Below are positions 1 to 64,000 of a stretch of 64,000 nt of DNA, piece by piece. Made by a program: the position numbers and the translations under genes. The notes beneath the pieces were generated by a model. The model was not told the origin of the DNA. It worked only from the letters and a program-made list of their open reading frames with translations, and ran no database searches. The first letter of the stretch is position 1, and every line of letters starts with the position of its first letter. The stretch is from Oscillospiraceae bacterium (GTDB taxonomy: Bacteria; Bacillota; Clostridia; Oscillospirales; Ruminococcaceae), in assembly GCA_021200775.1 (NCBI GenBank), contig JAJQGB010000009.1:268353-332352 (forward strand), given 5' to 3'.

Positions 1-642
1 ATTACTGCTGATAACTCTGGGATTTATAGATTCACTATGCCTTACTATGCTGTGACCGTAAATGCCACATTCAAGAAATCGGTCTACTCGGTATCAGCAT
101 CAAATGGCGAAAATGGCACAGTGACAATCAACACTGAAAATGCTTCGATGGGAGATGAAGTCACCATAACCGCCACCGGCGAAAGGCTGTATGCAGTAGA
201 ATCTGTCATTGTCTTTGATGAGTCCGGAAATCCGGTCTCTGTCACCGACAATGGCGACGGCACGTATACGTTCACAATGCCGGCAGGAAACGTCACCGTT
301 TCAGTCTCGTTCTATAAGTATGCCTCCGACATAAGCGGTATCATCTACATAAATGATCTCTACCACGGCATCTTTATCAACGGAAACCTTGCTACATTTC
401 TGCACACAGTCAATGAAGCCGGCTACTGCACCGTTTGTGGAGAATATATCGGAGTGGAAGAGGCTGAAGAAGTCGGGACTGTCGAAGAGACAGTCGAAAT
501 CACCGAACCAATCGAGGACACAAACACCGAGTCCGAGCCGGAGGAATCCGAGCCGGAAACCAACCCAACAACCGGAATCGCAGTAGCGCTACTGCCAATG
601 GTGGTGGTGATGGCAATTGCGGTTGTAGGTAAACGGCGATAA
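1..642 (+). CDS. C-terminal part of a wall-anchored surface protein (5' end outside window)
   Basis: The reading frame is open from base 1, so the start lies upstream. The visible 213 residues hold at least two beta-rich repeats ending in a similar block (YRFTMPYYAVTVNATF and YTFTMPAGNVTVSVSF), as in Listeria-Bacteroides/InlB-B-type extracellular repeats. An acidic Glu/Thr/Pro-rich spacer follows, then NPTTG, about 18 hydrophobic residues and a KRR tail, which matches a sortase sorting signal with an NPxTG-type motif. The protein is probably exported and linked to the cell wall; its ligand cannot be told from this fragment. Confidence is high for a surface anchor and low for function. Confidence 0.8.
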   Translation: MTADNSGIYRFTMPYYAVTVNATFKKSVYSVSASNGENGTVTINTENASMGDEVTITATGERLYAVESVIVFDESGNPVSVTDNGDGTYTFTMPAGNVTVSVSFYKYASDISGIIYINDLYHGIFINGNLATFLHTVNEAGYCTVCGEYIGVEEAEEVGTVEETVEITEPIEDTNTESEPEESEPETNPTTGIAVALLPMVVVMAIAVVGKRR

Positions 643-739
643 TTATGTAGGGGGGCGGATAGCATCAGCCCGTTACGTGTGCCGAAGGGTTTTCGGACGG
701 GCAGTTAGCGAAGATAACTGTATAACCAGACACTACTTA

Positions 740-768
740 TTGCATTTATGCCCTCTTTGTGCTATACT
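740..768 (+). promoter_or_regulatory. Promoter of the ANT(6)-like gene
   Basis: TTGCAT (740-745) and TATACT (763-768) are separated by 17 bp, about 30 bp upstream of the start at 799. This is a good sigma-A type match. Confidence 0.65.
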
Positions 769-798
769 TATATCATTAAAGCACAAGGAGGGCAAATT

Positions 799-1650
799 AT
801 GCGTTCAAATGAGGAAATGTTAAGGCTTATTGCCGACACGGCGAAAAGGGACCCGAATGTCCGGGCGGCTGTTCTGAGCGGTTCCCGGGCGGACAGTTCG
901 AGACCGGAAGATGTCTATCAGGACTATGATGTCGCATTTCTCGTCAGGAATCTCGAACCGTATTTCAACAACCCATGCTATATTGAGCGAACCTTCGGCA
1001 AGGTTCTCATCATGCAGTTGCCCGACCTTAATGATAACCCGGGGCTGACTCTTGAAACCGCCGAGAAGTTCACATATCTCACTATTTTTGAGGACGGCAC
1101 CCGCCTCGACCTCACCGTCACGACCGCTATGCCCGACTGGGGCAACGAGCCGATGAAGGTTCTCTTCGACCGGGAAGGACACCTTTCTGACAATCTCGAC
1201 AACGAGTGCTATATGGTGCATGAGCCCACGCAGGAGGAGTTTTCCGCCTGCTGTAACGAGTTCTGGTGGTGCCTGAATAACGTCGCAAAGGGACTCCGGC
1301 GGGAGGAGATTCCCTATGCCAAAGCGATGTTTGAGGAGACCCTCCGCCCAGAGCTGAATAAGGTTGTCAGCTGGTACATCGGCACCATCTCCGACTTCTC
1401 CGTCTCCACCGGCAAGAAGGGCAAGTATTTTAAAAAGTACCTCCCCGACAGCATCTATGGGAAATATCTGAGAACCTACTCATCTCCCGACATCTCGAAG
1501 ATGTGGACAAGCCTTGTCAACACCTGCAAACTCTTCTCCGACCTCGCAAGAATAGTTGCCCAGGACTTAAGTCTCGACTATAACGCCAAAGAAGAGGACG
1601 GCGCAAGGCTGTATATGATGAATGTTAAGGGTGGGGTGTATGAGAAGTAA
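799..1650 (+). CDS. Aminoglycoside 6-adenylyltransferase-like protein (ANT(6) family)
   Basis: This 283-residue protein has the expected ANT(6) length. The nucleotidyltransferase signature is visible near residue 30 (LSGSRAD) with the metal-binding acidic pair downstream (YQDYDVAFLV). ANT(6) enzymes adenylylate streptomycin in the cytoplasm using ATP. The start at ATG 799 is chosen because AAGGAGGG lies six bases upstream; the longer open frame from 748 overlaps the promoter. It is a single gene between the surface protein and a toxin-antitoxin pair, so it may be a resistance gene carried in an accessory patch, or a chromosomal homologue with another substrate. Resistance itself cannot be concluded from sequence. 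Confidence 0.85.
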   Translation: MRSNEEMLRLIADTAKRDPNVRAAVLSGSRADSSRPEDVYQDYDVAFLVRNLEPYFNNPCYIERTFGKVLIMQLPDLNDNPGLTLETAEKFTYLTIFEDGTRLDLTVTTAMPDWGNEPMKVLFDREGHLSDNLDNECYMVHEPTQEEFSACCNEFWWCLNNVAKGLRREEIPYAKAMFEETLRPELNKVVSWYIGTISDFSVSTGKKGKYFKKYLPDSIYGKYLRTYSSPDISKMWTSLVNTCKLFSDLARIVAQDLSLDYNAKEEDGARLYMMNVKGGVYEK

Positions 1651-1698
1651 ACTTCTCGGAGAAGTGAAGAGAAACAAATTTCTTAGGCATAATTTGTG

Positions 1699-1728
1699 TT
1701 GACAAAGTACATATGTCTGTGATATAAT
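1699..1728 (+). promoter_or_regulatory. Promoter of the DinJ/YafQ pair
   Basis: TTGACA (1699-1704) and TATAAT (1723-1728) with an 18-bp spacer sit just upstream of an AGGAGG ribosome binding site. Confidence 0.8.
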
Positions 1729-1750
1729 ATCAACATAGGAGGCGCATATT

Positions 1751-2032
1751 ATGGCTAAAGTTAGCACAAATATCAGCTTGGACGCTGATTTGAAAAAAGC
1801 AGGACAGGAACTCTATGCTGATTTGGGCATGGATTTAAGCACAGCAGTAACTATTTTTATAAAGCAGTCGCTTCGTATTCAGGGGCTTCCGTTTCCTGTA
1901 ACACGAGATGTTCCGAACGCAGAGACAATTGCGGCGTTAAATGAGTATCCTGAAATGAAATCCAATCCCGAAAAATACAAGCGCTATTCTTCATTCAAAG
2001 AAGCAATGAACGAGGTACTTTCGGATGCTTAA
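1751..2032 (+). CDS. RelB/DinJ-family antitoxin
   Basis: This 93-residue protein has the N-terminal ribbon-helix-helix block of DinJ antitoxins (VSTNISLDADLKKAGQEL, then LGMDLSTAVTIFIKQ) followed by an acidic C-terminal tail that would wrap the toxin. A strong promoter and AGGAGG site precede it. It overlaps the toxin gene by eight bases, the usual translationally coupled antitoxin-first layout. The complex probably represses its own promoter through the ribbon-helix-helix domain. Confidence 0.9.
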   Translation: MAKVSTNISLDADLKKAGQELYADLGMDLSTAVTIFIKQSLRIQGLPFPVTRDVPNAETIAALNEYPEMKSNPEKYKRYSSFKEAMNEVLSDA

Positions 2033-2300
2033 TGTAGTTCTTTCAAATCACTTTAAAAAAGATTTGAAGCTCGCCTCCAAGAGAGGATGTAAGCTGGAAC
2101 TTTTAGATGAAGTGATTAACACTCTTGCAGAAGGAAAGCCACTTGCTGAAAAGCATCGTGACCATAACCTGACTGGAGAATATATTGGATTCAGAGAGTG
2201 TCATATTCAGCCGGATTGGTTGCTTGTCTATCGAGTTGAAGATGAAGACCTCATGTTGTTCTTGTTCAGAACAGGCACACACTCAGATTTGTTTTCATAA
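2025..2300 (+). CDS. YafQ/RelE-family mRNA interferase toxin
   Basis: This 91-residue protein matches the YafQ branch of RelE toxins, with an N-terminal FKKDLK helix, a central L-EKHRDH-L stretch, WLLVYR strand and FLFRTGTHSDLF C-terminus. The His and Asp residues expected of the YafQ active site are present. Such toxins cut mRNA on the ribosome and are held inactive by the DinJ partner encoded immediately upstream. A terminator follows directly, so the operon is just these two genes. Confidence 0.9.
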   Translation: MLNVVLSNHFKKDLKLASKRGCKLELLDEVINTLAEGKPLAEKHRDHNLTGEYIGFRECHIQPDWLLVYRVEDEDLMLFLFRTGTHSDLFS

Positions 2301-2326
2301 AATCTGCCCTTCGGGGCGGATTTTTT
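2300..2326 (+). terminator. Terminator of the DinJ/YafQ operon
   Basis: AATCTGCCC and GGGCGGATT form a stem with a TTCG loop, followed by six T. Confidence 0.85.
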
Positions 2327-2371
2327 GCTGTGCAGTTTTTCTCATTTCACAAACATTTCAGCAATTTGAGG

Positions 2372-3755
<1,384 letters not shown>

Positions 3756-3776
3756 TTTCGGAATAAGAAGATTTTG

Positions 3777-3808
3777 AAGGGACTTTCTTTCGGGGAAGTC
3801 CCTTTTTT
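3777..3808 (+). terminator. Enolase terminator
   Basis: AAGGGACTT pairs with AAGTCCCTT, followed by a T run. Confidence 0.85.
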
Positions 3809-3821
3809 CTTGGGAAAACGA

Positions 3822-3850
3822 TTGACAAATCGTGCGGTTTGTGATATTAT
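3822..3850 (+). promoter_or_regulatory. tRNA-Leu promoter
   Basis: TTGACA (3822-3827) and TATTAT (3845-3850) with a 17-bp spacer lie 13 bp before the tRNA. Confidence 0.8.
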
Positions 3851-3863
3851 ATGTGGTGGTAAC

Positions 3864-3949
3864 GCCGCTGTGGTGGAATCGGCAGACACAAGGGACTTAA
3901 AATCCCTCGCCCCTAAAGCGTACCGGTTCAAGTCCGGTCAGCGGCACCA
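3864..3949 (+). tRNA. tRNA-Leu (anticodon TAA)
   Basis: This 86-nt tRNA has a seven-base acceptor stem GCCGCTG/CAGCGGC, anticodon stem AGGGA/TCCCT with loop CTTAAAA (anticodon TAA, reading UUA), a long variable arm typical of class II tRNA-Leu, a GTTCAAG T-loop and an encoded CCA. It has its own promoter and terminator. Confidence 0.97.
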
Positions 3950-3969
3950 CAGCTCGCCTTGCGAGCTAA

Positions 3970-4006
3970 TAAAGAATCCCTGAACTTTGTTCGGGGATTC
4001 TTTATT
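3970..4006 (+). terminator. Terminator after tRNA-Leu
   Basis: AAAGAATCCC and GGGATTCTTT form a long stem downstream of the tRNA, ending in TTTATT. Confidence 0.85.
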
Positions 4007-4030
4007 CAGCGACTTTTGCCCATTTCGATA

Positions 4031-4059
4031 TTGCTTTATTCTGAGATTTGTGTTACAAT
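4031..4059 (+). promoter_or_regulatory. Promoter of the restriction-modification operon
   Basis: TTGCTT (4031-4036) and TACAAT (4054-4059) are 17 bp apart and about 70 bp before the methyltransferase start. Confidence 0.6.
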
Positions 4060-4131
4060 AAATTCAGGTATAATGAGAGAACGAGAAAGATATGATTAAC
4101 TGAAAGTAGAAATTTCAAGGAGAGGATTTTA

Positions 4132-5367
4132 ATGAACCTGCTTTCGCTTTTTTCGGGTTGTGGCGGAATGGACATAGGCTTTGAGGGCAATTTTAAATGC
4201 TTGAAAAGGTCTATTAATTCTGATATGCACCCGTATTGGATAAAAAGCGATTACGGTGAGTGGGTTACTGTGCAACCTACGATTTTTAAGACGGTATTTG
4301 CTAATGATATTCGACCAGACGCAAAGGTGGCATGGGTTTCTTATTTTACTGAGCATGGTTTAAAGGAAAGTGCCAATGACATTTATCACCTGAAAAGTAT
4401 TGTAGATCTCGTAAAAGAATCGAAAGCCGGAAAAAAAGTGTTTCCAGATAATATAGATATTGTAACCGGTGGCTTCCCTTGTCAGGATTTTTCTGTTGCA
4501 GGAAAGCGGCTTGGATTCAACTCCCACAAAAGCCACTTAGGCTCAGCATTGGCGGAAGATGAACCGTCTGTTGAGAGCAGAGGGCAACTTTATATGTGGA
4601 TGCGTGAAGTTATTTCCATTACGTTACCTAAAGTTTTTGTTGCCGAAAATGTGAAGGGTTTAACCAATCTTAATGATGTAAAAGAAGTTATCGAGCATGA
4701 CTTTGCAAGTGCGGGCGATAATGGCTATATAGTCGTGCCGGCAGAAGTTTTATATGCGCCATCTTACGGAGTTCCTCAATCGAGGGAGCGTGTTATTTTC
4801 TTCGGATTCAAAAAGAGTGCACTAAAGGAAGACGCAAAATGGGCTTTAACACAACCGGAAATACCAGCAAAATACAGTCCGTATCCGATTGAAACTCACG
4901 GAAAAAGTAAAATGCCGTTTGTAACTTGTTCAGATGCTTTTATAGGTCTTTCCGAACCGCAAGATTCATGCGACCCATCTCAAAAGGCTTTTTCACGAGC
5001 AAAATATATTGGTACACATTGTCAAGGACAAAAAGAAGTCGACCTTGATTCTATAGGTCCAACGATACGTTCCGAACATCACGGCAATATTGAATACCGT
5101 AGACTTAATGCAGAGCATGGAGGAAAGCACAAAAATGAGTTGGTAGCAGGACTCCCAGAAAGAAGATTAACCGTAAGAGAGTGTGCTAGACTTCAAACTT
5201 TACCAGATGACTATCAATTTATATTAAATAAATCCGATAACAATATTGCCGTGTCATCGAGTGATGCTTATAGACTTATAGGAAATGCAGTTCCTTGTGT
5301 TTTGGCTTATAATATTGCAAAAAACTTAGAAGAAAAATGGCTTTTGTACTTTGAGGAGGAAAACTGA
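4132..5367 (+). CDS. DNA (cytosine-5-)-methyltransferase of a type II R-M system
   Basis: This 411-residue C5-cytosine methyltransferase shows motif I SLFSGCGGMDIGFE at the N-terminus, motif IV GGFPCQDFSVAG with the catalytic Cys, motif VI VFVAENVKGL, motif VIII QSRERV, and motif X near the C-terminus (RLIGNAVPCVLAYNIA). It transfers a methyl group from S-adenosylmethionine to cytosine in its recognition site, protecting host DNA. The start at 4132 follows AAGGAGAGG. It overlaps the next gene by one base (TGATG), so the pair is translationally coupled. Two tRNA genes flank the pair, a common insertion setting for accessory genes. Confidence 0.95.
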   Translation: MNLLSLFSGCGGMDIGFEGNFKCLKRSINSDMHPYWIKSDYGEWVTVQPTIFKTVFANDIRPDAKVAWVSYFTEHGLKESANDIYHLKSIVDLVKESKAGKKVFPDNIDIVTGGFPCQDFSVAGKRLGFNSHKSHLGSALAEDEPSVESRGQLYMWMREVISITLPKVFVAENVKGLTNLNDVKEVIEHDFASAGDNGYIVVPAEVLYAPSYGVPQSRERVIFFGFKKSALKEDAKWALTQPEIPAKYSPYPIETHGKSKMPFVTCSDAFIGLSEPQDSCDPSQKAFSRAKYIGTHCQGQKEVDLDSIGPTIRSEHHGNIEYRRLNAEHGGKHKNELVAGLPERRLTVRECARLQTLPDDYQFILNKSDNNIAVSSSDAYRLIGNAVPCVLAYNIAKNLEEKWLLYFEEEN

Positions 5368-6431
5368 TGATTATTTCGGAAAACAAGAAACCGCCGCTGG
5401 AGGATTTCAAAAGTTTGATGTCGCAGACAGATAACTTATTAAATGCTAATGCAAAGGCTAATGAAGAATATTTTTGTAAGCGTGGCGGCAAGTTGCTGGA
5501 AAGTGATGTCTTTGATGCTGTAAAAAAGTCGGCAATTGGGACACCATTTGAGGGAAGTATTCAACTTATTTCAGGCGCATCATTCCCGGATATTGTGGCT
5601 GGCAACTATTACGGAGTCGAAGTTAAAAGTACTGAAGGCGACCACTGGACATCAATAGGTAGTAGTATTCTTGAGTCTACAAGAAATCCAAATGTCGAAA
5701 GAATTTATCTGACATTTGGAAAATTAGGCAAGCCGGTTCAATTTCTTTCACGTCCTTATGAAGAGTGTTTGTCGGATATTGCGGTTACTCATTATCCGAG
5801 ATACAGGATTGATATGCGACTAGAGTCCGGGGAAACGATATTCGATAAAATGGGCATACCGTATGATGACCTTAGAAAGTTAGATAATCCGGTAGCTCCT
5901 GTATCAAGGTATTATAAGTCACGATTGAAGGAAGGAGAGAGTCTTTGGTGGGCGGCTGATGATGTCAGCGGAGAAGAGACGGCGGTTTCGGCAACTATAA
6001 AGTTATGGACTGCTCTGACCCCACAAGAAAAAGAAGCTGTAACAGTTCAAGGATATGTTCTATTTCCGGAAATTTTAGGGAAGGGATGTAAGAAGTATAA
6101 TCGCTATGCCTTATGGCTTGCTACAAGCAAAGGAATTGTAAATACCAATATACGTGATAGCTTTTCTGCAGGTGGAAAGGCTTTGATGAGAACTGTAGAT
6201 GGCGTTGAAGTAAGAATGCCCGCTGCTTTCGGACGAATAAAAAAATACCGTAGTATGATTGAAGATATGATAAAGTCTGCTGACGAAAAATCACTATTGG
6301 AATATTGGAAAGCCAATAAGATTGATGACAACCGTGTTTGCCAGTGGTGTAAGCTCGTTGCAACTGAAGCCTCTTCAGAAGTTGGTTATGATTTAGCATG
6401 GAAGGTGTTACGAGGAATATTCGCAATATAA
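5367..6431 (+). CDS. Predicted type II restriction endonuclease
   Basis: This 354-residue protein is coupled to the methyltransferase. It contains a PD-(D/E)xK-like core near residues 72-90: FPDIVAGNYYGVEVKST, where the Asp and the E-V-K triplet would bind Mg2+. The nuclease call rests on this motif and on the gene pairing; I do not recognise the recognition specificity. Base composition is more AT-rich than the flanking housekeeping DNA, which fits acquisition with the methyltransferase. Confidence 0.8.
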   Translation: MIISENKKPPLEDFKSLMSQTDNLLNANAKANEEYFCKRGGKLLESDVFDAVKKSAIGTPFEGSIQLISGASFPDIVAGNYYGVEVKSTEGDHWTSIGSSILESTRNPNVERIYLTFGKLGKPVQFLSRPYEECLSDIAVTHYPRYRIDMRLESGETIFDKMGIPYDDLRKLDNPVAPVSRYYKSRLKEGESLWWAADDVSGEETAVSATIKLWTALTPQEKEAVTVQGYVLFPEILGKGCKKYNRYALWLATSKGIVNTNIRDSFSAGGKALMRTVDGVEVRMPAAFGRIKKYRSMIEDMIKSADEKSLLEYWKANKIDDNRVCQWCKLVATEASSEVGYDLAWKVLRGIFAI

Positions 6432-6480
6432 TCAACTTAACACGATGTTCTCTGTTTGCTAATGAAATCACTATAAGTCA

Positions 6481-6511
6481 AGCAGTTCGCTGTAGTGGCG
6501 GACTGCTTTTC
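6481..6511 (+). terminator. Terminator of the R-M operon
   Basis: AGCAGTTCGC and GCGGACTGCT form a stem followed by TTTTC. Confidence 0.75.
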
Positions 6512-6538
6512 TTTCCAAAAACTTTTTCAATTTCCCTA

Positions 6539-6567
6539 TTGCATTTTCCCACAACTTGTGATATAAT
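6539..6567 (+). promoter_or_regulatory. tRNA-His promoter
   Basis: TTGCAT (6539-6544) and TATAAT (6562-6567) are 17 bp apart, 20 bp before the tRNA. Confidence 0.75.
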
Positions 6568-6587
6568 CACTCTGTTGTTCAGAAAAT

Positions 6588-6665
6588 GGTGGGTATAGCG
6601 TAGTTGGTTAACGCGTCAGATTGTGGTTCTGAAGACCGTCGGTTCGAGTCCGACTATCCACCCCA
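6588..6665 (+). tRNA. tRNA-His (anticodon GTG)
   Basis: The sequence includes the extra 5' G (G-1) opposite C73 that is diagnostic for tRNA-His, acceptor stem GTGGGTA/TATCCAC, anticodon loop TTGTGGT, T-loop GGTTCGAG and an encoded CCA. Confidence 0.97.
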
Positions 6666-6670
6666 GAATC

Positions 6671-6699
6671 AAGCGGCTTCAGTTTGGAGCCGCTTTTTT
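6671..6699 (+). terminator. Terminator after tRNA-His
   Basis: AAGCGGCTTC and GGAGCCGCTT form a stem followed by TTTTT. Confidence 0.85.
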
Positions 6700-6708
6700 A
6701 TTCTATAT

Positions 6709-6736
6709 TGAACCTTTTTCGCCCGATTCACGACTA
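6709..6736 (+). promoter_or_regulatory. Candidate ECF-type promoter of the sigma gene
   Basis: TGAACC (6709-6714) and CGACTA (6731-6736) are separated by 16 bp. This resembles an ECF promoter (AAC-type -35, CGAC/CGTC-type -10) and suggests autoregulation. This is pattern matching only. Confidence 0.4.
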
Positions 6737-6777
6737 TATAAGTGAAACCGGTTTTAAATCACAAGGAGGTGAGGCGA

Positions 6778-8091
6778 GTGGAAACTGCCAAACAAATTGA
6801 ATTTGAGAGACTTTTGCGGGAGAACAAGACGGCGGTCGAGCGCTTCGTCAGGTTTAAAATCCCGGCGGATTCGGGAGCCGAAGACGTTTTGCAGGAGGTC
6901 TACCTTGCGGCATACTTGGGCTTCGAGCGTCTCGAAAACCGGGAGAATTTCAAGCCGTGGATTCTGGGCATCGCCAGGAACAAGTGTCGTGACAGATACC
7001 GTGAGATGGCACGGGAGCTCGAACTTGTGGATATCGAAAGCGTCCCCGAGGAAAAACTCTCCATCGGCATCCACGGAATCAGTGTCCAAAGCGACGTTTC
7101 GGAGGCGTTGGGAGAACTCTCAGACCGTGACAGCGAAATTCTACGGCTGTACTACCTAAAACAGCTTCCGCAGGCGGACATCGCCAAAGTCTTGGGAATC
7201 CCCATAGGCACCGTCAAAAGCCGCCTCCATTATGCAAAAAGCCGTTTACGGGAAAAGTTCCCCGAACGGCGTAACACCAAGAAAGAAGAGGATATCATGA
7301 ATAACAAATTAAACACCATGCCGGAGTTCATTCCGGATTACAAAATCGAAAAATCTCCGCTTCAGCCGTTCCCGGTCAAGTGGGAGGAGATGATGGGCTG
7401 GTTCGTCGTCCCGAGACTGGGCGAGAAGCTCAGCTGGGCGATGTACGACTTCCCCGAAAGGAAAAAGACCGAGGAAGTAGTAATGGAGGTCACCGGCAAA
7501 GCAGTCGTTCACGGAATCGAGGGCGTCGAGATTCACGCCACTGAATTCGACCCGATGGAGGCTAACGCTACCGGCGACAACCCCGTCCACCGTTTATTTA
7601 TAGCTCAGCTCACCGACACCCATTCAAGAATCCTTGCTGAGAGCCATTTTGAGGACGGCACCCGCAAGCTCTACACTTTCCTTGACGGCGACGATTTCCT
7701 CGATAACTGGGGCTTCGGCGAGGACAACTGTGGCAACGAGGTGAATCTCGTCCCGAAGGGCATCATCCGGAGGGACGGCGACAGTATCACCTGCGCTGGC
7801 TCCAAGAACGTCCTTGATGTCGTCGGTCGCTACACCGTCACCATCGGCGGCAAAGTTTACGAAACCGTCTGCGTCATTGATATCGAGAATTATCAGGACG
7901 GCGTCGTAGCCGAGCAGTATCTCGACGAATCCGGCAGAACCATCCTCTGGCGCCGCTTCAATGCCGACACCTGGGCAATAGGGAAGTACCAAAAGCCCTG
8001 GACCGAGCTCCTGCCCGAAAACGAAACCATCACCGTAAACGGCAATAAGTTCGTCCATTGGTATGACTGCGTGACGAGTTATATTCTGTAA
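6778..8091 (+). CDS. ECF sigma factor with a long C-terminal extension
   Basis: Residues 1-75 form a sigma-70 region 2 (DVLQEVYLAAYLGFERLE, WILGIARNKCRDRYR) and residues 100-165 a region 4 with a helix-turn-helix (LPQADIAKVLGIPIGTVKSRLHYAKSRLR). A typical ECF factor stops here at about 170-190 residues. This one continues in frame for about 260 residues of mixed alpha/beta sequence without a membrane segment. The GTG start at 6778 is chosen because AAGGAGGTG sits eight bases upstream. Just after the junction is an internal ATG (7297, MNNKLNTMPEF) preceded by AAGAAGAGG, so the second part may also be made separately. The extension may be a sensory or anti-sigma-like domain fused to the factor; I do not recognise the family. 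Confidence 0.8.
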   Translation: METAKQIEFERLLRENKTAVERFVRFKIPADSGAEDVLQEVYLAAYLGFERLENRENFKPWILGIARNKCRDRYREMARELELVDIESVPEEKLSIGIHGISVQSDVSEALGELSDRDSEILRLYYLKQLPQADIAKVLGIPIGTVKSRLHYAKSRLREKFPERRNTKKEEDIMNNKLNTMPEFIPDYKIEKSPLQPFPVKWEEMMGWFVVPRLGEKLSWAMYDFPERKKTEEVVMEVTGKAVVHGIEGVEIHATEFDPMEANATGDNPVHRLFIAQLTDTHSRILAESHFEDGTRKLYTFLDGDDFLDNWGFGEDNCGNEVNLVPKGIIRRDGDSITCAGSKNVLDVVGRYTVTIGGKVYETVCVIDIENYQDGVVAEQYLDESGRTILWRRFNADTWAIGKYQKPWTELLPENETITVNGNKFVHWYDCVTSYIL

Positions 8092-8095
8092 TATG

Positions 8096-8132
8096 AAAGC
8101 CCCATTCACAATTGCTGTGGATGGGGCTTAAC
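8096..8132. terminator. Bidirectional terminator between convergent genes
   Basis: AAGCCCCATTCACA pairs with TGTGGATGGGGCTT in the gap between the sigma gene and the toxin on the other strand. Confidence 0.75.
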
Positions 8133-8133
8133 T

Positions 8134-8463
8134 TTACAGATTGTACTTTATAATTCTCTGTCTTGCAATGTCATAAACTTCTTCATCGGCTCTTGCACCG
8201 ATTACGATTACCAGCATTTTGTCTTCCTGTCTGACTACCTTGTACACGACACGGATTCCTTCGGAACGGAGCTTGATTTTGAGAAAACCCGTCAGGTCGT
8301 TGCCGCCCTTGTTTCCAAGGGGCTTGCCAAGACCTCCTTCAGTTGTCGGAAGCGGATTTGCCTTGACTTTCTCTATTGCCTTTAAGACAAGTTTTTTTGG
8401 ACTTCTGTCAAGACTATCCAAATCTTCCCACGCTTCATCTAAATACTTTACCGTCCAGTTCAT
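8134..8463 (-). CDS. RelE/ParE-superfamily toxin
   Basis: This 109-residue basic protein has the RelE-like plan: N-terminal WTVKYLDEAWEDLDSL helix, a central K--L-GKPLGN segment, IKLRSEGIRVVYKV strands and a C-terminal VIVIGARADEEVYDIA. It is read from the minus strand and overlaps the end of its antitoxin gene by four bases. Such toxins usually cut mRNA at the ribosome. The exact subgroup cannot be decided by eye. Confidence 0.8.
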   Translation of the reverse strand: MNWTVKYLDEAWEDLDSLDRSPKKLVLKAIEKVKANPLPTTEGGLGKPLGNKGGNDLTGFLKIKLRSEGIRVVYKVVRQEDKMLVIVIGARADEEVYDIARQRIIKYNL

Positions 8464-8780
8464 TCGATATCCACATCAATGTCTGCAAGGTCTTCTTTGG
8501 TGATTCCAAGCCTTTCGTAAACCTCTTCCTCAGACAAAAGTTTATCTGGGTCGAAATGAGACATTCTTTCGGTAGCAATAGCGAGAAGCTGTGCGTCGTT
8601 TACTTCATCCATCAGCCTGATATATTCCTCGGGTGAGAGAAGGATACACTCCGGCGCATTGTTCTTGATGACGACTTTCGGACCATCACGACGGACTTCT
8701 TCAAAAATTTTGCCAGCCTGCCCACGGTTGAACAGGGTAATCGGAACGGTATTTTCAATTGCACTTCTGAGATTAACCAT
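8460..8780 (-). CDS. Phd/YefM-family antitoxin
   Basis: This 106-residue protein carries the Phd/YefM N-terminal DNA-binding fold (VNLRSAIENTVPITLFNRGQAG, then EEVRRDGPKVVIKNN and the typical ECILLSPEEYIRLMDE helix) and an acidic tail. I chose ATG 8780 because AAGGAGG lies at a proper distance; a GTG at 8792 overlaps that site. It lies upstream of the toxin and probably represses the promoter. Confidence 0.85.
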   Translation of the reverse strand: MVNLRSAIENTVPITLFNRGQAGKIFEEVRRDGPKVVIKNNAPECILLSPEEYIRLMDEVNDAQLLAIATERMSHFDPDKLLSEEEVYERLGITKEDLADIDVDIE

Positions 8781-8804
8781 GATGCCGTTCACCTCCTTGC
8801 TAAT

Positions 8805-8833
8805 AGTATATCATAGTAAGACTTATTTGTCAA
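8805..8833 (-). promoter_or_regulatory. Promoter of the Phd/RelE-type pair
   Basis: On the minus strand TTGACA (8833-8828) and TATACT (8810-8805) are separated by 17 bp. Confidence 0.8.
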
Positions 8834-8924
8834 CTTTACAGCAACAAATTTCTCGACAAAAGTGTCAGAATATAATTAAATTCGCCGATGTCCGAAATCT
8901 CATAACACAGCTAAATAATTTATA

Positions 8925-8952
8925 TTGACATAGTCAGGGGGGGTAGTAGAAT
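8925..8952 (+). promoter_or_regulatory. Promoter with a G7 tract in its spacer (first peptide gene)
   Basis: TTGACA (8925-8930) and TAGAAT (8947-8952) flank a 16-bp spacer containing GGGGGGG at 8937-8943, then TAG. Each added G would bring the spacer closer to 17 bp. Poly-G runs between -35 and -10 tune promoter strength by slippage in other bacteria, for example Neisseria porA. The same layout recurs at 9245. Confidence 0.65.
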
Positions 8953-9002
8953 AATAGGTAGAATTTTTATTTACCCAAAGTGGCACGGGAGGTTATTTTG
9001 TC

Positions 9003-9125
9003 ATGTATGAGAAATATGAGATGGAAATTAAGGAATTTGAGGAGGATGCCTTTGTAAGAACCGTGTCTGGCTTCGATAGTGGTGAAAGCACTTGGAGCCT
9101 CAAACCGAACAGAAGCGACAGCTGA
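9003..9125 (+). CDS. Short acidic peptide, type MYEKYEME (copy 1)
   Basis: A 40-residue peptide starts at ATG 9003 behind GGGAGG. It begins MYEKYEMEIKEFEEDAF and ends WSLKPNRSDS. The first eight codons are identical at the DNA level to those of the second peptide at 9565, while the C-terminal halves differ. A conserved leader-like start with a variable tail is the pattern of modified or exported peptides. It has its own G7 promoter and is followed by a hairpin. A processed or phosphorylated peptide is an inference; nothing in the sequence proves modification. Confidence 0.6.
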   Translation: MYEKYEMEIKEFEEDAFVRTVSGFDSGESTWSLKPNRSDS

Positions 9126-9150
9126 ATATCTGACTTTGGCAAAACTAATC

Positions 9151-9190
9151 GAATCCCCCGTAACTGGCTTTGGCTGGTTGGGGACTTATT
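9151..9190 (+). terminator. Hairpin after the first peptide gene
   Basis: ATCCCC and GGGGAC flank inner complementary segments GGC/GCT, followed by TTATTTG. The sequence resembles the hairpin at 9714, so the two peptide units share downstream as well as upstream elements. Confidence 0.55.
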
Positions 9191-9244
9191 TGTAAAAATA
9201 TTAATCATACCCACATAAATTGATATTGAGCTAAAAACTTTATA

Positions 9245-9271
9245 TTGACATCTGCGGGGGGGTAGTAGAAT
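9245..9271 (+). promoter_or_regulatory. Promoter with a G7 tract in its spacer (Myb-like/peptide/kinase unit)
   Basis: TTGACA (9245-9250) and TAGAAT (9266-9271) flank a 15-bp spacer that contains GGGGGGG at 9256-9262 followed by TAG. The spacer is two bases short of the optimum at this tract length, so the promoter may be weak in the sequenced state. Confidence 0.65.
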
Positions 9272-9309
9272 AGTAGATGTAAAACTATTTCTTCAAAAAG
9301 GATGAATTC

Positions 9310-9543
9310 GTGTTGATGGATGAGACAGAAAAGGTGGCAAAAGAGCGCAAGCAGAAGAGAGCGTGTCATAAGCGTTATTACGCCAAGACCGCAAATCTTT
9401 ATCCGAGGCGCAGTTGGACTGCCGATGAGAAGCGACAGGTTCTCGAACATTCCATTCCAGACAGCGAACTCTCCGCAAAAATCCAGCGTTCGGCGAAATC
9501 TATCCAGGAGGAACGCCGGAGACTGAAGAAAGAATCTGATTAA
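9310..9543 (+). CDS. Small Myb/SANT-like protein (TANLYPR family, copy 1)
   Basis: This 77-residue very basic protein starts at GTG 9310 after AAAAGGAT; ATG 9316 is an alternative. It has a charged N-terminus (KERKQKRACHKRYY), the block KTANLYPR, and a WT-DE----VLEH-IPDS-LS--I-RS-KSIQ--RR-LK segment. That spacing of Trp, acidic and Arg-Ser residues resembles short Myb/SANT or GcrA-like DNA-binding helices. A clear paralogue lies at 47519, also next to a short peptide gene. It probably binds nucleic acid; a role in controlling the peptide or G-tract genes is only a guess. Confidence 0.65.
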   Translation: MLMDETEKVAKERKQKRACHKRYYAKTANLYPRRSWTADEKRQVLEHSIPDSELSAKIQRSAKSIQEERRRLKKESD

Positions 9544-9564
9544 ATTTGGAAAGGTTGAACTACT

Positions 9565-9684
9565 ATGTATGAGAAATATGAGATGGAAGTTGTTTTACTT
9601 GAACAATCTGATGTTATGACCGACTGGTCAAATCAAGGACATATTGTTGGACCTGACAGTGTTGACGATAAGAGTGATATGTGA
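9565..9684 (+). CDS. Short acidic peptide, type MYEKYEME (copy 2)
   Basis: A 39-residue peptide starts at ATG 9565 behind GGAAAGG. It begins MYEKYEMEVVLLEQSDVMTD and ends DSVDDKSDM. The start is shared with the 9003 peptide; the Ser/Asp-rich tail is different. It lies directly upstream of the HPr-kinase-like gene, with a hairpin between. Kinases of that fold phosphorylate Ser residues at the C-terminus of some lasso peptides, and this peptide has C-terminal Ser residues, so it is a candidate substrate. That link is inference. Confidence 0.6.
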   Translation: MYEKYEMEVVLLEQSDVMTDWSNQGHIVGPDSVDDKSDM

Positions 9685-9713
9685 TTTCCTACCTAACAGA
9701 ATAATGTAAACAC

Positions 9714-9752
9714 AATCCCCTGTAGCCGGTTTAGGCTGGTTGCAGGGGATTT
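9714..9752 (+). terminator. Hairpin after the second peptide gene
   Basis: AATCCCCTG pairs with CAGGGGATT, with inner AGCC/GGCT pairing, followed by TGTACT rather than a clean T run. It may be a weak terminator or an mRNA-stabilising hairpin that lets the peptide be made in excess over the kinase-like protein. Confidence 0.6.
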
Positions 9753-9782
9753 GTACTCTACGGCAAGGGAGGTAGAGACGAA

Positions 9783-10484
9783 ATGACGACACTTCAAATC
9801 GCTGGAATTTCTGTTGGCGTGGATAACAAATATCCTCTCTCGCAGTGGAATTGTGAAGAACACATAACAGTAACCTCTCCCATCTTTACTGCGTCTGCCA
9901 CAGAAAAAGAGGTTCAGGAAGAATATGACAGGTTAAAGGGCGAATTCAATCTCGCCGACTGCGAGAGCAATATTCTCTATCGCAAGGTGAGCGTCGGCAT
10001 GCTCCGTTACGATGCTTTTCTACTCCATGCCGCTGTTGTTGCAGTGGACGGCGAGGGCTATGTGTTCACGGCTCCCGGCGGGACCGGAAAATCCACACAC
10101 GCAAATTACTGGATGCAGGAGTTTGGCGATCGTGCTGTACTAATTAACGGCGACAAGCCAATTATCCGACTTATGAATGATAAATTCTATGTCTGCGGCA
10201 CACCCTGGCGCGGCAAGGAGCGTCTCGGCTGTGCGGAAATTGTCCCGCTGAAAGCCGTGTGCCTTTTGGAACGCGGCGCAGAGAATGAAATTGCACCGGC
10301 TGACGCAGACACGACATTGGATAAGATATTCCAGCAGATACTTCTGCCAGAGGAGCCGGAATTGGCAATGAAGCAACTTGACTTGCTTGACAGGCTTATA
10401 GGTGCCGTGCCTGTATACAATTTAAAATGTAATATGTCTCAAGAAGCCGCCTTTGTAGCATACCAGGGAATAAACCAATTATGA
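9783..10484 (+). CDS. HPr-kinase-like / PEP-carboxykinase-fold protein
   Basis: This 233-residue protein starts at ATG 9783 behind GGGAGG. It has a P-loop APGGTGKSTH near residue 100, preceded by FLLHAAVVAVDGEGYVF and followed by RAVLINGDKPIIR, the layout of the HPr kinase C-terminal domain without the N-terminal sensor half. Stand-alone proteins of this type occur in peptide-modification and polysaccharide loci, where some phosphorylate peptide substrates. Its neighbours are the two short peptides and, about 4 kb on, a nucleotidyltransferase-family gene of the kind often found with it. Substrate unknown. Confidence 0.75.
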   Translation: MTTLQIAGISVGVDNKYPLSQWNCEEHITVTSPIFTASATEKEVQEEYDRLKGEFNLADCESNILYRKVSVGMLRYDAFLLHAAVVAVDGEGYVFTAPGGTGKSTHANYWMQEFGDRAVLINGDKPIIRLMNDKFYVCGTPWRGKERLGCAEIVPLKAVCLLERGAENEIAPADADTTLDKIFQQILLPEEPELAMKQLDLLDRLIGAVPVYNLKCNMSQEAAFVAYQGINQL

Positions 10485-10506
10485 TTTTGCAGGTCTTTGT
10501 CACATC

Positions 10507-10535
10507 TTGCCTAGCTCCCGCACCTGTGATATAAT
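10507..10535 (+). promoter_or_regulatory. Promoter of the transporter fragment
   Basis: TTGCCT (10507-10512) and TATAAT (10530-10535) are 17 bp apart. Confidence 0.65.
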
Positions 10536-10557
10536 ATAGAAAAGGACGGTGCTTCGC

Positions 10558-10830
10558 ATGAAAAAATACTTACGTGACTTCTTACTCGCAATCCTTGCCG
10601 GATTCTCAATCGGCTTGGGTGGGACGGTTTATCTTCGGCTGAAGGACGCCTTTACCGGCGGAAACGTTGTCGGGGCGCTCCTCTTTGCAATCGGGCTGTT
10701 CATAATCTGCACCCGGTGCTACAACCTCTTCACCGGCAAGGCGTGCTACATATTTGACAACAAGCCGAAGTATCTTATATTTCTCGCAGTCGAGAAAATC
10801 TGCCGGGGACTGGCGGAAGAAAACAAATAA
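10558..10830 (+). pseudogene. Truncated formate/nitrite transporter (N-terminal third)
   Basis: The 90-residue product matches the first third of FNT-family channels: FLLAILAGFSIGLGGTVYL, then a second hydrophobic segment and LFTGKACYIFDNKP, a hallmark of the family. Full-length members have about 260-280 residues and six membrane segments; this one stops after two. It keeps a promoter, an AAGGAC ribosome binding site and a terminator, so it may still be expressed. It is most likely a deletion remnant. Confidence 0.7.
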
Positions 10831-10835
10831 GAAGT

Positions 10836-10860
10836 AGAGCGACTCAAAGGTCGCTCTTTT
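10836..10860. terminator. Bidirectional terminator, AGAGCGAC stem
   Basis: AGAGCGAC and GTCGCTCT form an eight-base stem followed by TTTT, shared by the transporter fragment and the convergent HxlR gene. The identical stem recurs at 54216 and 55779. Confidence 0.85.
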
Positions 10861-11191
10861 CAGTATCGGGGAGCCTGCTTCCCCAGACAGCAAGTTCAGT
10901 CAGAATCGGAATAAGAGACCGTACCGAATCGGTTATCTCATACTCCACTCGGATTGGCACTTCCATATATTCGGTTCTTTTGACGAGCCCATCGTCTTCA
11001 AGCTCTTTCAGAGACTTCGCAAGCATTGTGTTGGATATTCCGTTCATCTTGCGCTTGAGGTCGTTATATCTCGTCGCACCGTCATTTGAAAGTGAGCATA
11101 TAATCGACATCTTCCATCTTCCGCCAATTGCGGTCATCGTTTTCTGCAACGGACAGCCCACCGTACAAGGGCAAACGTGTTCATGTGCCAT
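10844..11191 (-). CDS. HxlR-family transcriptional regulator
   Basis: This 115-residue winged-helix protein has the HxlR signature: CP--KTMTAIGGRWKMSII, LKRKMNGISNTMLAKSLKELEDDGLVKR and a C-terminal LAVWG. Cys residues near the N-terminus (VCPCTVGCPL) may sense redox or electrophilic stress. It is divergent from the flavodoxin/radical SAM operon, and a dyad lies in the shared intergenic region, so it is the likely regulator of that operon and of itself. Confidence 0.92.
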   Translation of the reverse strand: MAHEHVCPCTVGCPLQKTMTAIGGRWKMSIICSLSNDGATRYNDLKRKMNGISNTMLAKSLKELEDDGLVKRTEYMEVPIRVEYEITDSVRSLIPILTELAVWGSRLPDTEKSDL

Positions 11192-11207
11192 TAAAATTCC
11201 TCCTCCA

Positions 11208-11229
11208 TAGGTACTTTAATTCTTACCTA
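11208..11229. promoter_or_regulatory. Dyad in the HxlR/flavodoxin intergenic region
   Basis: TAGGTA and TACCTA are a perfect six-base inverted repeat with a 10-bp gap. Its place between the divergent genes suggests the HxlR operator. No alignment to known operators was possible. Confidence 0.5.
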
Positions 11230-11248
11230 ATCCACAAAAACTGCGTAA

Positions 11249-11276
11249 TTGACATTGAATTGTCGCGTGGTATAAT
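11249..11276 (+). promoter_or_regulatory. Promoter of the flavodoxin/radical SAM operon
   Basis: TTGACA (11249-11254) and TATAAT (11271-11276) with a 16-bp spacer. Confidence 0.75.
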
Positions 11277-11348
11277 TACATTATAGCAGGTTTCTATTTA
11301 AGAGTAAAGACTTTTTTAAGAGTAAATTTGAAAATCGGAGGTACTATA

Positions 11349-11774
11349 ATGGACAATCTGAAGGTAGCAGTGCGGTATTTTTCAAAATCCGGACATACAA
11401 AGAAGGTGGCGGAAGCAATAGCGAGTGCTGTGAACTGCACCGCAATGCCTATATCCGTGTCGGTTGATACACATGTCGATGTGCTGTTTTTGGGAGCCTC
11501 CGTGTATTGGGGCGGAATCAGCTCAGATGTCAAGGAGTTTATAGATAAGCTTGATAAGGACAAAATCGGCAAGGTGGTTGTCTTCTCGACATCAGCACTC
11601 GCCGAGCGGGCATACCCACAAATCAAGCAGAGGTTGCAGGACAAGGGCATCAGAGTTGAAGAAAAGAATTTCTATTGCAGAGGTGAATTTACTGCGCTTC
11701 ATAAAGGTCATCCGAATGATGAGGACTTGAAATCCGCAAAGAAGTTTGCGCAGAAGATTGTCAAGGGAGAGTAA
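11349..11774 (+). CDS. Flavodoxin-like protein
   Basis: This 141-residue protein begins at ATG 11349 behind CGGAGG. It has the FMN phosphate-binding loop SKSGHTKKVAEAIA near residue 14 and the second flavin-contact segment LGASVYWGGISSDVKEF. Single-domain flavodoxins carry electrons or regulate as flavin proteins. It lies two bases from the radical SAM gene, so it may supply electrons to that enzyme, an inference from adjacency. Confidence 0.85.
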   Translation: MDNLKVAVRYFSKSGHTKKVAEAIASAVNCTAMPISVSVDTHVDVLFLGASVYWGGISSDVKEFIDKLDKDKIGKVVVFSTSALAERAYPQIKQRLQDKGIRVEEKNFYCRGEFTALHKGHPNDEDLKSAKKFAQKIVKGE

Positions 11775-11776
11775 TT

Positions 11777-12874
11777 ATGGCTGATAAAGAATTTAATCTG
11801 TCGGAGTATATGGCGGGCGGAGTTGAGAACCTTGTCAAAGGCGCAATCAGGGCAACTTTGAAGGACCCAAAGGAGAGCTTATTCATGGCTAAGTTCGCCC
11901 TTTCGAGCCGTGAGGCGACAAAGAGGCGTGCCGAGCTCGAAGCTCAGGGCGAGCATATCCCGCCGTTCCTCATTGCCAGCATAACCAGCAACTGCAACCT
12001 TCATTGTGCCGGTTGCTACGCAAGGGAGAATCATGCTTGCGTGGATGAAGTGGCATACGACCAGTTGACGGCTGACGAGTGGGGAAGAATCTTTGAGGAA
12101 TCAAGGGATTTGGGCATCGGCTTCATACTTTTAGCCGGTGGCGAGCCAATGATGCGGAAGGATGTGCTTCAGAAGGCGGCGGAGTATCCCGAAATCCTGT
12201 TTCCTGTCTTCACCAACGGCACCATGATGAACGACAACTATATCAAGCTTTTCGATAGTGCAAGGAATCTTGTGCCGATTCTGAGCATCGAGGGCGACGA
12301 AAACAAGACAGATGAACGCCGTGGCGACGGAATCTATAAGCTGTTGATTAAAGCTATGGATAAGATTAAGTCGAATCATCTGATTTTCGGAGCGTCAGTG
12401 ACGGTAACCACTTCCAATATCAATGAGGTAGTTTCGGAAGAGTTTTTGACGGAGCTTCAGGAGCGAGGCTGTAAGGCGGTTATCTATGTGGAATTCGTCC
12501 CGGTGACCGATGACAGTACAGAGCTCGCTCCCGGAGATTCCGAAAGAGAATTTTTGAGAAACAAGATGACGGAGCTTCGTGAAAAATATCAGGAGATGAT
12601 TTTTGTTTCATTCCCAGGAGACGAGAAGGCGACAGGCGGATGCCTGGCGGCAGGAAGAGGCTTCTTCCATATCAATTCACATGGCGGAGCTGAACCTTGT
12701 CCGTTCTCGCCGTACTCAGATATAAGTGTCAAAGATACTTCTGTCAGGGAGGCACTGCACTCAAAGCTGTTCACAGAGCTGAGAGACGGCGACGTTCTCG
12801 TCGAAGACCATGCCGGCGGCTGTGTGCTCTTTGAAAGAAGGGATAAAGTCGAGGAGCTGTTAAGTTCCAGATAG
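11777..12874 (+). CDS. Radical SAM protein
   Basis: This 365-residue protein carries the 4Fe-4S motif CNLHCAGC (with Tyr after the last Cys) near residue 75, LAGGEP as the SAM-binding GGE motif, and FTNGTMM. The C-terminal part has further Cys residues (GGCLAAGRG, EPCPFSPYSD, GGCVLF), suggesting an auxiliary cluster or SPASM-like region. It forms an operon with the flavodoxin. The reaction is unknown; clostridial homologues are usually called radical SAM/SPASM proteins. Confidence 0.88.
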   Translation: MADKEFNLSEYMAGGVENLVKGAIRATLKDPKESLFMAKFALSSREATKRRAELEAQGEHIPPFLIASITSNCNLHCAGCYARENHACVDEVAYDQLTADEWGRIFEESRDLGIGFILLAGGEPMMRKDVLQKAAEYPEILFPVFTNGTMMNDNYIKLFDSARNLVPILSIEGDENKTDERRGDGIYKLLIKAMDKIKSNHLIFGASVTVTTSNINEVVSEEFLTELQERGCKAVIYVEFVPVTDDSTELAPGDSEREFLRNKMTELREKYQEMIFVSFPGDEKATGGCLAAGRGFFHINSHGGAEPCPFSPYSDISVKDTSVREALHSKLFTELRDGDVLVEDHAGGCVLFERRDKVEELLSSR

Positions 12875-12918
12875 CAAATTTTTAATAACGAGAGAGTATA
12901 ATAGCACTTCCTGAATAT

Positions 12919-12953
12919 AATAGTAGCATAGTTTCGGCTATGCTATTATTATT
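12919..12953 (+). terminator. Hairpin after the radical SAM gene
   Basis: TAATAGTAGCATAG pairs with CTATGCTATTATTA around TTTCGG. Only ATT repeats follow, so termination may be weak. Confidence 0.6.
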
Positions 12954-12967
12954 GTGGAGGGCTTGAA

Positions 12968-13075
12968 ATGCTGTGTTTTATTGCTGGAATGATGGTCGGA
13001 GGAGCTTTCGGGGTTCTGGTGCTTCTTTTCTTTATGGGAGCAAAAGGCAGACCCCCACATTCGCCGTCAAATTAA
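12968..13075 (+). CDS. DUF3789-like single-span microprotein
   Basis: A 35-residue peptide starts at ATG 12968 behind TGGAGGG. It begins MLCFIAGMMVGGAFGVLVLL, one membrane span with GG and GxxxG spacing, and ends in a short polar tail. The pattern matches the small DUF3789 proteins common on clostridial mobile elements. Function unknown. Confidence 0.55.
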   Translation: MLCFIAGMMVGGAFGVLVLLFFMGAKGRPPHSPSN

Positions 13076-13147
13076 TAGTTTTGATTAGCGCATAAAAGAC
13101 CGGTTTGTGCAGATTCCCGAACCGTGTAAAATCCATAAAATGTACTG

Positions 13148-13176
13148 TTGACAATCAGAAGATTCTTTGCTATAAT
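13148..13176 (+). promoter_or_regulatory. Main promoter of the polysaccharide locus
   Basis: TTGACA (13148-13153) and TATAAT (13171-13176) with a 17-bp spacer, a perfect consensus. About 130 bp of leader separates it from the first gene. The interval 13076-13147 holds no gene that I can support. Confidence 0.85.
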
Positions 13177-13315
13177 AGAACCACGAAAATGTGGAACAGG
13201 AGTGAGCATTGGTTGAAGTTGCTTGCTCAGCCGACAGGAGTCGACTTTGATTGTATGGAAATTTTATTTTCAACATTGTATTTTGGAATAGCTTGTGGAA
13301 GGGCTGGTAAAAACA

Positions 13316-14071
13316 ATGCAGACTGACGTTCTGGCAGTAACCGCTCCGTCAGAAGAAGTTGATAATGCGGAGGGTACATATGAAATAACATGCGAAGACG
13401 GCGGGGAATCCCTCAGCGAGAATAGGTGCAAGCTTATTACCCGTGAAGAGGTTGAATCCTCGAAAAAAGTCTATCGCTTTGTTAAGCGTGCAGAGGATAT
13501 CGTGTTGTCGCTTGCGGCATTGATTGTCCTTTGTATTCCTATGCTTATTGTTGCTTTTATCGTCTGGGTGACGAGCCCCGGCGCAAGCCCGATATTCAAG
13601 CAGGAGAGAGTCGGTAAAAACGGCAAGACATTCAAGCTGTGGAAATTCCGCTCGATGATTCCGAACGCCGAGAGCAAGCTCGACGAGCTGATGTCTCAGA
13701 ACGAGATGGACGGTCCTGTCTTCAAAATCAAGAAGGACCCGAGAATCACTCCGTTCGGAAGCTTCATAAGGAAGACAAGTATTGATGAGCTTCCGCAGCT
13801 CGTGAATATTTTAAGAGGAGATATGAGTATTGTCGGACCTCGCCCGGCGCTTCCGAGGGAGGTTGAGCAGTATGGTGACTTCGAGCGCCAGAGACTTCTT
13901 GTCCGCCCAGGACTCACATGCTATTGGCAGACTCATCATGCAAGAAACGAAGTCAGTTTTGAAGACTGGATGAAGCTCGATGCAAAGTATGTGCGTGAGT
14001 ATAGCTTTATAGAAGATTGGAAGCTTATTTTCAAGACCTTCGCAGTCGTCTTCAATAAAGAAGGAGAATAG
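13316..14071 (+). CDS. Undecaprenyl-phosphate sugar phosphotransferase (priming enzyme)
   Basis: This about 251-residue protein belongs to the bacterial sugar transferase family that starts polysaccharide units by moving a sugar-1-phosphate to undecaprenyl phosphate at the membrane. It has one N-terminal hydrophobic segment (residues about 55-80), KLWKFRSMIPNAE, the DELPQL catalytic block and MSIVGPRPALP, then RPGLTCYWQ. It lacks the extra N-terminal spans of long WbaP forms. ATG 13316 (GAAGGG upstream) is preferred over GTG 13295. As first gene after the strong promoter it heads the locus. Confidence 0.92.
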   Translation: MQTDVLAVTAPSEEVDNAEGTYEITCEDGGESLSENRCKLITREEVESSKKVYRFVKRAEDIVLSLAALIVLCIPMLIVAFIVWVTSPGASPIFKQERVGKNGKTFKLWKFRSMIPNAESKLDELMSQNEMDGPVFKIKKDPRITPFGSFIRKTSIDELPQLVNILRGDMSIVGPRPALPREVEQYGDFERQRLLVRPGLTCYWQTHHARNEVSFEDWMKLDAKYVREYSFIEDWKLIFKTFAVVFNKEGE

Positions 14072-14080
14072 AAAGACACA

Positions 14081-14114
14081 CGGCGTAAAAAGACCAGTTC
14101 CTTACGCCGGTTTT
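14081..14114 (+). terminator. Hairpin after the priming enzyme
   Basis: CGGCGTAA and TTACGCCG form a stem followed by GTTTT. No promoter is obvious before the next gene, so partial read-through (attenuation) is likely. Confidence 0.65.
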
Positions 14115-14212
14115 GCGTTACCCAAACTCACCTACCCCGCAAAATCGAAGACAGGGCTCCCAATCCTGATGTTGGGACAAAGTTTTTAAGCAAGCTGAAG
14201 GAGGGAATCAGT

Positions 14213-15448
14213 ATGAACAAAGCAGAAAAAGCCTTTCTGGTAATTCTTAAAGATGCAATTCATTCTGACTTTGAACCTTCCGAACTTCCGTCACATGACT
14301 GGGCTTCCATATTCGATGTAGCCAGGAAGCAAAACCTGTTTCCATTCATATATGATGCGGCAACAAATTATCCGTCTTTCACCGATTTTGACAGTTCAAA
14401 TCCGCAGTATTTTGCATCTGCTACAGCCACAATGACTATGCAAATGCAGAAAACAGAGAATTTTATCGAGCTCTATCAGGCTTTTCTGTCTGCTGGTTTG
14501 GTGCCAATAACAATGAAAGGAATTATCTGCAGGAATCTGTATGGTGATCGAGCAGATTTCCGTCCATCAGGCGACGAGGATATTCTCATAGAAAAGAAAG
14601 ATTATGAAAAGGCTGTAGAAATTCTGGAATCCTGTGGCTATCGAAGTAATGAACAGCCGGATAAAGCTCTAAAAGCTGTTCAGGAGGTAACTTTCCATAG
14701 TCCGAAGATGAACGGAGAGCCGATTCTCACAGTTGAACTTCATCTGAACCCTTTTGGAACTAACAACAGTTCACGTGAAAGGATGAATGGCTGGTTCAGA
14801 AATGTCTTCCAGAGTAACGAGACTGTGCTTATTCAAGATACTCCAGTAAGAACAATGACACCCACCGACCACTTTTTGTTTTTGGTACTTCATGCGTTCA
14901 AGCATTTCACCAGTGGTGGTCTTGGCGTGAGAATCATGCTTGATGTCCTGCTTTTTGATGAAAAATATGGCGACAGAATTGATTGGGAGTATGTAAATAA
15001 GGCACTCGACGAGTCGGGAGCAAGCGGCTTTATGGCAGACTTATTGAGCATTGGAAATGAGTACTTAGGATTCCAACTTGCACGGAATACCGAACCAGTT
15101 TCTCCGCATGAGCTCCTTGATGACATGTTTCGTGCAGGAACATTCGGCAACACAACCGCAACTGATTGCACAGCTGGCAGGATTGTTTCGGATACAATTC
15201 AGAAAGACCGCAGAAGTACAAATAAATTCACGTCATATATGCGTCTTCTTTTCCCGTCGTGGAAAACATGGATTTCATGGAAGCCGTATCTCAGCGATAA
15301 GCCGTGGTTGCTTCCGGTGGAATGGATAAAAAGAGTTATCCGCTATTTGCGTGGGGAAACATCCACAAGCAATTTGAATGAGATAGATGAGAGCTACGGG
15401 AAAGCAGTTGACAGGCTTGAACTGTTGAAAAAGTATGGGATTGTATAG
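14213..15448 (+). CDS. Uncharacterised nucleotidyltransferase-family protein (PF14907 type)
   Basis: This 411-residue protein has the plan of the NTP_transf_5 family: an N-terminal helical part, then PITMKGIICRNLYGDRADFRP and SGDEDILI, where the Gly-Asp-x-Asp pair would bind metal. A helical half follows with FLFLVLHAFKHF. These proteins recur in lasso-peptide and exopolysaccharide loci together with HPr-kinase-like proteins, and one lies at 9783. The start at ATG 14213 follows AAGGAGGG. Substrate unknown. Confidence 0.75.
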   Translation: MNKAEKAFLVILKDAIHSDFEPSELPSHDWASIFDVARKQNLFPFIYDAATNYPSFTDFDSSNPQYFASATATMTMQMQKTENFIELYQAFLSAGLVPITMKGIICRNLYGDRADFRPSGDEDILIEKKDYEKAVEILESCGYRSNEQPDKALKAVQEVTFHSPKMNGEPILTVELHLNPFGTNNSSRERMNGWFRNVFQSNETVLIQDTPVRTMTPTDHFLFLVLHAFKHFTSGGLGVRIMLDVLLFDEKYGDRIDWEYVNKALDESGASGFMADLLSIGNEYLGFQLARNTEPVSPHELLDDMFRAGTFGNTTATDCTAGRIVSDTIQKDRRSTNKFTSYMRLLFPSWKTWISWKPYLSDKPWLLPVEWIKRVIRYLRGETSTSNLNEIDESYGKAVDRLELLKKYGIV

Positions 15449-15475
15449 CTCAGTGGAAGGGTAATTGATTGAAGT

Positions 15476-16606
15476 ATGAAGAGTAAGAACAGCAAACTTA
15501 AGATTGCAATGCTCGGTCACAAAACAATGCCCGCAAGAGATTGTTCTCACGGAGGTGTTGAAGTGGTTGTTGAAGAGTTATCCACCCGCTTGGTCGAAAT
15601 GGGCTGTGAAGTGACCTGCTACAATCGGACAGGCTGTGACAATGGCGGTCTGAAAGAATACAAAGGCGTTAAGTTGAAATCTGTCCCGACCATCAAGAAA
15701 AAAGGGCTTGCGGCGATGACGAGCAGCTTTTTTGCGACTGTCAGGGCAACATTCGGTGGCTATGATGTGATTCATTTTCATGCCGAAGGACCGTGTTTCT
15801 GGATGTGGATTCCGCATTTGTTTGGTAAAAAGTGCGCTGCAACGATTCACGGTCTCGACTTTGCACATGCTAAGTGGAAATCCGGTTTCGGTGCCAAGTA
15901 CATAAAAGCCGGTGAAAAGATGGCTGTCAAGTACGCTTCAGAGATTATTGTGCTCAGTAAAGGCGTGCAGGACTATTTCAAAGAGACTTACGGTAGAGAA
16001 ACCGTTTTCATTCCGAACGGCGTCAGCAGGCATCCGAGGGTAGAAGCTAAAGAGATAACCGAGAAATTTGGATTAGAAAAAGATAGTTATATCCTGTTCC
16101 TTGGACGAATTGTCCCGGAAAAAGGTCTCAGATATTTAGTAGAGGCGTACAAAGGACTGAATACAGACAAGAAGCTTGTAATTGCCGGTGGTTCATCTGA
16201 TACAGATGAGTTCACACAAAAAATCAAAGAACTCGCCGGAGACAATGTGATTTTCACAGGCTTCGTCGCTGGAAGAGTGAGAGAAGAGCTCTACAGCAAC
16301 GCCTACATATACACTCTTCCGTCCGACTTGGAAGGTATGCCGCTCAGCCTCCTGGAAGCTATGAGCTATGGAAACTGCTGTGTGGTAAGTGACATCGCCG
16401 AGTGTGCAGAAGTCGTTGAGGACAAAGCAGTGGTGTTCAAGAAAAGCGACGTGAGCGACCTAAGAGAGAAATTGCAGATGCTTTGTGATGATTCAAACAC
16501 GGTTCAGGAATACAAGCGAAACGCTACGAATTTTATCTGTAAGAAGTATTCTTGGGATGAGGTTGCGCAGAAAACGCTCCAACTATATAGGAAGAAAAAC
16601 AAATGA
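15476..16606 (+). CDS. Glycosyltransferase, GT4-type (rhamnosyltransferase-like N-terminus)
   Basis: This 376-residue protein has two Rossmann halves. The first includes GGVEVVVEELSTRLVEMG, the second FLGRIVPEKGLRYLVEAY and the nucleotide-sugar-binding EGMPLSLLEAMSYG with the conserved Glu pair. It would transfer a sugar from a nucleotide donor to the lipid-linked repeat unit on the cytoplasmic face. It overlaps the next gene by four bases (ATGA). Donor and linkage cannot be read from sequence. Confidence 0.88.
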   Translation: MKSKNSKLKIAMLGHKTMPARDCSHGGVEVVVEELSTRLVEMGCEVTCYNRTGCDNGGLKEYKGVKLKSVPTIKKKGLAAMTSSFFATVRATFGGYDVIHFHAEGPCFWMWIPHLFGKKCAATIHGLDFAHAKWKSGFGAKYIKAGEKMAVKYASEIIVLSKGVQDYFKETYGRETVFIPNGVSRHPRVEAKEITEKFGLEKDSYILFLGRIVPEKGLRYLVEAYKGLNTDKKLVIAGGSSDTDEFTQKIKELAGDNVIFTGFVAGRVREELYSNAYIYTLPSDLEGMPLSLLEAMSYGNCCVVSDIAECAEVVEDKAVVFKKSDVSDLREKLQMLCDDSNTVQEYKRNATNFICKKYSWDEVAQKTLQLYRKKNK

Positions 16607-17805
16607 AAGTTCTTATGATCAACAAATTTCTCTATCCGAACGGTGGATCAGAGACATATATATTCAAATTAGGAGATGCACTGAAAGCGCACGGTCATGA
16701 AGTTCAGTATTTCGGTATGGAACATGAAGGACGGTGCGTTGGAAATGCTGTGAACGCTTATACCTCCGACATGGACTTTCATGGTGGCAGTAAGCTGTCC
16801 AAGCTGACATATCCTATCAAGACTATTTACTCATCTGAGGCTCGGAAAAAGATTCGTCTTGTTCTGGATGATTTCAAGCCGGATGTCTGTCATCTGAACA
16901 ATTTTAATTATCAGCTGACTCCTTCAATCATTTTGGAAATACGAAAGTGGGAGAAAGAAAGCAAACATAAGGTCAAGATTGTGTTCACAGCCCATGACTA
17001 TCAGCTGGTATGCCCGAACCACATGATGAACAACCCAAACACTCACGAGAACTGTGAGAAGTGTGGTCACGGGGCATTCATGAACTGCACAAAGGGTAAG
17101 TGCATTCACGGCTCGACTGCCAAATCCGCAGTTGGAACAATGGAAGCAACATTCTGGAAGATGAAGGGCACTTACAAGCAGATTGACACAATCATCTGTC
17201 CTACACAGTTCATGAAGTCGAAGATGGATTATAACCCGGTCTTTAAATCAAAGACTGTGGCAATGCTCAATTTCATAGATACTGTTGAATGGAAAGACAC
17301 AGCAAAGAAGGACTATGTGTTGTACTTCGGTCGCTTTTCAGAGGAGAAAGGTATCAAAACCTTGATTTCTGTGTGCAAAGAATTGCCAGATGTACAGTTT
17401 ATTTTTGCCGGGACAGGTCCGCTGGAAGATGAGATTAAAGGTGTGAAAAACATAAAGAATGTTGGCTTCCAAACTGGCGAAGCATTAGAGAAGCTGATTA
17501 GAGAAGCCAGATTCAGCATATATCCTTCCGAGTGGTATGAGAACTGCCCGTTCTCTGTAATGGAGAGCCAGATGTACGGGACACCGGTTCTCGGAGCAGA
17601 TATCGGTGGCATTCCGGAACTTATCACAGTTGGAAAAACTGGTGAGTTGTTCGAGAGTGGGAATAAGGACGAGTTGAAGAAAAAGATTCAGAAGCTGTGG
17701 GGAGACAAGAATTTGACCGACACCTACAGCAAGAATTGTAAAGATATTAGTTTTGATACGGTTGAGCAGTACTATCAAAAGATTATGAGAATTTATGGGA
17801 AATAA
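16603..17805 (+). CDS. Glycosyltransferase, GT4-type
   Basis: The 400-residue protein begins MKVLMINKFLYPNGGSETY, the donor-side glycine loop of GT4 enzymes. It continues with YFGRFSEEKGIKTLI and ENCPFSVMESQMYGTPVLGA at the C-terminal nucleotide site. A Cys-rich insert at about residues 140-170 (HENCEKCGHGAFMNCTKGKC) could bind metal. It is coupled to the previous gene by a four-base overlap and is six bases from the acyltransferase gene. Confidence 0.9.
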   Translation: MKVLMINKFLYPNGGSETYIFKLGDALKAHGHEVQYFGMEHEGRCVGNAVNAYTSDMDFHGGSKLSKLTYPIKTIYSSEARKKIRLVLDDFKPDVCHLNNFNYQLTPSIILEIRKWEKESKHKVKIVFTAHDYQLVCPNHMMNNPNTHENCEKCGHGAFMNCTKGKCIHGSTAKSAVGTMEATFWKMKGTYKQIDTIICPTQFMKSKMDYNPVFKSKTVAMLNFIDTVEWKDTAKKDYVLYFGRFSEEKGIKTLISVCKELPDVQFIFAGTGPLEDEIKGVKNIKNVGFQTGEALEKLIREARFSIYPSEWYENCPFSVMESQMYGTPVLGADIGGIPELITVGKTGELFESGNKDELKKKIQKLWGDKNLTDTYSKNCKDISFDTVEQYYQKIMRIYGK

Positions 17806-17810
17806 GAAGT

Positions 17811-18878
17811 ATGGAAGTGCAAGTTACGAATCGGCAACGATACAATAATTTAGATGGTCTTCGCACAATAGCCGCAATCGGTGTTATTTGTATGCATGTT
17901 AGAGCAAATATCGGTTTCGACGTTGCTGTGTGGGGGGGTACTGCAAATTATGTAGTTAATTCCTTGATAGCACAGATGGGTGGATTTGTTCAGCTATTCT
18001 TCATCCTGAGTGGCTTTTCAATGTGCTGTGGGTATTACGAGAGAATCAAGAATAATGAGATTAGCTTGAATAAGTTTTACAGCAGAAGATACGAGAGAAT
18101 ACTTCCATTTTTTGCATTGCTCGTTTTGATAGATTTAGCTGTGAGTTTAGTGTTTGATGGTGGTATATCTGCTGGAAGTCTTGCAGAGGCATTTGCTGAC
18201 TTAACTTTGATGTTCGGATTCTATACAACATCAGGCATGAGCGTAATAGGAGTAGGATGGACTCTCGGTGTCATATTTGGATTCTATATTCTTTTCCCGT
18301 TCTTTGTGTATTTGATTTGGAATAAGAAGAGGGCATGGTTCAGTTTTGCAATCACTTGCGTTATTTACGTTTTGTGCTGTGAGTATTTCGATTCCGGAAA
18401 CAGCTTGGTGTTTATGTGGATGTGTTATTTCGTCCTTGGCGGTTTGATATATTTGTATAAAGATTCGATAGTCAGTTTCTTCGAGAGAAAAGCTTGGCTC
18501 GGTATTTTGTTTGTATTTGTCGGATTCGCCGTTGTGTACATGATTCCGTTTTCGGGAGAAGGAGCAACAGAGACGATAGTCAGATTGTTAAAGAGCATGA
18601 TTGGATATGGGATGATGATCTCAGGAGCGTTGTGCTCGGATATAAAACTGCTGAGTAATCCAATCAGCAAGTTCGTGAGTGGTGTGAGCTTTGAAATATA
18701 TCTTGCTCACATGATGATATTCAGAGTTATCGATAAGCTGGGTTTGACGACAATTGCAGGAAAGACATTGATTTCATACATAATCGTATGTATTGGGACA
18801 ATAGGCGGAGCCTTGATATTCGCAACTGCTTACCAATATGTGGAGACAATAATTAGAAAGAGATTAGTAAAAGCGTAA
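17811..18878 (+). CDS. Acyltransferase family 3 membrane protein, open at the G7 tract
   Basis: The 355-residue integral membrane acyltransferase has about ten hydrophobic spans. Its N-terminal motif LDGLRTIAAIGVICMHV contains the essential His region and LFFILSGFSMCCGYY the second conserved block. It would O-acetylate or otherwise acylate a sugar of the polysaccharide. The G7 tract at 17932-17938 is read as Trp-Gly-Gly-Thr (codons TGG GGG GGT ACT). Gain or loss of one G gives a stop within about ten codons, so the gene is open only at this length modulo three. Confidence 0.88.
   Translation: MEVQVTNRQRYNNLDGLRTIAAIGVICMHVRANIGFDVAVWGGTANYVVNSLIAQMGGFVQLFFILSGFSMCCGYYERIKNNEISLNKFYSRRYERILPFFALLVLIDLAVSLVFDGGISAGSLAEAFADLTLMFGFYTTSGMSVIGVGWTLGVIFGFYILFPFFVYLIWNKKRAWFSFAITCVIYVLCCEYFDSGNSLVFMWMCYFVLGGLIYLYKDSIVSFFERKAWLGILFVFVGFAVVYMIPFSGEGATETIVRLLKSMIGYGMMISGALCSDIKLLSNPISKFVSGVSFEIYLAHMMIFRVIDKLGLTTIAGKTLISYIIVCIGTIGGALIFATAYQYVETIIRKRLVKA
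17932..17941 (+). repeat. G7TAC tract inside the acyltransferase gene
   Basis: GGGGGGGTAC lies about 40 codons into the gene. It is flanked by an imperfect inverted repeat, TTGCTGT on the left and ACTGCAA on the right (six of seven positions pair). Confidence 0.85.
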
Positions 18879-18904
18879 AACTTCAAAAAAGGAGTTAAAA
18901 CATT

Positions 18905-20080
18905 ATGGCAGAGAAGAAATTAAACGGAACAGTCATTGTTACATATCGGTGCAATGCTAGATGCTCGATGTGCAACAGATATAAGGCACCTTCCAAGCCG
19001 GAGGAAGAAATCAGCATTGAGACTATCAAGAAGCTGCCTCCGATGTACTTCACGAATATCACCGGCGGTGAGCCGTTCATCAGAACGGATTTGAGGGATA
19101 TAGTCGCCGAACTTCGTAAGAAGAGCGACCGTATTGTCATTTCTACAAATGGCTTTTTCACAGACCGTATTGTTGAGCTGTGTAAAGAGTTCCCGGATGT
19201 CGGCATCCGTATTTCTATTGAGGGCTTGGAGCAGACCAATAACGAGATCCGTGGTCTTCAGAACGGCTATCAGCGTGGCTACGGCACCCTGAAAAAGCTT
19301 GTAGAGATGGGCATTAAAGATGTCGGCTTCGGAATGACTGTCCAAGATAAGAATGCACCCGACCTCGTACCTCTTTACAAGATTTCGGATGAAATGGGCA
19401 TGGAGTTTGCCACAGCATCCCTGCACAACAGCTTCTATTTTGTCGAAGCAAAGAATATTATTCATGACCGTCCAATGGTAGCGAAGAATTTTGAGGATTT
19501 GGTGAATGAGCTTCTTCGCTCGAACAGTCCCAAAAAGTGGTTCAGAGCTTACTTTAACCACGGCCTGATTAACTACATTTATGGACAACCGAGACTCTTG
19601 CCCTGCGACATGAGCTTTGATACGTTCTTCATCGATCCTTACGGTGATGTTATGCCTTGTAACGGCACAAAGGACAAAGAGGTCATGGGCAACCTGAACA
19701 CGCAGACTTGGGACGAGTTGTGGAACAGCCCAGAGGCAGAAGAAGTCCGTAAAAAGGTTCGTTGTTGTGACCGCCAGTGCTGGATGATCGGTAGTGTTAG
19801 CCCTGCTATGCACAAGTACTTCTTGAAGCCTGCATGGTGGGTTGTGAAGCACAAGGCAAAGGCTCTGTTCACTAAGCATCCGTACTCGATGTATGAGAAT
19901 AAGATTTGCCGTGATTACCGTGACGGTAAGGTCACTAAAGAAGAACTCGATAAGTGTAGCACCTGCGATATGTGTGCTGTGATTAACGACGGTCTAAGTG
20001 AGGCAAGTAAGGAACAACTCAAGGATAAGACCGGCGAAGAGATTGTGGACGCGGATATTGCGGAGCAGATGAAGAAGTAA
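18905..20080 (+). CDS. Radical SAM/SPASM protein of the polysaccharide locus
   Basis: This 391-residue protein has CNARCSMC near residue 17, TGGEPFIR as the GGE motif and STNGF. Cys-rich C-terminal segments (LLPCDMSFDTFF, DVMPCNGT, RCCDRQCWM, CSTCDMC) fit a SPASM domain with auxiliary clusters. Such proteins occur in surface-polysaccharide loci, but the modified substrate is usually unknown. It starts at ATG 18905 behind AAAGGAG and sits among sugar transferases, so a sugar or lipid carrier substrate is plausible. Confidence 0.85.
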   Translation: MAEKKLNGTVIVTYRCNARCSMCNRYKAPSKPEEEISIETIKKLPPMYFTNITGGEPFIRTDLRDIVAELRKKSDRIVISTNGFFTDRIVELCKEFPDVGIRISIEGLEQTNNEIRGLQNGYQRGYGTLKKLVEMGIKDVGFGMTVQDKNAPDLVPLYKISDEMGMEFATASLHNSFYFVEAKNIIHDRPMVAKNFEDLVNELLRSNSPKKWFRAYFNHGLINYIYGQPRLLPCDMSFDTFFIDPYGDVMPCNGTKDKEVMGNLNTQTWDELWNSPEAEEVRKKVRCCDRQCWMIGSVSPAMHKYFLKPAWWVVKHKAKALFTKHPYSMYENKICRDYRDGKVTKEELDKCSTCDMCAVINDGLSEASKEQLKDKTGEEIVDADIAEQMKK

Positions 20081-20092
20081 GTGGTGGAGGGT

Positions 20093-21238
20093 ATGAAAAA
20101 AGCGTTAATTATCGCAAATTTAGCAGGTTTTATTGGAACATTCCTACAAAATGATATTAAGATTCTCAAGTCTATGGGATATGAGGTTCATTGCGCTGGA
20201 AATGCAAGTAATAAGAATCTGGAAGAAAATAAGAGAACATTTAGGGAGTTTGGAACCAAATTTCATCAAATTGATGTGGATGGGAAAAGCCCCTTATCTC
20301 GCTCCAATATGAAAGCATTAAGACAATTACGACGATTGATGAAAACAGAGAAATTTGAACTTGTGCATTGTCATACTCCGATTGCGGGAGCTATAGCACG
20401 CATTGCAGCAGCTCCATATCGTGTGTGGGGGGGTACACGATGTAGAGTGATTTATACAAGCCACGGCTTTTATTTTCATGAAGGCTCTGGCAAAAAAACG
20501 TGGATTTTATACTACTCAATTGAAAAATTTATGTCTCTGTTTTCTGATGCAATTATAACCATAAATGAAGAAGACTATAAGAATGCACAAAAAATGTTTT
20601 GCAAAAAGGTCTACCACATTAATGGTGTAGGATTTGATGCTTCTAAATACAGGGATGTAATCGTTAATAAAAATGAGTACCGCCAAGTATTAGGAGTGCC
20701 ACCGGATGCTTTAATGATATTGGCTGTGGGCGAACTTTCAGACAGAAAGAATCATCAGGTTGTTGTTAAAGCAATGGGCAAGGCAGGTATCCCTAATGCA
20801 GTATTTGCCGTGTGTGGAAAGGCTATAAAGGGTCAGGGAACCTTTGATAAATTGAACGCTCTGGCTGAAAAAGAAAATGTCAATATTAAGTTTCTTGGAC
20901 ATCGGGCTGATATTCCTCAGGTATGTCATTGTGCGGATATCGGTGTGTTGCCATCAACAAGGGAAGGTCTTGGAATGGCAGGATTGGAAATGCTTGCGGC
21001 TGGTTTGCCGCTAGTAACATCTAATGTTCATGGCATTAAGGATTACATGGTAGACGGAGTCACAGGATACATGGTTTCCCCATATGATGTCGATGGGTTT
21101 TCAGATGCTTTGATTAAACTTTCTGATAGTGATGTACGAGAAAAAATGAAATCGGATTGCGTTAAGGCTGTAGAAAGATTTGATAATTCAGTTTCTAATC
21201 AGCAGATGCTGAACATATATCAAGAATTGCTCAGTTAA
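20093..21238 (+). CDS. EpsD-like glycosyltransferase (GT4), open at the G7 tract
   Basis: This about 381-residue GT4 enzyme shows KLVHCHTPIAGAIARIAA-type N-terminal features (FELVHCHTP), VIYTSHGFYFHEG and the C-terminal STREGLGMAGLEMLAAGLP donor site. The G7 tract (20427-20433) is read as VWGGTR between APYR and VIYTSHGF, where relatives usually have a shorter loop. One G more or fewer brings an early stop. ATG 20093 is chosen to match family starts (MKKALII); the frame is open from GTG 20081. Confidence 0.88.
   Translation: MKKALIIANLAGFIGTFLQNDIKILKSMGYEVHCAGNASNKNLEENKRTFREFGTKFHQIDVDGKSPLSRSNMKALRQLRRLMKTEKFELVHCHTPIAGAIARIAAAPYRVWGGTRCRVIYTSHGFYFHEGSGKKTWILYYSIEKFMSLFSDAIITINEEDYKNAQKMFCKKVYHINGVGFDASKYRDVIVNKNEYRQVLGVPPDALMILAVGELSDRKNHQVVVKAMGKAGIPNAVFAVCGKAIKGQGTFDKLNALAEKENVNIKFLGHRADIPQVCHCADIGVLPSTREGLGMAGLEMLAAGLPLVTSNVHGIKDYMVDGVTGYMVSPYDVDGFSDALIKLSDSDVREKMKSDCVKAVERFDNSVSNQQMLNIYQELLS
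20427..20436 (+). repeat. G7TAC tract inside the EpsD-like gene
   Basis: GGGGGGGTAC is flanked by a perfect six-base inverted repeat, TCGTGT and ACACGA, so the tract sits in the loop of a potential hairpin. Confidence 0.85.
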
Positions 21239-21335
21239 TAAGACAGAATTCTGATTCTATCTTTGACAACTTTCAATGTAGTAATACCTTTCAATTTTTA
21301 AGCAGGAATGGTCGGTACTCCAAGAGGAGATTACG

Positions 21336-22576
21336 ATGAAAATCTTGTATTCTGCATTTGAATGCAATCCTGCGATAGGATCAGACGCCTAGTAGGTTGG
21401 TCTTGGGCAAAGAATATGTCGTTTAATCATGATGTTCATGTGCTAACCAATGAAGGAAATCGAAAGAATATTGAAAGTTATTTAGAGGAAAATGGCAATA
21501 TAAACATACATTTTCATTATGTCCCAGTTCCCCATGTTTTGGGAAAATTACTTAAGGGACGAAAGTTTTATTTTGCGAGTTATGTGATTTGGCAGTGGTA
21601 TGCCTATAAAGAGGCGAAGAAATTACATATTAAAGAACATTTTGATATCGCTCATCATGTTGCTATTGCCGATTTTCTTATCATTGGTCTTTTATGGAAA
21701 TTGGACGTGCCATTTATTTTTGGACCTGTAGGTGGGGGGCAGGAGACCCCTTACGAATTAAGGGATTATGTACAGAAATATAGGAGAAATGAGCGAATCA
21801 GAAGTCTTATAAATAATTTTGCATTGTCGTTACCCAGCTATAAAAAAGGGTGCAGAAAGGCTGCTGAAATTTTTGTATCTAATGATGAGACTGTTTCCGT
21901 AATGAGAAAGCATCTTGGTTTTAACATAAAACTGACACAGATGTGCGAGTTAGGCGTGGATGACGAGTATCTGGAAGATAGAAAAGAATTAGCGCATGAG
22001 AATAATGACATTATCCATATTTTGGTGTCTGGCAGACTCATGTACAGGAAAGGAATAGAACTTCTGCTTGATGCAGTGAAAGTACTTGAAACAAATATTC
22101 CTTACGTTGTTGATTTGTACGGTGGTGGGCATCAGATTGAAGATGTGAAACAGCAAATTATAGACAGGAAATTGCAAGATATAGTAATTATGCATGGCAA
22201 GGTACCATTTGAGAAAATGCCAAAGGTATACGCTGATGCAGATATTTTCTGTCTTCCGTCATTGCGGGAAACCACAGGCACTGCTGTTATTGAAGCAATG
22301 GCAAATAAACTTCCTGTGGTAGCTTTGAACCAGAATGGCGTTAAATATTTGGTTGAAGAAGATGCAGGTATATTAGCTGAAATAGGTACGAAAGAGGAAA
22401 CGATAAGGAATCTTGCAGCAGCGTTGAAGACATTGATAGAGAGTTATGAGTTAAGAGTTGTACTTGGCAATAATGGATATGAAAAACTCCGAAATAAGTA
22501 CACGTGGAAGAAAAAAACAGAAGAAATGACAGGTATATATAAATCTGTGATTCAGAAACAAGGTAAAGGCAATTAA
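21336..22576 (+). pseudogene. GT4 glycosyltransferase with an early frameshift
   Basis: The gene starts at ATG 21336 behind AGAGGAG with MKILYSAFECNPAIGSDA and then meets TAG at 21390. The remaining frame continues at once as VGWSWAKNMSFNHDVHV, so one base is missing at GCCTAGTAGG, where family members read A-W-V-G-W. The rest is complete, with GPVGGGQETP, VSGRLMYRKGIELLL and PSLRETTGTAVIEAMA. It may be a true one-base mutation, a sequencing error, or another on/off switch; no G run is present at the break. A product could start only at an internal codon. Confidence 0.75.
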
Positions 22577-22588
22577 GGAGATAGGATT

Positions 22589-23794
22589 ATGGTTCTTTTA
22601 TATTTCATGGATGGCGTGAAATACGACATGATGAAGCAGTATATGCCGTTCTTGGCATCGATAAATTCAAAACCGCTGATGAGCGATTTCGGTTATTCCT
22701 GCGCTTGCCATGCGACGATGTATACGAGCCGATATATTGAGGAACACGGCACCTGGTTTATCTGGAAGAGAGGAGATCACTCACCATACAAATGGCTGAA
22801 CTACGTGCCTGGGCTTAAGTATATTAACTTCCTACCGCTGAAACTTGTGCTGGGTAAGATAACCAGAAAACTGAGCCATAATTCTTCTTATTCGGGAGTT
22901 TCCTGTTTGGTAAACCTCCCGCTTAAGTACTGGTCGCTTTTTGAGCCTTGCGATGATGTTATGTGGAATGACCCTGAATGGAAGAAAGACATTCCGAACC
23001 TTTTCACAGTCGTAAAGAAGAATAACATCCCGCATCATGTGATTGCTTTACATCGTGGCACACAGGCAGATGATGCTTTCAAGGAAGAAAGCCAGGTTGA
23101 TTATAAGAACGATGAGTTTGTGTACTTCTTCATTGGATACACGGACAATATTATGCATGCTTATGGCGAGAATGGTAAGGAAGCCCAGGAGTATCTCACA
23201 AAAGTAGATGGCTTCATTAAGCAGACGTATGAGAAGGCAAAGAAGGAACATGAGGATGTGACCGTGATAGCTTATTCTGACCATGGTCATATCGACATTG
23301 AAGAACCGATGATTGATATTAACGATTACTTCAAACCTGCGGGTCATAAGGTAAATCAGTACATCCATCTGATTGAATCCAACTACGCACGTTTTTGGTT
23401 CAGGAACGAGCAGGAGAAGAAAGATGTCACGGCGGTTGTAAAGAAAATGCAGGATGACGGGCTTGGATTCGTTTTGGATGAAAAATACCAGGAACAGTAC
23501 AAGCTGCATGTAAATCCAAAAGAGCATGGTGAGCTGATTTTCTATCTGGCTGCACCACATGAGTTTACGAATACGATATGGGGATTCGGTCACAGTGTAA
23601 AATCCGGTCACGGCTTCGAGCCGACATTGCCGAAGCACTATGGAATCTTCTGCTCAAATAAACCGCTGGCTAAGAACAGGGACTTTGCATACCTTGTGGA
23701 TGTCCTGCCGTCGGTCATGATGCAGTTGAATATATCAAGAGACGGTTACACGTTAAGAGGCGCAAACATCGTCAATACGGATGTTGCTGATTAG
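22589..23794 (+). CDS. Type I phosphodiesterase / alkaline-phosphatase-superfamily protein
   Basis: The 401-residue protein starts MVLLYFMDGVKYDMM, where Asp would be a metal ligand. A candidate nucleophile Thr lies in CACHATMYTSRYIEEHG, with metal-binding motifs YSDHGHIDI and a GHSVKSGHG segment. This matches nucleotide pyrophosphatase/phosphodiesterase members of the alkaline phosphatase superfamily. No signal peptide is seen, so it is probably cytoplasmic. It leads a run with a nucleotidyltransferase-like and a uridine-kinase-like gene, suggesting a job in making or recycling a nucleotide or phosphodiester precursor. Confidence 0.8.
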   Translation: MVLLYFMDGVKYDMMKQYMPFLASINSKPLMSDFGYSCACHATMYTSRYIEEHGTWFIWKRGDHSPYKWLNYVPGLKYINFLPLKLVLGKITRKLSHNSSYSGVSCLVNLPLKYWSLFEPCDDVMWNDPEWKKDIPNLFTVVKKNNIPHHVIALHRGTQADDAFKEESQVDYKNDEFVYFFIGYTDNIMHAYGENGKEAQEYLTKVDGFIKQTYEKAKKEHEDVTVIAYSDHGHIDIEEPMIDINDYFKPAGHKVNQYIHLIESNYARFWFRNEQEKKDVTAVVKKMQDDGLGFVLDEKYQEQYKLHVNPKEHGELIFYLAAPHEFTNTIWGFGHSVKSGHGFEPTLPKHYGIFCSNKPLAKNRDFAYLVDVLPSVMMQLNISRDGYTLRGANIVNTDVAD

Positions 23795-23828
23795 CAAAAA
23801 AAGCAGGAATAGCAATGGAGATGTTGTC

Positions 23829-24806
23829 ATGGATAAAAAGCAGTATGAGGAACAGCTTATAGCAAATATAATAACAAGCCTGGAAAAGCACGGTGCAAAG
23901 GGTCTGCTGTCTTCTGTAATCATGACAGGAAGTTTTGGACGCAAAGAACCCACATATGAGCATAGGGACGATGGAAAGCTTGTATTGAAAAGTGATGTGG
24001 AAATAGCCCTTGTGTACCCATCATTTACTAAGAAAGCAGATGTGGACAGCCTTATAGAATCCGTCTCATCCGAATTCAAAGAAGAATTGAATCTGATGGG
24101 AATTACAGAGAAGAGGGTAAGAAATGCATATAATTTCAATTTCTCCCTAAAAGTTCCGGAGTACAAGACAATTTTTACATATGATCTATTCAACGGTAGC
24201 TACACTGTGTGGGGGACGGATTTTATTGGTTCAATATCTGTTCCGCTGGAATCCTGCGATATATACGAGGCTAAGCGACTCGTGGCTAACCGCATAGGGG
24301 AACTTGTATACAACGAGAAAAACGCTGAAAAAGACCAGAAAGAATATCTCCGAAAGCAGTGGAAAGGAAAGCTGGTGCTGGCAATGGTCAGCGGATGGCT
24401 GATTTGTGAGAAACAGTATGTGTCCAGTTATCATGGGCAATATGACGCCATACATAAGAAGGAAAAGGCTGTCAAAGAAATCTTCGGAAAAGAGTTCATA
24501 AATGAATATGAGAAAGTATTCATGTTCTTGAGAGAGGACGGGCAGACATATGAAGTGGCTGACAATAAACTTAGGGGATATGTGAAAGCGATAAATACAT
24601 ATTTCAGAGACTTTGGAATAGGGATGCCACGCGTGAACAGCTTGAGCCGGAATCTGAAATATTTCATGAAATATGTGAAGAATGGTATGGGTTATGGTCT
24701 TGTAGGATTTGAGAATAATATCTTGCAGGGACTGATTGATGAGTACTGTGAGAGTTCCGATGGATTGGAAAAGACTGCGGACACATGGCACAAGGTTATT
24801 TATTAG
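23829..24806 (+). CDS. Nucleotidyltransferase-fold protein of unknown function
   Basis: This 325-residue protein has a polymerase-beta-like nucleotidyltransferase start: IMTGSFGRKEPTYEH followed by LKSDVEIALVYPSF, giving the GS and DxE metal motif. The C-terminal half is helical. ATG 23829 follows GGAG at a fair distance; the frame is open from 23781, overlapping the phosphodiesterase gene. It may transfer a nucleotide to an intermediate of the polysaccharide; the substrate is not known. Confidence 0.65.
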   Translation: MDKKQYEEQLIANIITSLEKHGAKGLLSSVIMTGSFGRKEPTYEHRDDGKLVLKSDVEIALVYPSFTKKADVDSLIESVSSEFKEELNLMGITEKRVRNAYNFNFSLKVPEYKTIFTYDLFNGSYTVWGTDFIGSISVPLESCDIYEAKRLVANRIGELVYNEKNAEKDQKEYLRKQWKGKLVLAMVSGWLICEKQYVSSYHGQYDAIHKKEKAVKEIFGKEFINEYEKVFMFLREDGQTYEVADNKLRGYVKAINTYFRDFGIGMPRVNSLSRNLKYFMKYVKNGMGYGLVGFENNILQGLIDEYCESSDGLEKTADTWHKVIY

Positions 24807-24871
24807 ATGGTATATGGCAGATGTAACAGACACAGTGGGAACTGGGTAATGAAATATAGAAGGTGGAAGCT

Positions 24872-25483
24872 ATGCAGAGCATTGTTATTGGAGTTGCCGG
24901 CGGCACGGGTTCCGGCAAATCGACATTTACGAAAAGATTAAAAGAAGAGTTTGCGGACAGCATCACGGTTATATATCACGATAACTATTACAGAAGCCGT
25001 GATGGGATATCTATGGAGGATCGGAAGAAAATCAACTATGACCATCCGGATTCTTTAGAAACGGATTTGCTTATCCAGCATTTGAAACAGCTGAAAGCCG
25101 GAAAATCAGTGGAATGTCCTATATATGACTATTCGGTGCATAACCGGTCTGATGTAAAGATTAAGATAAATCCAAGCAAAATTATTATTGTGGAAGGAAT
25201 TCTGGTACTTCAGAACGATGAATTGCGCAACTTGTGCGACATCAAGATATATGTCGATGCAGATGCAGATGAACGAATCCTACGACGGGCCATCCGAGAC
25301 GTGAAAGAGCGTGGCAGGGATCTGGAAGGCATTATGGAGCAGTACCTGACAACGGTAAAGCCGATGCATTATCAGTATGTAGAGCCAACAAAGGCTCTGG
25401 CAGACATGGTGATTAATAGCGGTATGAATGAAGTGGCATTTGATATTGTAAAGACAAAAATAGATGCGTTGCTACATACGTAA
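24872..25483 (+). CDS. Uridine-kinase-like P-loop kinase
   Basis: This 203-residue protein has the P-loop GVAGGTGSGKST, the YHDNYYRS substrate motif, HPDSLETDLLIQHL, CPIYDYSVHNR and IIVEGILVL, all marks of uridine kinase. The enzyme phosphorylates uridine or cytidine with ATP or GTP. Its place inside a polysaccharide operon is unusual and fits a local role with the two preceding genes, though a plain salvage enzyme cannot be excluded. ATG 24872 follows AAGGTGG. Confidence 0.88.
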   Translation: MQSIVIGVAGGTGSGKSTFTKRLKEEFADSITVIYHDNYYRSRDGISMEDRKKINYDHPDSLETDLLIQHLKQLKAGKSVECPIYDYSVHNRSDVKIKINPSKIIIVEGILVLQNDELRNLCDIKIYVDADADERILRRAIRDVKERGRDLEGIMEQYLTTVKPMHYQYVEPTKALADMVINSGMNEVAFDIVKTKIDALLHT

Positions 25484-25496
25484 CGGAGAAGTTTAC

Positions 25497-26447
25497 ATGA
25501 ACGAAATTATAATAAGCATCATAGTTCCTGTATATAATGCTGAAAACAGTATATCTAAGTGTTTGGATAGCCTTGTTAGGCAGACATTAAAGGATATAGA
25601 GATAATAGTTGTAGATGATGGGTCAGTTGATCAGAGCAGTTCTATCTGTGACAGATATTCGGCATCATATAAAAACATCAAGGTGATTCATCAGAATAAT
25701 AGCGGTGTTTCTTCAACACGAAATAAAGGAATAAGTATTTCAAAGGGAGAGTATATTGGATTTGTTGACAGTGATGATACTGTGGATCCATCAATGTTTG
25801 AAAAATTGCTGAAGTCAATACGGCTTTTCAACGCAGAGCTATGCATGTGCGGATATGAAGAAAAAGGGGCGAGTAACGTTTTTTCTTCGAGTTCTCCTTC
25901 AAAAATTGATAGATATGAAACATTAAAATTAATTATTGCTGATGGATGCTATAGAGGATACGTGTGGAATAAACTATTCAGAAGAGACATAATCATAAAA
26001 AATAATATTAAATTCAAAGAAGAATTACATATGTGTGAAGATTTAAGTTTTTGCATAGATTACATACAGCATATTAATTCCGCATGTACTATATCAGAAA
26101 AACTATATTTTTATGGTAACGATGCTCATGGGATCGTAAATGTAGGATTTAATGACAAAAGATGGTCTATAGTTGATGCATACGACTATATAATGAACCT
26201 GGATTTCATAAAGAACAACGACGAGATCTATCGACTTGTGTTGCATAGATATGTAATGCACCTGCTATCTATGTATAATATGCTAAGAAAAAATACTGAT
26301 AAGAGGTACAAGAGAGAATATCAAAATAAAATCAATTATAGAATCAATAAAATTGATAATGGTTTCCTAATGGACAAAAAATATAAGGTAAAATATAAGG
26401 TCCTTTTTATCTATATGAGATATTTCAAAAAGGCGGTTACTAGATGA
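25497..26447 (+). CDS. Glycosyltransferase family 2
   Basis: This 316-residue GT-A enzyme has IISIIVPVYNAENSISKCLDSL, IIVVDDGSVDQSS, NSGVSSTRNKGIS and the DxD-like FVDSDDTVD metal motif. It adds a sugar to the growing repeat on the cytoplasmic face. ATG 25497 follows GGAGAAG. From here to about 33.3 kb the DNA is markedly more AT-rich than the rest, consistent with an exchanged central block of the locus. Confidence 0.9.
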   Translation: MNEIIISIIVPVYNAENSISKCLDSLVRQTLKDIEIIVVDDGSVDQSSSICDRYSASYKNIKVIHQNNSGVSSTRNKGISISKGEYIGFVDSDDTVDPSMFEKLLKSIRLFNAELCMCGYEEKGASNVFSSSSPSKIDRYETLKLIIADGCYRGYVWNKLFRRDIIIKNNIKFKEELHMCEDLSFCIDYIQHINSACTISEKLYFYGNDAHGIVNVGFNDKRWSIVDAYDYIMNLDFIKNNDEIYRLVLHRYVMHLLSMYNMLRKNTDKRYKREYQNKINYRINKIDNGFLMDKKYKVKYKVLFIYMRYFKKAVTR

Positions 26448-27448
26448 CAAGTATAATTATTCCGGCATACAACGCTGAGTCAACAATAGGAAGATGTCTA
26501 GATAGCATTTTAAATAACGTGGCACAAGATAGAATTGGGCAAATAATTATAATTGATGATGGATCTACTGACCAAACGAGTCAGATATGCAAAATATATT
26601 CGAATAGGAGTAAGAAAATAAACTATTTTCGTCAAAATAATAAAGGGGTAAGTGCTGCAAGACAAAATGGCATTTCTAGAGTCACTGAGGAATGGGTTGT
26701 GTTTGTTGATGCAGATGATGAAATTATAGGAGATTTCACCGAAGATATTTCAATTCATAAGGATGCTGACTGGATAATCTTTAGCCAGATATTTAACAAA
26801 ATTGACGCTAAACCATCACGAGAAGAGATGACTTTGGCGATGCTTAATAAAGCATCTTTGGAACTCAATAAAACGCATCTCAATACAGTATGGTCAAAAG
26901 CATATAGGAGAGAAATCATACATAAGAATTCGTTGCATTTTAGCAGTGACATATATCATGGTGAGGATATGCTTTTCAATTTAAACTACATTATGCACTG
27001 CGAGAATATCGTATGTATTGGTAAATCAATTTACCGACTGTATATAACACAAGGGTCGGCTACACATAAGTTTCAGAACGGTGCGATAAAAAATGAACTG
27101 GCATTTAATAAGGAATTAAGCGAACTTAATCTTGGCGGTATAATTGAAGACTATGATGAAATTCAACAGCAAATTGCATTGGATGGGTTGTTTATATGCA
27201 TAGGGCAGTATATATCTCATCCTGATTTTAATGGTGGAATGACCGAGAGAATTAAGGCAATGAAAGAACTTTGCTCGATAAGTCCTTATAAAGATGCCAT
27301 CAAAAAAGCCTCGCAGATTACCACTCCAAAGAAACAATTTATATTAGCTGTACTATTAAATAAGAAATTGTATTGGTTGGTAAATTTGATATTTCGCCTT
27401 AGGCGGTTAAACATACATGCAGTTTCTCATTGCTATTCGGATATTTAA
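26444..27448 (+). CDS. Glycosyltransferase family 2
   Basis: This 334-residue GT2 enzyme shows SIIIPAYNAESTIGRCLDS, IIIDDGSTDQTS, NKGVSAARQNGIS and FVDADDEI. It overlaps the upstream GT2 gene by four bases (ATGA), so they are coupled. Acceptor and donor are unknown. The C-terminal third, with a basic tail, is diverged. Confidence 0.9.
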   Translation: MTSIIIPAYNAESTIGRCLDSILNNVAQDRIGQIIIIDDGSTDQTSQICKIYSNRSKKINYFRQNNKGVSAARQNGISRVTEEWVVFVDADDEIIGDFTEDISIHKDADWIIFSQIFNKIDAKPSREEMTLAMLNKASLELNKTHLNTVWSKAYRREIIHKNSLHFSSDIYHGEDMLFNLNYIMHCENIVCIGKSIYRLYITQGSATHKFQNGAIKNELAFNKELSELNLGGIIEDYDEIQQQIALDGLFICIGQYISHPDFNGGMTERIKAMKELCSISPYKDAIKKASQITTPKKQFILAVLLNKKLYWLVNLIFRLRRLNIHAVSHCYSDI

Positions 27449-27463
27449 TAGGGAGGACTACTG

Positions 27464-28579
27464 GTGAAAAAAATAGGAATTATTACATTCCACGCTTCAA
27501 AAAATTGCGGATCAATGCTTCAAGCATATGCACTGCAACAAGTATTAAACTCACTTGGATGTGAATCTGAAATAATAGATTACTCTGGAAAAGAACAACG
27601 TAGAATGTATTCTATAATGAGCTTTCCACATTCTCTTAAGGAATTGTTGCGAAACATCTATAATATTCCATTTATAGGAATAATACAAAAACATTATGCC
27701 GATTATGAAGCGTTTAGATATCAATTCTTAAGCGTTTCAAAAGCTACATATGATGACTCAAGTGAATTGTCCGAAGAGGCTCTTGGATATGATATATATA
27801 TTACTGGAAGTGATCAGGTCTGGAATATAAAGGCGCAAGATTTCGATGACAGCTATTTTCTTCCATTTGTGAAAAAATCTAAGAAATACGCTTATGCTGT
27901 TAGTTTGGGTGCCACAAATATAACAAAGGTATCGAATGCTTATAAATATAAAGACTACATAAATTCTTTCAACGGTGTTTCGGTAAGGGAAAACAATGCT
28001 AAGAAATGGATTTCAAAACTATACAGTGGAAATGTTGAAATATGCGCTGATCCAACTCTATTGTTGAATGAACAGGAATGGGAATCTGTCATTGGTGAAC
28101 GTGAGGTAGAGGGAGATTACATATTTTGGTATACCATGATATATCGAGATGATATAAGAGATATAGTTGTGCAGATGGGAAAATCGTTGAACATGCCTAT
28201 ATATGTCATTGATCCAAAAGAATGGTCTCGTAGAGGATTATTTCTTCACGGAATTAAACTTGCGAAGAATGGAGGACCCTCATCTTACTTATCGATGGTC
28301 AAATACGCAAAAATCGTTATAACGTCGTCTTTTCATGGAACAGTATTTTGTGATATTTTTAGGAAGAATTTTTGGTACATTAATATACATAATTCTCATA
28401 CTGAAGATGATCGAGCTATTTTTTTGCTAAGGCAGCTGGGATTGAGCGAACGATATGTTACAAAAGATGATATTCTAAAGAAAGATGTCATGTGCGATCC
28501 CACTTACGACAATTCTTCAGAAATGGATGCAACAAAGAAAAAATCGTTAGAATTTTTACAAAAGTGCATTAATGATTAG
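27464..28579 (+). CDS. Polysaccharide pyruvyl transferase family protein
   Basis: This 371-residue protein starts at GTG 27464 behind GGGAGG and matches the CsaB/WcaK family: IGIITFHASKNCGSMLQAYALQ, YITGSDQVWN, YAVSLGA, and SSFHGTVFCDIF with the C-terminal active-site His. It would add a pyruvate ketal from phosphoenolpyruvate to a sugar of the polysaccharide, giving negative charge. Confidence 0.88.
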   Translation: MKKIGIITFHASKNCGSMLQAYALQQVLNSLGCESEIIDYSGKEQRRMYSIMSFPHSLKELLRNIYNIPFIGIIQKHYADYEAFRYQFLSVSKATYDDSSELSEEALGYDIYITGSDQVWNIKAQDFDDSYFLPFVKKSKKYAYAVSLGATNITKVSNAYKYKDYINSFNGVSVRENNAKKWISKLYSGNVEICADPTLLLNEQEWESVIGEREVEGDYIFWYTMIYRDDIRDIVVQMGKSLNMPIYVIDPKEWSRRGLFLHGIKLAKNGGPSSYLSMVKYAKIVITSSFHGTVFCDIFRKNFWYINIHNSHTEDDRAIFLLRQLGLSERYVTKDDILKKDVMCDPTYDNSSEMDATKKKSLEFLQKCIND

Positions 28580-28591
28580 AAAGGAACTATA

Positions 28592-29776
28592 ATGTTATTG
28601 ATTGACCGAAGCTATTTTAAATACTTTTTACTATTTATTCCATATCTGCTATCAGCAGTCATTTACACACAATTAAGTGATGCGTTTGCTAATATTCTTC
28701 TGTTAGGCAAGCTAATCTCTTTTGTGATTGTCGCTTTTTTGTATTTAAAGAAAGGAACCATTACCTCGTTAGATGTAGCAGTGTTTCTTTATTGCGTATG
28801 GTGGTTTGCATCGGTGATAATAAATAGAGGGTCTATTTTAGAATATGTAAAAGAGGTAGTCACTATATTATTCTATCTTTTTATAATAGAGGAATCTTTC
28901 TTTTCTAATAACAACAAGTACGCAATTAAATCATTATCTTTGATAGTTGGGTTTGAGCTATTTGTCAACTTTGTTTTGCTCATAATTTTCCCAGAAGGAC
29001 TTTGGAGCACTACTTCAAATTATGATGATGTTGCAAGGTATAATTTTTTAGGCTTAGATAATCAAGTAACGCCGATACTTTTACTGGGAGTGTTACTGCT
29101 GGGCATGGGTTTTGTTTTGAATGAGTGTCGCATTACCTTAAATGAAGTTTTTTCTGGAATAATTATATTGGGGAATGTAGTGTTAATGCAGTCTGGGACG
29201 GCTATAACGGCAATGATTGTAGTTATAGCAGTTCTTTTATTGGCTACTAGATTCAAAAAAGTCTTCAATGTTAAAATAGCGATATACATTGCAGGAGCAG
29301 TATTAGTTGGAATCGTTGTTTTTAGAATTCAAAATATATTTGCTTTTTTCATAGAAGGCGTGTTGGAAAAGGACTTATCTCTTACAAATCGTGTAACTAT
29401 ATGGGATAGAGCGTTTGAAATGATTGCGGCAAAACCTATAGTTGGATATGGGATTGGAACATTAGATACGGTTGTCGTTGATCGAAATGCACACAACTTC
29501 TTCTTACAGATAATTCTTCAATCTGGTGTTGTAGGGCTAACACTGTATTTGAATATTTTTAGAGTTGTACTAAAAAAGATGTTTGCAAATATGTCGAATT
29601 TGTATATAGTAGTTGCCGGAAGTATTATAGTTGGATACATCGTTTGTTGTATAACAGAGGTTTACGCACAAGGATGGCTCATGCTAATATTGTCAATCGC
29701 TTATAGTGCGTATTCATTTGACATGCTACCTTATGGCTTGGGCGTTGGTGCAAATAGTGGGAAGACCAGCGATTAG
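28592..29776 (+). CDS. Wzy-type polysaccharide polymerase / O-antigen ligase family
   Basis: This 394-residue membrane protein has about eleven hydrophobic segments and a long external loop holding RVTIWDRAFEMIAAKPIVGYG and DRNAHNFFLQIILQSGVVGL, the Wzy_C signature. It polymerises lipid-linked repeat units on the outer face of the membrane. With the downstream flippase it marks a Wzx/Wzy-dependent pathway. Confidence 0.88.
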   Translation: MLLIDRSYFKYFLLFIPYLLSAVIYTQLSDAFANILLLGKLISFVIVAFLYLKKGTITSLDVAVFLYCVWWFASVIINRGSILEYVKEVVTILFYLFIIEESFFSNNNKYAIKSLSLIVGFELFVNFVLLIIFPEGLWSTTSNYDDVARYNFLGLDNQVTPILLLGVLLLGMGFVLNECRITLNEVFSGIIILGNVVLMQSGTAITAMIVVIAVLLLATRFKKVFNVKIAIYIAGAVLVGIVVFRIQNIFAFFIEGVLEKDLSLTNRVTIWDRAFEMIAAKPIVGYGIGTLDTVVVDRNAHNFFLQIILQSGVVGLTLYLNIFRVVLKKMFANMSNLYIVVAGSIIVGYIVCCITEVYAQGWLMLILSIAYSAYSFDMLPYGLGVGANSGKTSD

Positions 29777-29807
29777 TGTTATATAATGAGATTTGGAGGA
29801 AATTATC

Positions 29808-30781
29808 TTGGATTCAGAACTTATAAGTGTAATTATACCTACATACAATGCGGCAGATACTATAAGCCAATGCATCGACAGCGTCATAACTCAATCGTAT
29901 TGTAATATGGAAATCATTGTTGTAGACGATGGTTCTGAAGATGGAACTGGCGCAATTGTACAAGAGTATTGCAATAAACACGATAATCTTATTTTAGTCA
30001 AGCAAAACAACCAGGGTGCTGGACCTGCACGAAATATGGGACTACAGGTGGCATCCGGAAAATATGTACAATTTGTTGACAGCGATGATATTTTGATGCC
30101 TAATGCTACGCAGATATTGTATAATGCAATAAATGAAGCTCAATCAGATTTGGTTATCTGTGGGGCTGAAAATTCCGGTGGCGGGGGAAAGATCACGACG
30201 ATTACGACGTCATTACTAGGTAAGCAACAAATTACATCATATTTCGATACAATGCTTTCTAATGGATCTTTTGTGCCTTTGTGGAATAAACTCTATAAAA
30301 GAGAAATTTGCAATAATCTTGTGTTTGAAAACATAAAGGTAGGGGAGGATTTGTTGTTTAATATCGAATACGTTGATAGGTGCAGTTCGTTGAAAATAAT
30401 TCCTGATATACTTTACCAAAGGAAAATATCGGATGGCTCTGTGTCGGGAAAGTACCATGATACGTATATGGAAGATGTGCTTTTAACTTACAAAAGAGCA
30501 GAATTGTTCCTGGTGAGGGGGGGTACTCTGATTCTAAGAAAGTGTTGCAAAAAACAGCGTGGAAAAAGTTTAGTTATGGGGTGTATATGTTATTTTCATG
30601 CTCAGATAAGTCATGGATGATTTGCTGGAATACGTTAAAAAAGTGGTATCAGAGTGAGTTGTATGAAAGTGGAAAAAACTATCCTACAATGAGGATGTCT
30701 GATATGCTGATAAAATCGCAAAAATATATTTACATCTGGATTTACTATATGGTGTGTAGAATTAAGAAAAAATTAATGTAG
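29808..30781 (+). pseudogene. Glycosyltransferase family 2 interrupted at a G7 tract (predicted phase-variable, off)
   Basis: The TTG start at 29808 (GGAGG upstream) gives ELISVIIPTYNAADTISQ, IIVVDDGSEDGTG and FVDSDDILMP, a normal GT2 N-terminus. At 30517-30523 the G7TAC tract throws the frame; translation at G7 stops at 30620. The true C-terminus follows in the next frame (VLQKTAWKKFSYGVYM to KKKLM). With eight G the join reads V-R-G-G-Y-S-D-S-K-K and the protein is about 324 residues, the usual GT2 size. A minus-one ribosomal shift on the G run would give the same product. Confidence 0.85.
30517..30526 (+). repeat. G7TAC tract breaking the GT2 gene
   Basis: GGGGGGGTAC is the exact point where the two halves of the GT2 reading frame part. 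One extra G joins them. Confidence 0.88.
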
Positions 30782-30877
30782 TTTTAGTTATTATGGAAAT
30801 ACAATTTGCAACTGATATGAGATAGTGTTAGCACTTAAGATGGTGTTGTAACATTTGATGTTTTGAGGTGAATCGGT

Positions 30878-32347
30878 GTGGGATCTATAAAGAAAAATTT
30901 TACATATAATATTATTTATCAGGCGCTCGTGGTCCTGCTTCCTCTTATTACGGCTCCGTATATTTCCAGAACTTTAGGTTCGACATCGGTAGGTGTTTAT
31001 TCCTATACATATTCGATTGCACAGTATTTTCTAATCTTTGCTATGCTTGGAATTAGCAATCATGGTAATAGAAGCATTGCGGCTGTTAGGGATGATATAG
31101 AGGCAAGGAGCAAGAAATTTTGGTCAATATATGCCATTCAGTTTACCACTTTTAGCATTGCTATTTTATTGTACATTTTATATGTTGTTTTTATAGCTTC
31201 TGATAATAAAATTATTGCTCTTCTTCAATTGCTATATGTTTCATCAGGCTTATTCGATATAAGCTGGTTGTTCTTCGGACTTGAACAATTTAAAATAACG
31301 GTAACAAGAAATATTGTAATAAAGATTAGCACGGTTATCTGTATGTTTATCTTTGTACACCAACCTAGTGATCTTTGGAAGTACACATTGATTATGGCTT
31401 TAGGGACTTTCATCAGCCAATCATATCTTTGGTTCTATGTTCGTAAGAAGGTAAAATTTGTAAGAATATCTTTTTCTGATGTTAAGCCTAATATAAAGCC
31501 TATTCTTATTTTATTCGTTCCTGTCATTGCTTATAGTATCTATAAGGTTATGGACAAAGTCATGCTCGGTAACATGAGCGACTATGATCAGGTTGGTTAC
31601 TATCAAAGTGCTGAAAAAATTATAAATATTCCCACGGGCGTGATAACTGCATTGGGAACAGTAATGCTTCCGAGAATGTCTAATTTAATTGCAACTGGAA
31701 ATACGAGTAAAAGCAATCAATACATTAGAGTATCTTTCAAATTAGTTACTATTATTGGGGCGGCAATCGCTTTTGGACTTATCGGTGTAACCAATATACT
31801 TACACCAGTTTACTTTGGTTCGGATTTTTTACCAACGGCTCCACTGATAACTTTATTATCAATAACGGTGTTTTTCATGGCATGGGCGAATGTCATTCGT
31901 ACACAGTATCTGATTCCATATAATATGGACAAGGTTTATCTTGCATCGACTATAACTGGAGCAGTTCTTAATTTGATAATCAATGCTCTCTTAATTCCAC
32001 AGTATCAGGCTGTTGGTGCAGCAATTGGAACCATAGTTGCAGAATTCAGCGTGATGTTTGTTCAAGTGGTTGCTGTTAGGAAGAAGCTCCCTGTTGGGAA
32101 GTATTTCGTTTCTGTAATACCTGTTATGGTAATCGGTCTTGTTATGACTGTGGTTGTCCGCATTATTGGCAATCAAATGAGTGTTAGTATTTTGACACTG
32201 GTTGTGCAGATCGGAGTTGGGGCTATAGTTTACCTTTCATTGCTTGCGTTGTATTTGTATTTGTCAAAAGATGAAATGTGGAACTATTTAATGAACATAA
32301 TAGCGGATTTTTGGCGTAAGTTAAAAAAACACACAAAGGAAAATTAG
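30878..32347 (+). CDS. Wzx-type flippase (polysaccharide transport protein)
   Basis: This 489-residue protein starts at GTG 30878 behind GAGGTG and has about fourteen hydrophobic helices. The N-terminal NFTYNIIYQALVVLLPLITAPYISR is typical of the MATE/MVF-like polysaccharide exporters, as is GYYQSAEKI in the middle. It flips the undecaprenyl-linked repeat to the outer leaflet for the Wzy polymerase. Confidence 0.92.
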   Translation: MGSIKKNFTYNIIYQALVVLLPLITAPYISRTLGSTSVGVYSYTYSIAQYFLIFAMLGISNHGNRSIAAVRDDIEARSKKFWSIYAIQFTTFSIAILLYILYVVFIASDNKIIALLQLLYVSSGLFDISWLFFGLEQFKITVTRNIVIKISTVICMFIFVHQPSDLWKYTLIMALGTFISQSYLWFYVRKKVKFVRISFSDVKPNIKPILILFVPVIAYSIYKVMDKVMLGNMSDYDQVGYYQSAEKIINIPTGVITALGTVMLPRMSNLIATGNTSKSNQYIRVSFKLVTIIGAAIAFGLIGVTNILTPVYFGSDFLPTAPLITLLSITVFFMAWANVIRTQYLIPYNMDKVYLASTITGAVLNLIINALLIPQYQAVGAAIGTIVAEFSVMFVQVVAVRKKLPVGKYFVSVIPVMVIGLVMTVVVRIIGNQMSVSILTLVVQIGVGAIVYLSLLALYLYLSKDEMWNYLMNIIADFWRKLKKHTKEN

Positions 32348-32349
32348 TG

Positions 32350-33341
32350 ATGAAAAACAAATTGTTGTCTATGAGTGATTCTAGTTGTTTGCGTGGGGGG
32401 GTACACTGTTAATCTTTTTCCATCATGTCGTGCAGTTCCTGCCATCAGAGATTAACATTAGAGGTTTTGGGCATTTAGGAGTTGCATTATTTTTCTTCCT
32501 TTCTGGGTATGGGCTACAAGAGAAAGTCCGTGAGAATGAGGCTTATTTAAAAGGCTTTTTAAAAAAGCGTATTGTGAAATTATATATTCCGTACTTAGTT
32601 GCAACTTTCGTATATATTATTATACGTCTTGTTTTTGGAATAATGTATACTATAAAGGAAATTCTGATATCCTTGGGCGGATTTTATACTATTGTTAATT
32701 TTTCATGGTACATTTTCTTACAACTTGTACTGTACTTAGTGTTTTGGTTCATTTACAAAAAATGCGACGATAATCAAAGGAGGATAAAAGCACTTACTGT
32801 TGTTATACTACTTATAATGGGAGTTTGCGTAGTATTACATTTACCATCGTATTATTATGTTTCATTATTCGCATTTCCTCTTGGTGTGATTGTCTCGGAA
32901 TATCAGCAGTCTATCATAAAAATTACACAAGGTGGTATGGGAATTATCTTTATTACACTCTCTACCATAGTCTGTGTTTTATGTTTCAGTGGAATGGCTG
33001 CTTCAGTATGCACTTGTATCTTCCAATCCAATAATGGTCTCCTAAAGGTTGTGGAACGAGGAGAAATGATTTTGTGTGATATATCATTTACTATAATCAT
33101 TGTTCTAGTGTGTTCACGCATTGAGCTAAAATCAAAGTTTTTTACTCAATTAGGAATGATATCGTATGAGATATACTTGTTCCAGGGATTATTCATTAAG
33201 CTCTTTTCAGAAACTATTTCATTGAACAATAATTTTGTGTTTACAATTTCAGTGTCAATTTGTGTAATTATAACTTCTATAGTATTAAACAAGTTAAACG
33301 GTAGACTTGTCCATAAATGCTTGAATTATGAGCCTTATTAG
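32350..33341 (+). pseudogene. Acyltransferase family 3 gene interrupted at a G7 tract (predicted phase-variable, off)
   Basis: ATG 32350 lies three bases after the flippase stop and gives a 20-codon frame ending SSCLRGGVHC. The main frame joins directly after the G7TAC tract as TLLIFFHHVVQFLP, and continues with about ten membrane spans and FFFLSGYGLQ. With eight G the N-terminus becomes SCLRGGGTLLIFFHHV, which restores the conserved L-R-G-x8-HH start of this family in a 330-residue protein. The flippase stop region supplies the ribosome binding site AAAGGAAA. Confidence 0.88.
32395..32404 (+). repeat. G7TAC tract breaking the first acyltransferase of the pair
   Basis: GGGGGGGTAC lies 15 codons into the gene, within the conserved LRG block. 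The G7 state ends translation after 20 codons. Confidence 0.88.
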
Positions 33342-33507
33342 AAGTTTATCTGAATGTATTTGATACATTTTCAGATTATATACTTGAAGTTAGAGAACTT
33401 ACTTGAGGCGAGGCAACTAATACAGGTTTTGATTCCTCAGCAATGGCGCATGCTGTTGGTCTAACTTTTTTGGGAGCACGTCAACAACGATGGAGAGATA
33501 CTTAAAA

Positions 33508-34583
33508 ATGCTTACAGAATCTTTGAGGGGATACAATCATAATCTGAATTCCCCTTACGGCGAATCAAATTCAACTATCAGTCATCGCCTGGTATGGCTC
33601 GATGTACTTAAAGGGATAGGAATCATCCTAGTTGTACTTGGACATGTATATAAGAATGCTGTATTCTACAATTTTGTATATGCTTTCCATATGCCGCTAT
33701 TCTTCTTTGCTGCGGGATGGCTATATAAAGAAAAACCAATCCTGTCGTACATAAAGCATAGATTCTATACCGTGATGGTTCCTTATTTCTCTTTTGGCGC
33801 AGTCACACTGATATACTGGCAACTTATAGAACAGCGTTTTCGGTCATCCGATATGTCTTTTTTACAAGCAGTAGTAGGAATATTACGTGGTGAGTTTGCC
33901 ACTTTGGACTTCAATGTCCATCTGTGGTTCCTGCCGTGTTTCTTTTTGACTGTGGTAATCTACAATATTCTCCGAAATTTAGTAGGAAAGAAACGGACCT
34001 ATGTTATAGTTGTCTTTTTGTCGGTTGTATATTTGATAGATGCATATACCCAGGTGGGATTGCCATCTCTTTTGTGGGGACTGGATTGTGTTTTCAAATA
34101 CATAGCGTTTTATGCATTAGGAAACTGGATGAGCGAAAAAGAAGTCGAGGCAAGGGTCGAATCAGGAAACAAGACACGATTGGTTGCAATTGCTACAGCT
34201 TTATTAGTGATAGTATTTGTGCTTGCACTCTTTAATTTGACGGGCGGCATCTTATGGTTTGTCACAGGTACGATTGGGACGATGGCAGTTGCGCTGTATT
34301 CGATACTTATCAGTGGGGGGGTACTATCGTAAGTGGCATAATATCTTTTCTTGGACGTATTTCACTTATTGTTCTTTGCGTACACGGTCCTGTGTACCGT
34401 GTTATAAGTAAGATTCTATCGGTGGTGCTTAGAAGCGAAACAGATGTAGTGAGAAGTAATATCGTTATTGCTGTGATTATCTCAGTTATTACCTTAGCGA
34501 TATGCGCAGTATTATATGTTGTGATTGACAGAATTTTGTCATGGATGATTGGGAAACCGATAAGAAGAGATAATAAGGCATAG
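33508..34583 (+). pseudogene. COG3594-like acyltransferase interrupted at a G7 tract (predicted phase-variable, off)
   Basis: The N-terminal 275 residues are a normal acyltransferase: RLVWLDVLKGIGIILVVLGHV, AFHMPLFFFAAGWLY, and several membrane spans. At the G7TAC tract (34315-34321) the G7 frame ends GGVLS at 34332, while the next frame continues as TIVSGIISFLGRISLIVLCVHGP, the usual C-terminal spans. Eight G would join them as ILISGGGTIVSG and give about 358 residues. ATG 33508 (GGAGAG upstream) is preferred; 33490 is also open. Confidence 0.86.
34315..34324 (+). repeat. G7TAC tract breaking the second acyltransferase
   Basis: GGGGGGGTAC lies at the point where the two coding frames part. 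Flanking ACTTA (left) and TAAGT (right) are complementary but at uneven distances. Confidence 0.86.
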
Positions 34584-34626
34584 AAATCATTATAAGAAAA
34601 TCAATGAGGGAGAACCGAAAACAGTT

Positions 34627-35328
34627 ATGAAACCAACGACACTATTCATCAGGCGGTCGGCATCGGCAGCCGATTCGGAGCAGGAATTAAACAGTTAAAG
34701 CCCGTGGGCATGAACAATGAAATCATCATGGATTTTTCTATCCACGATGCGATCAAAGCAGGGCTCAATAAGATTGTATTTGTCATCCGTCCCGATATCG
34801 AATCAGATTTTAAAGAACGCAATCGCTATGGCTGGCTTCATTCTGAAGAACACGCTGTCCGATCATGGCGGCGTGACCAGAGGCGTCTGTAAGGTGGCTG
34901 AGGGGCATACGCATGTGATTGATGTTGTGGAAACGAGTAATATAGTGAAAACTGTGAATATGGACACAGGAGAAATCGGCGCGGAAGCTGACGGTGTGGT
35001 ACTCGATCCGGAAAGCTATGTGTCTATGAATTTCTGGGGCTTCCCAGCTGCTACTGGTTTTGATCCCAGGTACATGAGTGTACTTGAAGATGGCTTCTCG
35101 GAATTCTTCAAAACTACAGTTCCGGTCAATCCTATGAAAGCAGAGTATCTGCTGCCGATCCACATTGGCGGTCTTCTTCGGGATGGAAAAGTCACTGTGA
35201 AAGTCATGGAGACGAATGACAAGTGGTTTGGCGTTACCTACCAGGAAGACAAGACTGCAGTAGTAGAGAGCATAAGAAATCTGATAGAAGCTGGTGTGTA
35301 CGTAGAGGATTTGTATAGTGATCTGTGA
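34627..35328 (+). pseudogene. Decayed sugar-phosphate nucleotidyltransferase
   Basis: The frame begins MKPTTLF and shifts within ten codons. The nucleotide-binding block AVGIGSRFGAGIKQLKPVG is present in another frame, as is EIIMDFSIHDAIKAG. About 100 residues that should carry the substrate site are missing near 34817, where the frame changes again to IAMAGFILKNTLSDHGG. The end (GVYVEDLYSDL) is intact. At least two frameshifts and an internal deletion make it non-functional. It probably once made a nucleotide-sugar for the locus. Confidence 0.85.
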
Positions 35329-35376
35329 TTAACAAGACGCTTAGTGAATATACGGAAAGGGAGTCTGCGATTACAA

Positions 35377-36003
35377 TTGATAGATTTACTTAATACAATT
35401 CTGAAAAATGTACTCACAGCCCTTTACCAGCCGTTCTGGTACGCAGTTTTATTATCCATTCTTTTCATGTTCTTTTATCTCTATGCAAAAGAACACGGAT
35501 GGAAGGAGTCAATCCGGATTTGGACGAGCAGATTTAAAGCCTCATCGTATTTTCGGAGAATTTTTCTTCTTGCATTCTATACGACGATGATTTTGTTTCG
35601 GACGTTGCTTAATAGGGATATGTGGATGAATCCGCTTTCTGATGTGATGGGCGGTTGGTGGCTGTGGGAAGATGGCGAGCTAACGACAGGACCAATAGAA
35701 AACCTGATACTCTTTATTCCGTTCACGGTTTTGCTTTTATGGGCGATAGGCAGCAATGCAGACTTGAAAGGGAAGTTCCTGAAAGATATGAAGGTAACCA
35801 CAGTCCTTTGGCAATCCACTAAGGTTACATTCATTTTCAGCGTGTCAATTGAGTTCCTGCAGCTATTTTTGCGATTAGGAACTTGGCAACTCTCAGACAT
35901 GTTTTATAACACATTAGGTGGATTCCTTGGTGGACTGATATATTGGATTGGATGGAGCGTGAAGCATTGCGGAGATGAACCACCGCTGTACACCAAAATA
36001 TAG
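35377..36003 (+). CDS. VanZ-family membrane protein
   Basis: This about 208-residue protein has four to five membrane segments and the VanZ-type region PIENLILFIPFTVLLLW with SIEFLQLFLRLGTWQLSDMF, in which a Glu and the F-x-L-SD motif are conserved. VanZ-like proteins are linked to teicoplanin tolerance and to surface polysaccharides; the role here is unknown. The start is uncertain: TTG 35377 has AAGGGAG upstream, and GTG 35344 is also open. It ends the recognisable polysaccharide locus. Confidence 0.75.
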   Translation: MIDLLNTILKNVLTALYQPFWYAVLLSILFMFFYLYAKEHGWKESIRIWTSRFKASSYFRRIFLLAFYTTMILFRTLLNRDMWMNPLSDVMGGWWLWEDGELTTGPIENLILFIPFTVLLLWAIGSNADLKGKFLKDMKVTTVLWQSTKVTFIFSVSIEFLQLFLRLGTWQLSDMFYNTLGGFLGGLIYWIGWSVKHCGDEPPLYTKI

Positions 36004-36222
36004 AGCAACACAAAATATCTCATTAACACAACCTGAAATGGTATGAACCATTGTTGCAAACGGTGGTAATAGAAATACGGAACGACCAAACCATAGGTAG
36101 CAAATTAAGAAAGATACCTTGTACCAATGAACCTTATAAAAGAATATAAGCAGACAATACTTTTGATTCTCATTGACTTTTTATCTGCATCTTCAGCTAT
36201 CTGCTGGGAGTATGCTTGCCAC

Positions 36223-36340
36223 CTGTTTGAGTGTGGTTACGATGAAAAACTACTTCTCAAGGGTTTTCAAGAAAGTTGATGGCTACTCGCCAAGTGAACT
36301 CAGAAGACTCTGGATGACCAGAAGCCACAAAGAAAAATAA
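36223..36340 (+). pseudogene. AraC-type regulator remnant (last helix-turn-helix)
   Basis: The frame fragment ECGYDE followed, one base out, by KNYFSRVFKKVDGYSPSELRR is the end of an AraC/XylS DNA-binding domain. The rest of the gene is missing upstream. The stretch 36004-36222 has no supported gene. Confidence 0.65.
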
Positions 36341-36494
36341 ATATCAAAATACCACTGGACATGTGCGAAACTCTATGGTAAACTTAGAACGGATAGCATA
36401 TTTTCAATGTGGGAACGATGGTCGCAACCATAGCGGAAGCCCTACAAGAATAAAAGTCATAAAAATAAAGACAGAATGGGAGTTTAGAAAATCA

Positions 36495-36761
36495 ATGAAA
36501 GAAAGCTTTACCTACAAAATCACAGGAAAGAGAGAAAACAACAAAGCTTTAGCTCTTCTTGCACATGAAGCCGCAAAGTACTCATGCAATATCTATGTAG
36601 CCAAACCCGCTTCGTCACCAAAAGATGCAAAGAGCATTATGTCGTTAATAACAGGTTGCTTCAAAACAGGAGACACACTTGAATTTTCGTTTGACGGTTC
36701 CGATGCGGATGTCGCCGCAAAGAATATAAAAGCGGCGTTGGAAGATTCCATTGGACTCTAA
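36495..36761 (+). CDS. Degenerate HPr-like protein without the active-site histidine
   Basis: The 88-residue product has the length and end pattern of HPr: SPKDAKSIMSLITGC near the middle (HPr: AKSIMGVMSL) and DTLEFSFDGSDADVAAKNI as the last strand and helix. The HARPA site that carries the phosphorylated His is replaced by NNKALALLAHEA. It therefore cannot act as a standard PTS phosphocarrier; a regulatory or Crh-like role is possible, and the Ser of AKSIMS remains. ATG 36495 follows GGGAG. Confidence 0.7.
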   Translation: MKESFTYKITGKRENNKALALLAHEAAKYSCNIYVAKPASSPKDAKSIMSLITGCFKTGDTLEFSFDGSDADVAAKNIKAALEDSIGL

Positions 36762-36782
36762 GTCATAGCGTAAAAAGAAGCT

Positions 36783-36838
36783 CCTGTGGCTTCTCAGAGA
36801 AAACTCTGGGAGCTACAGGGGATTATTTGTTTTTATTG
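36783..36838 (+). terminator. Terminator after the HPr-like gene
   Basis: CCTGT/ACAGG, GCT/AGC and CAGAG/CTCTG form an interrupted long stem, followed by a T-rich run. Confidence 0.7.
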
Positions 36839-37307
36839 TACTCTATGGAAAGTTCCCAATCTCAAGATACTTATCCATATCAACAATCTCTGCCCCGTGC
36901 CAAGCAGGTTGCCCCCACTTGCCAAAACGACAATCGGTTTAAAGGCAGAAATATAAAAGTAATTATTCTGAGAAATAAAGCAGCTACGGTGGTCGATTTA
37001 GACAAGATACAAGTCCGTGGCATAAATAAAGCATAACAGAAGTAACTGCGAAGACCCCGTGTTCATCAAAATTTCAGAAAATAATCCCACATTCGTTGCC
37101 TCTGTGTTGTTGTATTGATTTCGCCCAAGTGATAAAATGGGGAGTAGCAATCTATGTTGCAAAATCGGATTGACATTGCGTTCAAACCATATCGTGGGCT
37201 TTTCTCCCATTCGTCACCCAATGTGCTGGAGAAGCGCAGACGCTATCAGATTTCGAGCGTTACGCTTAATGATATGATGCAATCTGAATTCTATGTGAGG
37301 GATAATT
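36839..37307. other. Intergenic stretch without a supported gene
   Basis: I see no complete gene here. On the minus strand near 36860-36930 a short frame reads FGKWGQPAWHGAEIVDMDKY and may be the tail of a lost gene. A T-rich region near 37110-37140 could hold the promoter of the following SDR gene. Confidence 0.4.
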
Positions 37308-38216
37308 ATGAGTTGGAAATTAGAAGATATACCTGACCTTTCCGGCAAAGTTATGATTGTGACAGGTGCAAACAGCGGTCTGGGCTTTGAGACTGCCAAG
37401 GAGCTTTCTCGCAAAGGCGCAAAAGTTGTGATGGCTTGCCGTAATCCGAAAAAGGTGGAAGCCGCCATGCAAAAGATACGGGACGATGTTCCGAATGCGG
37501 ATTTGGATGCTATGCACTTAGACCTTGCCAGTCAAAAAAGTGTTGCGGATTTTGCAGATCAATTCAAACAGAAATACAGTCGCCTCGATGTTCTCGTCAA
37601 TAATGCGGGAATTATGGCTGCGCCGTATTCTGAAACCGTTGATGGCTTTGAAAATCACTTTGCAACGAACTATCTCGGTCACTTTGCATTGACAGGAAGA
37701 TTGCTCGACCTGTTGGAGGCAACGCCCGGCGCAAGAGTTGTCAGTGTCAGCAGTCTTGCATATTTTTTCGGAAACAAGATAGATTTTGATAATCTGTACT
37801 ATAAAAATAAAAAGGGCTTCGGTAGATGGAGAGCATACGGACGCTCCAAAATGGAAATGCTTTTGTTTGCTTATGAAATGCAACGGCGTCTTACACGCAC
37901 AGGCAAGTCGACAATCTCACTTGCCGCACATCCCGGAATAGCACAGACAAACATAATGCCGGCTCAGGCAAACAACACTTTCACTAAAGGATTCCTGACG
38001 TTTGTAGCGAGCTTTCTGAAGCCTACCATCTATGGTGCAATGCCATTGATTCGTGCGGCTACAGACGAAACTGTCAGAGGAGGCGAATACTTCGGACCAT
38101 CAAAGGGCAGGATGCCTGATGTAGTCAAATCCAATAAAGCGTCGCATAATCTGGATACAGCGAAAAAGTTGTGGGAAGCTTCTGAAACATTAACAGGACT
38201 TCACTATTTGGATTAG
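37308..38216 (+). CDS. Short-chain dehydrogenase/reductase
   Basis: This 302-residue SDR shows the NAD(P)-binding TGANSGLGFETA, the NNAG motif, catalytic Ser in VVSVSSLAYFF and Y-G-R-SK (AYGRSKMEML) as the Tyr-Lys pair. It resembles retinol-dehydrogenase-like or protochlorophyllide-reductase-like members that act on small lipophilic substrates. The start at ATG 37308 follows GAGGG. It stands alone before a terminator. Substrate unknown. Confidence 0.92.
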   Translation: MSWKLEDIPDLSGKVMIVTGANSGLGFETAKELSRKGAKVVMACRNPKKVEAAMQKIRDDVPNADLDAMHLDLASQKSVADFADQFKQKYSRLDVLVNNAGIMAAPYSETVDGFENHFATNYLGHFALTGRLLDLLEATPGARVVSVSSLAYFFGNKIDFDNLYYKNKKGFGRWRAYGRSKMEMLLFAYEMQRRLTRTGKSTISLAAHPGIAQTNIMPAQANNTFTKGFLTFVASFLKPTIYGAMPLIRAATDETVRGGEYFGPSKGRMPDVVKSNKASHNLDTAKKLWEASETLTGLHYLD

Positions 38217-38294
38217 GCTTTTTTCAAACTAAGCTGACCCTGCTGGATATGTGCAAAACTTTATGGAGGTCAAGAAAAAGAATAACATCATCCT

Positions 38295-38334
38295 TCCGAA
38301 AGAGATTCTGAAGTGACTCTCTTTCGGACTTTTT
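38295..38334 (+). terminator. Terminator after the SDR gene
   Basis: TCCGAAAGAGA pairs with TCTCTTTCGGA, followed by TTTTT. Confidence 0.85.
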
Positions 38335-38442
38335 GTGTTGACGGGACAAGATATGCCTTGCACACCCTCAAATTATATGTTATACTTCAATCAGAGCAAC
38401 ATTTGCAGAAAATGTGGATGAAATACCTGATAAGAAAGGAAA

Positions 38443-40422
38443 ATGAATATGCTTTTCAACAGAAAAAAGAAGATTGAGCCAGCTAAAGTAAACAATGCTG
38501 TAAATGACACTGGTAGTAATGATTCCAAGCCTGCTGTAAAAATGGTTAATCCCAATGATCCTTATCGTCTATATGAACAATATATAAAGTACTGGTACGA
38601 TGGTGATCCTGAAACAGCCTACGAGTATGCTTTAAAAGCCGCCAAGGCTGGAGATGAAGATGGGCTTTTAACCTATGGAATACACTACATGGATGGTGAT
38701 GGTGTTGAAGTTGACAAAGAAAAAGCGTTCAACGCCTATAAAATCGGTGCCGAGTTGGGAGGACACGACACCCAGGTTCAGCTTGCCAGATGTTATGAAC
38801 AGGGTGAAGGAACGGAAGTTGACATCGAAAAAGCCATCTATTGGTATGAGGAATCTCTGAAAAAGGAGGATGATTACAGAATCAGAAACAGAATTGAGGA
38901 ACTGCGTGCCCTGACGGATTCCGCTCTTGCCGAAAAATTGGCTGAAAAGAAGGCAAAAGAAGCGGAGGAAGAAAGGAAAAGGCAAGAAGAATTAGATAAT
39001 TATTATAATACCGAAGAAGGGAAGCAGAAGCTATACAATACTTATTTAGCTGGTGCTTTGAAAGGCTATCCCGTATCACAGTTCAGTCTTGGCGTATGTT
39101 GCAGAGAGGGAAGAGGCACCGCTGTTGATAAGGGACAGGCTCTTCGCTGGTTTCAGGTTGCTGCCGTAAATGGGCACTTAGGAGCAATGTATGAACTGGC
39201 CAGATGTTACGAAAACGGTGAAGGCACCGCCGTTAATAAGCCTGTAGCCTTTTACTGGTATTTAAAAGCCGCCAGGGATGGGCACGAGGCTTCCCAGAAC
39301 ATTGTCAAGCAAATATCGCCTGATGAAGCAATCAGTTATTTAAACAGTGTATATGAAGTTGAAAACGAGAAACTGGGCTCAGATGCCAAGAGATTAAAAG
39401 AGCTTATGGAATTCGACTTATATAAGAATGGTGCTGAAAACGGCAATGCAGTTGCAATGAGAAATCTCAGCAAATGTTATGAAGAGGGAATTGGAACCGA
39501 CACCGATATTTCTCAGGCATTTTACTGGCTCAAGAAAGCTGCTGAAGCGGGAGATGTCGATTCACAATATCATTTGGGCTTGTATTACGAGAAAGGCACA
39601 GGTACAGAAAAAGATGAAAATCAGGCGTTTTATTGGTTCAGGACGGCTTCTGAAAACGGGCACATTGACGCCATGTATGAGCTTGCAACCTGCTATGATC
39701 TTGGCACGGGAGTCGCCAAAGATCTGAATCAGGCGTTTTATCTTTACGATCAGCTCTGCCAAAAAGGATACATTCAGGCACAGTACGCCATGTGCTATCT
39801 TATAATGAGTGACCTGACCCCTGAACAAAGGGATAAAGCCGTGTATTGGCTCGAACAGGCTGGTAAGGTGGACTATGAAGATTCGCAAAGTTGGCTTTAC
39901 ACTTTTTATTCATACGGAATGTATAGTTTAAAGCCAGATGAGAAAAAAGCCCTCTATTGGCTGGAAAAGCTTGCAGAGGGCGGAGATATAGAGTCACAGC
40001 GTGAAGCCTACAGGCGTTATAATGAGGGCATAGGAACGGCTGTCAACAAGCAAAAGGCAATTTATTATCTCAGTAAAATAGCCGAAGGCGGAGACATTGA
40101 TGCCCAGATTGATCTGTACAACATGTACAGATCGGGGAAAGAAGGTGTACAGAAGGATGATAAGAAGACATTTTACTGGTGTCAGAAGCTTGCTGAAGAA
40201 GACTTTGAGCAAGCGTACCATAATCTCGCACTGATGTATCTGAAAGGTGAGGGAACCAGCCGGAATGACTATAAAGGCTTTTATTGGGCGAAAAAAGCTG
40301 CAGAGGCAGGGAATGTAAAGGGCATGGAAATGCTGTATAGGCTATATTATGATGGTGTAGGGACAGATGCAGATATGTCGCAGTATCGCTATTGGTATAA
40401 AATGTGGAAACAGAGCAAGTAG
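38443..40422 (+). CDS. Sel1-repeat protein
   Basis: The 659-residue protein is built almost wholly of about fourteen Sel1-like (TPR-type) repeats of about 36 residues with the pattern A-Y-LG-CYE-G-GT--D---AF-W--KAAE-G. A Lys/Glu-rich coiled-coil segment lies at about residues 160-190. No signal peptide or membrane span is seen, so it is likely a cytoplasmic scaffold. Neighbouring repeats are diverged at the DNA level. ATG 38443 and ATG 38449 are both possible behind AAAGGA. Confidence 0.9.
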   Translation: MNMLFNRKKKIEPAKVNNAVNDTGSNDSKPAVKMVNPNDPYRLYEQYIKYWYDGDPETAYEYALKAAKAGDEDGLLTYGIHYMDGDGVEVDKEKAFNAYKIGAELGGHDTQVQLARCYEQGEGTEVDIEKAIYWYEESLKKEDDYRIRNRIEELRALTDSALAEKLAEKKAKEAEEERKRQEELDNYYNTEEGKQKLYNTYLAGALKGYPVSQFSLGVCCREGRGTAVDKGQALRWFQVAAVNGHLGAMYELARCYENGEGTAVNKPVAFYWYLKAARDGHEASQNIVKQISPDEAISYLNSVYEVENEKLGSDAKRLKELMEFDLYKNGAENGNAVAMRNLSKCYEEGIGTDTDISQAFYWLKKAAEAGDVDSQYHLGLYYEKGTGTEKDENQAFYWFRTASENGHIDAMYELATCYDLGTGVAKDLNQAFYLYDQLCQKGYIQAQYAMCYLIMSDLTPEQRDKAVYWLEQAGKVDYEDSQSWLYTFYSYGMYSLKPDEKKALYWLEKLAEGGDIESQREAYRRYNEGIGTAVNKQKAIYYLSKIAEGGDIDAQIDLYNMYRSGKEGVQKDDKKTFYWCQKLAEEDFEQAYHNLALMYLKGEGTSRNDYKGFYWAKKAAEAGNVKGMEMLYRLYYDGVGTDADMSQYRYWYKMWKQSK

Positions 40423-40443
40423 TAATGGCTAGTTGCTGCTCTC

Positions 40444-41403
40444 TCACCACCCCCAATTCCCGAGATACCACCTCACCGTCTCCTTAATTCCGTCCTCAAA
40501 CTTCATCTCCGGCATCCATCCAAGCTCCTCCTGAATCTTCGTCGCATCAATCGCATACCTCAAATCATGCCCTTTGCGGTCGGGAACGAAAGCAATAAGG
40601 CTCTCCGGCTTCGCAAGCTCCCGGCAAATCATCTTCACAACGTCGATATTTCTCATCTCATTGTGCCCGCCGACATTGTAGACCTCGCCGTCTCTGCCTT
40701 TGTGGATAATGAGGTCAATCGCCCGGCAATGGTCTTCGACATAGAGCCAATCCCGGACGTTGAGACCTTCGCCAAAGGCCAGCAGAGGCTTGTCGTTCAG
40801 AGCGTTCATAATCGTGAATGGAATCAGCTTTTCCGGAAACTGATATGGACCATAGTTATTGGAGCAACGGCTGATTGTTACCGGCAAGCCGTAGGTCCTG
40901 TGGTAAGCCAAGACCAGCAGGTCAGCTGAAGCTTTACTCGAACTATACGGACTGCTTGGACGAATCGGGGATTCTTCAGTAAAGAAGAGGTCAGGTCTGT
41001 CAAGAGGCAAGTCTCCATAAACCTCATCTGTCGAGACCTGATGAAATCGAGCAATTCCGTACTTCCGGCAGGCGTCCATCAGGACACTTGTGCCGATAAT
41101 ATTTGTCTGGAGGAAGATTTCGGGATTTTCGATTGAACGGTCAACGTGGCTCTCAGCAGCGAAGTTGACTACAATATCAGGCTTTTCTTCTTCAAAAAGC
41201 TTGTAAACAGCTTCGCGATCGCAGATGTCAGCCTGTATAAACCGAAAAATCGGGTTGTCCATGACAGGTGTCAGCGTCGAGAGATTGCCAGCATAGGTCA
41301 GCTTATCTAAACAGATAATGCGGTAATCGGGGTGAGTCCCCAGCATATGAAATATAAAGTTCGAGCCGATGAATCCGGCTCCACCGGTTACGATTATTGT
41401 CAT
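40444..41403 (-). CDS. rfbB: dTDP-glucose 4,6-dehydratase
   Basis: This 319-residue SDR-type enzyme has VTGGAGFIGSNF, the DKLTYAG segment, ESHVDRSI, STDEVYGDLP (catalytic Thr-Asp-Glu), PYSSSKASAD and SRCSNNYGPYQFPEKLIP. It converts dTDP-glucose to dTDP-4-keto-6-deoxyglucose for rhamnose and other deoxysugars, and probably feeds the polysaccharide locus. ATG 41403 follows AAGGGGA; the frame is open further upstream. It is close behind the polymerase cassette on the minus strand. The other rml genes are not in the window. Confidence 0.93.
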   Translation of the reverse strand: MTIIVTGGAGFIGSNFIFHMLGTHPDYRIICLDKLTYAGNLSTLTPVMDNPIFRFIQADICDREAVYKLFEEEKPDIVVNFAAESHVDRSIENPEIFLQTNIIGTSVLMDACRKYGIARFHQVSTDEVYGDLPLDRPDLFFTEESPIRPSSPYSSSKASADLLVLAYHRTYGLPVTISRCSNNYGPYQFPEKLIPFTIMNALNDKPLLAFGEGLNVRDWLYVEDHCRAIDLIIHKGRDGEVYNVGGHNEMRNIDVVKMICRELAKPESLIAFVPDRKGHDLRYAIDATKIQEELGWMPEMKFEDGIKETVRWYLGNWGW

Positions 41404-41404
41404 G

Positions 41405-41629
41405 TTACTTATCCCCTTCATTCTCATCCCCACAAACTTCAATTTCCTCACTCTTCATCGCTTTCCCTGCTTCCTCCCCAATCCTTTCCGAATGTCCTCT
41501 GAGAGCCTCAAACGGCGCAAAAATCTTCGCCCTGTCCTGCGGAGACATTTTCGGATGCTTTCTGAGAATTTCCTCCGACCAGGGTCGCTCCATGTCGATT
41601 ATATCGTCAAAATTTTCATTCAGATTCAC
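41405..41629 (-). CDS. YolD-like protein
   Basis: This 74-residue protein has the YolD-like core HPKMSPQDRAKIFAPFEALRGH. Such small proteins are encoded directly after Y-family polymerases in clostridia and bacilli and are thought to modulate them. It overlaps the polymerase gene by four bases, so both are translated together. Confidence 0.8.
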   Translation of the reverse strand: MNLNENFDDIIDMERPWSEEILRKHPKMSPQDRAKIFAPFEALRGHSERIGEEAGKAMKSEEIEVCGDENEGDK

Positions 41630-43089
41630 AGCTTGCCCTCCTCGCCAGCCTTGTGCCCGCCAATCTGTCCGTTGCGCTCCCTCATCGTGGCGCCTTCAAG
41701 GAAATTGGTACCTTTCAGAACCGAATTCTTCCCAAACCTCTGCTTGATGCCGACGATGGCGTCCTGCAGATTTTTTTCTTTTTCGAGACGCTCCGTGTCG
41801 GTAAACATATCGACCTGCATGATGCCCGGATCCGGGATGACCCGATTTGCAGTGACGGTAATCCGCCGGACAGTTAAATTTTTGTCTACAATCCTGTCAA
41901 ACAGCCCCACAATCGCATTCTGAAGCTGACTGCCGATGTTCGTCGGACTGTCGAGCCTCGTGCTCCCGTGAGCGGGTTTCGGGACAAGCCTCCCGTAGTG
42001 GTCGGTCTTCGTGTCGCCGATATAGTTGCCCTTATCGCAATTCTCTCTGTCGTAGGCAATGTCGAGCGTGAATGAGTCGGACACAAGACCTTTTGTCGTC
42101 AATTGCAACATCAGGCTGTCGGTCATCTCCTGGACAATGATTCTCGCCTTCTCATACGGATATGGTTCTGAGAGAACCTGCCCTTCGGAGAGACTGTTCG
42201 TCTCCGATTTGTAAGACTTTACCAACTCCATCGTCGTCGGCTCAATTCCCCAGGCGTGGTCGATGAGAATTTCGGCGTCGATTCCGAATTCTTTGTAGAA
42301 CCATTCCTGGTCGTAAATCGACATCCTCGCTAGCTGTCCCATCGTGTAAATCCGCCGTTTTTCGAGCCTTCGGGCGGTGCCTTTGCCAATCCGCCAGAAG
42401 TCAGTGAGTGGAGTGTGGTTCCACAACTTTTCTCTGTAGGAGTGCTCGTCGAGCTCCGCAATCCTGACGCCGTCCTTGTCCGCAGGAACGTGCTTCGCCA
42501 CGATGTCCATTGCAATTTTGGCAAGATACATGTTCGTCCCGATTCCGGCGGTGGCGGTGATTCCCGTTGCATAAAGAACCTCCCGAATCAGCGTCATGCA
42601 GAGCTCGTGGGCGGTCATACCGTAGGTGTGCAGATAGCCGGTTGCGTCGATGAAAACCTCGTCAATCGAGTAGGAGAAAATATCCTCGGGAGCAATATAT
42701 TTCAAATAGATTGAGTAAATCTGCGCCGAGACATCGACGTATCTCGCCATCCGTGGCGGAGCGACAATGTAAGATAATTTAAGATTCGGGTCTTCGGATA
42801 AGCCTACTGAATCAAAACACTCAGTTGTAAACCTGTGTCCCGGAGCCTTGCGAAGTCGCTCAGCATTTACTTCCTGAACTTTTTGCACGACTTCAAAAAG
42901 CCTCGCCCTGCCCGGAATCCCGTAAGCCTTCAGAGAAGGGGAGACCGCCAAGCAAATTGTCTTCTCGGTGCGACTCTGGTCCGCCACCACGAGGTTTGTC
43001 GTCAGCGGGTCAAGGTGCCTGTCCGCACACTCGCAACTGGCATAAAACGATTTCAAGTCTATAGCAAAATATGTTCTTTTCTTGTCCAT
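41626..43089 (-). CDS. Y-family DNA polymerase (UmuC/DinB-like)
   Basis: This 487-residue translesion polymerase has YFAIDLKSFYASCECADR (first catalytic Asp and steric-gate region), YSIDEVFIDATGYL (catalytic Asp-Glu), TATAGIGTNMYLAKIAMD and the helix-hairpin-helix FWRIGKGTARRLEKR. The length and the YolD-like partner match the UvrX/UmuC-type branch often found on Gram-positive mobile elements. A LexA box lies in the promoter region, so it should be induced by DNA damage. Confidence 0.93.
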   Translation of the reverse strand: MDKKRTYFAIDLKSFYASCECADRHLDPLTTNLVVADQSRTEKTICLAVSPSLKAYGIPGRARLFEVVQKVQEVNAERLRKAPGHRFTTECFDSVGLSEDPNLKLSYIVAPPRMARYVDVSAQIYSIYLKYIAPEDIFSYSIDEVFIDATGYLHTYGMTAHELCMTLIREVLYATGITATAGIGTNMYLAKIAMDIVAKHVPADKDGVRIAELDEHSYREKLWNHTPLTDFWRIGKGTARRLEKRRIYTMGQLARMSIYDQEWFYKEFGIDAEILIDHAWGIEPTTMELVKSYKSETNSLSEGQVLSEPYPYEKARIIVQEMTDSLMLQLTTKGLVSDSFTLDIAYDRENCDKGNYIGDTKTDHYGRLVPKPAHGSTRLDSPTNIGSQLQNAIVGLFDRIVDKNLTVRRITVTANRVIPDPGIMQVDMFTDTERLEKEKNLQDAIVGIKQRFGKNSVLKGTNFLEGATMRERNGQIGGHKAGEEGKL

Positions 43090-43110
43090 GCCGTCTCTCC
43101 TTTCTTAGAA

Positions 43111-43404
43111 TCAGCTCGCCACAACTTCCACAAACCATCGCCCGAGCCGTGGCGGAAACGGTGCATGTTCAAAGAACAGTCGCTTCTCTTCTCCCTTGAT
43201 TACCACCGTGTAGCAGTCGCCAGGGAAGCCGAAGCCGACGGTATCAGCCGGTCTGAAGTCCCGAACCTCGTCAATTTTGTACATCCGCCCGTTCGTCCAC
43301 TCTACCGCCTTCGGATGCATGAACCCCGTCGTGTCAATCTCCGAAGTGACCGACACGTAAATTTTTTCATATTTCGGATGCAACGCCCTCGCAGTCGCAT
43401 TCAT
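43111..43404 (-). CDS. Unknown protein, first gene of the SOS cassette
   Basis: This 97-residue protein starts at ATG 43404 behind GGAGGTG. It has no clear membrane segment; notable are IYVSVTSEIDTTGFMHPKAVEW, RPADTVGFGFPGDCYTVVI and a C-terminal PPRLGRWFVE. It lies 22 bp before the polymerase gene behind the LexA-controlled promoter, so it is likely a conserved partner of the polymerase. I do not recognise the family with certainty. Confidence 0.65.
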   Translation of the reverse strand: MNATARALHPKYEKIYVSVTSEIDTTGFMHPKAVEWTNGRMYKIDEVRDFRPADTVGFGFPGDCYTVVIKGEEKRLFFEHAPFPPRLGRWFVEVVAS

Positions 43405-43435
43405 GCCGGTCACCTCCAATTCAATCAGCATTTTA

Positions 43436-43447
43436 GAACTTTCGTTC
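43436..43447. promoter_or_regulatory. LexA (DinR) box
   Basis: GAACTTTCGTTC matches the Gram-positive SOS consensus GAAC-N4-GTTC and lies directly after the -10 of the minus-strand promoter. Confidence 0.8.
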
Positions 43448-43449
43448 CT

Positions 43450-43478
43450 ATTGTAGCACAGGTAGGGGGTTGTGTCAA
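43450..43478 (-). promoter_or_regulatory. Promoter of the SOS polymerase cassette
   Basis: On the minus strand TTGACA (43478-43473) and TACAAT (43455-43450) are 17 bp apart, with the LexA box at the expected transcription start. Confidence 0.85.
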
Positions 43479-43535
43479 GTGGAAAAATCGGGAATCCGGT
43501 CTTGATTTCCCGTTCCCCAAAAAATTTTTTCAAAT

Positions 43536-43572
43536 CCCCCATAAAAAACTCTTGACAAGTCGTTTATGGGGG
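43536..43572. promoter_or_regulatory. Ten-base inverted repeat around the -35 of the surface-protein promoter
   Basis: CCCCCATAAA (43536-43545) and TTTATGGGGG (43563-43572) are perfectly complementary and embrace the -35 hexamer at 43552. Such a dyad is a likely operator for an unknown regulator. Confidence 0.6.
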
Positions 43573-43580
43573 ATTATAAT
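43552..43580 (+). promoter_or_regulatory. Promoter of the beta-helix surface protein
   Basis: TTGACA (43552-43557) and TATAAT (43575-43580) with a 17-bp spacer. Transcription should start near 43587. Confidence 0.85.
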
Positions 43581-43586
43581 TGTAGC

Positions 43587-43770
43587 ATGTGGTGGAAGGG
43601 CAGAAATTGCTTAACCACAGAAACTATTGTGGGGGGGTACTGCCTTCCGACCCGAAATTTTTTCGGGGCTTCCGAAGTCAAAGTGCCCATACCAAACCTC
43701 CGCACTATTAAAACAGGTGCTCGGAGGTTTTTATATTTTCCTCCGAAGTACAACTAAGGAGGAATTTTTT
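43587..43770 (+). promoter_or_regulatory. Structured leader RNA with a G7TAC tract and competing hairpins
   Basis: The leader can fold into a helix of GGAAGGGCAG (43594-43603) with CTGCCTTCC (43640-43648) enclosing a hairpin CCACA/TGTGG (43615-43632) that uses the first two bases of the G7 tract (43631-43637). A second hairpin CCCGAAA/TTTCGGG (43651-43667) and a terminator follow. CGGAGG at 43722 can pair with CCTCCG at 43697 (terminator) or at 43740 (antiterminator), and the latter CCTCC can also pair with the AGGAGG ribosome site. This is the layout of a riboswitch or attenuator; no known class was recognised. Confidence 0.55.
43694..43732 (+). terminator. Leader terminator (attenuator) before the surface protein
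   Basis: AAACCTCCG and CGGAGGTTT form a nine-base stem with a 19-base loop and a T run, 39 bp before the start codon. Confidence 0.7.
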
Positions 43771-46659
43771 ATGGCAAAACGCCTTATTTGCGTAATAATA
43801 AGCGTTTTAATGATCGTCTCACTCCTTCCGACAAGCGTCTTCGCCGAGGTTGACGAAGACAGCCCTGCACAAGTTGAGGCTGTAGCGGAAGAGGAAGCTG
43901 AAGAAGGCGTTGACGAAGGCGGTGGTACTGCCGGAGAGGAGCCCGTTGAAGAGGAGGAAGAGGAAGAAAATCTTGGAGATGGACCTGTTGAAGGTGGAGA
44001 TATGGAAATACCGGATGATACCGTCGAAATTCAGCGTGATGGCTATACAATCTCAGGTCCTACCCTCGGCGACATCGAGGATGAAATAGAAGACGGAGAT
44101 AAAATTACTCTTATAGCTGACTGCGGAGAAACGTATACAGCTACAATTTCTGCTAGCGACGTCACCATCGACCTAGCCGGTTACACTCTTAGCCAAACCA
44201 TCACCATCGCCAGTGGCGCATCAGTAACCTTTACTGATAGCAGTGAAGCTAGCACAGGTACATATACCGGCACACTGACCGTTAGCGAGGGCGGCACCCT
44301 AATCATTTCCAGCGGCACCTATTCTGGAACTATAACCAATAACGGCACGCTGACAATCACCGGCGGCACGTTCTCTAGCAGTAGCTGGGGTGATGCTTTT
44401 GCTAGTTGTGTTGCTGAAGGTTATGTTGCTACATATGATGAAACTACTCAAACCTACACAGTTAGTGAAGTTACTGTTAGTTATGTAGCAACGAATACTA
44501 CAACCAATACTTCATATACAACTCTTCAGGCGGCTATCGATGCGGCATCTAGTGGCAATACGATTACGCTTCTTGCAAGTGTCACCGAAGATATAACCAT
44601 CGCTAGCGACGATAACATCACCCTCGACCTCGCTGGCTACACTATCACTGGCACAGGTTCGTCAAGTGTTATCACTGTAAACGGTACTTTGACTTTGAAC
44701 GATAGCACAGCAACATCGAGCACATCATCCAGTGGCACAGTAGGCACAACCCTAAACAGCGACGGTACCTATACAACCGTTTACACTGAAACTACCTACG
44801 ACAGTGAAACCGATTTGCTCACAACCACCTATCACTCCTACACTTCCGGTGCTATTACCGGGGGAGTTGGAACTAGTAAAAAGGGTGGCGGTGTTTATAT
44901 CAATACTGGAGCAACCCTTATAATGAACGGTGGTACCGTTTATAGCAATACCTTGTCAAGTAGCACAAATAGCTATGGCGCAGGAATTGCGGCATGTGAA
45001 AGCAATTTGACTATAAATGGTGGCGTTGTTGCGGGAAACACCGTAACTCAGGGCACTAGTGGCGGAGCGGGCGTTTATGTCCTTTGGGGCAGTTTTTCAA
45101 TGACCGGTGGCGCAATCTGCAATAATACTGCTAATGCTACCAACGGATATGGTGGCGGCATCTATTTCTTAAATGGAAATAAAGCTTCAGTTACATATTC
45201 AATCACTGGCGGTGTTATCAGTGGAAATACAGCGAGGTCTGGTGCAGGTATTTACGCAAATAACAGTACATTTACTCTAAGCGATGCTACTGTGATTTCT
45301 GACAACTCAATTGCAACATCAGGCACTGGCGGCGGTATTACTCTTGCGGATGGTGCTATTTTGAATATGACTGGTGGCATTATTGCTAATAACACTGCTT
45401 CTGGTAACTCATCGTCGTTCGGCGGTGGTATCTTCCTGACAGCCAACGGCACCAACAAGCTCAACATGTCTTGTGGTGTTATAGTGGGGAATACTGCTGT
45501 CGGCGGCGGAGGAGTAACTTTAAGTTATTCTGAAAGTAATGAGTTTACAATGTCCGGTGGTTTTATAACAAAAAATACAGCATCTTACTCTAGTTGGAGT
45601 TCAGCTTCCGGTACAGGCGGTGGTGTGCTTATTGATGGAACATTTACAATGACCGGGGGAGCCATCTACGGTAACACTGCTTCTCATGCTGGTGCAGACA
45701 TTGCGACAAAGGATAATGACTATTCAACAATTACCTTGATTGCCGCTTCATCTATGGAATCAGCTGATAGTAGTTCATTTTCAAACTGGGTTTGGTACTA
45801 CGATCCTGTATATGATGCTTCAGCAGGCGATAGATACAGTAAAAATGGAAGTAATACGGAGGCAACTTCTCTTAATTATTCAAGTACAAGCGGCGTTTAT
45901 CTGTACTTAATAGCTGCAGAGTCTGATTCATTCTATCTCGGCGTCTACGGCGACACAACCTCCGTCCCCGCTGAAATAGCTTCCGGCGAAGGCGAAGCTA
46001 CGATGTACGTCCTCGTAACGAGTAGCAACATCACTAACTACAGTGCCGACACGGAGGAAGCAAGCGGCGTTTATCCGACAACTTCGGAGACCTTCACTGT
46101 AACGTCAACTTCTACTGCTGATGATGGTACGGAAATAACAACGACTACAGCTCACAGCTACATCTTCGCTGGATGGTACAGTGCATCGACAGATGAGGAT
46201 GGTAAAACAACCTATACTGCATTGACTTCAGTCCCGACAGACTCTGACGCCTACGCCAAGTTCGTAGATGCGAATGTTTTGACGGTTAAGGCGCAGATAA
46301 CGAGTGGAACGGATGCAAATTCAGAAACTACAAGTATGAGATTTGTAAGTACTGTTGATACTGTAAAGTACAGTTTGGTAGGATTCTCAATCACTGTAGG
46401 CAGTACGACAAAGGATGTAACATCAAGCGATGTCTATGAGAATATATCTGGTGGTTCAACAGTTTATAGCCCGTCTGACTTCAGCGATGCGTCGACGTAC
46501 TTTGTCACATATACGTTGAAGAATATCCCGAAAGCGAGCTTTGATGCAGAAATTAAAGTTCAAGCTTGCTGGAAGACCCAGGATGGTACTATGGTATATG
46601 GTCCTACATATACCTTCAAGGTCAGCGACGGATATACTAAAACAAGTACTGATGAGTAA
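43771..46659 (+). CDS. Secreted beta-helix surface protein
   Basis: The 962-residue protein starts at ATG 43771 behind AAGGAGG with a signal peptide (MAKRLICVIISVLMIVSLLP, cleavage near VFA). An acidic Glu-rich stretch follows (residues 25-80), then a long Thr/Ser/Gly-rich region with parallel beta-helix repeats of the type MTGGAI-GNTA and ITGGVISGNTA (about residues 380-650). The C-terminal part has repeats like FTVTSTST and a VKAQITSGTDAN domain. No LPxTG or membrane anchor is visible, so attachment is unclear. Beta-helix proteins of this type are adhesins or carbohydrate-binding proteins. Confidence 0.85.
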   Translation: MAKRLICVIISVLMIVSLLPTSVFAEVDEDSPAQVEAVAEEEAEEGVDEGGGTAGEEPVEEEEEEENLGDGPVEGGDMEIPDDTVEIQRDGYTISGPTLGDIEDEIEDGDKITLIADCGETYTATISASDVTIDLAGYTLSQTITIASGASVTFTDSSEASTGTYTGTLTVSEGGTLIISSGTYSGTITNNGTLTITGGTFSSSSWGDAFASCVAEGYVATYDETTQTYTVSEVTVSYVATNTTTNTSYTTLQAAIDAASSGNTITLLASVTEDITIASDDNITLDLAGYTITGTGSSSVITVNGTLTLNDSTATSSTSSSGTVGTTLNSDGTYTTVYTETTYDSETDLLTTTYHSYTSGAITGGVGTSKKGGGVYINTGATLIMNGGTVYSNTLSSSTNSYGAGIAACESNLTINGGVVAGNTVTQGTSGGAGVYVLWGSFSMTGGAICNNTANATNGYGGGIYFLNGNKASVTYSITGGVISGNTARSGAGIYANNSTFTLSDATVISDNSIATSGTGGGITLADGAILNMTGGIIANNTASGNSSSFGGGIFLTANGTNKLNMSCGVIVGNTAVGGGGVTLSYSESNEFTMSGGFITKNTASYSSWSSASGTGGGVLIDGTFTMTGGAIYGNTASHAGADIATKDNDYSTITLIAASSMESADSSSFSNWVWYYDPVYDASAGDRYSKNGSNTEATSLNYSSTSGVYLYLIAAESDSFYLGVYGDTTSVPAEIASGEGEATMYVLVTSSNITNYSADTEEASGVYPTTSETFTVTSTSTADDGTEITTTTAHSYIFAGWYSASTDEDGKTTYTALTSVPTDSDAYAKFVDANVLTVKAQITSGTDANSETTSMRFVSTVDTVKYSLVGFSITVGSTTKDVTSSDVYENISGGSTVYSPSDFSDASTYFVTYTLKNIPKASFDAEIKVQACWKTQDGTMVYGPTYTFKVSDGYTKTSTDE

Positions 46660-46703
46660 AACAGTCAGGTGATATGTTTCTTGCTTTGAAAGGAGTGTAC
46701 GAC

Positions 46704-46826
46704 ATGAAGTACGAAGAACCAAAGTTTGCGGTTATATACTTTGACGGAGATGTTTTCGCAGATTTAACTGTTAAATCTAATGACACTAGTAGTGATAGCG
46801 GAGATTTCACTGAGCTCTTCGGCTGA
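46704..46826 (+). CDS. Short acidic peptide, type MKYEEPKF (copy 3)
   Basis: A 40-residue peptide starts at ATG 46704 behind AAGGAG. It begins MKYEEPKFAVIYFDGDVFAD and ends SSDSGDFTELFG. The start resembles the MYEKYEME peptides at 9003 and 9565, with a hydrophobic/acidic core and a Ser/Asp-rich tail. It lies between the surface protein and a gene pair that includes the second Myb/SANT-like paralogue, repeating the linkage seen at 9 kb. Confidence 0.6.
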   Translation: MKYEEPKFAVIYFDGDVFADLTVKSNDTSSDSGDFTELFG

Positions 46827-46845
46827 TATATACTAATAGCCCGAC

Positions 46846-46878
46846 ATCAGGGCGGGGGGGTCCCGCCCTGATTCTTTT
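46846..46878 (+). terminator. Terminator after the third peptide gene (contains a G7 run)
   Basis: ATCAGGGCGGG and CCCGCCCTGAT form an 11-base stem followed by TCTTTT. The G7 run at 46854-46860 is shared between stem and loop and is followed by TCC, unlike the other tracts. Confidence 0.88.
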
Positions 46879-46888
46879 AGGAGGAAAT

Positions 46889-47503
46889 ATGAAAATCGAT
46901 ACGGAGAAGAGGAAGATTTTGATTTCCGGGTGTGTGGTTGTGGCGGCGGTGATTGTGGTTGTTTGTCTGGCGCTCGTGGCTGTGCGGGCGGGGAAGCGGT
47001 CGAATGAAGCGATTACTGAGGCTTCTCAGACCGAGCCGGCGGTGACTTCGGTTTCGGAGGAGATGGAGGAGGTCACCACGACGGCGGTTACAACTACTGT
47101 CTCTGAGGAGACCACTTTGGAAACTACAACTGCGACAACAACTGCGGCTACGACAACTGCGGCGGCGACTACGACAACGGCTGGGACTACAGAGACCCCG
47201 GCTACTACCAGCGCTGACGACGGGCTGGATGTGGTCGATTTGGGAGACGAGGACGAGGTCGAGATTGAGGACAGCATCGACTTTTCCGAGCTGATTTCCG
47301 GGACTACCGCCACGACGACTCAGGCGGCAGTGACAACGGCATCGCCGGTTACCGGATACACAGGGACTTATCCGACCGGTTCGTCTACTACTGCGACTAC
47401 CACAACGACTACTGAGTCGACGACTACCGAAGCGTCTTCGGCGAACGAGCTCTCTGTTGCAACCGAGTCGACGGATGAAGTCGCCTGGGGACCGCTTTTC
47501 TGA
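46889..47503 (+). CDS. Membrane-anchored Thr-rich protein
   Basis: The 204-residue protein has a short charged N-terminus and one membrane span (ILISGCVVVAAVIVVVCLAL), then an outside region very rich in Thr, Ala and Glu with TTTTA-type low-complexity runs. A middle acidic patch reads DVVDLGDEDEVEIEDS. It is probably a surface stalk, possibly glycosylated on Thr. The start at ATG 46889 follows TAGGAGG. Composition is low-complexity, so homology cannot be judged. Confidence 0.75.
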   Translation: MKIDTEKRKILISGCVVVAAVIVVVCLALVAVRAGKRSNEAITEASQTEPAVTSVSEEMEEVTTTAVTTTVSEETTLETTTATTTAATTTAAATTTTAGTTETPATTSADDGLDVVDLGDEDEVEIEDSIDFSELISGTTATTTQAAVTTASPVTGYTGTYPTGSSTTATTTTTTESTTTEASSANELSVATESTDEVAWGPLF

Positions 47504-47518
47504 GCGGCAGGAGGATAT

Positions 47519-47746
47519 ATGACAGAAAAACAGAAACAGCAGAAGCGCCGGGAGAACATGCGCTACTACGGCAAGACCGCAAACCTCTATCCCCGACATC
47601 CGTGGACGGAAGAGGAATCGCACCGGGTATTGGAGCATACCATTCCCGACAGCGTTCTTTCGGAGGAGATTCACCGTTCGGTAAAATCCATCCAAGAAAA
47701 ACGCCGTCGCCTCAAAAAAGCGGAGAATAACAAACAAGAAGCCTGA
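47519..47746 (+). CDS. Small Myb/SANT-like protein (TANLYPR family, copy 2)
   Basis: This 75-residue basic protein is a clear paralogue of the one at 9310: RRENMRYYGKTANLYPR, then PWTEEESHRVLEHTIPDSVL and RSVKSIQEKRRRLKK. The shared residues fit a small Trp-containing helix bundle like Myb/SANT or GcrA-type DNA-binding domains. ATG 47519 follows AGGAGG. It is 15 bp after the Thr-rich gene and one gene away from the third short peptide. Confidence 0.7.
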   Translation: MTEKQKQQKRRENMRYYGKTANLYPRHPWTEEESHRVLEHTIPDSVLSEEIHRSVKSIQEKRRRLKKAENNKQEA

Positions 47747-47765
47747 GAGAAATCTCGGGCTTTTT
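47740..47765 (+). terminator. Terminator after the second Myb/SANT-like gene
   Basis: AGCCTGAGA and TCTCGGGCT form a stem with a GAAA loop, followed by TTTTT. Confidence 0.85.
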
Positions 47766-47767
47766 GC

Positions 47768-47796
47768 TTGCACTCTTCCAAAATATGCATTATAAT
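47768..47796 (+). promoter_or_regulatory. Promoter of the exported small protein gene
   Basis: TTGCAC (47768-47773) and TATAAT (47791-47796) with a 17-bp spacer. The 170-bp leader holds an imperfect stem (GCGGTGAAAAA with TTTTTCTCGCCGC near 47858-47886). Confidence 0.7.
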
Positions 47797-47970
47797 AGTG
47801 CCAGATTCATGCGAGAGTCAATAACAAAACCATATGTTACCGCACCATCCTCTCAGCGGTGAAAAAGTAAAAAATTTTTCTCGCCGCAGTGCAATAATCC
47901 CGCTTCTCAATTTGTATTACTTATAGAAAACCAATCCGAAAGGAAATAAACGATTCAAGAAGGTGGCACA

Positions 47971-48285
47971 TTGAAGAAAAAGGTTCTTGTCTTGTGTGCT
48001 TGTGTGCTATGTCTGCTTGCGGTAGCTGCTGCTATCATTATGAAAAACACAACGGTAATCGGTTCAATACAAGGAGCTGAATTGGAAACCGTTATAATTG
48101 GCGATACTATGTATCAGTATGATAGTTCATTGGAGTTTACACAAGCCGATAAAGGACGCTTTCTCGGCGTTGTTACGAACGGGAAAGATAAGTTTCGAGT
48201 ATACTCAGTTAAGGGCGATACTGAGGGTCAATACATATACAGATTGTGGGGATACGATGGCGCCTTTTACGCCAAAACAGACTAA
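47971..48285 (+). CDS. Small membrane-anchored or exported protein of unknown function
   Basis: This 104-residue protein starts at TTG 47971 behind AAGGTGG. It has an N-terminal membrane segment (VLVLCACVLCLLAVAAAIIM) and a polar outside domain with a GDTMYQYDSSLEF and RFLGVVTNGKDKFRVYSV strand pattern. It resembles small secreted clostridial proteins; I recognise no family. Confidence 0.65.
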   Translation: MKKKVLVLCACVLCLLAVAAAIIMKNTTVIGSIQGAELETVIIGDTMYQYDSSLEFTQADKGRFLGVVTNGKDKFRVYSVKGDTEGQYIYRLWGYDGAFYAKTD

Positions 48286-48396
48286 CAGAGCCCACTGTTC
48301 CGCCCCAAATGCAAGCGTGAAACGACTATCAGCGTAACCGGGCAGAATGTGGTTGCTGTCAAGAATATGAAAAACGATATGGAGGTATCACCATGA
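48286..48396 (+). pseudogene. Remnant of a Cys-rich KTR-type protein
   Basis: The frame SPLFRPKCKRETTISVTGQN (from 48286) resembles the C-terminal part of small Cys-rich KTR proteins that travel with conjugative elements (usual PLYCPKCKRETLI). One Cys is changed to Arg and the N-terminal half is missing. The resemblance is from memory. Confidence 0.45.
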
Positions 48397-48659
48397 GAAA
48401 AGTAGCAATTTGGATTGTAGCTGTTGCGTTTGTTGTCCTTGTGATAGCGATGGCGGTTATGGGGCTTGGAATCTATGAAATGGATGAGGCCGTCATCATT
48501 GTAACAGCATATATCGCTTTGCCCTGTACTGTACTCATATTTTGCGGACTTGTTTACATTAGATGGGGGTCTGCAAAATGCCCTCACTGTGGCAAACCGA
48601 GGTGGACAAACGGAAAATACTGCTCCTACTGCGGTAAGGAAATACCTGATAAGGATTAA
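48393..48659 (+). CDS. Membrane protein with a C-terminal zinc ribbon
   Basis: This 88-residue protein starts at ATG 48393 behind GGAGG. Two membrane segments (about residues 4-25 and 32-55) are followed by a double Cys-pair ribbon, CPHCGKPRWTNGKYCSYCG. Such proteins are common and uncharacterised in clostridia. It overlaps the KTR remnant. Confidence 0.75.
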   Translation: MRKVAIWIVAVAFVVLVIAMAVMGLGIYEMDEAVIIVTAYIALPCTVLIFCGLVYIRWGSAKCPHCGKPRWTNGKYCSYCGKEIPDKD

Positions 48660-48671
48660 GGAGAAATCACT

Positions 48672-49052
48672 ATGAGAAAAATATTATCTTTGTTTATAGC
48701 AATCGTAACAGCAACCCTCTGCTTCACCGCCTGCACCACCGGCGACGTTGTCCATAAGGTCTACTATAACGGCAACGAGTACTGGATTTGCGGTGCGGGA
48801 GATACGGGCGAGGGAAGCGTCCTCGAAGCCTGTGGCTTGCCTTCAGAGCTGACCGCCGACCTTTGTGGCGAATTTATCGGTTTTCTCGAATCCGCCGGCA
48901 ACAATGCTTATGAAGTTGTTGAATCAGAAACCGACATCCCTGTGTATAGCTACGCCCCACAGGAGACGGAGAACGTCTATATCGTAGAGATTGACGGCAT
49001 CTATTACGCCGCTATTCGGCACGATAGCGAAATCTATTATGGCTTGAATTAA
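48672..49052 (+). CDS. Small lipoprotein
   Basis: The 126-residue protein has a lipoprotein signal (MRKILSLFIAIVTATLCFTAC, lipobox FTAC) and an outer domain with IYYAAIRHDSEIYYGL at the end. It is expected to be lipid-anchored outside the membrane. The function is unknown. It is 12 bp after the zinc-ribbon gene and probably in the same transcript. Confidence 0.75.
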   Translation: MRKILSLFIAIVTATLCFTACTTGDVVHKVYYNGNEYWICGAGDTGEGSVLEACGLPSELTADLCGEFIGFLESAGNNAYEVVESETDIPVYSYAPQETENVYIVEIDGIYYAAIRHDSEIYYGLN

Positions 49053-49073
49053 GCCCACAAATCGCAAAACCAG

Positions 49074-49103
49074 AGCAGTCTTGCCCGTCAGGACTGCTTT
49101 TTT
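49074..49103 (+). terminator. Terminator after the lipoprotein gene
   Basis: AGCAGTC and GACTGCT form a stem followed by TTTTTT. Confidence 0.85.
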
Positions 49104-49164
49104 CAAATCTTTCTGTAAGATTCCCGCCCGAATCCATAGTGTATAGATGAAAGGAGATGATGTG

Positions 49165-49725
49165 ATGATTGAGGACAGCGAGATTATCGAGCTGTTTAAC
49201 TCCCGCTCGGAGCACGCAATTTCTGAGACCCGGGAGAAGTACGGCTCGGCTTGCCTGGCGATTTCCCGGAATATTTTGGGGAACAGCCTAGACGCCGAGG
49301 AGTGCGTGAGCGATGCGCTCCTGGCGCTTTGGAACAGGATTCCACCGGAGAAGCCGGAGCCGCTTCGGGCTTATCTCTTCCGAATCGTCAGAAATATCTC
49401 AATCACGAAGTACCACTCGAACACCGCCGGGAAGCGCAACAGCTTCTATGATGTGGCGCTTGATGAGCTGGAGGACTGCCTTGCGGGAATTACGTCGGTC
49501 GAGCAGGAGATAACAGCACGTGAGTTGTCGACGCTGATTGACCGGTTTTTGGAGACCCTTGACGAGGATTCACGGATGCTCTTCGTCCGCCGGTACTGGT
49601 ACTCCGACAGTGTCAAGGATTTGGCAGAGCGCTTCGGAACGAGCCAGAACAACCTGTCAGTTCGCCTTTCACGTCTGCGGACGAAGCTCCGCAAGTATCT
49701 ACAGAAAGAAGGATATAAAGTATGA
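49165..49725 (+). CDS. ECF-type sigma factor
   Basis: This 186-residue sigma factor has region 2 (SLDAEECVSDALLALWNRIPP, LFRIVRNISITKYH) and region 4 (LPE-type: LDEDSRMLFVRRYWYSDSVKDLAERFGTSQNNLSVRLSRLRTKLR). ATG 49165 follows AAAGGAGATG. It overlaps the next gene by four bases, the usual pairing of a sigma factor with its membrane regulator. Confidence 0.9.
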   Translation: MIEDSEIIELFNSRSEHAISETREKYGSACLAISRNILGNSLDAEECVSDALLALWNRIPPEKPEPLRAYLFRIVRNISITKYHSNTAGKRNSFYDVALDELEDCLAGITSVEQEITARELSTLIDRFLETLDEDSRMLFVRRYWYSDSVKDLAERFGTSQNNLSVRLSRLRTKLRKYLQKEGYKV

Positions 49726-50477
49726 AGAAAAATTTGATTTCAGACGCAATCACAGACATAAATCCCGCCTATGTCGAGCAGGCTTCGGATTACCAGTCTG
49801 TAGCTCACAGAGCCCGCCGCCCAAGAGTTATAGCCGCAGTAGTGGCGGCAGTAATCCTCACCGTCACAGCATTTGCCGCAGGAGGACTCCGAACCGCATC
49901 CGACGCCGCAAACAGGTGGGGAATGACGACCCTTGCCGAGTTCTTCGAGGACGGCGGAGGTGAAACCTTTGGCATCGCACCTCAGACAAGCGGAGGTTAT
50001 ACCGTGGGTGTTTTGGGAATTGCCACAGGCTACGACCTCAGTGAATACGATATGTCAGTCGACGTCGACAAGACCTACATCGTCACTTCTATCGAGAGAG
50101 CAGACGGCGAAGCCCTCACCGACTACCCCGACATCTGGGTGAGTACATTTATTTCCGGCTATGAGCCGTGGATGGTCAACAACCTCACACTCGGTGCCGG
50201 TGAGTTTTGGATGCACATCGAGGACGGTGTAGAGTATTTCATTGTGGAAACGACCAATGTCACCGCATTTGCCGACCACACGGTATATGTAGCCGTATAT
50301 TCATACAGAGGTGAGAACGTCATCCCGCTAAAAGATGAAGCATACACGCTGAACGATGACGGCACCATCTCGGTGGTTGAAGGCTATGACGGAGTCGCAA
50401 CCCTGTTCGAGATTCCGCTTGACGAAGCCCTCGCCGACCCCGAAGCCGCAGAGGCACTTATCGAGAAAATCTATTGA
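49722..50477 (+). CDS. Single-span membrane protein, probable anti-sigma partner
   Basis: The 251-residue protein has a short inside N-terminus (about 35 residues), one membrane span (VIAAVVAAVILTVTAFA) and an outside domain. It is coupled to the sigma gene by ATGA. This fits a regulator that holds the sigma factor at the membrane. No zinc anti-sigma motif is visible, so the role is from context only. Confidence 0.7.
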   Translation: MKKNLISDAITDINPAYVEQASDYQSVAHRARRPRVIAAVVAAVILTVTAFAAGGLRTASDAANRWGMTTLAEFFEDGGGETFGIAPQTSGGYTVGVLGIATGYDLSEYDMSVDVDKTYIVTSIERADGEALTDYPDIWVSTFISGYEPWMVNNLTLGAGEFWMHIEDGVEYFIVETTNVTAFADHTVYVAVYSYRGENVIPLKDEAYTLNDDGTISVVEGYDGVATLFEIPLDEALADPEAAEALIEKIY

Positions 50478-50491
50478 GATTAAGGCAAAAG

Positions 50492-50518
50492 AAAAAGGCT
50501 CGCAATGAGCCTTTTTTA
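50492..50518 (+). terminator. Terminator after the sigma operon
   Basis: AAAAAGGCTC and GAGCCTTTTTT form a stem and T run. Confidence 0.88.
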
Positions 50519-50520
50519 TA

Positions 50521-50549
50521 TTGACATTTTCAACGGGAGATGTTATCAT
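50521..50549 (+). promoter_or_regulatory. Promoter of the helicase pseudogene
   Basis: TTGACA (50521-50526) and TATCAT (50544-50549) with a 17-bp spacer. Confidence 0.75.
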
Positions 50550-50584
50550 AGAACTAAAGTTTCAGAATAACAGGCGGTGAAGAG

Positions 50585-52460
50585 ATGACTTATTCCGAGT
50601 TCGGAGAAAAATATGATATCCGGCTTAACTCTCAGCAGGAGCAGGCTTTGCTTGCAGTTGATGGTTCGAACCAGCTGATTGCCGTTCCCGGCTCGGGCAA
50701 AACCACCGTTCTGGTCGCTCGCCTCGGCTACATGACACTTGTCAAAGGCATCGACCCGAGAAAAATCCTTGCGATTACCTTCACCAGAAAAGCCGCAGAG
50801 GAGATGAAAGAGCGTTTTTGCCGGAAGTTCGGAGACGAAACCGGCAATCAGATCAGCTTCCGCACTCTCAACAGCCTGTCGCTCGAAATATATAACCGTT
50901 TTTGCGAAGACACCGGCAAGAGAAAGAGAACTCTCGAAGAATCGAACAAGAAAAAGCGCTGCGCCGATGCGTATAGAATGGTCTGCCACGAGGAACCGTC
51001 GGAGGAGGATATTCAGACACTAATGTCCGGCATTTCCTACGTCAAGAATCCAGCATGAAATAATCCACATGCTTTCCGGCGGGAATAATATCTTTATGGT
51101 GGGCGACGAGGACCAGAGCATTTATGGCTTCCGTGGTGCATATCCGACGGCGTTTCTGGATTTCGGGACAGATTATAAAAATGCGCATGTCCTCCGGATA
51201 GAGACCAATTACCGCTCCACCGAGCAGATAGTCGCAAAATCTCAGGAGTTTATCTCCAAAAATGCCGGTCGTTATGAGAAGCATATGACCTCTGCCAGAG
51301 GAAAAGGCGAGGATGTACATCTGATAAAGGTGAACACCGTCGAGGAGCAGTATTACAAAATTCTTGAAACAGCAAAGACAGCGACTGGCGAAACAGCAAT
51401 TTTATATCGTGATAACGAAAGCGCAATAGTGCTTGTCGACCTTTTCCTGCGCAATAAAATCGATTTCAGGCTCAAAAAGCCGGAGCAAAACGTCTTCAAC
51501 AGCCGGGTAGTCAAGGATATCAAGGACTATCTGACGATAGCGGTAAATCCGAATTCCCGGAAATCCGCCGATGCGTTCGGAAGAATCTGCAATCACGGAA
51601 TCATCTTCATGAAGAAAGAGCAGAAGCAATATGTCATAAATAATTGCAGAAGAGGGATGCCACTGTTTGCGGCACTTGAGGAAGAGATGAAGTATGTAAA
51701 GAGCTGGCAAAAAGACAGAGCGTCGGATTTCGAGAGAATTATGAAAAGACTTTTGGAACAGAACACGTGTGGTGCAATCGAAACATTGATGGCAAACGGC
51801 TACGGCAAGTATCTGGACGAGATAGGCGCCGGCAAGAGCAGAATCGAAGTCTTAAAAATGCTTGCCAAGCAGGAGCCGAATATATCAAAGTTCTTGGACC
51901 GTCTTGAACTGCTCGAATCCGAAATGATGAAAGACTCCGTAAATAAAAACGCCATCGTCACTCTGTCCACGATTCACACCAGCAAGGGTCTTGAATACGA
52001 TAATGTCTGTATCATAGATGTTTACGACGGGCGTTTCCCGTCGACCAAGACAAATAATTTCACAGTCAGCAAGGACAGCCCCGACAGCGCAATGGAAGAG
52101 CGCCGGCTTTTCTATGTCGGAATGACCCGGGCAAAGAACAATCTGATTCTTTTCAGCATCAAAGACTCCCCAAGCCAGTACATAGAAGAACTTTTCCCGG
52201 AAATCTGGGTAGAACGTAAAAGAAATCAATCTGCGCAAATCCAGCCGACGAAAAAGCAACAGTACACTGCGCCCAAGCCCCGCAAATCTTCATCGACAAA
52301 TGCCAGCCGTGTACCCGTAACACCTGCCACTCCAATCGCTCCCAAAAAAGATGCTCCCAGCTACTATGAGCAGATGCTCCGTGAGAAAATCCGCGAGGAA
52401 AACCGCAGAAAGATTCAGGAGAGGCTGAGGTACAATATTGAGAAAAACTCAAAAAAATAA
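50585..52460 (+). pseudogene. UvrD/PcrA-type helicase with an internal deletion
   Basis: The N-terminal part (to 51058) has the Q-motif LNSQQEQALLAVDG, Walker A AVPGSGKTT and ITFTRKAAEEMKERF (motif Ia), and ends SYVKNPA. The second part (from about 51051) has GDEDQSIYGFRGA (motif III), NYRSTEQIV, TIHTSKGLEYDNV (motif V) and FYVGMTRAKNNL (motif VI). The Walker B DExx box (motif II), which should lie between, is gone, with the frame. The tail has a long basic extension. A functional helicase cannot be made. Confidence 0.88.
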
Positions 52461-52483
52461 AAGGGTTCCCGTGAGCCTTTTTT
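52461..52483 (+). terminator. Weak terminator after the helicase pseudogene
   Basis: AAGGGTTC and GAGCCTT pair imperfectly before a T run. Confidence 0.45.
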
Positions 52484-52507
52484 ATTGTGCTATAGTTTGC
52501 GAAATCA

Positions 52508-52998
52508 TCACAATCCACACTTCATCTTATATCTCCCCACGCAACTCCCATCCGCCATCACATCCTGGAATTCCTCAACAACAGCAAAACCGCATTTTTG
52601 ATAGCACTTCTGAGCATTTACATTGTCGGCGTTGGTGTAAAGTGCCACGGCTTGTATCCTCTATCTTTTAAATTTTTGAGAAGCCTTTGCAGTACGGCTG
52701 TCCCAATTCCGCAGTGTTGATATTCCGGCAGGAGCACCGCCATCTTCAGATATGCAATTCTGTAAGTCGATTGAAGATTATTAAACGAAAACCAGCCGAT
52801 TCTATCGCCATTCAGCCAAACCAAATAATTCTCCTCGTCGGAATCATCTTCCCAAACACTAACCGCTTCTTTCCAGTCGTCAAGAGTCGTTGGAACTTCG
52901 TTAAGCCTCCCAAGAATCCTGTCATCATTCATGAGAAGGCATAAAAATTCGGCATCATCCGACACAGCTTTTCTGATATCAACCTTATAATCTTCCAA
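52508..52998 (-). pseudogene. GNAT acetyltransferase with a frameshift near the C-terminus
   Basis: The first part has DDAEFLCLLMNDDR, the acetyl-CoA-binding QHCGIGTAVLQRLL and LKDRGYKP. At about 52655 one base is missing: the G7-free break changes AVALYTNADNVNAQKCYQKC into PWHFTPTPTM and a stop. In the second frame the ending reads CYQKCGFAVVEEFQDVM to KMKCGL. The intact protein would have about 164 residues. Sequencing error is possible. Confidence 0.8.
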
Positions 52999-53083
52999 CT
53001 ATTTGCTGTCCTCCTATTACGTCACTGTGGTAGAGCCCACAAATCCAGTTACATATAAACAATCATCAAAACCAATCAAATAC

Positions 53084-53118
53084 AAGACAAGCCCCGCAAA
53101 CAAGCCATTTGCGAGGCT
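53084..53118 (-). terminator. Terminator of tRNA-Pro
   Basis: On the minus strand GCCTCGCAAA and TTTGCGGGGC form a stem followed by TTGTCTTG. Confidence 0.7.
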
Positions 53119-53128
53119 TCATTTTAAC

Positions 53129-53205
53129 TGGTCTGAGTGACGGGACTTGAACCCACGGCCTCTACCACCCCAAGGTAGCGCTCTACCAAGCTGAGCTACA
53201 CCCAG
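53129..53205 (-). tRNA. tRNA-Pro (anticodon GGG)
   Basis: On the minus strand the acceptor stem CTGGGTG/CACTCAG, D-arm AGCTCAGCTTGGTAGAGC, anticodon stem CTACC/GGTAG with loop TTGGGGT (anticodon GGG), GTTCAAG T-loop and an encoded CCA form a complete 77-nt tRNA. The discriminator is A. Confidence 0.95.
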
Positions 53206-53310
53206 ATTCACAACGCTTGATATTATATCACACCCCGCCAAAAAAAGCAAGCCCTAATTTCAGTTTTTTGCGATTTTTTGGGAAAGGGATTTGCGGGCAT
53301 CCGATTTATC

Positions 53311-53339
53311 TTGTCAAACTCCGAAAGTTATGTTATACT
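53311..53339 (+). promoter_or_regulatory. Promoter of the metalloprotease-like gene
   Basis: TTGTCA (53311-53316) and TATACT (53334-53339) with a 17-bp spacer. Confidence 0.7.
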
Positions 53340-53378
53340 TTAAACATCGGCAAATTTTATCTGATAGGGGATTCTTGC

Positions 53379-54209
53379 ATGATAATATACGATAGAATAG
53401 CAACAGATTATTTGAACGGTCTGGATATCAGCGTTTATCGTGATGAGTGGTACTTTACAAAGACCGAAACTTCGAAATTTAATGAAGGTGAGTTTTTCAC
53501 TCTACCTAGTGCAGATGCAGGGCAGTTGGAAAAAGCTCAGATAGTGTATGACGCAATCAGTGCCACGGCACATAACTTTAATCCTGTAAACAGACGGCTA
53601 TGGGATTTGCTTTTTCCTGATTGGCAAAACTTACTGAAGAATACTGGTGTTGATTTGATAGTGGGATTTCCTGAACCGTATGATGCGACAGTGGAGCTTG
53701 ACGAACAGGGAGATTGCCATGTCATTTTTGATTTGATTCTTTGGACAAAGTACGTTGGAAAATGCGATATTGAGGCAACTGCCCGAAATCTTTTGTCGCA
53801 TGAGTTCAGTCATGTTTTGCTACATCATTATCGTCCTGAGCTGACGGAGATAACCGATGATACTGACTATCTCAGCCACCTGGATGTGATAACTTTCGAC
53901 GAGGGATTTGCTCATTTGCTGTCATATGATACCACGGAAATTGACGCAGTAGATTGGCAAAGCGAAAAGCTTATTAATGTGTACGAGCAGTGCAGAAAAA
54001 AGCTCGAAGATGCCATCGCTGAGAAAGACTCTGACAAACAGAATCGCCTTTTGTATGAGGCACTTTGCGGCAATTATTATGAGAAATACGCCTGCATGTG
54101 CGGGATGCTATACCTCGCAAATCTGTGGCTCAAAGGTGGAGATATGGCTCTCAAAGATGCGGTGGATTCTGGCTGTAATGGTTTTGCAAATAAGGCGATA
54201 GTGAAATAA
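53379..54209 (+). CDS. Putative zinc metalloprotease of unknown family
   Basis: This 276-residue protein starts at ATG 53379 behind AGGGGA. The centre has LLSHEFSHVLLHHY, matching the HExxH zinc-binding and catalytic motif, and later ITFDEGFAHLLSY, which may supply the third ligand Glu. No signal peptide is seen. The arrangement recalls DUF2268-like proteases, but I cannot assign it firmly. It stands alone between a promoter and terminator. Confidence 0.7.
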   Translation: MIIYDRIATDYLNGLDISVYRDEWYFTKTETSKFNEGEFFTLPSADAGQLEKAQIVYDAISATAHNFNPVNRRLWDLLFPDWQNLLKNTGVDLIVGFPEPYDATVELDEQGDCHVIFDLILWTKYVGKCDIEATARNLLSHEFSHVLLHHYRPELTEITDDTDYLSHLDVITFDEGFAHLLSYDTTEIDAVDWQSEKLINVYEQCRKKLEDAIAEKDSDKQNRLLYEALCGNYYEKYACMCGMLYLANLWLKGGDMALKDAVDSGCNGFANKAIVK

Positions 54210-54215
54210 GATGAG

Positions 54216-54246
54216 AGCGACCCTCACAGTCGCTCTTGCTTTTTGA
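54216..54246. terminator. Terminator, AGAGCGAC stem (second copy)
   Basis: AGAGCGAC and GTCGCTCT pair around CCTCACA, followed by TGCTTTTT. It also lies at the end of the convergent gene on the minus strand. Confidence 0.8.
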
Positions 54247-54445
54247 AAACGATAGCCAACCCAACACAAGCGGCAATCCCTATCCCATATGGGACAGCAT
54301 ACAAAAACGCGACGCCTGGAGGGGCGCTATAGCCAGCATACTCCATCCCCCAGCGGATGGCGCAATAGTTATATGCCACGACAGCGCACATGATGTCTGA
54401 CAGAATAACTGCCAGAGCGCCAAAGATGACAGACAATTTTTTCAT
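54224..54445 (-). CDS. Small two-span membrane protein
   Basis: This 73-residue protein starts at ATG 54445 behind AAGGGAG and has two hydrophobic segments (KLSVIFGALAVILSDIMCAV and FLYAVPYGIGIAACVGLAIVF). It follows the XRE regulator by 14 bp, so it is probably cotranscribed. The function is unknown. Confidence 0.7.
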   Translation of the reverse strand: MKKLSVIFGALAVILSDIMCAVVAYNYCAIRWGMEYAGYSAPPGVAFLYAVPYGIGIAACVGLAIVFKKQERL

Positions 54446-54459
54446 ACGAATTACTCCCT

Positions 54460-54915
54460 TCATTTCCGCTTCGTGTCTTTAAGGAGTAGCATTGAGCCGA
54501 CAACAATGGCGGCTATACAAGCGATCAGGAAAACACCATTCCCGTCTATGGCAATCGTCGACGATTCGCCAATTTGATTTGACGCAGTGGGGCTGAGTAT
54601 CGACAACAATCCCCACACAATCAGGCAGATAGCCCCGCCTATGCAAGCAACGATTCCCAGAATCCATTGAGTACGGTTTGCCGTCGGAGAGGTTACTTTT
54701 TCGTCTGTTGGCGAAGGCTCACCGTCCTTCAACAGGTAATCCAGCGAAATATTGAAGTAGTTGCTGATGGCGACGAGCTTATCGCTTTCTGGAATTGAAC
54801 TGCCCGACTCCCATTTTGAAATCGCCTGCCGGGATACATTAAGCTCCTCCGCTAGCTGCTCCTGCGAAAGACCGCTCTTTTTACGAAGCGCATATAGTTT
54901 TTCCGATAAAGCCAT
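54460..54915 (-). CDS. XRE-family regulator with a C-terminal membrane region
   Basis: The 151-residue protein begins MALSEKLYALRKKSGLSQEQLAEELNVSRQAISKWESG, a classic XRE helix-turn-helix at residues 5-60. Two hydrophobic segments (WILGIVACIGGAICLIVWGLL and VFLIACIAAIVVGSMLLL) follow. Membrane-tethered XRE proteins often control the small membrane genes beside them. ATG 54915 follows AAAGGAGG. Confidence 0.88.
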   Translation of the reverse strand: MALSEKLYALRKKSGLSQEQLAEELNVSRQAISKWESGSSIPESDKLVAISNYFNISLDYLLKDGEPSPTDEKVTSPTANRTQWILGIVACIGGAICLIVWGLLSILSPTASNQIGESSTIAIDGNGVFLIACIAAIVVGSMLLLKDTKRK

Positions 54916-54984
54916 ATTTCCTCCTTTCACCCTAAGCATACCATCAAAGTGGGTAGAACTCTATACATCCGGATAAGCAATTCC

Positions 54985-54999
54985 GCAACCGTCGGTTGC
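54985..54999. promoter_or_regulatory. Perfect seven-base dyad upstream of the XRE gene
   Basis: GCAACCG and CGGTTGC flank one base. It could be an XRE operator or a short terminator for the gene at 55010. Confidence 0.45.
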
Positions 55000-55009
55000 A
55001 AATGGGATT

Positions 55010-55675
55010 TTAATTGTATATCTCAACCTTACCAAGCACTTTTATATTCCCACTATCAACTACAATCGCTCCCTTACCTAGATGTGTAGCATAAACTGTC
55101 TTGCCACGTTCTTTTATCACTCTACGGATAGAAGCATCCTGTATATCTGTGCCTTCATAGTGGACTTCCAGATAAAAGTCATCGAGATAGCCAAGACCCT
55201 CATAGTAGGAAAATTCGGGGTAATCATCATCAGGAGAAAGGTGATACTCCGAAAGCTGAATCAGAGCTCCGGCACTATATCCCATAATGATGCCTTTATG
55301 GTTCACAATCGTATCATATAAATCAAGTTCCTTGATTCGCTCAAACATTCTGTCCGGCAAGCCGCCGAGGAAGTACAGAATATCGGCATTTTCGATTTTT
55401 TGTTTTGCAGTTTCTTTACTGTCCGTAAAATAGTTTAAGAAATCGATGTTATCCTCGGAAATACCATATGCAGTCAAGCCACCAACGATACCGTTGTAAT
55501 ATTTACCGTTGTCCTTGCCGTAGAGAGCATTCCAATCCTCTGGGCTCCTCACACGGTTATCCCGGTAGGCAAGAGCGATAACCGTAACCTTGTGGCTCGG
55601 CTTGATATATGCTTTCAATTCATTATACAGCCACGGCACGGCAATGTCGTAGCCTTCAAGTAAAATGTTAATCAT
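55010..55675 (-). CDS. Peptidase S51-like protein (dipeptidase E family)
   Basis: This 221-residue protein resembles dipeptidase E: ILLEGYDIAVPWLYNEL, ENADILYFLGGLPDRMFERI and IIMGYSAGALIQLS, with the nucleophile Ser in GYSAGA. The class I glutamine-amidotransferase-like fold is expected. The substrate is unknown, since members range from Asp-dipeptidases to cyanophycinases. The start at 55675 has AAAGGA 13 bases upstream. Confidence 0.85.
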   Translation of the reverse strand: MINILLEGYDIAVPWLYNELKAYIKPSHKVTVIALAYRDNRVRSPEDWNALYGKDNGKYYNGIVGGLTAYGISEDNIDFLNYFTDSKETAKQKIENADILYFLGGLPDRMFERIKELDLYDTIVNHKGIIMGYSAGALIQLSEYHLSPDDDYPEFSYYEGLGYLDDFYLEVHYEGTDIQDASIRRVIKERGKTVYATHLGKGAIVVDSGNIKVLGKVEIYN

Positions 55676-55750
55676 AGTTTTTACGAATCCTTTTTTTATA
55701 TCTCTTTCCCCACCATAACAAACTCATTCGTCTAGTATTCCTCTTGACAC

Positions 55751-55779
55751 AGTATACCATACTCCCAAAACAAAAGCAA
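55751..55779 (-). promoter_or_regulatory. Promoter of the S51-like gene
   Basis: On the minus strand TTGCTT (55779-55774) and TATACT (55756-55751) are 17 bp apart. Confidence 0.65.
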
Positions 55780-55803
55780 GAGCGACCGTAAAAGTCGCTC
55801 TTA
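55779..55803 (-). terminator. Terminator, AGAGCGAC stem (third copy)
   Basis: AGAGCGAC and GTCGCTCT pair around a seven-base loop after the HEPN remnant, followed on the minus strand by TGCTTTTG. Confidence 0.75.
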
Positions 55804-55809
55804 CAATTT

Positions 55810-55908
55810 CTATTCAATATTATCGAGATAAGCCTTGACAGCCTCGCAAAACTCCTTGGCTTTTTCGTACTGTTCAACAGCTTCATCCACCGACAACAAT
55901 CCCTTCAT
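55810..55908 (-). pseudogene. HEPN toxin remnant (last 32 residues)
   Basis: Minus-strand frame MKGLLSVDEAVEQYEKAKEF continuing to AYLDNIE matches the C-terminal helix of HEPN proteins that pair with MNT antitoxins. The upstream 90-100 residues with the active-site RxxxxH are missing. It overlaps the end of the MNT gene. Confidence 0.6.
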
Positions 55909-56224
55909 TTTCAATATTCCTGTAGTACGGCAGAACGCGCTTCTTTTTTTCGAATTCGTCATACGGAATGACAGTCGGGGAGACGATAACTTCGTATTCA
56001 AGCCCTAAATCGTGAGAAACGTCCCAGACTTTTTCGAGTTCATGCTGTAGCTCGACTCGGTCGCCCTTTACGATTGCAACGACGTCAATATCAGAATCAT
56101 CATGATAGTCTCCCCGGGCATAGGAACCATAGAGGAGAATTTTCGTGATGTTGTCCCCATAAGTTTTTCTATAGGATTTCGCAACCTCGTCAAGAATTAT
56201 ATCCAGATCATGCCTTGAACACAT
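55883..56224 (-). CDS. MNT-type nucleotidyltransferase antitoxin (MntA-like)
   Basis: The 113-residue protein has the minimal nucleotidyltransferase motif LLYGSYARGDYHDDSDIDVVAIV (GS-x10-DxD) with a third acidic residue later (EYEVIVS). MntA proteins neutralise a HEPN toxin by AMPylation. The partner here is only a fragment, so it is an orphan antitoxin. It starts at 56224 behind GGCGGTG. A perfect dyad lies just upstream. Confidence 0.85.
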   Translation of the reverse strand: MCSRHDLDIILDEVAKSYRKTYGDNITKILLYGSYARGDYHDDSDIDVVAIVKGDRVELQHELEKVWDVSHDLGLEYEVIVSPTVIPYDEFEKKKRVLPYYRNIENEGIVVGG

Positions 56225-56236
56225 GTTATCACCGCC

Positions 56237-56255
56237 TTTTTAAACAGTTTAAAAA
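56237..56255. promoter_or_regulatory. Nine-base dyad before the MntA-like gene
   Basis: TTTTTAAAC and GTTTAAAAA flank a single A, between the -10 and the start codon. It is a likely autoregulatory operator. Confidence 0.55.
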
Positions 56256-56268
56256 CCTTTCTGATAAG

Positions 56269-56297
56269 ATTATAGCATATGGCAAAGAAAAAAGCAA
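56269..56297 (-). promoter_or_regulatory. Promoter of the MntA-like gene
   Basis: On the minus strand TTGCTT (56297-56292) and TATAAT (56274-56269) with a 17-bp spacer. Confidence 0.65.
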
Positions 56298-56381
56298 GTC
56301 GCATATCTCACATTCACCCCATCCCCGAAATCTTCATATACTGCAACAGGTACCAATCAAGTACGAAAGGACTGTTTTAGA

Positions 56382-57191
56382 TTGAACATTTTGATTATAG
56401 GCGGGGATGCCCGTCAGATATATTGTGCCGGGCGGTTGGCGCTTGAACCCGGTTTTGAAGTACGTCGGTTTGCTCTCGGAACTGATGCTTTTTCGGGAGA
56501 AGTCGCCCCGTGCGACGTTCTTCTCCTTCCATACAAGCCGGTGCAGGGAGAGACGATTGTCGGTTCTGTGGATGCAACCGGCGGGGAAGTTTACTTATCC
56601 GATACCCTGAATTGCGTCAGAGACGGCGGAGCGGTCTTTGCGGGAAAGATGGACAATGAAGTTGTAGATTCTCTCAAAGCGAGAAAAATCGCCGTCCACA
56701 ACTGGTTTTCGGATGAGACTCTGACACTCGAAAATGCCAGACTCACCGCCGAGGGTGCTTCACAAATCATTACGAAGAACGCTCCGGGCGGAGTCAGTGG
56801 CTCGAAGATTCTTATCTTAGGGAAGGGAAGAGTAGCAAAGGCTTGCGCCGAGCTATTCGGCAAAATGGGAGCAGATGTTATGATTGCGGCAAGGAGCAAA
56901 GAGCACCCGACCGATTTTATCAGCCCCGACGAAATCTCCAATGCCGATGTTATAGTGAACACCATCCCGGCACGAGTTTTCGGCGAAAAAGAACTTGCAC
57001 ATGTGAAGAAGGGGAGCTTCATACTAGAATTAGCTTCAAAGCCCTATGGAATCGACTTCGACAAAGCCCGTGAGATGGGGATTCCTGCGATTTTAGCTTC
57101 GGGCGTCCCCGGAAAATACACCCCCGAAGAAGCCGGAAGAGCGCTTGCCGAGTCTGTTTTCAGGCGTCTGAAAGAAGGCGACCCGAAATGA
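56382..57191 (+). CDS. dpaA: Dipicolinate synthase subunit A
   Basis: This 269-residue protein matches DpaA (SpoVFA): an N-terminal substrate domain MNILIIGGDARQIYCAGRLA and an NAD(P)-binding Rossmann part (SKILILGKGRVAKACAELFG). It ends VPGKYTPEEAGRALAESVF. With DpaB it makes dipicolinic acid in the mother cell during sporulation. The TTG start at 56382 follows AAAGGACTG. It overlaps dpaB by four bases. Its presence is good evidence that the organism forms spores. Confidence 0.92.
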   Translation: MNILIIGGDARQIYCAGRLALEPGFEVRRFALGTDAFSGEVAPCDVLLLPYKPVQGETIVGSVDATGGEVYLSDTLNCVRDGGAVFAGKMDNEVVDSLKARKIAVHNWFSDETLTLENARLTAEGASQIITKNAPGGVSGSKILILGKGRVAKACAELFGKMGADVMIAARSKEHPTDFISPDEISNADVIVNTIPARVFGEKELAHVKKGSFILELASKPYGIDFDKAREMGIPAILASGVPGKYTPEEAGRALAESVFRRLKEGDPK

Positions 57192-57778
57192 GCGACAGCA
57201 TAAGAATCGGCTTCGCCATGACCGGCTCATTCTGCACTTTCAAACAGGCATTTGAGACAGCCGAAAGTCTTGTCAGCGCCGGTTATGACCTGACGCCAAT
57301 TATGTCCTTCAACGCATATAATCTCTCAACCCGTTTCGGGACCGCTGAAGAGAACAGAGCCAGGATAGAGAGCATCACCGGCAAAGAAATCATCCACACG
57401 ATAGAGTCTGCCGAGCCAATAGGTCCGAAAAGGCTTTTCGACCTGATTGTAATCTGCCCGTGCACGTCAAACACCCTTGCCAAGCTCGCAACCGGCATAA
57501 ACGACACTCCGGTTACAATGGCAGTCAAAAGCCATCTCAGGAATCAGCGACCGGTTGTGATAGCTGTCTCGACGAACGACGCCCTTGCAGGAGCCGCAAA
57601 GAACATCGGGCTTCTGGAGAACATGAAGCATTACTACTTCGTCCCATATCGCCAGGACGACTATATCTTAAAGCCTTTTTCGATGGTCGCAGACTTCTCG
57701 AAGCTTCAGAAAACGATTGAGCTCGCATTATCCGATATTCAAGCTCAGCCAATGGTTGAAAACCGCATAGATAAATAG
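57188..57778 (+). CDS. dpaB: Dipicolinate synthase subunit B
   Basis: This 196-residue flavoprotein-like protein (SpoVFB) begins IRIGFAMTGSFCTFKQAFETAESL and has CPCTSNTLAKLATGINDTPVTMA, the core of the flavoprotein decarboxylase-like family, and FVPYRQDDYILKPFSMVADFS. It completes the DpaA enzyme. It is coupled to dpaA (ATGA) and followed by a terminator. Confidence 0.93.
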   Translation: MSDSIRIGFAMTGSFCTFKQAFETAESLVSAGYDLTPIMSFNAYNLSTRFGTAEENRARIESITGKEIIHTIESAEPIGPKRLFDLIVICPCTSNTLAKLATGINDTPVTMAVKSHLRNQRPVVIAVSTNDALAGAAKNIGLLENMKHYYFVPYRQDDYILKPFSMVADFSKLQKTIELALSDIQAQPMVENRIDK

Positions 57779-57780
57779 CA

Positions 57781-57815
57781 CAAAGCCTTCTCAAAAACGG
57801 AGGGCTTTGTTGTTT
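57781..57815 (+). terminator. Terminator of dpaAB
   Basis: AAAGCCTTCTC and GGAGGGCTTT pair before a T-rich run. Confidence 0.75.
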
Positions 57816-57864
57816 TCTTATCCGAAATTCGAGAAAAATACCTGCAAATTACACCTTATTTCTA

Positions 57865-57894
57865 TTTACAAGTAGAGCAGAATTATGCTAAAAT
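57865..57894 (+). promoter_or_regulatory. Promoter of the alcohol dehydrogenase gene
   Basis: TTTACA (57865-57870) and TAAAAT (57889-57894) with an 18-bp spacer. The leader has GGCTC/GAGCC (57909-57928) as a small stem. Confidence 0.65.
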
Positions 57895-57967
57895 AAGTAC
57901 GGTTCAAAAGGCTCACACCTCGCGAGCCTGAGAACTTAATTACAATATTACATGGAGGTCAAATATA

Positions 57968-59185
57968 ATGGCAAGATTTACTTTACCTCGTGATTTATAT
58001 CACGGAAAAGGCTCGCTTGAGACCCTTAAGACTCTTAAGGGCAAGAAAGCAATCATTGTTGTCGGCGGCGGCGCAATGAAGAGAAACGGATTCTTGCAGA
58101 GAGCTGAGGATTACCTCAAAGAAGCAGGAATGGAAGTTAAGGTTCTCGAAGGCGTTGAGCCGGATCCTTCCGTTACCACCGTTATGAACGGTGCACAGGT
58201 TATGCTCGACTTCGAGCCTGACTGGATTGTTGCAATGGGCGGCGGTTCACCTATCGATGCCGCTAAGGCAATGTGGATTAAGTATGAGTATCCCGAGTGC
58301 ACTTTCGAGGATATGTGCAAGGTCTTCGGTATTCCCGAGCTCCGTAAGAAGGCTCACTTCTGCGCTATTCCTTCCACTTCCGGTACCGCTACCGAAGTCA
58401 CTGCATTCTCCATCATCACCGACTATGACAAGGGTATCAAGTATCCTATCGCTGACTTCGAGATTACTCCCGATGTCGCAATCGTAGACCCTGACTTGGC
58501 AGAGACCATGCCCAAGAAGCTTGTTGCTCACACCGGTATGGACGCTATGACCCACGCTATCGAAGCTTATGTTTCCACCGCTAACTGCGACTACACTGAC
58601 CCGCTTGCTATCCATGCTATCGAAATGATCATGAAGGAGCTCATTCCTTCCTACAACGGCGACATGGATGCAAGAGCTAAGATGCACAATGCTCAGTGCC
58701 TCGCTGGTATGGCATTCTCCAATGCACTCCTCGGTATCGTACATTCAATGGCTCACAAGACCGGTGCCGCATTCGCTGACTACGGCGCACATATCATCCA
58801 CGGTGCCGCAAACGCTATGTACCTTCCCAAGGTCATCGCTTTCAATGCTAAGGACCCGACCGCTAAGAAGCGTTATGGCGTAATCGTTGACTACATGGGT
58901 CTCGGTGGCTCTAATGATGACGAGAAGGTCAAGCTCCTCATCGACTACCTCCGTGGCATGAACGACGAGCTCAACATTCCTCACTGCATCAAGAACTACG
59001 GTGCTGACAGCTATCCTTGCGAGCAGGGCTTCGTTCCTGAGGAAGTATTCCTTGAGAGACTCCCTGAAATTGCTAAGAACGCTATCGGCGACGCTTGCAC
59101 CGGTTCCAATCCTCGTATTCCTACTCAGGAAGAGATGGAGAAGCTCCTCAAGTGCTGCTACTACGACACCGAAGTCGACTTCTAA
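57968..59185 (+). CDS. Iron-containing alcohol dehydrogenase
   Basis: This 405-residue enzyme has the family's NAD site MGGGSPIDAAKAMW, the IPSTSGTATEVTAFSII signature, DPDLAETMPKKLVAHTGMDAMTHAIEAYVS with metal ligands Asp and His, and GIVHSMAHKTGAAF and HGAANAMYLP with further His ligands. It likely reduces acetaldehyde or butyraldehyde in fermentation. Codon use is highly biased like that of enolase, so it is strongly expressed. Confidence 0.95.
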   Translation: MARFTLPRDLYHGKGSLETLKTLKGKKAIIVVGGGAMKRNGFLQRAEDYLKEAGMEVKVLEGVEPDPSVTTVMNGAQVMLDFEPDWIVAMGGGSPIDAAKAMWIKYEYPECTFEDMCKVFGIPELRKKAHFCAIPSTSGTATEVTAFSIITDYDKGIKYPIADFEITPDVAIVDPDLAETMPKKLVAHTGMDAMTHAIEAYVSTANCDYTDPLAIHAIEMIMKELIPSYNGDMDARAKMHNAQCLAGMAFSNALLGIVHSMAHKTGAAFADYGAHIIHGAANAMYLPKVIAFNAKDPTAKKRYGVIVDYMGLGGSNDDEKVKLLIDYLRGMNDELNIPHCIKNYGADSYPCEQGFVPEEVFLERLPEIAKNAIGDACTGSNPRIPTQEEMEKLLKCCYYDTEVDF

Positions 59186-59212
59186 TCAGCAAATTCCATT
59201 TGACTCCTTTCG

Positions 59213-59246
59213 CTCAACACAGGCTTCGGTCTGTGTTGAGCTGTTT
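59213..59246 (+). terminator. Terminator of the alcohol dehydrogenase gene
   Basis: CTCAACACAG pairs with CTGTGTTGAG around GCTTCGGT, followed by CTGTTT. Confidence 0.75.
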
Positions 59247-59278
59247 AGGGGGATTTTACGAAAGAAGGAGAACCCATT

Positions 59279-59863
59279 ATGGAACTAAGAGACAAAAACG
59301 GACTCACCGAAGCCGAATTTCTTGCCAGCTACAGCCCGAAAAACTATCCTCGTCCGTCCCTGACTGCCGACGCAGTCATCTTTACCGGAACGAAGGACAA
59401 TCTGAAGCTTTTGCTTATAAAGCGTGGAGGACACCCATATCTAGGCTGTTATGCTCTCCCAGGCGGCTTCGTAAACCCGAACGAAACGGTGGAGCAGGCG
59501 GCAAGAAGGGAACTATCCGAAGAAACCGGACTTAATGAAACCAGAATGTCACTTGTAGGCGTCTACAGCAAGCCCAGCAGAGACCCAAGAACCTGGGTAG
59601 TCTCCACAGCATTTTACGCTTATCTTGAAAACGGAGTCACCCCGACCGCCGGAGACGACGCATCAGATGCAAAACTCTTTTCGCTTGAATATAAGCTTAC
59701 ATCGGACACCTGCACCTTCATCCTCACAAACGGCGAAGACAGGCTTTCCGGCTCCACGAGATTTTCGCAGGACGGTATGCCGACCGAAATCATAAATTCC
59801 GAAGGTCTTGCCTTCGACCACGCCGCAATCATAGCGGACGCAATAAGAAAACTCATGGCATAA
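59279..59863 (+). CDS. Nudix hydrolase
   Basis: The 194-residue protein carries a full Nudix box, GGFVNPNETVEQAARRELSEETGL, split here as GGFVNPNE, then RRELSEETGL. The N-terminus has RPSLTADAVIFTG and the centre SKPSRDPRTWVVSTAFYA, as in the NrtR/ADP-ribose pyrophosphatase-like branch. It probably cleaves an ADP-ribose-type or other nucleoside diphosphate. ATG 59279 follows AAGGAG. Confidence 0.88.
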   Translation: MELRDKNGLTEAEFLASYSPKNYPRPSLTADAVIFTGTKDNLKLLLIKRGGHPYLGCYALPGGFVNPNETVEQAARRELSEETGLNETRMSLVGVYSKPSRDPRTWVVSTAFYAYLENGVTPTAGDDASDAKLFSLEYKLTSDTCTFILTNGEDRLSGSTRFSQDGMPTEIINSEGLAFDHAAIIADAIRKLMA

Positions 59864-59867
59864 AAAA

Positions 59868-59897
59868 TCCCGTAGATTCGTCTACGGGAACTTTTTT
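59868..59897. terminator. Bidirectional terminator between Nudix and HAD genes
   Basis: TCCCGTAGA and TCTACGGGA pair around TTCG and are followed by TTTTTT. Confidence 0.88.
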
Positions 59898-60804
59898 AAT
59901 CAAGATGCTTCGGTGCGGCGGAAACCTGCTTGCCGATGTGCTCCTTCTCTTCAAGATAGATTCTGTCGGCGTACTCCCGAACCTTGTTGCAAATCCACAT
60001 ATAAGCCGTCGTGCCTTCCGAATAGTCCGCCTCGGCGTACATGTTGATTCTGCCATCGTGGCGCATCTTTTCGACCTGGTTGAAGGCGGTGATGTTACCC
60101 TTCGGATAGATTGCAAATGTAGAGCCGCCGTTTTTGTTGACGACCGAGAATGCCGGAATGTCGCTCGGACCGTCGGCAATGTAAATCATGTTCTTGAACT
60201 TGACCCTGCGGAACTCTTCGGCGAGAGTACTGTTGACGTCGACACCGTCCTGCTTCCCAACGCCTTTGTTAATCTCAAACAGAGCTCTTGTTTTGGAAGT
60301 GTTGTCGAGAGCACAGATAACCTCGCTGATGACCGGCTTTCCCTCGGCGTTCGGAGCTTCTAAGAGCTCACAGCCCCAGATGTCCTCGACGTAGTCGTTC
60401 ACAACTGAGCCCCGAATCGTCTCGGCGGTGCCGGTGCTGACGATGTAGTGCTCAACCTTGATACCGTATTCCTGATACTTCGGCTCGTTCGCCACGACGT
60501 TCTTTATGCTGTCGAAAATCTCCGGCACGCCGTTGTAGAACCGAAGCCTCTGCCCATATTCACGAAGCTTTGCGTTCGATAAATCCTTGAACTTCCCACT
60601 CTGGGCATACTTTATAAGAAAGTTCAGGTAGCAAGTGTCCGCATTGACCCGAACTCCGGTTTTCTTGATTTCCTCGGCAAATGCGTCGACTTCCTTCCAG
60701 AACTCGCTCCCGTCAACCCCATTGTCTTCAAAAATCGGCGTCTGCATATACTCGCTTACAAGCGTCTTGTCAAAATCCCATATAACCGCAATAATATTAG
60801 CCAT
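59896..60804 (-). CDS. HAD-family phosphatase
   Basis: This 302-residue protein begins IIAVIWDFDKTLVSEY, where DFDKT is HAD motif I with the nucleophile Asp. Motif II VSTGTAE and the motif IV region IYIADGPSDIPAF follow. It is therefore a magnesium phosphohydrolase. The natural substrate is unknown. ATG 60804 follows CAGGAG. Confidence 0.88.
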   Translation of the reverse strand: MANIIAVIWDFDKTLVSEYMQTPIFEDNGVDGSEFWKEVDAFAEEIKKTGVRVNADTCYLNFLIKYAQSGKFKDLSNAKLREYGQRLRFYNGVPEIFDSIKNVVANEPKYQEYGIKVEHYIVSTGTAETIRGSVVNDYVEDIWGCELLEAPNAEGKPVISEVICALDNTSKTRALFEINKGVGKQDGVDVNSTLAEEFRRVKFKNMIYIADGPSDIPAFSVVNKNGGSTFAIYPKGNITAFNQVEKMRHDGRINMYAEADYSEGTTAYMWICNKVREYADRIYLEEKEHIGKQVSAAPKHLD

Positions 60805-60839
60805 CTTAGTGTCTCCTGAATCTCAATTTTGTACATCTT

Positions 60840-60868
60840 ATAATAGCACTTTTTTGAGTGGACTGCAA
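60840..60868 (-). promoter_or_regulatory. Promoter of the HAD gene
   Basis: On the minus strand TTGCAG (60868-60863) and TATTAT (60845-60840) are 17 bp apart. Confidence 0.65.
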
Positions 60869-60885
60869 GACCCAAAATCACGAAC

Positions 60886-60914
60886 TTGACTTTGTGCACC
60901 ATGCAGAGTATAAT
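60886..60914 (+). promoter_or_regulatory. Promoter of the GH53 gene
   Basis: TTGACT (60886-60891) and TATAAT (60909-60914) with a 17-bp spacer. Confidence 0.75.
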
Positions 60915-60958
60915 AATCTTATTATAGAAAATCTAAAGCAGGAGGAGATTTTTTGAAC

Positions 60959-62878
60959 ATGAGAAATATTAAAAGAATTGTAGCACTTATGCTGTCAATA
61001 GTGCTTGCCTTTGCGCTGGTAGGCTGTGGCTCGCAAGATAGCGAAAGTGACGCTGGCGACGCTATTGTGACTGAGGATGCGACCGTAGATACAACTATTG
61101 ACACAATCTCAGAAACTATCGAATACCATTCTGAACTTGTAAACGGCGACTTTGAGGCGCAGGATCTTTATGGCTGGACGGTCGAGGAATCTTCGAGCGG
61201 AACGATTTATGTTCAGACGGATGCCTGGGCAACCGTCAACACCTCTTACTTTGTGAAAATGTACTCATATTCTGGCGCAACTTTCACGTTATCGCAGTAC
61301 ATTCAGATTGAAGAAGCCGGGACTTACGTTGGTGGAATCTACTACGAAGGCTCAAACACGTTTGAAGGGACGTTGATGTTCAATATACTCGTCAACGGTG
61401 AAGAAGCAGCATCTCTCGACATAACTCCGACTCTCGACTGGGACGTCTGGACAACGGCTATTACCGATGAAATCACAGTCACAGCTGGCGATATCGTCAC
61501 GATTCAGATTTCGGGAGACCTCAAATCTGACGATTGGGGAGACATCGACAATGTTGTTTTTGTGAGCGCAAGTGAAAAGGACTCGATAGAGGGAAGCAAT
61601 GCTGCGGTAGAAGGTGAAGCAAGTGCTTCAAGCGATGCAAGTGATCCTTTGGGTGGGGCTTCAGAAGATTATGGCGTCTCTCCAGAAGAGGCAAACTGGG
61701 ATATTCAATATGCAGGGGCAACGGGCTCAGGCTCTATAGATTTTGACGGCATAACCTACAACGGAACCGTTATAAACGATGGAAACTGGATCAAGGGAGT
61801 CGATGTTTCGTCACTCATTTCCCTCGAAAAGAGTGGAGTTGTATACTATAACGCAGACGGCGAAGAAGAGGATCTTTTAGCCATATTGAAAGATGCCGGA
61901 GTAAACTATGTCCGTGTGAGAGTCTGGAACGACCCATATGCCGATGGTGAGGAGAAAACCCCTGAAAACAGCTACGGTGGAGGAGTATGCGACCTTGAAT
62001 ATACCTGCGAAATCGCTGAAAGATGTGCAGAACTGGGTCTTACTCTGTATGTCGACTTCCACTATTCTGATTTCTGGAGCGACCCGAGCCGCTCTTATGC
62101 TCCGAAAGCCTGGGAGAATTATTCTCTTGAAGAGAAAGAGGCAGCTGTTGCTGAATTTACAACCGAAGCACTGGAGCAAATTGCAGCAACCGGAGTTGAA
62201 ATCGGTATCGTTTCTGTGGGAAATGAAACAAATTCATACCTTGCCGGCGAAAGTGGAAATGAGAATATAGCAAAGCTCATCGCATCGGGCTGCGAAGCTG
62301 TGAGAGAGTTCGATGACAGCATCCTTATCGCTGTTCACTTCACAAGTCCTGACCCGACAACCTACTATGGTTATGCAAATATGCTTGCAGCAGTGGGTGC
62401 AGATTATGATATCTTTGCATCGTCCTACTATCCCTTCTGGCATGGAACGCTTGAGAATCTGACTGAAAGCCTTAATGCAGTAGCTCAGTCCTTCGGAAAG
62501 CTCACTATGATTGCAGAGTATTCCTACGGAACAAGCGGAGCTTATGGCGAAGAGGTTGAGGATGTTTTTGGAACTCCGAGTGAAGACGGTCAGGTTCAGG
62601 CAATAACCGTTCTTAACGAGGCTGCTGCGCAGATAGATAACTGCATCGGGACTTTTTATTGGGAGCCGGCATGGCTACTGACATCATCCGATACCTGGTC
62701 AAGCGAAGGCTCCGGCTGGTTTAACACTCCTGCCGCTGAATACGACCTTTCAAATTCAAACATAACTGAAGCCCAAGGCAGTGCCTGCTACAACGAAGCC
62801 CTCTTTGACAGTACTGGTCATCCCTACAAAGCCATAACCGAAGAAATCTTCAATGAAATCTGGACGGATGGGGAATAA
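60959..62878 (+). CDS. GH53 endo-beta-1,4-galactanase lipoprotein
   Basis: The 639-residue protein has a lipoprotein signal (MRNIKRIVALMLSIVLAFAL, lipobox LVGC). A carbohydrate-binding-like beta domain follows at about residues 45-200 (LVNGDFEAQDLYGWTV). The GH53 barrel (about 270-600) shows GVDVSSLISLEKSG, YVRVRVWNDPY, DFHYSDFWSDP, the acid/base Glu in IVSVGNETNSYL and the nucleophile Glu in LTMIAEYSYGTSG. It cuts galactan side chains of pectin at the cell surface. ATG 60959 follows AGGAGGAG. Confidence 0.93.
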   Translation: MRNIKRIVALMLSIVLAFALVGCGSQDSESDAGDAIVTEDATVDTTIDTISETIEYHSELVNGDFEAQDLYGWTVEESSSGTIYVQTDAWATVNTSYFVKMYSYSGATFTLSQYIQIEEAGTYVGGIYYEGSNTFEGTLMFNILVNGEEAASLDITPTLDWDVWTTAITDEITVTAGDIVTIQISGDLKSDDWGDIDNVVFVSASEKDSIEGSNAAVEGEASASSDASDPLGGASEDYGVSPEEANWDIQYAGATGSGSIDFDGITYNGTVINDGNWIKGVDVSSLISLEKSGVVYYNADGEEEDLLAILKDAGVNYVRVRVWNDPYADGEEKTPENSYGGGVCDLEYTCEIAERCAELGLTLYVDFHYSDFWSDPSRSYAPKAWENYSLEEKEAAVAEFTTEALEQIAATGVEIGIVSVGNETNSYLAGESGNENIAKLIASGCEAVREFDDSILIAVHFTSPDPTTYYGYANMLAAVGADYDIFASSYYPFWHGTLENLTESLNAVAQSFGKLTMIAEYSYGTSGAYGEEVEDVFGTPSEDGQVQAITVLNEAAAQIDNCIGTFYWEPAWLLTSSDTWSSEGSGWFNTPAAEYDLSNSNITEAQGSACYNEALFDSTGHPYKAITEEIFNEIWTDGE

Positions 62879-62899
62879 GGAAATAAAACAAGTGTAAAT

Positions 62900-62935
62900 A
62901 AAAATCCCGCATCCGAAACCGGTTGCGGGATTTTT
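62900..62935 (+). terminator. Terminator after GH53
   Basis: AAAAATCCCGCA and TGCGGGATTTTT form a long stem with a T run. Confidence 0.9.
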
Positions 62936-62966
62936 GATACAAAACTTTGAAAATCGAGCTGTTTCG

Positions 62967-63326
62967 TCATTCGCACAATTTTGCCAGTTGAGAAAGAGCA
63001 ATCACAAACCACTGATAGTCCCTTTCCTCCATCGGTGACATCGACCAGTGATTGAAGTATCGCCATTGAGAATAGATAGCGTTTCCCAAAGTCTGGATAT
63101 CGAACTGGTCTATTACACGTTGCAATGCCTCATTGTCATTAAGCACGTCTGAGCCCGGAAATGCTTTTTCAACTGATTCGCCACAGTCCATGACAAAGCC
63201 CAGCTCAGAAAGACTTTCTCCCATGAACTCAATATCTTCAAAAAAGTATCCGGGAATAGTAGCATGATGCTTATACATTTCGCACCATATCAAAGCAAAA
63301 CGCCGGATTTTCTTTTTATCTTCCAT
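62967..63326 (-). CDS. Small protein of unknown function
   Basis: This 119-residue acidic protein starts at ATG 63326 behind GGGAGG. Features are RFALIWCEMYKHHATIPGYFFEDIEFMG and YQWFVIALSQLAKLCE; it is predicted largely helical and soluble. It may be a small immunity-like protein, but this is a guess from size alone. Confidence 0.6.
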   Translation of the reverse strand: MEDKKKIRRFALIWCEMYKHHATIPGYFFEDIEFMGESLSELGFVMDCGESVEKAFPGSDVLNDNEALQRVIDQFDIQTLGNAIYSQWRYFNHWSMSPMEERDYQWFVIALSQLAKLCE

Positions 63327-63697
63327 ATCGCCAGCCTCCCTTGAATTTATTATATACTATTGGCTGTGAATGGTCAAGATAAAAATAAACCCCAGGCAAA
63401 ATGTCTGAGGTTTATGTTCGTAGGAAAAATTATCTCTTCGAGAACCCCGAATCCCTTAAAATAAAGGCTTTTCGCCTGTTTGTGTCATTCGGGTGCAATG
63501 TTCAAAGTTATCTGAAATGTTGGGAGAGTTCAACGCTTCCAGAAGCAATTATCTGCGATATAGCTTTAATCATCGCCAAAATTGCCTCTGAGAGCTAATA
63601 TAACGCTTTCTAAGGCGTTTTACCGGCTCACACGATAAACTTCACTTGTAACGGGAAAGTCGCTTAAAAAGCCGGAAATTGGGCTGTATGTGTGCCT
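63327..63697. other. Intergenic stretch with two hairpins
   Basis: ATAAACCCCAGG pairs with TCTGAGGTTTAT near 63386-63418. AACGCTTTC with AAGGCGTTTT near 63603-63620 is a weak terminator. A 65-codon plus-strand open frame (63401-63598) begins inside the first hairpin and has no ribosome binding site. Confidence 0.4.
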
Positions 63698-63874
63698 TTA
63701 AAGCTTAATTCCATTATGTTCTAATTCCATATCCCTGTTGAACTCTTCTTTTACCTCTTCGGGTGCATCATCTCGTAACCCCTTGATTTCGCCATCATGA
63801 ATACCATCATAATCCGGCTCATCATCATAAGGATAGAAGATTGCATAATCCCACCAAATAGGCTTCTCCATCAT
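63698..63874 (-). CDS. Small acidic protein
   Basis: A 58-residue protein starts at 63874 behind AAGGGG with MMEKPIWWDYAIFYPYDDEP. It continues very acidic and ends NGIKL. A good promoter (63909-63937) supports it. The function is unknown; it is below the size usually listed. Confidence 0.6.
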   Translation of the reverse strand: MMEKPIWWDYAIFYPYDDEPDYDGIHDGEIKGLRDDAPEEVKEEFNRDMELEHNGIKL

Positions 63875-63908
63875 GATTAAATACCCCTTAATTTCAGTTT
63901 CTATAAGT

Positions 63909-63937
63909 ATTATATCGCTGTATGTTGATTATTGCAA
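63909..63937 (-). promoter_or_regulatory. Promoter of the small acidic protein
   Basis: On the minus strand TTGCAA (63937-63932) and TATAAT (63914-63909) with a 17-bp spacer. Confidence 0.65.
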
Positions 63938-63962
63938 GCGTTTCTGACTAAGTAAATAAGAA

Positions 63963-64000
63963 ATCAGGCTATATAAGCCCGTAAGCCTGTATAGCCTGAT
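63963..64000. terminator. Long dyad at the right end of the window
   Basis: ATCAGGCTATATA and TATAGCCTGAT form a stem running to the window edge; it is probably the terminator of a gene outside. Confidence 0.5.

Follow-up and report, generated by a model that had tools for sequence, protein, structure and literature searches.

What unites a set of seven-G runs that recur, mostly in front of the same dinucleotide, in promoters, in polysaccharide genes and in the leader of a surface protein? The window (the whole stretch of 64,000 nucleotides analysed here) contains nine runs of G7, at 8937, 9256, 17932, 20427, 30517, 32395, 34315, 43631 and 46854, and re-reading its sequence bore out the preliminary description that all of them lie on the + strand and are exactly seven long; the shared strand is a mere consequence of gene direction. 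By direct count, TA follows eight of the nine runs and TAC six, and the window further holds two G6 runs and eight G5 runs; its C runs all stay below six. Of the 852 runs of G3–5 that the window has on its two strands, 38 precede TA (4.5%), against which eight of nine is most unexpected (p about 1e-10). These eight tracts comprise two promoter spacers, five glycan genes and one structured leader, as first described. The ninth run (46854–46860, + strand) is followed by TCC within a terminator-like GGGCGGG hairpin, and we have removed it from the family in which it had been counted.

The answer that we consider quite probable is that the tracts are poly-G contingency (phase-variation) loci, of a set that extends through a genus of gut bacteria carrying dozens of short G-runs. 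These are homopolymer tracts whose length is able to alter a reading frame or a promoter spacing, and the G-runs are in all likelihood switches that go on and off at random. Gain or loss of a single G, within a narrow and group-specific length range, would shift the frame in which surface-glycan genes are read, alter the distance between −35 and −10 in promoters, or change how a leader RNA pairs, with the tract and its flanks acting as one cis motif. The gene classes and the frame pattern support this reading; slippage as the cause, and actual switching, we infer from the sequence. No loss of repair helps slippage along at tracts as short as seven G, because MutS (PF01624) is present in 30 of the 31 genomes, the source genome included; loss of mismatch repair is therefore out as a cause. 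As for the gene classes, 40 of the 111 listed tract-bearing pieces were searched against Pfam and 37 gave a hit, mostly to the surface-glycan and surface-protein families that had been proposed as hosts, with a DNA methylase also among the hits. Surface or modification genes are thus the hosts among the pieces searched. For the relatives this tally is no measure of enrichment, their stretches having been chosen where tracts cluster.

The excess of TA extends to the whole source genome, in which 25 of the 30 runs of G7 or more precede TA (p 2e-29), and by our own ratio TA is favoured at least threefold in 25 of 31 congeners. Outside the family, 287 genomes of the class gave a TA excess of at most 7 versus 2. 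Groups A and B are defined here by tract length and not by tree: lengths centre on 6–8 in group A (genomes G000 and G006–G015) and on 9–11 in group B. In group A, 173 runs of G7 or more stand before TA, and nine other dinucleotides combined account for 92 (totals summed by us); the corresponding counts in group B are 208 and 357. Genome G016 has no TA excess (11 versus 92), and in each of G002–G005 and G030 TA follows one run at most.

The uniform length of seven, which had been taken to call for an explanation of its own, turned out to be only the mode: the same genome holds seven G6TA, 22 G7TA and three longer runs before TA. A process tied to exactly seven does not agree with a mode of 9 in the other species group or with six being common in some. 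The sharp mode at seven in the source assembly, and the contigs of some relatives that start at or near a tract, would suit homopolymer collapse or another assembly artefact that gives an apparent seven. However, lengths of 6–12 with group-specific modes recur across many assemblies, some of them with NODE-type contig names, runs of G19 and G11 were assembled in the source genome itself, and the in-frame lengths given below are non-random, which leaves an artefact very unlikely.

All five coding tracts in the window are G7-TAC on the + strand, in genes assigned with Pfam. The frame is open through two of the five, namely in an acyltransferase-3 gene (17932–17938, ORF 17811–18878), whose matching site in another species (L059) is also G7, and in a family-4 glycosyltransferase (GT4) gene (20427–20433, ORF 20081–21238). 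The other three lie at frame breaks: in a family-2 glycosyltransferase (GT2) gene (30517–30523), where an open piece at 29793–30515 is followed by an open piece of 85 codons; close to the start of an acyltransferase-3 gene (32395–32401), where the upstream part, counted from its first start codon, has 16 codons and the downstream part 312; and in a further acyltransferase-3 gene (34315–34321), with an upstream piece of 275 codons that scores above the family cut-off and a downstream piece of 86 codons that scores weakly, at 29.8 bits where the cut-off is 31. The upstream and downstream frames stand in the identical relation at each of the three breaks, just as the preliminary description had it. 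Among the 48 group-A coding sites (52 minus four leaders), an in-frame length of 7 or 8 (mod 3) holds for all 48 and one of 6 or 9 for none; the same result is obtained for 41 of 41 non-redundant sites (p 3e-5) and for 18 of 18 sites at which both pieces have at least 60 codons (p 0.011). In group B, the in-frame lengths of 37 coding sites (40 minus three with TTGAC upstream) are evenly spread (16, 10 and 11; p 0.43).

These frames bear on an alternative in which Gn-TA is the fixed site of a trans-acting reader (a RepG-like small RNA or, at an ops-like site, a NusG-type antiterminator), with the broken frames as ordinary decay. Conservation of the flank extends past the run and the leader form has a hairpin directly downstream, as such a reader would have it, and Gn-TA resembles GGGGCGGTAGCGTG, which we take to be part of the ops/JUMPstart element (RfaH, LoaP). 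Yet the avoidance of in-frame lengths 6 and 9 in group A is not expected from decay, the broken sites retain their tract between species, the tracts in promoter spacers precede the start of transcription, and a search with PF02486 found no reader. We therefore regard this alternative as unlikely.

Contingency loci should vary in length at a given site, and 8 of 17 site pairs compared by eye between species differ by one G, while TA is kept in all 17; one pair was counted per site, leaving out paralogous promoters and leaders, the L037/L069 pair and second matches of a site. Length polymorphism at the same site is thus seen between species, with possible paralogues among the promoter and leader pairs. 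Four of the site-pair queries also matched places that have no run.

The flanking context of the tracts deserves attention. The most frequent motif is [GT]YG[TC]-Gn-TA in the species group of the window and AAAWTTnnGC-Gn-TA in the other group. The logos and most of the fetched stretches were picked by TA, which is 100% there by construction; the source-genome runs, the nine-dinucleotide tallies and the source-genome comparison of [GT]YGY..TA are free of this selection. In that comparison, made on stretches of the source genome that include every run of G7 or more, the pattern surrounds 42 of 18,255 runs of two to five G versus 14 of 28 runs of seven or eight, the other 14 being without the full flank. 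With two to five G the flank is seldom present, and from six or seven G upward it is common. To our knowledge, simple-sequence phase variation is generally held to require the repeat alone, and this flanking motif of Gn appears to be new. Inverted repeats around the run are not significant (p 0.06 for coding sites, 0.14–0.94 for the others).

The flank raises the question of whether a common factor is involved. TA could instead have separate causes (the leader helix P1, the −10 region, and chance or protein constraint) atop ordinary slippage loci. In leaders TA pairs within P1, certain homologues without a G-run already read GGN GGN GTA, and two rabbit-gut Bacilli MAGs, in which runs of G8 or more before TA number 49 versus 0 and 31 versus 2 for a reversed control, have tracts that look promoter-like, with TTGAC just upstream in 46 of 47 (fetched by TA, judged by eye). 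Since structure accounts for TA in leaders and promoters, a further explanation is called for chiefly at the coding tracts. In the source genome, 11 of 12 coding tracts by our own classification precede TA, the exception being a G7-TGG tract at C9:44717; moreover, the flank is present in all three codon phases at group-A coding sites, and the agreement of coding flanks reaches −4 in group A and −10 in group B. Against this evidence, separate causes are possible, if not likely. As to the idea that the shared TA(C) is a recognised motif or the mark of a dedicated factor, the shared context was borne out by the conserved flanks and such a factor is possible, while the candidate considered, a MOBT relaxase, was not found. 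A dedicated and diverging trans-acting factor that targets Gn-TA with the upstream half-motif, promotes or limits slippage there and thereby gives the genus a targeted contingency system of set length, with the leaders as one class of targets that count G by pairing the outer n−3 with their own terminator-like arm, is a tentative and doubtful extension. The oriT of ICEBs1, ACCCCCCCACGCTAACAGGGGGGT, contains the complement of GCGTGGGGGGGT (PMC10233336, in the part available to us), which suggested that a MOBT-type relaxase nicks the tracts. Rep_trans (PF02486) occurs, however, in one of 31 genomes, G005, which has no run of G7 or longer before TA, and is absent from the source genome; as far as this family is concerned, we have rejected the ICEBs1/Tn916-type candidate as extremely improbable.

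Other origins were also considered. A REP/RAYT-like element or IS target, suggested by GTAG and a hairpin, was set aside because the hairpin is missing at most coding sites. For a phage origin, AGTGTG7TAC was found in one viral contig versus ten for the reversed control, and this origin was rejected; the group-B pattern, run without a control, was found in three viral contigs. Plasmids gave no match to window positions 28592–46900.

Returning to the contingency reading, the two promoter tracts lie in spacers on the + strand. In the first promoter (8925–8952), G7 (8937–8943) stands between TTGACA (8925–8930) and TAGAAT (8947–8952) with a spacer of 16; in the second (9245–9271), 319 bases further downstream, G7 (9256–9262) stands between TTGACA and TAGAAT with a spacer of 15. 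The matching promoter pair in L089 (MAG U.4_5) is also 319 bases apart, and both of its runs are G6. The 13 group-A promoters have spacers of 14–16, and nine of them would need G9, beyond the usual range, for a spacer of 17. Phase-variable promoters with homopolymer spacers are known from Mycoplasma vlp and Neisseria opc/fetA, in which the tract likewise lies between −35 and −10; here, in contrast, it is directly joined to TA or TANTATAAT, and the group-A spacers are 14–16.

The remaining tract lies in a structured leader RNA (model R1, 43626–43774, + strand; fold z −3.8, 87.8 bits), read behind a promoter with TTGACA at 43552–43557 and TATAAT at 43575–43580 and followed by a long secreted-type protein (43771–46659), for which Pfam and NCBIfam gave no family (ORF from 43627 at E 0.001, from 43771 at E 0.01). 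Rfam at gathering score found three tRNAs in the window and no match for the leader. Along the + strand, the leader holds the G-run (segment 1, 43631–43637), CCC (43686–43688), CCTCC (segment 2, 43697–43701), GGAGG (segment 3, 43723–43727), CCTCC (segment 4, 43740–43744) and a Shine-Dalgarno-like GGAGG (segment 5, 43758–43762). Alternative pairing segments, as in a cis-acting attenuator, are conserved, and the model has 112 matches in 11 of 31 genomes. In an alignment that was fitted to the model being scored, 94.1% of the cells are paired, a value reached by none of 500 shuffles; two of five measures are ordinary (substitution of both members of a pair, 86/500; additional kinds of pair, 105/500). 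Covariation support is partial and comes from P1, because P2 hardly varies (four of its five pairs are invariant).

In the proposed mechanism, the last three G and UA would close hairpin P1 with (U)ACCC, and the outer n−3 G could bind CCUCC, which forms the 5′ arm of a terminator-like hairpin; a higher G count would thus favour readthrough and a free Shine-Dalgarno sequence. The predicted number of pairs between G-run and CCUCC before segment 3 is made averages 2.51, 3.65 and 4.97 for n = 6, 7 and 8 (8, 21 and 4 leaders, respectively); it is below 2 in three of the 21 G7 leaders, including that of the window (1.26), and in folds of the full-length leader it is below 0.5 in 14 of 15. More G gives more predicted pairs partly by arithmetic alone. 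The direction of control by G count is our inference from these models; a leader that appears to count its own Gs likewise looks new.

Poly-G/C contingency loci in surface genes are known from Campylobacter jejuni and Neisseria. As far as the portions of the literature at hand go, the present tracts resemble them in single-base length change, surface genes, a narrow length range and the use of both promoter and coding sites; they differ in that flank and run occur together from about six G and that the tracts are short (6–8) in one group. The available part of a study of Neisseria (PMC5084427) mentions no fixed flanking motif, and in the literature available to us, itself seen in part, we have recognised no precedent for such loci or flanks. 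As for the leader, the small RNA RepG reads the G-repeat of tlpB in Helicobacter pylori. The tlpB leader has a variable G-repeat that is the target of RNA pairing (PMC8295292, partial text); in contrast, the partner proposed here acts in cis, being the CCUCC of the leader's own terminator-like hairpin. In the pyrG leader of Bacillus subtilis, added G pair with the terminator arm. There, additional 5′-terminal G keep attenuation from occurring (PMC4448216, in the part accessible), and it is RNA polymerase that adds them under pyrimidine starvation, whereas here the G are encoded in the DNA.

Taken together, a flank tied to runs from about six G, in each codon phase and with an upstream half that differs by group, would, if real, mean that hypermutability can be written in the sequence and is perhaps read by an RNA or a protein. 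Leaders of this class may represent a compact switch in which a single G sets the strength of an attenuator. Such loci would also extend to commensal gut Clostridia the kind of surface-coat variation that pathogens use.

The preliminary description had placed nine runs of seven G in the window, and each position is confirmed: there are exactly nine, while C runs of six or more are absent from the window. TA directly follows eight of the nine, compared with 38 of 852 runs of three to five G on both strands of the window (p ~1 × 10−10). Runs of at least seven G number 30 in the source genome (2.06 Mb in 17 contigs), and 25 of them precede TA; by our own classification, 11 of these are genic, six lie in leaders, five in promoters and three are unassigned. 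TA is missing after five runs: a G7-TGG within a gene, the tract in the terminator at window position 46854, one followed by AAT, and the two long ones that end contig 10. The last two (46075-46128 of that contig), a G19 facing a G11 in C/G-rich sequence at the contig end, probably reflect either a repeat or an effect of the assembly end.

In 31 genomes of the genus, exact G7-TA is present in 24, with a reversed control giving 0-3 matches per genome. In a sample of 287 genomes from elsewhere in the class, outside the family, the top excess seen was 7 versus 2 for the control. We also used a control without selection for TA, counting runs of at least seven G before nine other dinucleotides (runs before AA and CA enter neither count). 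The sums were 173 before TA versus 92 before the nine dinucleotides in group A (the source genome and G006-G015), 208 versus 357 in group B (G016-G029), both groups being named from tract length and not from a tree, and 5 versus 29 in G001-G005 plus G030. Per dinucleotide, TA is preferred at least threefold in 25 of the 31 genomes; in these counts no TA excess was found in G016 (11 versus 92), G002-G005 or G030.

The uniform length of seven, as first described, did not survive the wider comparison. The source genome carries seven G6-TA, 22 G7-TA and three longer runs before TA, whereas in group-B stretches, picked for TA sites and including one stretch of G001 (L084), runs of 7, 8, 9, 10, 11 and 12 G number 3, 5, 47, 17, 5 and 2, respectively. 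Tract length thus depends on the group and not on the number seven. In 17 between-species site pairs, compared by eye with one pair per site and with paralogues possible among the promoter and leader pairs, length was equal in nine and differed by one G in eight, and TA was conserved in all 17. One glycosyltransferase tract, for example, has seven G in stretch L045, where it is in frame, and six in L058, where it is out of frame. The promoter pair of the window (G7, G7) has G6 at both places in L089, with a spacing of 319 bases in both. Repeated copies with near-identical tract surroundings also occur within single contigs, as G10 and G7 in L074 (770, 1373) and as three G9 copies in L075 (8901, 10114, 11667), of which the single piece searched contains DUF285/BspA-like repeats.

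A further flanking motif surrounds the tracts. In group A the bases 5′ of the tract are mainly [GT]YG[TC], with C as the usual base after TA. Within 224 kb of source-genome stretches containing every run of at least seven G, [GT]YGY..TA surrounds 34 of 15193 G2, 5 of 2539 G3, 2 of 464 G4 and 1 of 59 G5 runs, but 12 of 25 G7 and 2 of 3 G8 runs; in group-A stretches, picked partly for TA, the figures are 13 of 38 at G6, 37 of 61 at G7 and 7 of 9 at G8. All three codon phases are represented at coding sites, so protein constraint does not explain the flank. The 52 non-promoter sites of group B have AAAWTT at −10 to −5 as the upstream part and C at −1 (column p 1 × 10−4 to 1 × 10−21). Some run-less homologues have ordinary glycine codons at the tract position, such as GGC GGC GTA, and the run therefore seems to arise through point changes, without insertion.

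In promoters, the spacer is 14-16 in 13 group-A cases and 14-19 in ten group-B cases, seven of which have 18 or 19. Many similar promoters with G8-G11 were found in two rabbit-gut Bacilli assemblies, so TA-joined G-run promoters are not confined to this genus. Those in Lapin-012 bin22 and Lapin-032 bin38 (L157-L191) read TTGAC-(few bases)-G8-11-TA...TATAAT and, judged by sequence, constitute a putative large promoter-switch family in another class. Downstream of the window's two G7 promoters lie two peptides that resemble each other (40 and 39 residues, both starting MYEKYEME; 9003-9125 and 9565-9684). After them come an ORF with weak, below-cut-off ScmC/HprK-like matches (9783-10484) and one for a radical SAM/SPASM-like protein (11777-12874); together these may form a small-peptide (RiPP-like) cluster with phase-variable promoters.

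The tract at 43631 (+) lies in a leader that follows a good promoter and precedes a long protein of secreted type, for which no known family was found. In 14 aligned leaders the G core, CCC, AACCTCC, GGnGG and AGGAGG are invariant, and the model built from them gave 112 matches (E ≤0.001) in 11 of the 31 genomes, all in group A and ten in the source genome; none was found in group B, with 104 candidates scored per genome, a search that is not exhaustive as to absence elsewhere. In some group-B stretches (L073 and L080 at position 1, L081, L124, L127) the tract precedes a terminator-like hairpin of another kind, which may mark a second type of leader; two of these contigs start exactly at the G-run.

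Over 34 distinct leaders, 94.1% of cells in the two helices are paired (0 of 500 shuffles as high; sliding, 37-54%) in an alignment that had been fitted to the model tested, and two of the five helix measures do not stand out (86 and 105 of 500 shuffles). In the model, (U)ACCC is the partner of the last three G plus UA, and the outer G are predicted to be able to pair with CCUCC as long as the GGAGG arm of the terminator-like hairpin has yet to be made; eight G just suffice for both partners. Predicted G-run:CCUCC pairs amount to 2.51 at six G (8 leaders), 3.65 at seven (21), 4.97 at eight (4) and 4.70 at nine (1), with just 1.26 for the window's own leader. The modelled pairings suggest a cascade in which the G-run would hold the first CCUCC, leaving GGAGG free to pair with the second CCUCC, and this pairing would in turn free the Shine-Dalgarno-like GGAGG. 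Full-length folds favour the terminator form in 14 of 15 leaders, so such a switch would need to operate during transcription.

Replication slippage would be the simplest cause of length change. MutS is present in 30 of the 31 genomes, so lost repair is not the reason; 30 of the 31 also lack a nicking relaxase of the kind that a resemblance to the ICEBs1 oriT had suggested. TA is accounted for by pairing in leaders and by the −10 region in promoters, but neither reason covers the genic tracts, for which either a host factor reads TA or separate causes converge. Published work covers Neisseria repeats (PMC5084427), prevention of pyrG attenuation by reiterative G (PMC4448216), the ICEBs1 oriT (PMC10233336), MOBT (PMC9371924) and RepG with the tlpB G-repeat (PMC8295292); neither the flank nor loci of this type in these families had a precedent that we recognised, in searches that covered few subscription papers.

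Pfam matches were obtained for 37 of 40 gene pieces searched (of 111 in total). The families include acyltransferase-3, glycosyltransferases of families 1, 2 and 4, WecG, Stealth, hexapeptide transferases, TupA, FrhB-like proteins, LPXTG pilin, BspA-like repeats and a DNA methylase, along with a few metabolic enzymes (for example, EPSP synthase). The methylase gene, an N6_N4_Mtase with an in-frame G7-TAC (L032 6391-7590; tract at 151383 of source-genome contig 13), suggests a phase-variable methylome.

Tracts within open frames are mostly on the sense strand, at 52 of 95 sites in group A (one antisense only) and 40 of 72 in group B (six antisense only). After leaving out four and three of these sense sites, respectively, as leaders or for TTGAC upstream, the frame-keeping length in group A is 7 or 8 (mod 3) at 48 of 48 sites and never 6 or 9, the frame choice being automatic, with errors possible at individual sites. 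The same holds for 41 of 41 after merging near-identical sites (p 3 × 10−5) and for 18 of 18 where both pieces have at least 60 codons (p 0.011); group B is evenly distributed (16, 10 and 11 of 37; p 0.43). The in-frame length thus lies within each group's tract range, six being out of frame in group A, which is what selection for switching would predict.
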